Below, piece after piece: positions 1 through 24,267 of a stretch of DNA of 24,267 bases. Origin of the DNA: a virus. Position 1 is the first letter of the stretch. The number at the start of each line of letters is the position of its first letter. A program made the translations under genes and the position numbers. The notes under the pieces are model-generated. The model was given only the letters and a program-made list of their open reading frames with translations. It ran no database searches and was not told where the DNA came from. The stretch spans positions 1 to 24,267 of the IMG/VR virus record IMGVR_UViG_3300046001_007749, one strand, 5' to 3'.

Positions 1-314
1 AAAGATATTTCTTCTGGTTTAGGATGAAAACGAGTAAAGTTGTCTACTACTTGTTTCATCAACTCCATTGCTTTTTCTTCACCACAGTACTTTGCTAACT
101 GTCCTCCAATTTCAGTGTGGTAAGTTAACTTGCCATCACTCCATCCTCCACTGCCGAGCATACCTGTCATAACCTCTTCTGGTTGACGTTTAAAAGGATC
201 ATTTCCTTTATCAATTATTGTAATCAATTCACCTGGATATCCATTATCTACAAGTTTAGTTGCAAAATTAATACCAGCGACACCTGCGCCAATTACTACT
301 ATTTTTTTATTCAT
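1..314 (-). CDS. FAD-dependent oxidoreductase, N-terminal part (cut by window edge)
   Basis: The start codon lies at 312-314 and the frame stays open to the left edge, so only about 104 N-terminal residues are visible. They begin with a dinucleotide-binding Rossmann motif, VVIGAGVAG (GxGxxG), followed about 25 residues later by an acidic strand end (TIIDKG). A GSGGWSDGKLT segment follows, resembling the GGAGTFSDGKL signature I associate with the FAD-dependent dehydrogenase family COG2509. The family is expected to bind FAD in the cytoplasm; the substrate cannot be read from the sequence. The ATG overlaps the stop of the UV endonuclease gene by one base (TAATG), so the two are probably translationally coupled. 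It looks like a phage auxiliary metabolic gene. The catalytic C-terminal part is outside the window, so the family assignment is good and the reaction is unknown. Confidence 0.8.
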   Translation of the reverse strand, partial: MNKKIVVIGAGVAGINFATKLVDNGYPGELITIIDKGNDPFKRQPEEVMTGMLGSGGWSDGKLTYHTEIGGQLAKYCGEEKAMELMKQVVDNFTRFHPKPEEIS

Positions 315-1228
315 TAGTTTATGTTAAATTTTTCTTTATATTTTAATACTGCAGTCTCTTTCATTTTACACTCCATCATTACGTCAACATTTAAACCATA
401 CAATTCAACTTTATTGAACAAATAGTCACTGTGTGCTTGCATTCTAACTTTCAAACCTTCATTTATACTTTTAGACTCACTATAATGTACTATAGGTTTT
501 ACATCATTCCAAGTTGAGGCAGCTAATTTCAAAGCCTCTTCTTCTGTTTGATTGCCTGTACAAAATTTATGGTGATGATAGTCAAATACAATAGGAATGC
601 CTACTTCTTGATGAACCAGATCATACAATTCTCTAGTTGAATACATTGCTGCCTTATCATCATTTTCAATTGTCAGTCTTGACTTAATTTGACTAGGCAA
701 CAGATTAAAGTTTTTTATAAATGTTTTAGCGGTTTCAATTTTGTCTCCATATGCTGCCCCCATATGTATGTTTATTTTATTGAACGGAGTAGCACTTAAG
801 TCCATTAAGTCCATAATGTCACTATGCATTTGTAAGTCACTTACACTATTGTCAATAACATGTTGATGTGGACTAGTAAGAATACAATATTGTCCTGGGT
901 GTGTTGTGAGTCTTAAATTTTGTTCTTTGGCATACTTTCCACAACGTTGTAAAATTTCTTTAATTTCATCAAAGTCTTTAAAGTCAAACCAGTTCAATTT
1001 ATTTCCCCATGGAATAATGTTTGACGACATTCTAAAAAATAAAAGATTGTTTTTAACATTCCAATGTAAAATCTTTTCTAAGTCTCTAATGTTTTGAACT
1101 GCTAAACTGCTACAATACTCTAAACCTTTTTTACTTAAAGTAGCTTTTTTTAAGCTTCTATTTGTAGTAATGTCTTGTGCTTTTAGTGTTTCATTTAAAC
1201 ACGCGTAACCATAATTTACTTTTGTCAT
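314..1228 (-). CDS. uvdE: UV damage endonuclease (UVDE/UvsE family)
   Basis: This 304-aa protein matches the usual length of bacterial UVDE, a TIM-barrel metal-dependent endonuclease that nicks DNA 5' of UV photoproducts and starts alternative excision repair. The family landmarks appear in order: RMSSNIIPWG (66-75), HPGQY with H110, NIHMG with H155, TIENDD with E188, FDYHHH with D216 and H219, HYSES with H248, H266, and MMECKMKE with E286. These correspond to the conserved His/Glu/Asp metal ligands, so the enzyme looks intact. It is the last complete gene on the left and overlaps the downstream oxidoreductase start by one base. Its leader carries a variant of the recurrent AT motif (ATATTTACTAAA, about 1239-1250), and a strong hairpin lies 53 bases upstream, so it may have its own transcription unit. 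An LNE tripeptide near the N-terminus lacks the amphipathic leader seen in the cargo genes. Confidence 0.95.
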   Translation of the reverse strand: MTKVNYGYACLNETLKAQDITTNRSLKKATLSKKGLEYCSSLAVQNIRDLEKILHWNVKNNLLFFRMSSNIIPWGNKLNWFDFKDFDEIKEILQRCGKYAKEQNLRLTTHPGQYCILTSPHQHVIDNSVSDLQMHSDIMDLMDLSATPFNKINIHMGAAYGDKIETAKTFIKNFNLLPSQIKSRLTIENDDKAAMYSTRELYDLVHQEVGIPIVFDYHHHKFCTGNQTEEEALKLAASTWNDVKPIVHYSESKSINEGLKVRMQAHSDYLFNKVELYGLNVDVMMECKMKETAVLKYKEKFNIN

Positions 1229-1280
1229 ATCTTTTTTTTAGTAAATATATGTTTTAAAATTTTGGAAGCCAAATAAAGGA

Positions 1281-1302
1281 GGCCCACCTTTTTAGGTGGG
1301 CC
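1281..1302 (-). terminator. Hairpin, probable intrinsic terminator between gene blocks
   Basis: A perfect 9-bp GC-rich stem (GGCCCACCT with AGGTGGGCC) closes a 4-base loop, and on the minus strand it is followed by a pyrimidine-rich TCCTTTATTT. It lies downstream of the gene ending at 1371 and upstream of the UV endonuclease, where transcription of the large minus-strand block could end. The U-tract is interrupted, so termination may be partial. A weaker hairpin with 6-bp arms at 1327-1332 and 1342-1347 sits just before it. Nothing else is recognisable in the gap 1229-1370 apart from an AT motif near 1239-1250. Confidence 0.65.
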
Positions 1303-1370
1303 ACTACTCCATTATTGTTGTTAAGCGAACACGTAATGAATGTGTTCTATAAAATTAATTTTTACAATAT

Positions 1371-2381
1371 TTATCTTTTTAAATCTTCTGATTTTAATTC
1401 ATACAATACATAACCAAATATCTTATCAGGACCGGTAAAGTTTTTAGTAATCATTTCAGTTCTTTCTAAAATTTTTACTCTTAATTTACTAAGTTCTTTA
1501 TATTTAGATTGTAAAAATTGAGAAGTTTTAAATTTAGGATTGTTTTTAATATCTTCTAATTCATTTATTATCTTTTGTTCGTCTTCTGTTGGTTTAGAAT
1601 ACTCTTCTCTTAATTTATTTATCAGTTTATCTACATCACGAAAAAGCTTTAGAAAATCTGTTCCTGTATGTAAATTATCATCAATAATTAGAATTTTTTT
1701 TCCTTTCATAATACATTCAACTAATACATTATAAATTTGGGGTAGTGATTTATTTTTTATATTCGGATTAAAACCCACATTGTATTTAGAATGTAAACGC
1801 TGAATAATAGATGATTGAGTTTCTCCTGATTTTCTAATAGTGTATGGAGGTGGATTTTCTGCTCTTCTAGATAACCAATTAAGTATTGCTGTTTTTATTT
1901 TTCCTGATTCTTTATCAAATTGTTCCCAATCTACAGCATCATCTATTTTTTCATATTTTATTTTATCAATATAAATGGTTTTATCATCAGGGACACTATA
2001 TATTTTTTGTATGGTTTTTTTAAGTAAAACATTAAGATCTCCTGTAGATTCTAAAAATCCTATGTAATCAATAGAAGGTAGTCGAGATTTTAGATTAGAA
2101 ATTAGAAATTTTTCAAGTTCATCTTCCTTAATTAAATTAGCGTCTTTTTTTAAAGCGTCCTCAGATCTTTTTATATTTGTAATTTCGCTATCTGGAGTAG
2201 ATTCTAGTCCTATAAAAACATTATAATTATTTGTTTTTCTAATTTTACTTGAGACAATTAATTGTTCTCCTTCTATAGGTTTAATAGAAATATCTATTTT
2301 TTCTACATTATTTTCTTTTCCAAATGTTACTTTGGCTCCTTCATTAATTACATTTTTTAATATATCTATTAATTTAATCAT
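1371..2381 (-). CDS. Phosphoribosyltransferase-like protein with capsid-targeting-like leader
   Basis: This is a 336-aa protein. Residues 229-242 read KILIIDDNLHTGTD: a hydrophobic strand, two acidic residues, then TGT. This is the PRPP-binding signature of type I phosphoribosyltransferases, and the following ~90 residues are helical and charged. Other hallmarks of a named transferase are not evident, and the first 220 residues match nothing I know, so substrate and activity are open. The N-terminus MIKLIDILKNVINE followed by G resembles a T4 capsid-targeting sequence with an I-x-E cleavage site after residue 14. It is the last gene of the long block and ends just before the hairpin at 1281. 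The fold call is moderately sure; packaging into the head is inference. Confidence 0.7.
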   Translation of the reverse strand: MIKLIDILKNVINEGAKVTFGKENNVEKIDISIKPIEGEQLIVSSKIRKTNNYNVFIGLESTPDSEITNIKRSEDALKKDANLIKEDELEKFLISNLKSRLPSIDYIGFLESTGDLNVLLKKTIQKIYSVPDDKTIYIDKIKYEKIDDAVDWEQFDKESGKIKTAILNWLSRRAENPPPYTIRKSGETQSSIIQRLHSKYNVGFNPNIKNKSLPQIYNVLVECIMKGKKILIIDDNLHTGTDFLKLFRDVDKLINKLREEYSKPTEDEQKIINELEDIKNNPKFKTSQFLQSKYKELSKLRVKILERTEMITKNFTGPDKIFGYVLYELKSEDLKR

Positions 2382-2403
2382 TGTAAAACAATATTATATA
2401 GAT

Positions 2404-2862
2404 TTATTTCTTTTTTGCTTGATATTGACCTTCAGTAATTACACCTGCTAATTTTTGCATGTATAAGAAAGATTCATTTAATGATTCATTTGGCATTTCT
2501 TCTTCATATGTTGATTCTTCACCTAATGAAATTTCGTCAATGATTTCTTCTGGTTCTGGTGTTGCTTCTACTTTTTCAGTTTTTTTACCTTTTGAAGTAA
2601 GTTTTTCTTTTTGTTTTTGTAATTTTGTTAAACTTTTTTCTAGTGCTTTAATTTCAGAAGAAAGTTCTTTCATTTTATTTTTGTCAAACATCTTATGATA
2701 AATTTCATCGATACCTTCCATACTGATCATTTTTTTACGTTCATCAATAGCTTCTTGAGTTGCTTCCATTTTAGCTGTGTAAGCAGCCATGTCGCCTGCT
2801 TCATTAATACCATTAATGTATTCATTAATTGATTCGCGTATAAGTTGTTTTAAGTCTTTCAT
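2404..2862 (-). CDS. Coiled-coil acidic protein, candidate prohead core or internal protein
   Basis: This is a 152-aa, highly charged protein with no enzyme motif. The leader MKDLKQLIRESINE (1-14) resembles a capsid-targeting sequence, with possible protease sites at LIRE, SINE and GINE followed by AG. Residues about 55-95 have a heptad-like Lys/Glu/Leu pattern suggesting a coiled coil. An acidic stretch follows (about 100-125). The C-terminus holds YMQKLAGVITEG (134-145), with another I-x-E site, and a basic tail. The same MQKLA word opens the protein at 11183-11770. Short, coiled-coil, acidic and dotted with [LI]xE sites is what scaffolding or internal head proteins look like in T4-type phages, but there is no direct homology evidence here. 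An AT-rich promoter-like motif lies just upstream. Confidence 0.75.
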   Translation of the reverse strand: MKDLKQLIRESINEYINGINEAGDMAAYTAKMEATQEAIDERKKMISMEGIDEIYHKMFDKNKMKELSSEIKALEKSLTKLQKQKEKLTSKGKKTEKVEATPEPEEIIDEISLGEESTYEEEMPNESLNESFLYMQKLAGVITEGQYQAKKK

Positions 2863-2872
2863 TGTTTTTTAT

Positions 2873-2887
2873 TTTATTATAAATATA
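2873..2887 (-). promoter_or_regulatory. AT-rich promoter-like motif upstream of coiled-coil gene
   Basis: The coding strand reads ATATTTATAATAAAA, about 10-25 bases before the start at 2862. The same core recurs in other gaps (7021, 8886, 11783, 16491, 21409). TATAATA could act as a -10 element. No -35 is obvious. Confidence 0.35.
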
Positions 2888-2903
2888 TATTTTTTATTGT
2901 TTA

Positions 2904-4241
2904 TTACCATTTTCTGCAAGACCAATATCTTGCTTTAGTGCGTGGTCCTGGACTGTCACAGTTGTGTCTTGCTCTAAATGCTTTACGTCTTTCTGGATTG
3001 TTCTTTTTTATGTTCATTCTTTTACCTTTAGCTGATGATCCACCAAATCCAAAATTTACCTTAACTACTTTTCCTTTAGGATTTTTAACGTATACTTTAA
3101 ACTTTTTAACGTCACCTTGCATTGGTTTGCCAAGTTGTACTTTACGACCTTGATACTCTGCTTCCTGTAGTGGTTGTTTATATTCTCGCATAAACTGAAC
3201 AAATTCTTTTATGTCTTGTTCACTTTCAACATCATACTCATCTAAGTCTTCTAAACCAGTATCATCTTTTTTAAGATCTTTTTCAATTGCTTTCATTTCA
3301 CCCATAGCCCATTGTTTTTGAATAGTGGTTAATTTGTCATTGACTAAGTTTTCAATAAAGTTAATAAATTCATTTTCGCCTAACTTATACACCTCAGTAA
3401 AAAACAATTCTCTAACACGAGCATCATCAATGTTACTTTCAACATACAAATCATTTAATGCGTCATATATAAATTTACCATATTGAAGATCGCGTGGTTC
3501 ATTAGACAACTTATCTACTGCTCCTATGATTGCTTTATTTTGTTCTTTATCTTTGCCAAATCCTTGTGTTCCAACAATTTCATACAATCCTTTTACAATT
3601 TCATGAACTAACATTGGAAAACATATAGCTCTAGCTTTAACAACAAATTGATCTGCTTCTTCATCATATACCATTTCACTTTCACCACCTGCCATTTTTT
3701 GGCCTTGTTCTAAGGCAGCTAACATCATTGCAATAGCATTTTCATCATCATAAATTCCAAATACTTGTTTTAAAATTTCACCATACTTGTCTACTAAAGA
3801 ATCGTCTAAAAGATCTAAGTACTCTTTAAATAAGTAAAAAGCAAATGAGCCTCTAATTGAAGCACCTTGAGTAATACCATTTATAATACGACGTTTAGCT
3901 TTTAAAGCTTCTGGTGTATTAGCGTCTTCTACTGGTGTTTCATCTTCAGATGAAGATAAATTTATGTTGTCTTCTATTTTAGCATCAATTCTGATGTTAG
4001 CATAGTCTATAATAGGATAAGCTTGAGTGACCATATCTACAGCAATTTGAGATAAAACGTCACGATGTGGTTTTTCAGCTTCTATAATTTCGTCTAATAT
4101 TTCTTTAGAACTCATTAACGTTTGCATTAATGATTTATTGCCGAGCATTTGTTTTAAAGATTCACCTGATTTGCCTTTTAAGGCAGTCATTGTTTCTGGT
4201 TTGAATATTTTTTCATATTCAATTTCAAATAATTTTCCCAT
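2904..4241 (-). CDS. Phage protein with C-terminal RHNC/WSC basic module, possibly head-associated
   Basis: This is a 445-aa protein that I recognise only as a type common in T4-like environmental phages; its function is unknown. Residues 1-340 are helical and acidic. After PLQE at residue 360 comes a distinct basic module (361-445) starting AEYQGRK, containing KKFKVYVKNPKGKVVKV, then KKNNPERRKAFRARHNC and TKARYWSCRKW. The Cys and His residues suggest metal binding or a disulphide. LQE followed by A is a good T4 prohead-protease type site, so this tail could be released during head maturation. Its start overlaps the stop of the upstream gene (TAATG). MGKLFE at the N-terminus also has an L-x-E, but the leader is less typical than in the neighbours. 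Confidence 0.75.
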   Translation of the reverse strand: MGKLFEIEYEKIFKPETMTALKGKSGESLKQMLGNKSLMQTLMSSKEILDEIIEAEKPHRDVLSQIAVDMVTQAYPIIDYANIRIDAKIEDNINLSSSEDETPVEDANTPEALKAKRRIINGITQGASIRGSFAFYLFKEYLDLLDDSLVDKYGEILKQVFGIYDDENAIAMMLAALEQGQKMAGGESEMVYDEEADQFVVKARAICFPMLVHEIVKGLYEIVGTQGFGKDKEQNKAIIGAVDKLSNEPRDLQYGKFIYDALNDLYVESNIDDARVRELFFTEVYKLGENEFINFIENLVNDKLTTIQKQWAMGEMKAIEKDLKKDDTGLEDLDEYDVESEQDIKEFVQFMREYKQPLQEAEYQGRKVQLGKPMQGDVKKFKVYVKNPKGKVVKVNFGFGGSSAKGKRMNIKKNNPERRKAFRARHNCDSPGPRTKARYWSCRKW

Positions 4242-4495
4242 TATTTTTTAGATGTTAATTTTAAAAAACGAGCTGTAATTTTATCTATTTCAGTTTCTTT
4301 TAAAGATGTTGATGCTTTGGCAGGAATTGGAGATTCTTTAGGGATATCTTCTCTACCTATTTTACGTCTTGGTGTAGGTTTTGTAGGAATTTTTTCCTTT
4401 TCTATAGTTTTTTCTTTTTCTTTAGCGGGAACGTTTTCTTTTAAAGTCGCAGCTAATTCTTCCTTAATGATTTTTCTTAATGCGTCTAATTTCAT
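4241..4495 (-). CDS. Small basic, Pro/Lys-rich protein with capsid-targeting-like leader
   Basis: This is an 84-aa protein sandwiched between two larger genes and overlapping both: ATGA with the upstream gene and TAATG with the downstream one. The leader MKLDALRKIIKEELAATLKE contains two possible [LI]xE sites (IKE, residues 10-12; LKE, 18-20). The middle (about 23-60) is rich in Lys, Glu and Pro and probably disordered. The last 20 residues (LKETEIDKITARFLKLTSKK) form an amphipathic basic helix. Size, charge and leader match the general look of T4 internal proteins packaged with DNA, though no sequence family is recognised. The overlaps and compositional bias support a real gene. Confidence 0.75.
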   Translation of the reverse strand: MKLDALRKIIKEELAATLKENVPAKEKEKTIEKEKIPTKPTPRRKIGREDIPKESPIPAKASTSLKETEIDKITARFLKLTSKK

Positions 4496-7017
4496 TTTAT
4501 TTTTAGTTTTTGTAAAATTTTCTTTATTTCATTTGCCTCTCCAGGATAAGCAGCGGCGTGTACTTTTAACATTGTTTTAGTTCCTTCAGATATATTATTA
4601 GTTTGTATTACACTTGCAAGTTGACCTACTCTTGGTACATTATATGCTCTAGTGGCCATTACAATATAATGTCTAGCATCAGGTTGCATAGTTGCAAAGC
4701 CAATTACTGTTCCACTTGGAAGTCTGATTATGTAAAATCTACTTGGTCCTGCAGCAATCATACTTACTACTCTACCTATTGCATCTATAGAAGCATTACG
4801 TCTAGTATATGGAGTAAGAGTTCCACCTCTTATTCTACCTTTTATACTTGTTGGTAGAGAGTTGAAACCAGTTATTAATCCAGCGTTATCAATTATATTA
4901 TCTACCGCTGCATTAGCTCCTGCCACAGGTGCTGCTTGAGCAGCTGGTGCTGCTTGTGCTCTAGGTGCTCTAGGAGTAGGTGTTTGTGTTGTAGGTGCTG
5001 CTCCACCAAGTATTTGTCTTGCTTGAGCTGGTGAAATATTTACTCTAATTAACTTACTTTTACCAATTGCTTTACTAGCCTGAGGGTTTTGTTTATTAAG
5101 AAGTATATATTTATTTTCTATTACTACAGGCAAATATGTACTGTTTGCGGCCATAGGAGGATTTGCTTCTATGAATTTTTTATTACCACCTTGATACCAA
5201 TTTCTATCCGCATACCATTCTAATTGTTGATCATTAAACCCTATACCTTTACTTCTCAAGTAATCAAAGTAAGTTTTCCAATTTTCTGGTCTGAATGTGT
5301 TGGATGTTCCTTGGAAGTTTCTCCAATCATCACCTCCATAATTAAACTGATAGTCGGGAGTTGATGTTATAAATGTTTCAGCCATACCAAATATTGGAGT
5401 AGCAGATTCAGGATTAACTAATACTACATATCCCTCTCTTGTTCTTTTATTGTATGGGGTATTTTTTAGTATGTTAAGGAAAGAATCTTTGTCTATTGAA
5501 TTCGGAATATTTTCCTCACTAAATGCTACATTAACTGCTGAATCTTGAAAACCTGTGTTTTCAGTTTCATTGCTTAATATATTTTGTACTTCTTCACTGT
5601 CAAAGGGTATAGAACTTATTTTACCATCTTTAATTTTATAAGAAGTAAATGAATTTGAGTCCAACAATATTTTACCATCTTCTACATCTTTAACTACTAT
5701 AGCTGAATTTGGATCTTCTTCGGCTTTTACTATTATATTTTCAATAAAACTCTTATCAATTACTTCATTGTTTGTTAACTTAATAAGAGTGTTAAATGGT
5801 ATTTTATCTATTTCTGGGTAGTCAAGTAAGTATTTTGAGGTACGAGCGTTTAACTTGATGTTTGGATAATCATCTTCTGCTGTAAATACTCCTACTTGAA
5901 CGTCACCTGATGTGAATTTTAGTTTGATTATAGCTTCACCATTTTTGGTGATGTACATTCTTTCATCTGAGTCTAATTGCCATTTTTTTAAAGTTACCAA
6001 TAATTTTTTAACGTCAAACGGAATAGTTTCTTTACTTAATTCACTTGTATCAACATAAGTACGTAAATTGGCTACTATAGATTTTCTATCGTTAGTATTA
6101 AATTTATCTAAATGTTTAAGTAAAAGTGTAGAATCTAGTATACCTGGGGTTACAGCTATAAATGAAGCTAATTGTGGATACTTAGGTAAGTAATTCGCTG
6201 CAAATTCATTTTTAGATATATCATTGAATAAGTCACTTTTGTCTTTTCTTACTACTAAATATTGTTTTTTAGCTGCAAAAGGTAAAGATACCCACTGACG
6301 AATAGATATAGCTGTTTTACTAAATACATTAGTTGCTTTTTCTGTTGATGATAGAGGAACATATTTAAGCATACCCTTAATACCTGGGATGCTGTCTAAC
6401 CATGGGATGTCTGAGGTTAATTGGCTCCAACTCATTTTTGATGATTCATTTGGACTATTGTCTTTAGGAGTCCAAATGTACCTTTCACTCTCATCAGTTG
6501 TGTCTCTAACTTGAATAGCAACAAACGCTAATTTATCATCATCAATATATTCTGGGCTGTCATTTTTTATTAAGTAAAATGAAGGAAATCTTTTGCCTTC
6601 TGAAAATCTATAGTTACCAAATGAGCCTCTAGTAATACACCACGGAACGTCATCTCTATGTCTTCTACATAAATCTTCACTTCCTCCACTGTAAACAGTA
6701 ATACCATTTCCACTGTAAATTACATCTGGTCCTGTTTCTTCTTCTACTTCTGCTCCCTCTGATGATGTTACTAGTTTAATAAATTTTGGTAAAGGATAAT
6801 TGCGTAAAACTTTGTCTTCTATTTTAGGAGAATCTTTTAACTGATCAAAACGTTCAATGTATTTTCTAAGTTCAGCGTCTGTGATTTGGATGTTTAAATC
6901 ATCCGCTTCTTCTTTGAACTTATCCATCAACTTTTTAATTTCACCTTCAGAGTATTCGTAAAGGGGAAATAAGTTGTTTACAACATGTGTTATAAATTTA
7001 TGTATGTTCTTTTCCAT
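4492..7017 (-). CDS. Large multidomain phage protein with WCIT motif and Ala/Pro linker
   Basis: This is an 841-aa protein of unknown function. A helical N-terminus (1-85, with ITDAELRKYIERFDQLKDSP and NYPLPKFIKLVTSSEG) is followed by a globular segment in which GNGITVYSGGSEDLCRRHRD and VPWCITRGSFGNY (103-136) stand out. The WCxT-containing pattern recurs in large phage proteins I have seen, but I cannot attach an activity. The middle (about 230-680) is unassigned and contains aromatic-rich stretches such as GGDDWRNF and EWYADRNWYQGG. A Pro/Ala linker with PTPRAPRAQAAPAAQAAP separates a C-terminal domain of about 120 residues. The protein ends in a basic KKILQKLKIK. It probably opens a transcription unit, since an AT motif lies directly ahead of its start. 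It is translationally coupled (ATGA) to the small basic protein downstream. A large virion-delivered protein is one possibility. Confidence 0.75.
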   Translation of the reverse strand: MEKNIHKFITHVVNNLFPLYEYSEGEIKKLMDKFKEEADDLNIQITDAELRKYIERFDQLKDSPKIEDKVLRNYPLPKFIKLVTSSEGAEVEEETGPDVIYSGNGITVYSGGSEDLCRRHRDDVPWCITRGSFGNYRFSEGKRFPSFYLIKNDSPEYIDDDKLAFVAIQVRDTTDESERYIWTPKDNSPNESSKMSWSQLTSDIPWLDSIPGIKGMLKYVPLSSTEKATNVFSKTAISIRQWVSLPFAAKKQYLVVRKDKSDLFNDISKNEFAANYLPKYPQLASFIAVTPGILDSTLLLKHLDKFNTNDRKSIVANLRTYVDTSELSKETIPFDVKKLLVTLKKWQLDSDERMYITKNGEAIIKLKFTSGDVQVGVFTAEDDYPNIKLNARTSKYLLDYPEIDKIPFNTLIKLTNNEVIDKSFIENIIVKAEEDPNSAIVVKDVEDGKILLDSNSFTSYKIKDGKISSIPFDSEEVQNILSNETENTGFQDSAVNVAFSEENIPNSIDKDSFLNILKNTPYNKRTREGYVVLVNPESATPIFGMAETFITSTPDYQFNYGGDDWRNFQGTSNTFRPENWKTYFDYLRSKGIGFNDQQLEWYADRNWYQGGNKKFIEANPPMAANSTYLPVVIENKYILLNKQNPQASKAIGKSKLIRVNISPAQARQILGGAAPTTQTPTPRAPRAQAAPAAQAAPVAGANAAVDNIIDNAGLITGFNSLPTSIKGRIRGGTLTPYTRRNASIDAIGRVVSMIAAGPSRFYIIRLPSGTVIGFATMQPDARHYIVMATRAYNVPRVGQLASVIQTNNISEGTKTMLKVHAAAYPGEANEIKKILQKLKIK

Positions 7018-7020
7018 CTA

Positions 7021-7031
7021 TTATAAATATT
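7021..7031 (-). promoter_or_regulatory. AT-rich motif immediately upstream of the 841-aa gene
   Basis: The coding strand reads GAATATTTATAATAG directly before the ATG at 7017, so the core ATATTTATAA is only 4-5 bases from the start. If it is a promoter, the mRNA would be almost leaderless. It could instead be an A/U-rich translation-initiation element. The remainder of the gap 7018-7052 is AT-rich without other structure. Confidence 0.3.
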
Positions 7032-7052
7032 CTATATTTTCATTAAATTTAA

Positions 7053-7466
7053 TTATTTTGTTAAAGGACCACCTACTACCCATGCATCACAAGTTCTTTT
7101 TGCTGCGCATTTAAACTTTAAAAATCTACAATATCCTAAATCTCCTGCTTCTATTACGTCCATTGGATTTTCACTGCCTTGATCATTACCTATTCCTTTT
7201 GCTATACAATCTATTGTTTTCTTAGTGATGTCAAAAGCGGCACAGTTACCACAACGTGAAGTTTTAGCCTCTTCTATAGAGTCAAGTTTCCACATGTCTG
7301 CCTTTGCTTGCCAAAATTTTTCATTTGGTTCGTTTGGATTTAATGGTCCATAACCATACTCATTAATTGCCTTTTGTCTGTTTTGAAGATTAAGCTCTAT
7401 ATTTTGTGTTGGAGCAGGACATTTATTTATGTCAACTTCATTCAATATGTCTATTAGTTTTATCAT
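7053..7466 (-). CDS. Cys-rich small protein with capsid-targeting-like leader
   Basis: I choose the start at 7466 (MIKLIDILNE), not the in-frame ATG at 7481, because it gives a four-base ATGA overlap with the upstream stop and matches the leader of the genes at 2381 and 16450. The 137-aa product has the leader MIKLIDILNE with an L-x-E site at residue 10. The C-terminal half holds six cysteines: CGNC (72-75), C87, C113, C120 and C126, in a pattern ending YCRFLKFKC...RTCDAWVVGGP. This spacing suggests an Fe-S or zinc site; I recall similar Cys-rich proteins in other phages, some annotated as high-potential iron-sulfur-like, but the cluster type cannot be read from sequence. Packaging into virions is inferred from the leader. 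Confidence 0.75.
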   Translation of the reverse strand: MIKLIDILNEVDINKCPAPTQNIELNLQNRQKAINEYGYGPLNPNEPNEKFWQAKADMWKLDSIEEAKTSRCGNCAAFDITKKTIDCIAKGIGNDQGSENPMDVIEAGDLGYCRFLKFKCAAKRTCDAWVVGGPLTK

Positions 7467-7921
7467 TTTGTTTTGCCCCATTTTTTACCTTTACCTTTTG
7501 TTTTACATTGAGCGGGTGTAGGACGACATGATGGATACTTAGAGCGTTTTTCGTCTTTTTTTCTACCACATGCTTTACACTTACCATCACGACAAGTGTT
7601 ACAATCTACCCATCCACCTTCTTTACCTGGTGTACCTTTACGTTTAAACCATTTATAAAGTGATTCGTCTTCTTTAATTATTTCTTTAATTATGTCTTTT
7701 AATTTAGAATATCCAGATCCATAAGGAGCCGCTTTACCTGATTGAGGATTATCGGTTTCTTTTAAATCTTTCCAAATGTTTCCTTTACGACATCTAACAA
7801 TAGCTCCTGACTTGTAAGCAGATGGTTTATCGTACTTACGATCGGCAATTCGTTTACAACGATCTGCTTTTTTCTTTTCTTCAAGGAGAATTTGTTTAAG
7901 TATATCGATTAAACTAATCAT
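7463..7921 (-). CDS. Two-module Cys/Lys-rich protein, DUF5872-like C-terminus, with tandem leaders
   Basis: This is a 152-aa basic protein built as two similar units. Each unit opens with an amphipathic leader ending in [LI]xE: MISLIDILKQILLE (1-14) and YSKLKDIIKEIIKE (71-84). Module one contains DRCKRIADRKYDKPSAYKSG and VRCRKGNIW. Module two contains WFKRKGTPGKEGGWVDC, CRDGKCKACGRK, YPSCRPTPAQCK and a Lys/Gly tail, resembling the DUF5872-type segment (WVD...PCGR...YPxCRP) found in phages and giant viruses. Nine cysteines suggest metal binding, and the high charge suggests nucleic-acid contact. If a prohead protease cuts at both leaders, two separate small basic proteins would result. It overlaps both neighbours (TAATG upstream, ATGA downstream). 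Function is unknown. Confidence 0.8.
   Translation of the reverse strand: MISLIDILKQILLEEKKKADRCKRIADRKYDKPSAYKSGAIVRCRKGNIWKDLKETDNPQSGKAAPYGSGYSKLKDIIKEIIKEDESLYKWFKRKGTPGKEGGWVDCNTCRDGKCKACGRKKDEKRSKYPSCRPTPAQCKTKGKGKKWGKTK
7670..7711 (-). other. Internal copy of the capsid-targeting-like leader
   Basis: Codons 71-84 of the 152-aa gene encode YSKLKDIIKEIIKE, which has the same hydrophobic spacing and [LI]xE ending as the N-terminal leaders in this block. It precedes the second Cys-rich module and has no Met, so it is not an alternative start. It may be a relic of gene fusion or a processing site. Confidence 0.5.
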
Positions 7922-8883
7922 TATACTCCTACGTTTATCATTTGGGGATTGTCAACTCTAAACTTAACTACTCCTCTTATGTTGTTAATGTCTTGTATAA
8001 CTTTTTTCACAGTTTCTATGTCAAATTTACCATCTTTTAAATATGGATAAGGATCAATTTTTACTGCTAATTTATTGTATGAATAGCTTTTATTAGGTAT
8101 GCGTGGTGTGTACTCATGAGCGTCCACTGTTGTAATGCCTGTTACAGATCTAATGTCTGACAGTACTTCTTTTTGAAATAAAAGATCATTGTTAGTTACT
8201 AACAGTCCTTCAACTTTATAAAGTTTTTCAGCAGAATTTTCACTTAATATTCTTTTGATTTTGCCCTTATTTATAACATATTTGTAAGATTCATTAAGAC
8301 CTAGTAAATATTCATAGTCATAGTACACACCATAGTCTCTTAAAACTTTTCTTAATTCTTCAGCGTCTTTATCAATTACTGCTAATGCAGCGTCTTGGAA
8401 TATAGGTGAATCTTCTCCATGATCTTCTTTAATTTTCTTTAAAAGATTATGAAAGGGTACTGCTGAATTTTTTGATGTTACTGAAATGTCTCTTTTTGAT
8501 CCCATTTCATTTTCAAATAATTGCAAGTCTAATGGTACTTTTTTACCCTTATACATTCCATGTTCACCTAAATTACTTTCAACTAGTACTTTTTTATCTG
8601 CTTCATTTACATGAATAGCTTCACGTGAGTACAAATAACGAGCTTCAGCCCATAAGTTTAAAAATGCTGGTGAACCATATGGAAGTCGACTCTCAATAAG
8701 CGATAACTTGTTGTCAACATGATACTTCATATCCTTTGACATTACTATGCGAGCGTTTAGATTCTCGTTGATTACCGGTCCTTTATTGCCAACATTCTCA
8801 CAAGAGTGACAACCACAGTTGCATGAGTCTTTTTTAGGTGGAGTAGATAATATTTCTCTTATAAGTTTTGTTATACGGTTCAT
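7921..8883 (-). CDS. Phage protein with N-terminal Cys cluster after a leader
   Basis: This is a 320-aa protein. MNRITKLIRE (1-10) is a short amphipathic leader ending in I-x-E. Soon after comes a dense cluster, CNCGCHSC (21-28), likely to bind metal. Residues about 45-125 (MSKDMKYHVDNKLSLIESR, the GSPAFLNLWAEARYLY region and EHGMYKGKKVPLDL) and the C-terminal part (about 215-315, with VEGLLVTNNDLL, SDIRSVTGITTVDA and LAVKIDPYPYLKDG) form two segments I recognise as recurrent in environmental phages but cannot assign to a function. The C-terminal segment alternates strands and helices like a small ferredoxin-like fold; that is a guess. The stop overlaps the next start (TAATG). A 14-base gap carrying the AT motif lies upstream. 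Confidence 0.75.
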   Translation of the reverse strand: MNRITKLIREILSTPPKKDSCNCGCHSCENVGNKGPVINENLNARIVMSKDMKYHVDNKLSLIESRLPYGSPAFLNLWAEARYLYSREAIHVNEADKKVLVESNLGEHGMYKGKKVPLDLQLFENEMGSKRDISVTSKNSAVPFHNLLKKIKEDHGEDSPIFQDAALAVIDKDAEELRKVLRDYGVYYDYEYLLGLNESYKYVINKGKIKRILSENSAEKLYKVEGLLVTNNDLLFQKEVLSDIRSVTGITTVDAHEYTPRIPNKSYSYNKLAVKIDPYPYLKDGKFDIETVKKVIQDINNIRGVVKFRVDNPQMINVGV

Positions 8884-8885
8884 GG

Positions 8886-8897
8886 TAATAAATATTA
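8886..8897 (-). promoter_or_regulatory. AT-rich motif between restriction-like and Cys-cluster genes
   Basis: The coding strand reads TAATATTTATTA and fills nearly the whole 14-base gap between two genes, 3 bases before the start at 8883. It matches the core seen at 11783 and 21409 except for the last bases. A promoter here would give an essentially leaderless transcript, so the function is doubtful. Confidence 0.25.
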
Positions 8898-9962
8898 TTA
8901 AGGTGTGTAAGCAAATCTAGGAAATTTATCAGAAAAAGTTGAAATTTTAAGATTATTTTCATTTTTATAATTATCATCATACTTATTTATTTGTTTAAAA
9001 GTATAAGGAAAATTTGATGAAATAACCATTATTGGTTTAGATTTTTCTATGTATTCTTTTGCTAAATTATTTGCTATATGATTTAAAAGTCCATCAGAGA
9101 TTTGTAATTGTTGATCTTCAATCTTAGGAACATAATTTCCATAAAAATCTTTAATAATATCATTAATTAGTTCAGTTGATACTTTTTCTTCTTTCCAATA
9201 GTTTTGTAAAGTACGAGGCCAAAGTTCACCAGATTTAAATTCAAGATTTGTTTTTTCCTTTAAATAAGTTGAAGGTTTACTTCCATACTTTGAAATTTCA
9301 AATGGAACTAATTTAAATGCATTTCCTTGTTTTATTTCTATAGATTTTCCATTTATTTTTACATCTCCAGTATTTTCTTCTTTTTTTCCACCTCGAGCAG
9401 TGCAACCTTTAAGAAAAGTAATTAAAGCCATTTCTCCTTTTCCTGTACTTCTACCATACAATTCAATTAATTCAGTAATAAAATCTTTAGATAAAGAAGT
9501 AGGGGCAAATAATTCTTCTAAATTTCCACTTTCTGGTAAGATAGTGATTGTTGGATTTTTTAAATATGCATTTAATTTTTTATATTCACCTAAATCAAGA
9601 GAAATTCTATAAATAGCATTAGCATAGTTATCAGCTAATTTTTTTTCATTTTTTAGTATTTGTAAAATACTATTTTTTGAATCTTTAACTTCATCTTCAT
9701 CGTATATATCTTCTTTTTTATTAGCTTTTTTTAACATTTTTAATATCCTTTTTTTAACTTCATAATCATCTAAAGTAGAAATAAGTTGTTTAATTTCATC
9801 ATCAAGAGGAAATTCTATGTCCAATTGTTGTTCTTGTAAGTCAACTCCTAACTCACTCAATATTCTCTCCATTATTAAAATATCCTGTTCATTATTCATG
9901 TCAGGATATCCTTTTGGAAATTTATATGAGTATTTTTTTAAAAATAAGTCTAATGTATCCAT
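8898..9962 (-). CDS. Restriction-endonuclease-like fold (PD-(D/E)XK-type) protein
   Basis: This is a 354-aa protein. The central part has STGKGEMALITFL (E177), then TGDVKINGKSIEIKQGNAFK with D200 and E209-I-K211. An early Glu, then Asp, then a strand with ExK is the arrangement of the PD-(D/E)XK nuclease core, so a DNA-cleaving or DNA-binding role is plausible. The N-terminus (FLKKYSYKFPKGYPDMNNEQD) is a segment I associate with related phage proteins, and residues about 50-110 are Lys/Glu-rich and helical. The C-terminal 130 residues are unassigned. It overlaps the upstream stop (TAATG). The first residues MDTLDLFLKKYSYKF are amphipathic but without an early [LI]xE; the first such sites (LSE, LQE) come at about 36-44. 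The nuclease fold is an inference from motif spacing. Confidence 0.65.
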   Translation of the reverse strand: MDTLDLFLKKYSYKFPKGYPDMNNEQDILIMERILSELGVDLQEQQLDIEFPLDDEIKQLISTLDDYEVKKRILKMLKKANKKEDIYDEDEVKDSKNSILQILKNEKKLADNYANAIYRISLDLGEYKKLNAYLKNPTITILPESGNLEELFAPTSLSKDFITELIELYGRSTGKGEMALITFLKGCTARGGKKEENTGDVKINGKSIEIKQGNAFKLVPFEISKYGSKPSTYLKEKTNLEFKSGELWPRTLQNYWKEEKVSTELINDIIKDFYGNYVPKIEDQQLQISDGLLNHIANNLAKEYIEKSKPIMVISSNFPYTFKQINKYDDNYKNENNLKISTFSDKFPRFAYTP

Positions 9963-10471
9963 TATGCTGATGGTGTTTCTTCTGTTGGAGGTGTTTCTGC
10001 TGCTGGCTCTTCAGGAGCAGGTTCTTCAGGTGCAGTTTCAGGTACAGGTACTTCTGTTGGAACATCTGCAACTACTTTAGCACCGTAAGATAAAATTCGA
10101 GCTATTGCTTCGATGCAATTTTGCTCTTCACTCAAGTTTAACAAGTAGTATTTTTTGCCTTCTACTTTACCAATCCATGTTCTATCAGTAAAAATCAAGT
10201 AAAATACTTGATCATTTGCTAATATAATGCGAAATGTAGTAGGACGGGGTGCTACCCATTCAATGTCTTTAATAAACAAATCATATTGATCTGTTAATAA
10301 TTTAACAATGGTATCATTTAATGTAGGAAATTTCACTAATACTGGAAAACGAACGTTGTCTAAAGACACAACTGATGGACTGTCTAAGTCTATTTCTGTA
10401 GATTTTTCAGTCTTAGCATACACTTGTTTAACTAATGTTTTAATTTTATCTTTGAACTCGTCTTTAGTCAT
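9962..10471 (-). CDS. Conserved phage protein with acidic Pro-rich tail, probable virion protein
   Basis: This is a 169-aa protein. Residues about 35-130 form a compact alpha/beta domain (VRFPVLVKFPTLNDTIVKLL, DIEWVAPRPTTFRIIL, FYLIFTDRTWIGKVEGKKYY). I recognise this as a recurrent phage family of unknown function. The last 35 residues are a Pro/Glu/Thr/Ala tail (VPVPETAPEEPAPEEPAAE), encoded by imperfect repeats at about 9962-10070 and probably disordered. The stop overlaps the start of the restriction-like gene (TAATG), and the start lies two bases after the preceding stop. No leader with an [LI]xE site is present. Whether it is structural is inferred from its setting. Confidence 0.7.
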   Translation of the reverse strand: MTKDEFKDKIKTLVKQVYAKTEKSTEIDLDSPSVVSLDNVRFPVLVKFPTLNDTIVKLLTDQYDLFIKDIEWVAPRPTTFRIILANDQVFYLIFTDRTWIGKVEGKKYYLLNLSEEQNCIEAIARILSYGAKVVADVPTEVPVPETAPEEPAPEEPAAETPPTEETPSA

Positions 10472-10473
10472 TA

Positions 10474-10974
10474 TTAGGCTTTTAATTTTGTCATTACCTT
10501 TTTAACCAATTCGTTTATTTGGTTTTCTTCATCTGGTGTTACTATACTGTTGTAATCATCCATGTTAAGTACTCTGTCTTTTTTAGACAGTTCAATCATA
10601 TTTTCTGCGGCGGCATGTAAATCCATGTCTGTTTTAGCGTCTTCTTTAGCAAATTCCATGACACGGATTAGTAATGGAATGTCCATTCTAACCGTGTCTA
10701 TAGGATTTTTTTCATCAACTGACTTACGATTTTGAACATATTCTACTGAATTAATTTCTTCAACTGGTCCATTAGCTAAGCTACTTTTCACCATTTCTCT
10801 GATTCGTTGTTTTTGTTCTTTATTCGCCATATTTTTAGCTGTTTTAATAGCACGTCCAGTCATCACTTGTTCTGCGTTACCCTTATACTTTTTAATGAAT
10901 TCAGTTTTGTTAGCTTTATATTGATTGTAAAGCTGATTTTTTAATTCTAATTCTCTAGGGGTAAGTATTGCCAT
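10474..10974 (-). CDS. Conserved helical phage protein of unknown function
   Basis: This is a 166-aa protein, almost entirely alpha-helical and charged. Notable segments are ELKNQLYNQYKANKTEFIKKY (about 10-30), VRMDIPLLIRVMEFAKEDAKTDMDLHAAAENMI (about 95-127) and RVLNMDDYNSIV (133-144). The second and third are a combination I have seen in other T4-like environmental phages, never with a known role. It starts three bases after the stop of the histone-like gene and ends two bases before the next start, so it is part of the same operon. A helical bundle or head-associated accessory protein is possible, without direct evidence. Confidence 0.7.
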   Translation of the reverse strand: MAILTPRELELKNQLYNQYKANKTEFIKKYKGNAEQVMTGRAIKTAKNMANKEQKQRIREMVKSSLANGPVEEINSVEYVQNRKSVDEKNPIDTVRMDIPLLIRVMEFAKEDAKTDMDLHAAAENMIELSKKDRVLNMDDYNSIVTPDEENQINELVKKVMTKLKA

Positions 10975-10977
10975 GAT

Positions 10978-11148
10978 TTACTTTGCTTTTGCTTCAGCAA
11001 CTGATGCTTTATTGTAAGCAGCGATAGTTTTTTTCATTTCTGATAATGCCTTGCGAGCTCTACCTTTTGCTGCTTTACTTGTTTCTTCGTGATTAGTTTT
11101 TGCTGTTTCATACAACCCACTAATTTGTTCAAATAGTTCTTGTGTCAT
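10978..11148 (-). CDS. Histone H1-like (Hc1-type) DNA-binding protein
   Basis: This is a small 56-residue gene: it starts with ATG at 11146-11148 and stops with TAA at 10978-10980. The product begins MTQELFEQISGLYETAKTN, has a central KAAKGRARKALSEMKKT and ends AYNKASVAEAKAK. The order (amphipathic helix, KAAxxRARKA, then a Lys-rich helix with K-x-SVAE) closely follows the histone H1-like proteins related to chlamydial Hc1 that are common in Bacteroidota, which are about the same length. Such proteins bind DNA non-specifically and compact it. In a phage it could help condense DNA in the head or alter the host nucleoid. A 34-base A/T-rich leader precedes it, and the following gene starts three bases after its stop. 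Confidence 0.8.
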   Translation of the reverse strand: MTQELFEQISGLYETAKTNHEETSKAAKGRARKALSEMKKTIAAYNKASVAEAKAK

Positions 11149-11182
11149 TTTGTTTTTGTTTTTGATTATTATTTATTGTTTA

Positions 11183-11770
11183 TTATGCTTCTGCTAATAT
11201 TCTAGCATTTAAATAGTCGTAAATATCTTTTGCTTCAAAGCCTTTACTTATTAAATCGTCAGATATTGCACTAGCCGCGTCTATGAAACGATTGTAAGCT
11301 TCATTTGAAACTGCTAAGTCTATGTCGTTATATATTTCGTCGTTTATATCTTCCATACCTTCAGCAACAGCTTGTTGTCCACCACCTAATACTTGATCTC
11401 TCACAAGCATTGTAATTGTGTTTCCAATTTGAGTTACCAATTTAGCATCTCCTAATTCTTTAGCGCTAGCAAATGCTTTTTGCAATGAATCTTGAATTGA
11501 CTTTACTGTTGGATTAATGTCAGCAGCGCTGCCCATTTCTGGTGCCATTGTGTCTGTAGAAGCTTCAGTTGAAGGTTCAACTGGTGTGTCTATGTTAAGT
11601 TCCACATCTTCTTGTGGCGCTACATCTTCAGATTTTTTCTTTTTTGCTTCATTTATTTCAGCTAAAATCATTTCTTTGATTTGTCTTTTGAATGCTGATT
11701 TAGTAGTTAACTCATTAATTGACTTTTTACCAAAAGCCAATTTTTGCATATGTTCAAATTGTTTGTCCAT
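11183..11770 (-). CDS. MQKLA-type protein with multiple candidate prohead-protease sites
   Basis: This is a 195-aa protein without enzyme motifs. The N-terminus has EHMQKLAFGKKSINE (6-20), sharing MQKLA with the C-terminus of the coiled-coil protein at 2404-2862. A second amphipathic segment, AFKRQIKEMILAEINEAKKKK (26-46), contains IKE, LAE and INE followed by A. A Pro/Ser/Thr/Glu-rich acidic linker (about 47-85) leads into a helical C-terminal domain (about 88-195, with VKSIQDSLQKAFASAKELGD and NDEIYNDIDLAVSNEAY). The clustered [LI]xE sites near the N-terminus suggest processing in the prohead, so a core or internal protein is plausible. Function is unknown. A strong example of the AT motif lies in the 30-base gap upstream. 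Confidence 0.7.
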   Translation of the reverse strand: MDKQFEHMQKLAFGKKSINELTTKSAFKRQIKEMILAEINEAKKKKSEDVAPQEDVELNIDTPVEPSTEASTDTMAPEMGSAADINPTVKSIQDSLQKAFASAKELGDAKLVTQIGNTITMLVRDQVLGGGQQAVAEGMEDINDEIYNDIDLAVSNEAYNRFIDAASAISDDLISKGFEAKDIYDYLNARILAEA

Positions 11771-11779
11771 TGTTGTATT

Positions 11780-11794
11780 TTTATTATAAATATT
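11780..11794 (-). promoter_or_regulatory. AT-rich promoter-like motif upstream of MQKLA-type gene
   Basis: The coding strand reads AATATTTATAATAAAAA, ending about 10 bases before the start at 11770. It is nearly identical over some 20 bases to the motif upstream of the 217-aa structural gene at 21396. The match extends beyond the core into the following AAAATACAA, which favours a shared signal over chance AT-richness. Confidence 0.4.
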
Positions 11795-11800
11795 GTACTT

Positions 11801-12421
11801 TTATTTCTTATCGTGTAAATAGTCAGTTAATAAACTACCTATTGCACCTACTTTTTGTCTCAATAAGATCCATTCTTCTAATGTTAATTTATGCTCTTTT
11901 CCATAATAAGACACAGTTAAAGTACCTATAAAGTTATCTGTTAAGTCTTTTATAGTTAACATGTAAAATGATTTAGTTTTATAATTTTTACCTGCAACCG
12001 GAAATAAGCCACAATCTACTGTATTTTCTTTACAATTAGGAATGTCAATTTCACCGTATTTATACAATACTGAGAATACTTTAGGAAATAAGGACACAGG
12101 AATATTTTGAAATATTTCTTTTATAGATGTAGCTTTATCAGTGGTGCGTTCATAAAATATGCTAAATTTCTTAATAGATTTACCTGTAGGATAAAAGTGA
12201 CCTCCATTGTGGAATTGTGAAATGCATATTCTATCACATTTTAATTCTTCCATCATTATTTCAAGTTGTGTGTCTATTTTTTCATCTGAATTGATAGATT
12301 CTCCTAGTAAGTCTTTTGGTGATTTTTTATGAATAAAATTTACCTTTATCCATTCTACTAATACTGGTGCTATTAATGCTGTTAATAATGCTATTATTAC
12401 TGTTAAACTTGTTGCATTCAT
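11801..12421 (-). CDS. Membrane-anchored GAF-like domain protein
   Basis: This is a 206-aa protein. Residues 5-23 (SLTVIIALLTALIAPVLVE) form a single hydrophobic segment next to a basic stretch (KVNFIHKKSPK), consistent with an N-terminal membrane anchor. The rest looks like one alpha/beta sensor-type domain: CDRICISQFHNGGHFYPTGK (62-81), then FSIFYERT, FPVAGKNYKTKSFYML and IGTLTVSYYG, in the order seen in GAF-like domains. I recall comparable phage proteins with the ISLFHNGG motif. The ligand is unknown. It sits three bases after the upstream stop. A membrane protein inside a block of putative virion cargo is unusual; it may act at the host inner membrane during entry or lysis control, but that is speculation. 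Confidence 0.65.
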   Translation of the reverse strand: MNATSLTVIIALLTALIAPVLVEWIKVNFIHKKSPKDLLGESINSDEKIDTQLEIMMEELKCDRICISQFHNGGHFYPTGKSIKKFSIFYERTTDKATSIKEIFQNIPVSLFPKVFSVLYKYGEIDIPNCKENTVDCGLFPVAGKNYKTKSFYMLTIKDLTDNFIGTLTVSYYGKEHKLTLEEWILLRQKVGAIGSLLTDYLHDKK

Positions 12422-12424
12422 AAA

Positions 12425-12994
12425 TTATTTTTTGAGGTTTTGTAAATAATTAATTGTTTCTTCTTTATTTTCCAACAACTTTTTCTTTGCAGAACCAACC
12501 CAATTTTCAATGTCTCCGGCTTCCGTTACATATGATTCATTTGAATTATTAATTACTTCATCCATCCAAACAGTATAGTCTTTAATAGTATGATCTATGT
12601 CTGAATTGATGATGTTTTTTTCATACTCTTCCCATAAACCTAATATACGCAATTCTGTTTCAAAGTCTATTTGACAGTTGAAGCATCTCTTATATTGTAT
12701 GTAAAATAGTTTATCGTTTTTGTTTTTCATTAAATTAGTGCAACAAGGACAAAATAGTGGAAGGGAAACTTCCTTCTTTGCTTTATCTAATTTAGTTAAA
12801 TTTTGTTTGATTCCATTTTTGATAGTCCATGTACGACCATCTAATTCCCACACATCTCCTTCTTCATGAAACTCTTGTTTTTTTTCATAACCTATTCCAG
12901 TAGTGGTTTTTTCACCATGTTTACCTTGAACAAGGTTGCGAAGACGTTGAATGTCTTTTTGTTGGAAATCTTTTTTGAGAACGTTTTCTGACAT
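12425..12994 (-). CDS. Zinc-ribbon phage protein of unknown function
   Basis: This is a 189-aa protein. Two CxxC pairs (C82/C85 in FCPCC and C104/C107 in RCFNC), 18 residues apart, make a zinc ribbon. The N-terminal part has LRNLVQGKHGEKTTTGIGY and EEGDVWELDGRTWTIKNGIKQNLTKLD (45-70). The C-terminal part is helical, with NNSNESYVTEAGDIENWVGS. The whole arrangement is one I recognise as well conserved among environmental T4-like phages, without a known role. Zinc ribbons of this type often contact nucleic acid or proteins. It begins six bases after the preceding stop and lies in the same operon. ITE/VTE-like tripeptides near 155 do not coincide with a domain break. Confidence 0.75.
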   Translation of the reverse strand: MSENVLKKDFQQKDIQRLRNLVQGKHGEKTTTGIGYEKKQEFHEEGDVWELDGRTWTIKNGIKQNLTKLDKAKKEVSLPLFCPCCTNLMKNKNDKLFYIQYKRCFNCQIDFETELRILGLWEEYEKNIINSDIDHTIKDYTVWMDEVINNSNESYVTEAGDIENWVGSAKKKLLENKEETINYLQNLKK

Positions 12995-12999
12995 AACTA

Positions 13000-13752
13000 T
13001 TATTTTATATTATCATTTAAAAAATAGAAAAAATTGGATTTAGTAGCAAATCTTTTACCTATTTCAGGTACTTCATTTTTTAATATATCATAAATTTGGA
13101 ATGACATTTTTGGATCTATGTTAAAGAGCTTATCTTCGTTTAATTTACTTTCATCTTCTTTGTCTATTGTTTCTAATGAATAATCTTTACTTGAAATAGC
13201 TTTTGCTTCTTGTGCGGCCTTTAAAATCTTATCGATATCTTTTTTATCTGATGTGTTAAATGTTAAAGTAGAATCGTCTACTTTTTTAGGTTTTATGTAT
13301 GTTTTAGGTTTTACATTTAAATAAGCTACCACTAAGTCTTGATGTTTTTTATTTTTAATAGGAAAAGCAAATATTGTTTTGTTACTTTTATCTTTTTTAA
13401 TTATAAAATCTTTTCTTTCAAATCTATCTTTAACTGAGTTTTCTATTTCATTGTATAACTTAATACCATTCTCATCATAAATTGTCTTATTTGTATTAAT
13501 AAACTTATCACTAGTTGGCTTATCACCAAATACTTTTCTTTCGAAATCTTTTAAATTGTCTGATTTATTAATAAAAGCATCACTAAAATACTTTGGGTCT
13601 TCTAATATTCTTATAATATCATCAGCAGTTACATTTCCATGAGTAGTTAATTTTAACTCTTTAGGAATGTCCATTCTTCGCAATCCACTTTCTTCTCCTC
13701 CACCATTAGTGGTAGGTTCTTCATTTTCTACTAATTTGTACTTGTATTTCAT
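13000..13752 (-). CDS. Charged phage protein of unknown function
   Basis: I place the start at 13752 (MKYKYKLVENEEP), giving the TAATG one-base overlap typical of this block. A longer in-frame opening from 13833 would add 27 basic residues read from inside the upstream gene and is less likely. The 250-aa product is Lys/Asp-rich. Segments visible are GGGEESGLRRMDIPKELKL (about 18-36), TADDIIRILEDPKYFSDAF, a KTIFAFPIKNKKHQDLVVAYLNV strand region (about 135-157), SLETIDKEDESKL and a C-terminal helical EVPEIGKRFATKSNFFYFL. No enzyme motif is evident. The early KLVEN contains an L-x-E, but the leader is short and not clearly amphipathic. Confidence 0.65.
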   Translation of the reverse strand: MKYKYKLVENEEPTTNGGGEESGLRRMDIPKELKLTTHGNVTADDIIRILEDPKYFSDAFINKSDNLKDFERKVFGDKPTSDKFINTNKTIYDENGIKLYNEIENSVKDRFERKDFIIKKDKSNKTIFAFPIKNKKHQDLVVAYLNVKPKTYIKPKKVDDSTLTFNTSDKKDIDKILKAAQEAKAISSKDYSLETIDKEDESKLNEDKLFNIDPKMSFQIYDILKNEVPEIGKRFATKSNFFYFLNDNIK

Positions 13753-14282
13753 TATAGTCCTAGTGATTTTAATTCGTTTAATGTATTTTCTGTTGAAGTA
13801 TGTAATATACCTATGCCACCTCTTGAATTCCATTCATTGATAGTGTTAGGCATGTCGTCGATAAGTATTCGATTTTTCTTGGAATAATTTTGTTTGTTTT
13901 TTCTTTCTGCTAATATTAATTTAGTTCCAGGTATATTTTTCTTAACCCATAAACTTTTTCCATATCGTGATGATGAATCTTGTGATGGTGCAGATAGTAA
14001 TGATGGTTTATACTTACTAATGTATGTCCATAGTTGTTTACCGTCTGACATCCAAGGCATTTCTGACCAAAACTGTGCACCTATGCCATCTATTAACTCC
14101 CAAAATTTCTTAGTACCATTTTTAACTTCATATTCACTAGGCAACATTCCACCAAACTGTTCAAAACGTCTGTCAAAGTCACACAATACTCCATCCATAT
14201 CACAATATATTGTATATTGTGAAATTTGAGCTGCTTGTGCTTCTTCTTTAAGTTGTTTGTATAGGTCTGTTAATTTGTACAT
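13752..14282 (-). CDS. HAD-superfamily nucleotidase/phosphatase with capsid-targeting-like leader
   Basis: This is a 176-aa protein. YCDMDGVLCDFD (26-37) is HAD motif I (DxD: nucleophile D28 and acid/base D30). LLSAPS (about 95-100) fits motif II. A Lys/Arg-rich LAERKNKQNYSKKN is followed by ILIDDMPNTINEW with the motif IV acidic pair. The set fits the small 5'(3')-deoxyribonucleotidase-like group found in phages, which removes phosphate from nucleotides; substrate and activity are inferred. The first 19 residues, MYKLTDLYKQLKEEAQAAQ, are an extension before the HAD core, with an L-x-E site at residue 13 and an Ala-rich spacer, in the style of the other leaders here. The ATG follows the upstream stop directly (TAGATG). 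Confidence 0.85.
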   Translation of the reverse strand: MYKLTDLYKQLKEEAQAAQISQYTIYCDMDGVLCDFDRRFEQFGGMLPSEYEVKNGTKKFWELIDGIGAQFWSEMPWMSDGKQLWTYISKYKPSLLSAPSQDSSSRYGKSLWVKKNIPGTKLILAERKNKQNYSKKNRILIDDMPNTINEWNSRGGIGILHTSTENTLNELKSLGL

Positions 14283-15485
14283 CTAAAATTCTGATTCTCC
14301 AGATTGAACTTTTTTTAATACAACAAATGAACCATTAATATTTCTATTTTCACTATCTTTTGTTATAAAATTTACTTTAGCATCTTTTCTAGAATATCCT
14401 GGTAATTTATTTGTTTTAGTTAAATCATTATAAACATTTCCATATCCGCTACCTTCTATATTTGATATTCCTATATAATTAGGTTTTTCTTTTGAAACAA
14501 AATCTAATATAATCTTATACATAGTAGATAATATTTTTATATAATTTTTACCTCCTGCTTTTCCAGTTTGAAGATTTGAATTTTTATTTCCTATTTCATC
14601 AAAATTTATATTATAAAAATCACCATCTTTATAAGGATTTGGAAATTTTGAAATTGAATAAGTATAACCTAAATCACCTACCTTAAATTTTCCACTAAAT
14701 ACATCACCCTCTATTTCAGCAGCATTATTAGGATTAAGTAATATCTCATTTATTTTTAATTTATACAATTGAGTTACTAAATCTGTTGTTAATAATGCTG
14801 GTGGGTTAAATTTAGGTAAATCGGATTCTATAATCCATTCATTTAATGGTTTAGGATTTTTAATTGAATCTTCCCAATTTCTGAATGTAATATTTCCTTT
14901 TAAATATGCTTCTTCTTCTAATTCTTCTAAACTGTCATCTTCGTTTGTGTTGGTAGTGTTGATGTTATTTAATCTACCTTCATTATCTTGCATACGATGA
15001 ATCATCTCATGAGCATATGAACGTAAAATGTCTTTTGGATGTCTGTTTAATGTAAATAAAGTGATTGAACAGTTGTTTGGATTGTAATGTGCCGTTTTAC
15101 CTAAAATATTTTCAGCGTTTTTAGAGTCGTTGCTTATACTTATTATACGTGGTAAGGGTTTGATGTTCATACCTTGATCAATCATATACTTAGTTAAAGA
15201 TTTTAACGCTTCTTTAAAGGTTGATGGTGTGTTTAATGATTCTTTTATTGAATTTTTTGGATTTAAAAAATATTCATTGTAAAAATATTCTAAGGCTTCT
15301 AATTTTTCTCCAGTTAACTTATTTTTTAAATAAATGTATACTCTTTCATGATCTGAGTCTTTTTTTAAAGCATCAAAAACATCTGAGTGTAAAGCCCAAT
15401 ATTTAATTTCTGAGGGTTGTAATTCGTTTATATCTTCATTCTCTAATAAAAGTGAAGTTATAAGATATTTAGTTAAATCATTCAT
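14283..15485 (-). CDS. HExxH metalloprotease fused to C-terminal acetyltransferase-like domain, with leader
   Basis: This is a 400-aa protein. MNDLTKYLITSLLLE (1-15) is an amphipathic leader ending in L-x-E. The central domain carries SYAHEMIHRMQDNEGRL, with H159-E160-x2-H163 as the zinc site, and downstream acidic residues (EELEEEAYLKGNITFRNW, E187-E192) that could supply the third ligand. This is the zincin-type metalloprotease pattern. The C-terminal 150 residues (from about IEGDVFSGKF) contain VGDLGYTYSISKF, GKAGGKNYIKILSTMYKIILDFV and PNYIGISNIEGSGYGNVYNDL, an order reminiscent of GNAT-like or related alpha/beta domains in phages; that part is uncertain. It overlaps the upstream stop (TAATG). 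The protease could act on host proteins after entry or on virion proteins; the sequence does not say. Confidence 0.8.
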   Translation of the reverse strand: MNDLTKYLITSLLLENEDINELQPSEIKYWALHSDVFDALKKDSDHERVYIYLKNKLTGEKLEALEYFYNEYFLNPKNSIKESLNTPSTFKEALKSLTKYMIDQGMNIKPLPRIISISNDSKNAENILGKTAHYNPNNCSITLFTLNRHPKDILRSYAHEMIHRMQDNEGRLNNINTTNTNEDDSLEELEEEAYLKGNITFRNWEDSIKNPKPLNEWIIESDLPKFNPPALLTTDLVTQLYKLKINEILLNPNNAAEIEGDVFSGKFKVGDLGYTYSISKFPNPYKDGDFYNINFDEIGNKNSNLQTGKAGGKNYIKILSTMYKIILDFVSKEKPNYIGISNIEGSGYGNVYNDLTKTNKLPGYSRKDAKVNFITKDSENRNINGSFVVLKKVQSGESEF

Positions 15486-16450
15486 TATGTTGCGAATTCT
15501 TTAATTTTTTCTACTGCTTGATCAACTGTAACTTCACTTCTAACTACATCTTTGAATGTATCAAATAATGCTTGATACATTTGATCTTCTTCCTCTTTAG
15601 ATTTTAGGAATGCTTTTTGAATTGAGTCTAAGTGTTCTTTAAAACCATTGGACCTACCTTGTTTATTCATAGGCATAAAATTATTATTTTTAACATAATA
15701 TTCTAATGCTTTTTCTTTAAGTTTTCTTTCTTCATAACTATTTAAAGTGCCTAATTGTTTAGCTTTTTCATTAAAATCAGCTTCTACTTCTTGAGGTAAA
15801 GATGTAGGTTCTTTCTTTTGTGTGACTGTGTAAAAATCTGGATTGTTTTTAGTTTCAGTATTTATAAATTGCTTGATTGCTTCTGGACTTTCTTGTGCTG
15901 CTTTATTAAAACCATCAATTATATTTTGATCAACATCTGGAGTATTGTTTACTAAAATAAAATTATTACCAAATGCTTCTTGATATGTTTTGATTAATTC
16001 AGGACTGTATGATTTAATCCATGTTAATAATACTGCTTTACCAAAAAGACTTTCTTCACCTTCTTCTTTAGCTCGTTTAAAGTTTTGATAATATGCTACC
16101 ATTGGATGAGCATATATCATAACCATTAATGTGTCATATCCTGATGCTTTAACTCTTAATACACTGGTTGGATTATTAGCGGTAGTGTCCCAAATAATGT
16201 TAGATTTATTTTCTTGTGATATTTCCGCGTCTAATTCTTTTTCAGTTGCAATAGATGAACCACGAAGATTTTTATATAATTCTGAGTCTTTATTTCTGGC
16301 AAATTTATCTGGATTAAAATACTTCCACTCTTTTGTAAAATCTTTAATTTTATTATAGAAAAATGTTTTTCCAGAACCCGCACTCCCCGCCATAATTATG
16401 GCTTTTGGATTGTCAACTATTTCTTTTAAGAGATGTATAAGCTTTATCAT
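15485..16450 (-). CDS. P-loop kinase (zeta-toxin-like) with capsid-targeting-like leader
   Basis: This is a 321-aa protein. After the leader MIKLIHLLKE (L-x-E at residue 10) and a short IVDNPKAIIMA strand comes a Walker A motif, GSAGSGKT (22-29). YFNPDKF follows (D48), with an NIIWDTTANN strand (about 84-93) and a lid-like QNFKRAKEEGEESLFG. N-P-D after the P-loop and the overall order resemble zeta-toxin-type nucleotide kinases, which phosphorylate small molecules such as UDP-sugars; other phage P-loop kinases look similar, so the substrate is open. The last 150 residues are helical and charged with no known motif. It follows a 69-base gap that holds a hairpin and an AT motif, so it probably heads the long cargo operon running left to about 11801. 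Confidence 0.8.
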   Translation of the reverse strand: MIKLIHLLKEIVDNPKAIIMAGSAGSGKTFFYNKIKDFTKEWKYFNPDKFARNKDSELYKNLRGSSIATEKELDAEISQENKSNIIWDTTANNPTSVLRVKASGYDTLMVMIYAHPMVAYYQNFKRAKEEGEESLFGKAVLLTWIKSYSPELIKTYQEAFGNNFILVNNTPDVDQNIIDGFNKAAQESPEAIKQFINTETKNNPDFYTVTQKKEPTSLPQEVEADFNEKAKQLGTLNSYEERKLKEKALEYYVKNNNFMPMNKQGRSNGFKEHLDSIQKAFLKSKEEEDQMYQALFDTFKDVVRSEVTVDQAVEKIKEFAT

Positions 16451-16465
16451 ACTTTAAATATATAT

Positions 16466-16492
16466 AAGGAAACTGGCGAAGCCAAGTCCCTT
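16466..16492 (-). terminator. Hairpin downstream of exonuclease gene (terminator or 5' leader structure)
   Basis: On the minus strand AAGGGACTTGGC pairs with GCCAGTTTCCTT around a 3-base loop, with one mismatch and two G-U pairs over 12 positions, and is followed by an AT-rich run. It sits between the exonuclease stop at 16520 and the kinase start at 16450. The AT motif lies on its upstream side, so the hairpin could equally be in the 5' leader of the kinase mRNA. Confidence 0.5.
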
Positions 16493-16502
16493 ATAAATAT
16501 TA
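16489..16502 (-). promoter_or_regulatory. AT-rich promoter-like motif ahead of kinase operon
   Basis: The coding strand reads AATAATATTTATAAGG, ahead of the 27-base hairpin and about 40 bases before the kinase start. It shares the core ATATTTATAA with the other gap motifs. Here the spacing allows a normal leader, and it is the most promoter-like position of the set. Confidence 0.35.
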
Positions 16503-16519
16503 TTAAAATATGGAAATGT

Positions 16520-17308
16520 TTAAGAATTTAATTTAACTGTTGTAGGAAACTTATTAAATGATGGTTCATGATTAGTATTTTCTAATTTATATATATCATA
16601 TATTTTAGTGAATAAATTCCAATTTTCCTCAAGTGGACGAGGTGAAACATATATTTCCCATCCTTTACCTTGAATTTTTTCACCTTTTTTATCTTCACCA
16701 CGTTTAGATGATTTTAACCATATAACACCGGTTTTAGATATTTTTAATTTAGAATTTTCATTCCAACATGTAGTGTATGCTGCTAATTGTAAATCATAAG
16801 ATGTGTGTAAGCTGTTTGATGTTTTGATGTCTAATATCCATAATTCACCTCTTAATTTAACAACTAAGTCACAAGTACCTGCTATTTTATGAGTATGTGA
16901 AAATAAATGTATTTCACTTTCAATAAGTTCTGGCTTTTCTGTTTTCCAAAAATCAACAAACTTAAGCAACATTTGCCAAACATGTAGTGAGTAAAGAGCA
17001 TTGCCTTTTTCATCTAACCAGTTAAGTTCTTCACCTGTTAAATATTTTTCAATTAAACTGTGAGTTTGAGTTCCTTCATCAGCTGATTTTTTAGCTATAA
17101 ATTCTGCATTATGTCCTACATCTTTTAACCAATTTTCAAAAAATTTACCTTTAGGAAAATATTGTAGTACACTAGTTACTGATGGATAGTAGTTAGTGCC
17201 ATACTTATAAAATCTATTGTCTAAAAAATTAACTTGGTTGTTTTTAAGATCTACTTCTAATAATCGTTTGATACTTTTACTATGTATCGAGTTTCCTTTT
17301 TCTATCAT
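16520..17308 (-). CDS. PD-(D/E)XK exonuclease (Cas4/MGME1-like)
   Basis: This is a 262-aa protein. The core signature is clear: H83 in GTQTHSLIEKYLTGEE, E132 in ESEIHLFS, G144-T-C-D147 in KIAGTCDLVV, D160-I-K162 in WILDIKTS, and Q174 in YDLQLAAYTTCW. This matches the RecB/Cas4-like nuclease family, which includes mitochondrial MGME1 and many phage exonucleases and acts on DNA ends with divalent metal ions. It lacks a cysteine cluster, so no Fe-S domain is expected. Its start overlaps the primase stop by four bases (ATGA), which suggests coupled synthesis and a shared role in replication or recombination. An LLE at 16-18 lacks the amphipathic leader pattern and is not counted as cargo. Confidence 0.88.
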   Translation of the reverse strand: MIEKGNSIHSKSIKRLLEVDLKNNQVNFLDNRFYKYGTNYYPSVTSVLQYFPKGKFFENWLKDVGHNAEFIAKKSADEGTQTHSLIEKYLTGEELNWLDEKGNALYSLHVWQMLLKFVDFWKTEKPELIESEIHLFSHTHKIAGTCDLVVKLRGELWILDIKTSNSLHTSYDLQLAAYTTCWNENSKLKISKTGVIWLKSSKRGEDKKGEKIQGKGWEIYVSPRPLEENWNLFTKIYDIYKLENTNHEPSFNKFPTTVKLNS

Positions 17309-18234
17309 AATTGGAGTTTTTTTTCAAGTAAGTTTGAGAATGTTAAAGGTAAAGTGTTTTGAATTAAGTTAGTGAAGTTTTCAAAACCCATGTCGCTTGG
17401 GTCTTTATCATTTAAATCAACTAAATAAACCTCTTTACCTTCGTTTATTAGTGACTCACAAAAATTTAACGCTTGCTTAATTGCGTCTTTATCTAAGGCT
17501 ATGTATATTTTTTCTACTGATGAATTAATGATTTTTTTCATTAAACTCTTTTGTATTGTCTTTCCTAATAATGGTATAGCATTTCGTTTGATAGCTATAG
17601 CATCAAATATTCCTTCACATAAAGTGATAGGCACATTCCAATTAATGAATAGTTCAAGTCCAATTATGTCTCTTGACACATCTGGATTCTTGTACTTCAT
17701 TGTTGAATTTTTATTGAAATTGCGCGCTGTAAAGTAGTTAAGTGTACCTTCTGAATTATATGAAGGTAAAATGATCATGTTTGAGTAGCTGCCAAATTCG
17801 CAATATCCTATGTTGTACTTTATGATGTCTTCTTTTAGTATGTTTCTTGCTTTTAAATGATGTAAAGCATGTTTAGTTGTTATACTATTTGGTGGATTGA
17901 TAAGTGAAATGAATTCTTTAGGCAACTCTACTTTTTTAGATGTCACTTCAACTCCACTATGTTCTTTTGAAGACGATTTAACTAAAAATCTTAATTCACT
18001 TACTTTATTGGGATCTGCCTCTATTTTCTTAAACAGAGTAGTTAGCTTTTTGCCTTTAAATCCACACGTCCAACAATTGTATGATTGAAAATGTGATGAG
18101 GACTCATCTAAATTTATTTCAAGTTTTAACTTATGATGTTTACATTCAGGACAATGATATGCTCTGTTTCCCTTAGATGTAGGTTTACCTTTACCTAAGA
18201 CTGTGTCCATTAAATATATTAAAGCATTAACCAT
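17305..18234 (-). CDS. DNA primase, DnaG/T4 gp61-type (zinc finger plus TOPRIM)
   Basis: This is a 309-aa protein. C28-P-E-C31 and C54-W-T-C57 make an N-terminal zinc-binding domain. The TOPRIM core follows: CEGIFDAIAI with E207-G208, YIALDKDA with D248/D250, and DPSD with D278/D281. It would synthesise RNA primers for lagging-strand replication. The length is slightly below T4 gp61 (about 340 aa), and there is no fused helicase. It is coupled to the exonuclease by an ATGA overlap. A 37-base gap upstream separates it from the GIY-YIG gene and contains an AT-rich TTTATTATATTTAAG leader. The catalytic acidic residues all appear present, so it is probably active. Confidence 0.92.
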   Translation of the reverse strand: MVNALIYLMDTVLGKGKPTSKGNRAYHCPECKHHKLKLEINLDESSSHFQSYNCWTCGFKGKKLTTLFKKIEADPNKVSELRFLVKSSSKEHSGVEVTSKKVELPKEFISLINPPNSITTKHALHHLKARNILKEDIIKYNIGYCEFGSYSNMIILPSYNSEGTLNYFTARNFNKNSTMKYKNPDVSRDIIGLELFINWNVPITLCEGIFDAIAIKRNAIPLLGKTIQKSLMKKIINSSVEKIYIALDKDAIKQALNFCESLINEGKEVYLVDLNDKDPSDMGFENFTNLIQNTLPLTFSNLLEKKLQL

Positions 18235-18271
18235 AACTTAAATATAATAAAGATTAATTTATAATCCTAAT

Positions 18272-18709
18272 TTAAACTATGAAGTCTTTTTTGTAGTAGT
18301 GTCCTAGAATGGTGTCATTGTAACTGTCTATCAACAGTACATCTAACTTTATTTGAAATGCTGCCTCCCAATATGTTAAAAGTTTTTTACTAGAACAAAT
18401 CATAAGTATTTCTCTTGTGAATTTATCTTTGTCTGACTTTAACTCTTCAAGTAGTGGTTTGTTACTACCCCAATAGTTTTGCCAATCGGCTTCTTTAACT
18501 ACTAGTTTTTTAGATGGAGTTCTACCGCGTTGTGTTGGTAGTGCTGCTTTTTCCTTTTTACCTAACTTGACATTGGTTTTAGACATTAACTGTTTTTTAC
18601 CAATGTAAAACTTTCCAGTTTCATTGTTGGTAATTTTGTATATAAATCCGAATGTATTTTCAGGAAAATCTTCTATTTTTTCTATAACTTTATTTTTATA
18701 TAACCACAT
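18272..18709 (-). CDS. GIY-YIG domain protein, SegE-like
   Basis: This is a 145-aa protein. The two halves of the motif are GFIYKITN (21-28) and GKFYIGKKQ (32-40). A basic insert (KLGKKEKAALPTQRGRTPSKK) follows, then ADWQNYWGSNKPLLEEL (74-90) and LLTYWEAAFQ with E115, the likely metal-binding Glu. The order matches the SegE-like GIY-YIG group found in T4-type phages, which includes free-standing homing endonucleases as well as domesticated copies. It lies between structural genes and the replication pair, in the same orientation, with a 37-base gap to the primase and an 11-base gap to the tail gene. Whether it is mobile or domesticated cannot be decided here. Confidence 0.8.
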   Translation of the reverse strand: MWLYKNKVIEKIEDFPENTFGFIYKITNNETGKFYIGKKQLMSKTNVKLGKKEKAALPTQRGRTPSKKLVVKEADWQNYWGSNKPLLEELKSDKDKFTREILMICSSKKLLTYWEAAFQIKLDVLLIDSYNDTILGHYYKKDFIV

Positions 18710-18720
18710 TTTATTTAATT

Positions 18721-19716
18721 TTACCTGTCTAAATTTATTAAAATAGTTGTGTCTGTTGTTGGTGATGAAGGTAGGGGTTGAGCTAATTTAGCTACTGCTA
18801 ATAAGTTTTGTTGTTCATCATATAATCCTATTGTTGTAACATAAGGTGAAAAATATGATTCATTTATAAAATCATATGGTGTACCATCTGTACTTCCTGA
18901 TATTGTACTTGGATTTAAACTTAAGTTAAACTCATTTTCTCTAATTGTACATTTGTACTGTGTTTCAAATATTTTATATGAACTTGAAAATGAACAAGTG
19001 ACATTGATAGAGTTAATGAAATTTAACACTTCATCTGCAAATGTTGCTCCTCCACCGTAAGCTGATACTCCATATAGTGCTGTTCCGTAGCTTGAAGTTC
19101 CACTGTATGCTATCTCATTTCCTGTAATTACTATAGTACCGTGAGGATAAAATATGTTTCCTACTATGTTTCCATTGTATAATATGTTTCCTTCTCCATC
19201 ATCTGTTAAACTTCCACTTTCAGAAGTAAAAACAAATGAATTTGGTCTTATATAGTCACCAAACAAACGAACAGGAATGGAAATAACCCCTATAATACTA
19301 TCTGATGCTGTAGGAAGAAATCGTGGATAAGATAATGTAGTTTGTAAGTAATTATCATACGCTGTGTTGCTAGATGAACCTATTAATCTATCTCCTTCAG
19401 CATCTCTGCCTGGAACTAATATAGGTCGACTTGCTGGATCACTGTAACTTGAACTTAAATAGTTAGAGTAGTATAATTCTTCTATTGAAGAGTATATTAA
19501 TCGTTGATATTGAACTGTTAATGTTCCTGTTGTAGGATCAGATAGTGGATTGAAAATAGGTGATAGTATATTTTGTCCTAAAAGTCTATCTACACCAGAA
19601 ATTGCTCCGTCTAATACAATAGTTCCTTCTTCATCTGAATAACAGGTAAATCCTTTGTTAACCTCAAATGGGGTAACTACTATATCTGAAGCTAAAAATT
19701 GCTTGTAAGCACCCAT
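18721..19716 (-). CDS. Tail/baseplate-type structural protein, paralogue 1
   Basis: This is a 331-aa Ser/Thr/Tyr/Gly-rich protein with few charged helices, a composition typical of beta-rich tail, baseplate or fibre proteins. The C-terminal 79 residues (ENEFNLSLNPSTISGSTDG, YVTTIGLYDEQQNLLAVAKL, TTILINLDR) align with the end of the neighbouring 335-aa protein, so the two share a module with different N-terminal parts. I recognise the YVTTIGLY...LLAVAKL segment from other environmental phage structural proteins. The exact part of the tail is unknown. It starts five bases after the paralogue's stop. No enzyme or carbohydrate-binding motif is evident. Confidence 0.75.
   Translation of the reverse strand: MGAYKQFLASDIVVTPFEVNKGFTCYSDEEGTIVLDGAISGVDRLLGQNILSPIFNPLSDPTTGTLTVQYQRLIYSSIEELYYSNYLSSSYSDPASRPILVPGRDAEGDRLIGSSSNTAYDNYLQTTLSYPRFLPTASDSIIGVISIPVRLFGDYIRPNSFVFTSESGSLTDDGEGNILYNGNIVGNIFYPHGTIVITGNEIAYSGTSSYGTALYGVSAYGGGATFADEVLNFINSINVTCSFSSSYKIFETQYKCTIRENEFNLSLNPSTISGSTDGTPYDFINESYFSPYVTTIGLYDEQQNLLAVAKLAQPLPSSPTTDTTILINLDR
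18724..18960 (-). repeat. C-terminal module shared with the adjacent structural gene, copy 1
   Basis: Codons 253-331 encode EFN-x3-NPS-x-ISGST, then YVTTIGLY and LLAVAKL and a final strand ending LD. The same order occurs at 19725-19964. Protein identity is high over the central 20 residues and lower at the edges, indicating an old duplication or module exchange. Confidence 0.7.
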
Positions 19717-19721
19717 TCATT

Positions 19722-20729
19722 TTAGAAATCTAATTTAATTCGCACTAGTGCTTCTTTTGTAAAATCTTTTAATAATGGTCTTGAAAGTTTAGCTACTGCT
19801 AACAATTCATTTGTATCGTTGTACAATCCAATTGTAGTTACATATGTTTGAGGAGCATTTATAAATGAATCATACAATACTTCTCCTGTACTTCCAGATA
19901 TAAAACTTGGATTTTCTGAATAGTTAAATTCAGCATTTCTTGCTCTTACAAATATATAATCAGAAGATATAGTTTCTTGACTGTTTAAGAAAAAAGATTT
20001 AGCTGTTGATCCATTCATAGCAGTGAATAATTTTCTATAGTTTAAGCCATCTGAGTTGTATGATTGACTTGAAGCTAATCTTATTGATGCACTTAACGCG
20101 GTTGGATTTAATATAATAGTTCCAATGTCTGGAAGTAACCAACCATATGAACCTGATGGACTGTATCCATTAGCATTTAAACCAGTGTATACTGTTCCTT
20201 GAGATCCACTTACTAATTGAAATACTCTTCCTGCTTCATTAAACACAATTGATGAAGCTACTTGACTGTCATCTGTTAAAGTGACAACACCTGTACTTCC
20301 TGAAAGTTTTAATGATAATGAACCTGGAAATAGAGATTCTTTATATCGTGTTCTGTCTATGGATAGTACCCAAAAGTCAGATGATGTTACTCCACCAAAT
20401 GTAAAAGCAGCATTTTCATCTCCTAAAACTAAGTTTTGATATTGACCATATGTTGTTTTTGTTGGAGACGCTCCTACAACTGCACTGTTGTAAAATGAAC
20501 TTCCACTACCATATTGGTTACCATAAGCTATAGCGAATTGCACTTCTGCTGAAGCATCAGTAGACGCAGTTTGATAAATGTTCAAGTAGAAATTTCCTGA
20601 AGATCCTGCTTCTTGTGTTGATGAAGTGTAAAAATTAGTTAAAGATATCGCTCCTGCGGACCACAATGTGGCTGTGATAGAGTCAGAACTTACTACAAAA
20701 TCTTCGGGTGCTAAACGGTTAAATGACAT
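19722..20729 (-). CDS. Tail/baseplate-type structural protein, paralogue 2
   Basis: This is a 335-aa protein. The N-terminal part (MSFNRLAPEDFVVSSDSITA, GNFYLNIYQTAS, VQFAIAYGNQYGSGSSFYNS, YGQYQNLVLGDENAAFTFG, SDFWVLSIDRTRYKESLFPG) is a recurrent phage structural segment as far as I can recall. The C-terminal 80 residues (EFNYSENPSFISGSTG, YVTTIGLYNDTNELLAVAKLS, LVRIKLDF) match the paralogue downstream. Low Lys/Glu content and abundant Ser, Gly, Tyr and Thr fit a beta-structured virion protein. It is spaced 13 bases from the preceding gene and 5 from the next. The gap before it is A/T-rich with no ribosome-binding site. Confidence 0.75.
   Translation of the reverse strand: MSFNRLAPEDFVVSSDSITATLWSAGAISLTNFYTSSTQEAGSSGNFYLNIYQTASTDASAEVQFAIAYGNQYGSGSSFYNSAVVGASPTKTTYGQYQNLVLGDENAAFTFGGVTSSDFWVLSIDRTRYKESLFPGSLSLKLSGSTGVVTLTDDSQVASSIVFNEAGRVFQLVSGSQGTVYTGLNANGYSPSGSYGWLLPDIGTIILNPTALSASIRLASSQSYNSDGLNYRKLFTAMNGSTAKSFFLNSQETISSDYIFVRARNAEFNYSENPSFISGSTGEVLYDSFINAPQTYVTTIGLYNDTNELLAVAKLSRPLLKDFTKEALVRIKLDF
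19725..19964 (-). repeat. C-terminal module shared with the adjacent structural gene, copy 2
   Basis: Codons 256-335 are the counterpart of the module at 18724-18960, with the same YVTTIGLY and LLAVAKL words and a terminal LD. The preceding N-terminal regions of the two proteins do not align by eye. Confidence 0.7.
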
Positions 20730-20742
20730 GTTTTATATTTTT

Positions 20743-21396
20743 TTATGATATTTTAGTTACTGTTACTGGGATTGTTACTCTTGCTCCACTGTCTCTACCT
20801 TCTACAGTTAATGTAGCTTGTAATTGAGTATTTGAGCCAAATAATGTGTTTACGGTTGTTGCTCTAACATTAATAGTAGTACCAACAACTGTTTTAGAAA
20901 CGTTAGTTCCTAATGTTGTAGTAGTATTTAAAGTTTGAGCAGCTGGTGTGTTAACACCTACACCCTCAAATGTACTAAATAAACGTACGTCTGAAATTGT
21001 TGCTGTGTATCCAGATGTTTCAAAAGTATTTCCACCAAAGTAATTTAATGTTTGAGGTGTAATTGCTAATGAAGCACCTTGTTTAATTACGATTGCTGAG
21101 AAGCCCAAATCCAAGATAGGTAACTTAGCTGTTCCTCTAGGTAGAGTAACTAACTTATACTTCATAGTTTGAGTTTCTTGAGGAAATGCTTCTAACAATG
21201 GCATGTTTTGAATTGCTTCACCGTAATATGCAGAACCCGATGGATGGTTGGGGTTGTACAATGTGTAATTTACTTCGTCATCTGCTAATGCAAATTGTGT
21301 AATTCTGAAAGAACCGTTGTTTTGTGCTAACAATTGTCTTCCTTTTGTTGTTAAAATTGCGTCTACTGTTACGACTGCATTATTTAAATATCCCAT
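20743..21396 (-). CDS. Phage structural protein, probably tail-associated
   Basis: This is a 217-aa protein. The N-terminal part has VDAILTTKGRQLLAQNNGSF, ITQFALADDEVNYTLYNP, YYGEAIQNMPLLEAFPQE and MKYKLVTLPRGT, a combination I know from T4-like environmental phages as a virion protein of unknown place. The C-terminal 80 residues are Thr/Val-rich (VNTPAAQTLNTTTTLGTN, TTINVRATTVNTLFG, LQATLTVEGRDSGARVTIPV) and look like a beta-sandwich, possibly Ig-like. A well-formed AT motif stands 10-25 bases upstream in the 39-base gap, so this gene probably begins a transcription unit that runs into the two paralogues. No leader of the cargo type is present. Confidence 0.75.
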   Translation of the reverse strand: MGYLNNAVVTVDAILTTKGRQLLAQNNGSFRITQFALADDEVNYTLYNPNHPSGSAYYGEAIQNMPLLEAFPQETQTMKYKLVTLPRGTAKLPILDLGFSAIVIKQGASLAITPQTLNYFGGNTFETSGYTATISDVRLFSTFEGVGVNTPAAQTLNTTTTLGTNVSKTVVGTTINVRATTVNTLFGSNTQLQATLTVEGRDSGARVTIPVTVTKIS

Positions 21397-21408
21397 TTTA
21401 TTGTATTT

Positions 21409-21422
21409 TTATTATAAATATT
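21409..21422 (-). promoter_or_regulatory. AT-rich promoter-like motif upstream of the 217-aa structural gene
   Basis: The coding strand reads AATATTTATAATAAAAATAC, 10-25 bases ahead of the start at 21396. It is nearly the same as the sequence upstream of the gene starting at 11770, in both content and distance to the ATG. It is the best candidate for a phage-specific late or middle promoter in the window. Confidence 0.4.
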
Positions 21423-21435
21423 ATTGAATTATATT

Positions 21436-24204
21436 TTATGTTGAAGGAATTATACCTTTTGCTTTTAAATTTTGTATAATAGTATCAAAATTATCTTGTA
21501 TGTCCAAACTTGTATATTCAGGAAATAAAAATCCATTACCACTTGCTTCACTTCCTGGGACGTCTATTAGTATAAAATTAGGATCAGGGATGTATCTTCT
21601 TAAGAAAAACGAATTTAAATCTGTTCCTGGGGTGATATCACGATCAAGTAATAATGTGAGATTACCTCTAGTAGTAGTTCCTGTTGCGTAATCTGGATCT
21701 AATATAACATACGTTTGATTTTCGTCTCCCTCAAATCTAAGTTCATCTAATTTTTGTAATGTAAATGGTAAATTTGAATAGTATCCTGAACTTGTTGGAA
21801 ATATTTGAGTTTGAGTTAATGCTGAGAACATAGATGATGTCGCTACTAAAATATTACTAGATGAACCTGTAGTCCAATATGGAGAACCAATTATAGTAAT
21901 AGATGGATCTTGTAGTAAACTAATAACTCCTCCTGATTTTAAATTAACAGTAGCACTAGAGGGTGCTTCTATATAAAATTCATATCTATATGATGATAAA
22001 GGATTAGCATATGTTGGTGGTATATTCACATCCCAAGTAATTAATGTTGGTGTGGTAGGAGTTGTAAAAGAAGTACGTATATCCTGAATTATAGTATTAC
22101 CATTATTTGATGATATGCGAAATAAAAGACTCATAAGACCACTTCCTTGTAATGTAACTTCTACTCTTGGTTTTATTATAACTCTATTAGAATCAGCAGA
22201 TGAAGAAATGTAACTATTATTATTAGTAAATCCACTTCCTGAGTTAAATAATGTTGTTGTATTTGATGCATTAGTAATTTCATAACTACCAGAGGTATTC
22301 ATCATATTAAAATATGTACCAGTAATAGATCCTGTGCCTAAACTTACAACTGTTGTGAAATCAGGAAGTGTTACATCATCTCCAAATTTTATCTGTGAAG
22401 ATGAATTAGCTGTACTTCCAGATTGAGACCATATAACTGGTTTAGGAACAACTCCTGTTTTTATTATTGGGCGAAGTCCTTGAGTATTAGTAACATTTCC
22501 TGTACTTGTGGCAAATGCAATGTTTATTTTTTGATCAGATGAAAAATTTTGTGTTAAATTCGCATAATAAGGATCTGCTAAATTTGGAGTTAATGTGTTT
22601 CCATCTTTATCTATTAAATATAATATATGAGCTCCTTTTTTATTTATCAATTCATAACTTGTACCTCCTAAAGAGTCAAAATATGCAAAGTATGTTCCTA
22701 AAGAAGAAACTGATGGTTGTTTTAACGTTGTAGCTCCTAAATCTTCATTTGTTGAATTTTCTTCATAAGCTACTTGTGTGGTAGTTCGTAAATTAAAATC
22801 ATCTGTTGAATTTTTTGTTCCTAAATATCTAGGTCTAATTTGACTTAATAGTCTATAATTGTATGGTTTTACAGGAGCTCGTTCTGCTGTATTGTTTAAA
22901 ATTTCTTGTTGATTACTTGGAATTACTGTTCCTCCATTACCATCATAATTTACTAACATTATATAAGGATCATATTCTAAACCATCTGCGTTACCATATA
23001 AAACATTACAATCATCATAAAAGAAATTTGTTGTTAAATATGGTTCTAAAACTGTTAGTCTAGATTCAGAATGTGGTTCTACTGATTGAGAGAATGACCA
23101 TTGGACTGTGTCCATACCTGCGGTACCAGTTTGAGATAAATTAGATACTCCTAAAAAATATGAACCATTTTCTAAAGGAACAAAACTCCCTGTTATTAAT
23201 GATAGTTGACCTAATGATGAAGTTACAGTTATAGATGCTCCTACAGTTCCTGGATTTGATAATGGGTCTACTCCTATTCCCCAAATTATACTTTGTGTTG
23301 TTGAAGCATAAAATATAGCTGATGCTGAGTATGTTATTTTAATATTAGGAGTATCTCCAAAAGTATAGTAACCTGTAGATGAATTAAAATATCCTAATAT
23401 GTCTGAGTTTACATTGAATATTGAACCCGTAATATATCTAAATGATGAGGCAGGAATTGTAGTACTACTAGTAGTATATACTGATGCGCTAAAAGTATGA
23501 TTTAATATATTATTATTAATAGATGAAGTTACATCTTGAGTTATTCTAAAATCAATACTTGGTAAGTTAAAATTTATATTAATTGAACCAGATGCAAATG
23601 CTATTCCTAATGTGGAACCTGAGGTAGGAACATAGGATATTGATGCGGAATACGATCCTGTTACTACTCCGGCTCCAATATTTGGATTAAAAAATTGTTT
23701 ACTAGTTATTCCATTAGAACCTGTAAATAATATATAAAAGATTTCTTTAGAAGTTCCTGGAGATGCACTTGCTGAAAAGTAGCAAGTAGTTGTTACAGTA
23801 TATCCTCCATTTGGAAAATCATATAAACCTGTTCCTCCTATACTTCCTGTAGTGTCAGTATATCCATAGAATATAGGAGATGTATTATCTCCAGCTGCTA
23901 AGGTATAAGTATCAGTTGATGAGGAGGGATTTGTTGGAGATTTAAATTTATCAGTTGAATCTCCTAAAATAACTGGTCCTACTCTATATAAGTAATAATC
24001 TGGATATTCGGCAATTGTTAGTACGGGGAAGTCTACTATTCCTAAGTCATCTAATGATAATCTTACATTAGTTAATTCTTGTAAAGATAATGTATTATCA
24101 TGACCTTGTTCATCAGTTCGATTGATTTTGATGTATTTTACTCCTTTTGTAATAACAAACGGTGCAGGTCTAGATCCAGGAGCAGTTGTATATGATATTG
24201 GCAT
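21436..24204 (-). CDS. Large Ser/Thr-rich tail or baseplate protein
   Basis: This is a 922-aa protein dominated by Ser, Thr, Gly, Tyr and Asn, with many short GS/SGS turns, as expected for an elongated beta-rich tail, baseplate or fibre component. The N-terminal segment (KYIKINRTDEQGHDNTLSLQELTNVRLSL, YPDYYLYRV) is well ordered and may attach to the particle. Repeated beta-like blocks fill about 100-370. A conserved-looking middle follows (YDDCNVLYGNADGLEYDPYIM, RPRYLGTKNST). The C-terminus ends in LLLDRDITPGTDLNSFFLRR, NGFLFPEYTS and DNFDTIIQNLKAKG. I recognise this last part from other phage structural proteins. No enzymatic motif is seen. It starts nine bases after the stop of the partial upstream gene. 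Confidence 0.75.
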   Translation of the reverse strand: MPISYTTAPGSRPAPFVITKGVKYIKINRTDEQGHDNTLSLQELTNVRLSLDDLGIVDFPVLTIAEYPDYYLYRVGPVILGDSTDKFKSPTNPSSSTDTYTLAAGDNTSPIFYGYTDTTGSIGGTGLYDFPNGGYTVTTTCYFSASASPGTSKEIFYILFTGSNGITSKQFFNPNIGAGVVTGSYSASISYVPTSGSTLGIAFASGSININFNLPSIDFRITQDVTSSINNNILNHTFSASVYTTSSTTIPASSFRYITGSIFNVNSDILGYFNSSTGYYTFGDTPNIKITYSASAIFYASTTQSIIWGIGVDPLSNPGTVGASITVTSSLGQLSLITGSFVPLENGSYFLGVSNLSQTGTAGMDTVQWSFSQSVEPHSESRLTVLEPYLTTNFFYDDCNVLYGNADGLEYDPYIMLVNYDGNGGTVIPSNQQEILNNTAERAPVKPYNYRLLSQIRPRYLGTKNSTDDFNLRTTTQVAYEENSTNEDLGATTLKQPSVSSLGTYFAYFDSLGGTSYELINKKGAHILYLIDKDGNTLTPNLADPYYANLTQNFSSDQKINIAFATSTGNVTNTQGLRPIIKTGVVPKPVIWSQSGSTANSSSQIKFGDDVTLPDFTTVVSLGTGSITGTYFNMMNTSGSYEITNASNTTTLFNSGSGFTNNNSYISSSADSNRVIIKPRVEVTLQGSGLMSLLFRISSNNGNTIIQDIRTSFTTPTTPTLITWDVNIPPTYANPLSSYRYEFYIEAPSSATVNLKSGGVISLLQDPSITIIGSPYWTTGSSSNILVATSSMFSALTQTQIFPTSSGYYSNLPFTLQKLDELRFEGDENQTYVILDPDYATGTTTRGNLTLLLDRDITPGTDLNSFFLRRYIPDPNFILIDVPGSEASGNGFLFPEYTSLDIQDNFDTIIQNLKAKGIIPST

Positions 24205-24213
24205 TTTTAAAAA

Positions 24214-24267
24214 TTAAAGTGATGATGAATCATATAATAAATATATTTCTCCTTGATTTGGTGTCTC
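24214..24267 (-). CDS. C-terminal end of an upstream gene (cut by window edge)
   Basis: One minus-strand frame is open from the right edge to a TAA at 24214-24216 and encodes ETPNQGEIYLLYDSSSL. The other two frames do not give a better continuation. It fits the tight spacing of the block, with nine bases to the next start. The family cannot be told from 17 residues; the neighbour suggests a structural protein. Confidence 0.55.
   Translation of the reverse strand, partial: ETPNQGEIYLLYDSSSL

Follow-up and report, generated by a model that had tools for sequence, protein, structure and literature searches.

Why should at least nine genes with unrelated products, set close together in a viral genome fragment, open with the same kind of short peptide? 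The window analysed here is the entire record, only 24,267 bases long. All nine genes named in a first-pass annotation were found on its minus strand with the starts and N-termini given there, and their common opening, M-x-x-Φ..Φ[LI]xE (Φ, hydrophobic), was confirmed as a departure from shuffled N-termini (P = 0.0004). We propose that these leaders are very probably capsid-targeting propeptides of the T4 kind, which would load cargo into the head in distantly T4-like uncultivated phages. The relevant features of the window are as follows (a slash follows the E of each site):

2340–2381, minus strand: leader MIKLIDILKNVINE/G on gene 1371–2381
2431–2469, minus strand: class D tag FLYMQKLAGVITE/G close to the C-terminus of gene 2404–2862
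2821–2862, minus strand: class B-like leader MKDLKQLIRESINE on gene 2404–2862
3162–3173, minus strand: PLQE/A site preceding the C-terminal module (AEYQGRKVQLGKP..., phrog_7595) of gene 2904–4241
4460–4495, minus strand: leader MKLDALRKIIKE on gene 4241–4495
7437–7466, minus strand: 10-residue leader MIKLIDILNE, in the T4 register, on gene 7053–7466
7880–7921, minus strand: leader MISLIDILKQILLE on the Cys-rich gene 7463–7921 (DUF5872-like)
8239–8250, minus strand: internal site ILSE/N separating both modules of gene 7921–8883
8854–8883, minus strand: 10-residue leader MNRITKLIRE, in the T4 register, on the Cys-rich two-module gene 7921–8883
9933–9962, minus strand: N-terminus MDTLDLFLKK of gene 8898–9962, keeping the hydrophobic register 4/7/8 without E10
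11711–11770, minus strand: class D N-terminus MDKQFEHMQKLAFGKKSINE on gene 11183–11770
13726–13752, minus strand: weaker candidate leader MKYKYKLVE of gene 13000–13752, with similar N-termini in homologs
14244–14282, minus strand: leader MYKLTDLYKQLKE on the HAD-type 5'-nucleotidase gene 13752–14282
15441–15485, minus strand: leader MNDLTKYLITSLLLE on gene 14283–15485
16421–16450, minus strand: 10-residue leader MIKLIHLLKE, in the T4 register, on the zeta-toxin-like kinase gene 15485–16450
17305–18234, minus strand: DNA primase, which bounds the leader block on one side in relatives

Beyond the nine, the window also has the internal site of gene 7921–8883 and the LQE/A site of gene 2904–4241, together with a second tag class in gene 11183–11770 and at the C-terminus of gene 2404–2862. 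Gene 4241–4495 encodes 84 amino acids (pI 9.9), and a second site, TLKE, ends at its residue 20; in several genes, the likely cut lies at such a second [LI]xE, slightly further along the chain. An in-frame ATG lies upstream of 7466, at 7481 (MGQNKMIKL...), and homologs of gene 7053–7466 begin at either methionine. E10 is present in a few homologs of gene 8898–9962 (MDKLTKFLYE, MNIFDKLIKE). The zincin-type motif HEMIH of gene 14283–15485 stands at 14997–15011 and the Walker A of the zeta-toxin-like kinase at 16364–16387. Gene 1371–2381, whose homolog L133 retains MKLISILKNIVE/G, has a PRPP-binding-like motif, ILIIDDNLHTGTD, at 1656–1694; its PRTase label derives from this motif alone, since the AlphaFold prediction (pLDDT 45, from an alignment of two rows) was of no use.

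Among relatives of the window, leaders of at least four classes are carried by many unrelated cargos: class A (MIKLxDILxE), class B (MKKSELKQIIKEE..LxE), class C (FDLKKFLxEN) and class D ([FW]xRMQxLAGxITE). They are N-terminal peptides of roughly 10–19 residues with hydrophobics at positions 4 and 7/8 and an L/I-x-E end, the register of class A being M-x-x-Φ4-x-x-Φ7-[LI]8-x-E10. One cargo can bear different leader classes in different homologs; in homologs of gene 7053–7466, for instance, a class C leader (MDNFDLRKYLAE) replaces MIKLIDILNE. Leaderless homologs also occur, their start coinciding with the [LI]xE boundary, as with MVSLVQLLNEIINE/GGNVF... and the leaderless MGGNVF... of Flavobacterium phage immuto, L232, L238 and L242. 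Directly after the first site, I, V or E is frequent and P1' is not strongly biased towards A, G or S; the exact cut position is uncertain because A or S follows the site in the T4 and cyanophage leaders compared. A secretory signal peptide was rejected: in the leaders, hydrophobic residues alternate with polar or charged ones up to the final LxE, and there is neither an uninterrupted hydrophobic core of 7–15 residues nor an AxA-like site.

The domains behind the leaders had been described as unrelated, and they are: the mature parts fall into 109 BLAST clusters at a profile score of at least 9, a threshold at which about 25–30 single ORFs are expected by chance. Cargo signatures include zeta kinase, HAD 5'-nucleotidase, ADP-ribosyltransferase (ART), Fe/Mn superoxide dismutase and kinase-like domains, and most cargos have no family match in Pfam, PHROGs or NCBIfam. 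The clade has leader-bearing ART-PolyVal genes (match at 6e-9), which recall T4 Alt, a head-packaged ART cut at both ends by gp21 (PMC9026906); the likeness is one of activity class, however, as the ART-PolyVal of the clade (PF18760) is a separate Pfam family.

The T4 IPII/IPIII leader, MKTYQEFIAE/A, has the same register as class A, and in T4 residues 4 and 7 serve mainly targeting and residues 8 and 10 processing (PMC9026906). For T4 IPIII, an E10D change is reported to leave loading intact while trimming is blocked. Common to the T4 internal proteins IPI, IPII and IPIII and to the clade are the register M-x-x-Φ-x-x-Φ-Φ-x-E and the L/I-x-E cut rule (PMC3012670, PMC9026906), one tag before unrelated mature parts, and an S77 protease, gp22 and gp23. 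The clade differs from T4 in the leader sequences themselves (MIKLxDILxE, MKKSELKQIIKEE and others), in their several interchangeable classes, and in having tens of cargo families, many enzymatic, with the sites also placed as linkers in putative fused precursors. In phiKZ and SPN3US, a gp21-like protease likewise removes propeptides from inner-body and ejection proteins after a short E-ending motif, but the phiKZ motif is S/A-x-E (PMC9026906). We infer a path from targeting to injection: a short helix at the N-terminus, amphipathic and with the core Φ-x-x-Φ-[LI]-x-E, would bring an unrelated protein into the prohead core containing gp22, the phage's own gp21-type protease would cut after [LIV]xE as the head matures, and the released enzyme would remain in the head and probably be ejected with the DNA at infection. 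Head loading and trimming of the leader-bearing proteins are well supported by indirect lines of evidence, and injection of the cargo is predicted from the example of T4 IPI and Alt. The predicted load comprises ADP-ribosyltransferases, kinases, nucleotidases and even superoxide dismutase, and the signal would have diversified within the clade into at least four interchangeable classes.

The genomic setting is consistent with this model. Leader ORFs make up 53 of 272 ORFs between primase and the major capsid protein (MCP) and 18 of 844 elsewhere. A T4-type prohead protease, the gene whose presence the first-pass annotation had proposed to check, was found in relatives, which encode Peptidase_S77, gp22 and gp23. 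S77 occurs in immuto (gp21, immuto26A_201), in the long relatives G002, G006 and G007, and in G005, G008, G009 and G011, and in G008 and G009 the protease gene and the leader block share a contig; S77 is absent from the 124 kb fragment G001, and gp21, gp22 and gp23 are not in the 24,267-base window, itself a fragment. Long contigs matched by the class B pattern carry S77 in 12 of 17 cases, against 1 of 20 controls (Fisher, P = 5.7e-5). The class D tag forms the C-terminal end of gp22 in 6/6 genomes, and that of gene 2404–2862 is also the terminal tag of the relatives' gp22 scaffold. In several relatives the gp22 protein also opens with a stretch that has a leader score, and the small genes lying between gp20 and gp21 bear the same tags as the leader proteins, so the earlier statement that structural genes lack the leader fails for the head core genes of relatives. 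A point against the model is that the MCP sites, which bear on the preference of the protease, read [IL]VxE (IVSE, LVIE, LVTE and LVVE), not strictly LxE.

Tags common to gp22 and the small gp20–gp21 genes, and small charged leader proteins that look like core proteins (4241–4495 and 2404–2862), also suit a reading in which the leaders are gp21-cut propeptides but their bearers are mainly core or scaffold parts, degraded and leaving the head, with no packaged enzymes. We consider this improbable, given the enzyme signatures of many cargos and the virion NMNAT of cyanophage S-SCSM1. The latter (ORF91) was detected by mass spectrometry in CsCl-purified virions, which may carry contaminants (PMC9602691), and begins with a T4-form leader, MKSFLQFLKE/A; further cyanophage NMNATs begin MKKFSAFLTE/A and MRSFLTFLTE/A. 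Virion NMNATs and kinases are described for S-SCSM1, S-SZBM1, S-CBWM1 and S-CREM2 in passages of PMC9602691 and PMC10665884 that give detection by mass spectrometry without a tie to a targeting sequence. The clade resembles these cyanophages in its NMNAT-like cargo, in the T4-form leader (S-SCSM1) and in a block between gp41 helicase and primase. Few other S-SCSM1 proteins detected by mass spectrometry show a clear leader, most being shell and tail parts, so a leader is not required for every virion protein; the S-CBWM1 NMNAT, homologous at 2e-7, gives the rule no support because its annotated N-terminus lacks a leader.

Fused multi-domain proteins are present in L001, L061 and immuto26A_183. 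Fused proteins have [LI]xE between the same modules. LVKELIMPLLE/DEF precedes an NMNAT-like module in a fused protein, the separate gene beginning MNSLVKELIQPLLE/ATT, and relatives encode the second module of gene 7921–8883 as a stand-alone gene that opens with a leader (G008, MDKLRKLIREEVIKALKE/GSEEKLYRVDGLL). [LIVMF]xE lies within 22 residues of 48/49 internal junctions of chosen modules, a set picked after inspection (null 23–57%), and an unselected set has the site at 94/357 junctions versus 8.7%. Through such linkers, one multi-domain precursor could be split into several packaged enzymes. Polyvalent proteins are similarly multi-domain, with ART, kinase, peptidase and NTase domains and predicted host entry with the DNA (PMC5512222), and the fused NTase–NMNAT–HAD–zincin protein of the clade, whose delivery is putative, resembles them. 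Release by an embedded peptidase was proposed there (PMC5512222), whereas the clade linkers fit a separate prohead protease and the clade domains are frequently encoded singly, each behind a leader. The retained linker sites, the leaderless homologs starting at the site, the tag shared with gp22 and the co-occurrence of S77 with the class B leader make it quite unlikely that an amphipathic helix sends these proteins elsewhere (inner membrane, replication compartment or baseplate) with [LI]xE incidental, even though N-terminal amphipathic helices are able to bind membranes and a leader-like gene (81525–81944) adjoins the baseplate genes of immuto.

Within the capsid-targeting model, we lean slightly towards a broader version, in which head loading would be modular and open-ended: with at least four swappable tags (one being the gp22 end) and protease-cut linkers, dozens of host-takeover enzymes would be packaged and injected, singly or as precursors split in the head. 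Injected proteins act ahead of any phage gene expression and are hard to recognise from sequence. Should the rule prove right, packaged effectors could be predicted by their N-terminus or linker alone from the hundreds of unknown genes in Far-T4 and other T4-like phages, with ADP-ribosyltransferases, kinases, NAD-related enzymes and nucleases among them, and so could the starts of their mature forms. It would also explain the NMNATs in cyanophage virion proteomes and offer several short tags for putting foreign proteins into phage heads.

Chance was assessed on 27 window genes against shuffled N-termini and internal segments. [LI]xE ends at residue 8–16 in 12/27 genes; shuffling gives a mean of 4.8 (P = 0.0004), and internal segments give one of 3.8, with 0/5000 draws reaching 12. 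If at least three additional hydrophobics are required ahead of the site, and P and G are excluded there, it occurs in 7/27, against 1.6 shuffled (P = 0.0004) and 0.48 for internal segments, and the core Φ-x-x-Φ-[LI]-x-E falls within residues 2–20 in 8/27 against 0.9 shuffled. A reading by composition, that Lys/Ile/Leu/Glu-rich N-termini in an AT-rich genome often yield such strings, can draw on the commonness of [LI]xE alone (4.8/27 expected) and on chance matches by single genes such as terminase, but is scarcely credible in view of the far lower counts in composition-preserving shuffles and internal segments, the strong bias towards one genome region and the synonymous DNA differences beneath the same peptide, which suggest protein-level selection. 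Chance is refuted for the leader set as a whole, not gene by gene. In some relatives the start of the terminase (MSQDLKQIIKEEYIKC) fits the motif by chance; it was rejected as a true member because the E lacks conservation and is frequently replaced by Q or D in homologs. The motif also occurs by chance on a conserved gene adjoining baseplate genes; because of such chance matches, a motif match is no proof for any one gene.

A profile from the nine leaders, as the first-pass annotation had suggested, matches related contigs and immuto (candidate bearers there include immuto26A_184, _187, _189 and _191), extending the enrichment over shuffled N-termini from the window to its relatives. The core motif is found in 613/3,525 related ORFs against 81 shuffled, spiking at residues 10 and 12 (about 50 per mille, background 1.7); pooled P values are too small because homologs are not independent, and whole-contig counts are the fair figures because many of these stretches were fetched for their leader-bearing genes. 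Observed and shuffled counts in whole contigs are 17 versus 3.7 (immuto), 16 versus 5.6 (G007), 14 versus 2.1 (G006) and 13 versus 3.2 in both G002 and G001. A DNA-level repeat was rejected: beneath identical class A peptides the coding DNA varies by a mean of 3.1/30 nt, so the peptide is the thing kept.

All nine window genes that the first-pass annotation had described as opening with a short leader ending in [LI]xE begin as described, and the pattern stands clearly above both shuffled N-termini and internal segments. Specifically, [LI]xE falls at residues 8-16 in 12 of the 27 window genes, with 4.8 expected from shuffled N-termini, and the tighter core Φ-x-x-Φ-[LI]-x-E occurs in 8 of the 27 (0.9 expected). 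The window, a complete 24,267-base record in the virus collection, is a T4-like genome fragment with almost all genes on the minus strand. Its closest isolate is Flavobacterium phage vB_FspM_immuto (immuto; 160 kb), whose annotation includes gp23, a T4-like portal gp20 and a prohead core serine protease; the two share a conserved 217-aa protein at 75% identity, relatives of which are encoded by at least 445 IMG/VR stretches. The clade appears to correspond to the Far-T4 phages described in PMC4360716. Immuto also carries genes annotated for 7-deazaguanine DNA modification (QueC, QueD, QueE, FolE, DpdA and QueF; stretch L082:18607-37015).

Window features discussed in the text (a slash marks a putative cut site)
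3-1228, minus strand: UvdE UV damage endonuclease (TIGR00629, 3e-62), and the start of a gene with a putative FAD-binding-like N-terminus, VVIGAGVAGINFA
7053-7466: gene with leader MIKLIDILNE
7921-8883: gene with two modules separated by ILSE/NSAEKLYKVEGLL
8898-9962, minus strand: GDVKINGKSIEIK at 9330-9368, a PD-(D/E)xK-nuclease-like motif; the conserved N-terminus retains the hydrophobic register of the leader, mostly without E10

A position matrix trained on the nine window leaders and applied to other genomes confirmed that the leader recurs outside the training set, at a cut-off of 9 that is reached by 0.6-0.8% of control segments.

ORFs reaching matrix score 9 in immuto and related contigs (G numbers)
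G007: 12 among 275
G002: 11 among 203
G001: 14 among 194
G008: 11 among 54
G009: 10 among 56
G006: 4 among 106
Immuto: 9 among 228

Matches concentrate in the interval from primase to the major capsid gene, where 53 of 272 ORFs reach the cut-off versus 18 of 844 outside; the pooled p-value for this clustering overstates independence because homologs are common to these genomes. Taken per genome, the clustering gives p ≤ 0.002 in each of G002, G001 and G007 and 0.01 in immuto, and is not significant in G006 or the short contigs, each considered alone. In 209 related stretches the cut-off of 9 is reached by 532 of 3,627 unique ORFs, perhaps 25-30 of them by chance; the mature parts of the 532 form 109 BLAST groups, some of which, such as terminase, are false. 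Three stretches (L291, L301 and L309) show the class B leader pattern four or five times on a single strand in the space of a few kb, and are probably tandem arrays of leader-bearing genes.

Four kinds of tag are distinguished in the window and related stretches.

Tag classes
Class A: MIKLxDILxE, MNRITKLIRE and similar; 10 residues
Class B: MKKSELKQIIKEE..; 12 residues, often with a second LxE near residue 20
Class C: FDLKKFLxEN
Class D: [FW]xRMQxLAGxITE

In class A, positions 4, 7 and 8 are hydrophobic and position 10 is E. This is the register of the T4 capsid-targeting sequence (CTS), since T4 IPII and IPIII begin MKTYQEFIAE/A in the T4 record. In T4, residues 4 and 7 serve mainly targeting and residues 8 and 10 processing (work summarised in PMC9026906); in IPIII, D at position 10 permitted targeting and blocked processing. 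The DNA encoding identical class A peptides differs by a mean of 3.1 of 30 nt, so selection acts on the peptide.

The T4-type prohead protease gp21, to which the first-pass annotation had attributed cleavage of the T4 internal-protein leaders, was found as Peptidase_S77 in immuto and in relatives that include the long G002, G006 and G007. It is present in 12 of 17 contigs of at least 65 kb found only by the class B DNA pattern, versus 1 of 20 controls retrieved with a DNA polymerase pattern (p = 6e-5). The gp22 scaffold terminates in the class D tag in all six genomes compared (for example, QVARWQKLAGIK and AFARMRELAGLKK). The major capsid protein has a conserved [IL]VxE (IVSE, LVIE, LVTE, LVVE) near residue 60, about where T4 gp23 is cut, which suggests that the protease of this clade may accept V besides L or I at P3. 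Most likely, the tags would mediate core binding, gp21 cutting, packaging and ejection: the tag would attach to the prohead core during assembly, gp21 would cleave after [LIV]xE, and the enzyme would stay trapped in the head and enter the host along with the DNA. The principle of CTS plus gp21 originates in T4, and the leaders of this clade, which agree with a CTS in sequence, would work likewise; they are strongly supported candidates for T4-type CTSs, short of proven members, because cleavage and presence in heads, two defining features, are here predicted from sequence. A conserved gene encoding a long class B-like helix, MKLDLLKKLIKEAVKEAVREE (L083:31525-31944, that is, immuto 81525-81944; also G001_51376, G002_15682 and G007_144244), adjoins baseplate genes in immuto and may encode a tail protein, which would limit the head reading of class B.

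The tags behave as cassettes. A leader-bearing MVSLVQLLNEIINE/GGNVFGTTSSIKKEY has a leaderless immuto homolog, MGGNVFSSTAPIKKEH, that starts at the site, as also in L232, L238 and L242, and homologs of the window gene at 7053-7466 carry an FDLRKYLAE leader in L178 and L216, with similar class swaps in clusters 4, 7, 9 and 22. Sites of [LI]xE type also occur in the linkers of fused proteins: FKGLVKELIMPLLE/DEF precedes the NMNAT-like module of a large L001 protein, a module that G009 encodes as a separate gene beginning MNSLVKELIQPLLE/ATT, and the second module of the window gene at 7921-8883 is a stand-alone gene with its own leader in relatives. [LIVMF]xE lies at most 22 residues upstream in 48 of 49 internal junctions (null 23-57%; modules picked after inspection), and an unselected set is in excess too (94 of 357 with a site, null 8.7%). 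Some domains of the large fused NTase/NMNAT/HAD/zincin-type proteins (L001:3-2933, L061:15894-18935 and immuto26A_183) are separate leader-bearing genes in the window, an arrangement that points to genes having split or fused around those sites.

Cargo behind leaders
Window: zeta-toxin-like kinase (8.6e-9)
Window: HAD-type 5'-nucleotidase (phrog_2643 at 3e-26)
Window: protein with zincin-type HEMIH motif
Window: PRPP-motif protein (label from motif only)
Window: Cys-rich proteins
Relatives: ART-PolyVal (6.1e-9)
Relative, L207:4067-4768: Fe/Mn superoxide dismutase (Pfam 1e-30, complete; leader MIKLTDILKE), a candidate head-packaged enzyme
Relatives: HAD protein
Relatives: ABC1-kinase-like protein
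Relatives: NMNAT-like nucleotidyltransferases

The ART-PolyVal cargo parallels T4 Alt, a packaged and injected ART (PMC5512222). CTSs have already been suggested to let T4-like phages package various proteins (PMC9026906); the novel points are the clade's own interchangeable tag classes, the connection between class D and the end of gp22, a very broad cargo range and the doubling of these sites as linkers in polyvalent-like precursors.

Among cultured relatives, Pelagibacter phage HTVC008M and Methylophilales phage Melnitz carry a comparable block, which combines NMNAT-like, HAD and phrog_7595 modules and in HTVC008M also includes a P-loop kinase-like gene. In the T4-like cyanophage S-SCSM1, the corresponding block lies between the helicase-primase gene and a DNA primase, and PMC9602691 reports several of its products as virion proteins detected by mass spectrometry. 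One of them, the ORF91 NMNAT, starts MKSFLQFLKE/A; other cyanophage NMNATs start MKSFFQFLFE/S, MRSFLTFLTE/A, MKKFSAFLKE/A and MKKFSAFLTE/A. NMNAT-like proteins and kinases are likewise described in virions of several cyanophages in PMC10665884. The authors caution that such proteins may have co-purified. ORF93 of S-SCSM1 (L496:11626-11835), a 69-aa virion protein detected by mass spectrometry, ends in a CTS-like string, RTFKEFLEYIE, possibly a C-terminal propeptide by analogy with T4 Alt.

Follow-up and report, generated by a model that had tools for sequence, protein, structure and literature searches.

A phage gene with two leader-like segments as a probable modular head polyprotein with predicted prohead-protease sites

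How should a small phage protein be read when a leader resembling a capsid-targeting sequence is found both at its N-terminus and in its interior? The question is raised by a 152-residue open reading frame of a Flavobacterium-type T4-like phage, at 7463-7921 of the 24,267-bp viral record IMGVR_UViG_3300046001_007749, the whole of which is referred to here as the window. The frame lies on the minus strand, and the plus-strand translation of the same interval is full of stops. An earlier note on this DNA had located leader patterns at residues 1-14 (MISLIDILKQILLE) and 71-84 (YSKLKDIIKEIIKE), and both sequences and positions hold, the second being the best-ranked internal segment in the scoring described below. 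Comparison with relatives, which are designated here by labels such as L015, makes it probable that the gene encodes a modular phage-head polyprotein cut by the prohead protease.

The protein can be divided into a leader, a module (A), a linker with a second leader, and another module (C), all of whose coordinates refer to the minus strand. Leader 1 (residues 1-14; 7880..7921) resembles a capsid-targeting sequence and has a predicted cut after LLE14, whose P1 glutamate is nearly invariant (at least 90% conservation in 52 homologues). Module A (residues 15-55; 7757..7879) is basic, has two cysteines and ends in IWKDLKE, with a predicted cut after LKE55; this LKE, at residues 53-55, is a third [LI]xE besides LLE14 and IKE84 that the earlier note overlooked. 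Then comes a linker cassette of 29 codons (residues 56-84, TDNPQSGKAAPYGSGYSKLKDIIKEIIKE; 7670..7756), which includes leader 2 (residues 71-84; 7670..7711) with its predicted cut after IKE84. Module C (residues 85-152; 7466..7669, with the stop codon at 7463-7465) is basic and has six cysteines. If the protein is cut after E14, E55 and E84, its products would include module A, with 41 residues and a pI of 10.0, and module C, with 68 residues and a pI of 9.9, and a 29-residue linker-leader would separate them. Among the same 52 homologues, the invariant residues are D20, R21, C22, S34-Y36, C44 and W50 in module A, and W91, F92, G103, W104, D106, C107, C118, C132 and C139 in module C. The basic character and the cysteines of the modules suggest that they may bind nucleic acids or metals.

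The resemblance between the two leaders was measured with a position-specific scoring matrix of 14 columns, derived from the distinct N-terminal leaders of the relatives, that of the query not being included. Over 7,455 segments from the 27 proteins of the window, residues 71-84 score 16.2 bits and are outscored only by five true N-termini, among them residues 1-14 with 33.1 bits; the next internal segment scores 6.8. The matching segment of the nearest isolate's homologue (gp084 of phage immuto) ranks second of 32,865 internal segments, and a leader-like segment ending exactly two residues ahead of the SL of module C is found in 42 of 158 homologues. An AlphaFold model of the 152-residue protein, of low confidence (mean pLDDT 61, pTM 0.34), places helices at residues 4-18 (leader 1) and 70-82 (leader 2) and a helical pair in module A (pLDDT about 80), and leaves residues 57-72 and most of the linker disordered (pLDDT 40 at 61-70). 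The model is in keeping with independent units, yet its confidence is too low for any conclusion to rest on it, and a search of the PDB by sequence and by fold gave no match to the protein.

It is known that the prohead protease of T4, gp21, cleaves after L/I-X-E, and that the first ten residues of the internal protein IPIII are enough for targeting to the head (PMC9026906). Both leaders terminate in this motif. [LI]xE is a weak motif, frequent by chance, and the argument made from it here, which is drawn from sequence comparison, depends on its position. In a set of 158 distinct proteins with module C, taken from public viral contigs and immuto, [LI]xE occurs in every case (158/158) among the nine residues preceding the module, compared with a background of 10.4% per nine-residue stretch elsewhere in the same proteins. 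The sequences upstream of module C fall into 22 context clusters (one being a truncated contig end), so that the conserved motif is not one inherited stretch, and it is present with both spacings observed at this junction, in which the glutamate is followed by DESL or by KxKETL. Directly after module A, [LIV]xE is found in 151 of 154 copies, which is to say in all 151 copies that are fused to further protein. The three copies that do not have it stop at that point, after IWKGIK, IWKNLK and IWKDLK, and a fourth stand-alone gene (L328) stops exactly after IWKGIKE. Since the motif is present in all fused copies and three of the four stand-alone A genes have no glutamate, this residue appears to be kept where protein follows and to be dispensable elsewhere.

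The genomic setting of the relatives provides a protease of the right family. The 152-residue protein has 301 relatives on viral contigs; among isolates, the closest is the cultured Flavobacterium phage vB_FspM_immuto (Immutovirus, 160 kb), whose gp084 is 71.5% identical over 80% of the query. This gene lies close to the head genes; the region around it is bordered by DNA primase and exonuclease genes and, at its other end, by those for terminase, portal (gp20), prohead protease and gp23. The prohead protease of immuto, gp070, is of the Peptidase_S77 type and belongs to the T4 gp21 family (E 8.9e-35). The S77 protease is present in 11 of 12 long viral contigs carrying relatives, as is gp23, and the twelfth, which may be incomplete, has neither. 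Within the 24-kb fragment itself no protease or capsid gene was recognised, and both are known from relatives alone. The gp23 propeptides of L178, L180, L182, L183, L186 and L187 contain several glutamate sites (LLE, LLE/ILE, QLVxE), and their likely maturation site is VxE and not a strict L/I-X-E, a point against the polyprotein reading. A host origin for the gene is unlikely, given that bacterial and archaeal genomes, one for each of 84,980 species, contained no relative. PHROGs gave just one weak match, to module C, and the weak Pfam matches to the protein or to the cargo of its relatives (NleE, Pox_A3L, Argonaute N and others) were below cut-offs and were set aside.

The two modules also exist as separate genes, which is what the earlier note had proposed to look for. 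In L096, L124 and L328, two adjacent genes, with start and stop codons that overlap or touch, encode A and C, and each has its own leader (in L096, for example, MDNLKNLVKEILAE and MIKLTDIILEMIKE). The separation takes a weaker form in L351, where A and cargo share one gene and C, with its own leader, is the next, and in L147, where A and C are in different genes. A distant relative, Roseobacter phage CRP-901 (L356), has no S77 protease, and its A, C and a further module, D (described below), occupy three reading frames side by side, all free of leaders and cut sites. This phage may be regarded as a natural control, to be read as a single phage in which a frameshift error is possible. Its module C frame (2441-2728) is small and unannotated, probably starts with GTG and lies between annotated genes. 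Units that share one reading frame in the window gene are, then, separable, as L096, L124, L328, L351, L147 and CRP-901 show. The rule that would have spoken against a polyprotein, namely that homologues always carry both modules around a non-conserved middle, does not describe these relatives: the modules come apart, and the middle varies while its [LI]xE edges are conserved in 158 of 158. In another group of relatives (L326, L337, L344 and L346) the same module A is found with C swapped for a different module, C' (SLRDWFKKEKWVRI...CGTMKKGKATTRCLPK).

What lies between A and C varies. In L015, the closest relative in a tree of A and C (95% identical over 97 columns), the whole linker is missing, and IWKDLKE is directly followed by DESL; at the nucleotide level, the two genes differ by a clean in-frame indel of 29 codons flanked by AAAGAA repeats that code for the Lys-Glu of the site. 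Other relatives have 95-456 residues between the modules, of 18 distinct types, which include ParB-like, ADP-ribosyltransferase (ART)-like and unassigned cargo, sometimes several in tandem. The matches to ddrB-ParB (0.0011) and Tox-ART-HYD1 (0.0061) are below the Pfam cut-off and are hints only, that of ParB being backed by DGNHR, DGHHR and DGIHR motifs visible in the cargo. Several strings combine units known from elsewhere: L333 has an ART-like unit, then one found alone in L118, then one resembling that of L154; L145 has a ParB-like unit followed by one that stands alone in L100; and L094 joins units that L267, L085 and L112 carry singly. Cassettes of the L118, L100 and L085 types thus reappear within longer strings. 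With all partial alignments counted, 38 of 59 ends of cassette alignments fall ten residues or less from an [LI]xE, where background positions do so in 12.9% of cases; many of the 21 ends without the motif are partial alignments, and the true exceptions to the strict motif at the ends of strong matches are NSE in L094 and MKE in L203. The tree of A and C, which has few columns and was used only for minimum counts of change on strongly supported branches, shows the four classes of junction (direct, linker, cargo and split) in scattered positions. These branches alone require at least 12 changes for the linker and at least 11 for cargo.

Taken together, these observations can be arranged into a mechanism in which targeting to the head, cutting, retention with DNA and entry into the host are inferred. 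The N-terminal amphipathic leader would act like the capsid-targeting sequence of T4 and take the precursor into the prohead core. At head maturation the S77 protease would cut after [LI]xE at E14, E55 and E84, sites that conservation supports, and free leader 1, module A and module C, the latter two as small, basic, cysteine-containing proteins; the linker-leader would be discarded or left. The junction of A and C would be a point of exchange, which by comparison may hold nothing, the present linker, a single cargo domain or a series of them with sites at most of the boundaries, or a division into two genes. To judge from the leader, the charge and the types of cargo, the freed modules may remain associated with the DNA inside the head and may be carried into the host along with it, as the internal proteins of T4 are. 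The polyprotein split by the prohead protease that had been suggested for this gene is supported by the comparison and by the fact that relatives encode a protease of the right family; the description of it as carrying two cargoes was too narrow, because A and C have the appearance of common modules between which other cargo is inserted in other phages. The arrangement may have arisen by fusion or by fission; the Pfam model DUF5872 already has A followed by a C-like part.

That same model is one reason to consider that only the N-terminal leader is removed and that A and C stay together as one DUF5872-like protein, with leader 2 as a remnant of gene fusion or a helical spacer. Pfam treats A plus the C-like part as a single unit, the junction is very short in many relatives, as in L015, and targeting helices in the interior of a protein need not be cut. 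Such a protein, however, would not be expected to keep the P1 glutamate of the junction in 158 of 158 cases despite varying neighbours and spacing, to lose exactly that glutamate in three of four stand-alone A genes, to tolerate cargo of up to 456 residues at the junction, or to have its modules in a different order in cyanophages, and we consider this reading unlikely. It is quite improbable, too, that the leaders and [LI]xE serve some other process, such as protein interaction through a helix whose acidic cap is conserved, or delivery to a place other than the head, with the prohead protease uninvolved. The link between motif and protease in these phages rests on sequence, and enzymes in the window also have leader-like N-termini, which leaves room for such a role; but the motif matches the published L/I-X-E of gp21 and co-occurs with the S77 protease, leader and site are both missing in the phage without S77, and the weak cargo matches to ddrB-ParB and Tox-ART belong to classes known from head-packaged polyvalent proteins. 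A chance resemblance within one variable linker, with no functional meaning, would agree with the absence of that linker from the closest relative, L015; it is already contradicted by the rank of leader 2 as the best of about 7,400 internal segments, by its recurrence in 42 of 158 homologues and by the conservation of the sites, and can hardly be credited.

The head polyprotein that we favour is made of known parts in a new arrangement. The internal proteins of T4 (IPI, IPII, IPIII and Alt) share with it a short leader at the N-terminus that closes with [LI]xE (here LLE14), the nature of small proteins or effectors, and an S77 protease in the phage (here in relatives, as immuto gp070 and in 11 of 12 contigs). 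They differ in that, in the reviewed account, each T4 gene gives one mature product (Alt being trimmed at both ends), whereas here several units bounded by [LI]xE occupy one reading frame and are exchanged between phages; the likeness considered here is one of layout. For multiple sites of the gp21 type within a single head protein there are precedents in the T4 core proteins gp22, gp67 and gp68 (PMC9026906), which unlike the present protein are scaffold or core components whose fragments are mostly lost, where conserved modules and cargo domains are found here; the propeptides of SPN3US are a further precedent for several cuts per protein (PMC10052503). The nearest concept for the mixed cargo is that of the polyvalent proteins, in which a number of domains of unrelated kinds, ParB-like and ART domains among them, are joined in one head-associated polypeptide, and whose authors drew the analogy with polyproteins (Iyer et al. 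2017, PMC5512222). These are usually large and embedded peptidases are invoked for them (PMC5512222), whereas the sites described here match a separate prohead protease, and neither the window protein nor the nine cargo segments that were scanned gave a credible peptidase match. DUF5872 (PF19197) is matched by module A and the C' variant (L337 type, E 1.2e-07; window protein, E 1.5e-04); the window protein, with 22.8 bits, is under the cut-off of 27.5, and the L337-type relative with A and C' reaches 32.7. The sources searched describe no function, leader or cleavage site for this family.

T4-like cyanophages that have the S77 protease encode related proteins, of the T4-GC119 type (P-SSM2_123 and the S-B68 'structural protein') and syn9 gp114, which contain module A and a C-like module and which some records annotate as structural. 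They differ from the window protein in the order of the modules, in their N-termini and in having less regular sites, the evidence for which is weaker. The P-SSM2 and syn9 relatives adjoin genes for the tail-sheath stabilizer and the small subunit of terminase.

A more general proposal can be made tentatively, with slightly less than even confidence. T4-like phages of aquatic Bacteroidetes may possess a general cassette system in which conserved small modules and interchangeable cargo are combined within one gene, with a site for the prohead protease at the end of every unit. From such a gene, and with a single leader, a defined group of separate proteins would reach the head, and phages would trade cargo by recombining at the short site-encoding repeats. 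Among the open-access papers searched, none was found that describes the arrangement seen here or that gives cleavage, virion-proteome or packaging data for these phages, immuto included. If the proposal is true, a short motif beside a conserved module would flag head-delivered cargo in many uncultured phage genomes, and candidate injected anti-host proteins could be listed from their sequences. It would also place among tailed phages a strategy familiar mainly from RNA viruses, namely the production of polyproteins, which here the capsid protease would cut in trans.

Leader-like N-termini are present on further proteins of the window, all on the minus strand: a P-loop kinase-like protein (15485-16450), a deoxyribonucleotidase-like protein (13752-14282), a protein with a weak phosphoribosyltransferase match (1371-2381) and a small cysteine-containing protein (7053-7481), a hint that head targeting may extend to many proteins of this phage. 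The N-terminal sequence of the adjacent gene at 7921-8883 (minus strand) places it in a second family built on the same plan, that is, an N-terminal module (CNCGC/INENL/VPLDLP), a variable middle and the C-terminal module D (phrog_7595, YVYVKDPKTKKIKKVSFG...YWSC). In this family [LIV]xE lies upstream of D at 51 of 59 distinct junctions. The member at 7921-8883 has no module D, and another member, at 2904-4241 (minus strand), has a D-like module at its end, after LQE. A peptide, MQKLAGxITE (or QKLAGII), recurs at the end or the start of otherwise unlike proteins, namely at the C-terminus of the product of 2404-2862 (minus strand) and in immuto gp083 and gp067, and is perhaps another shared processed module.
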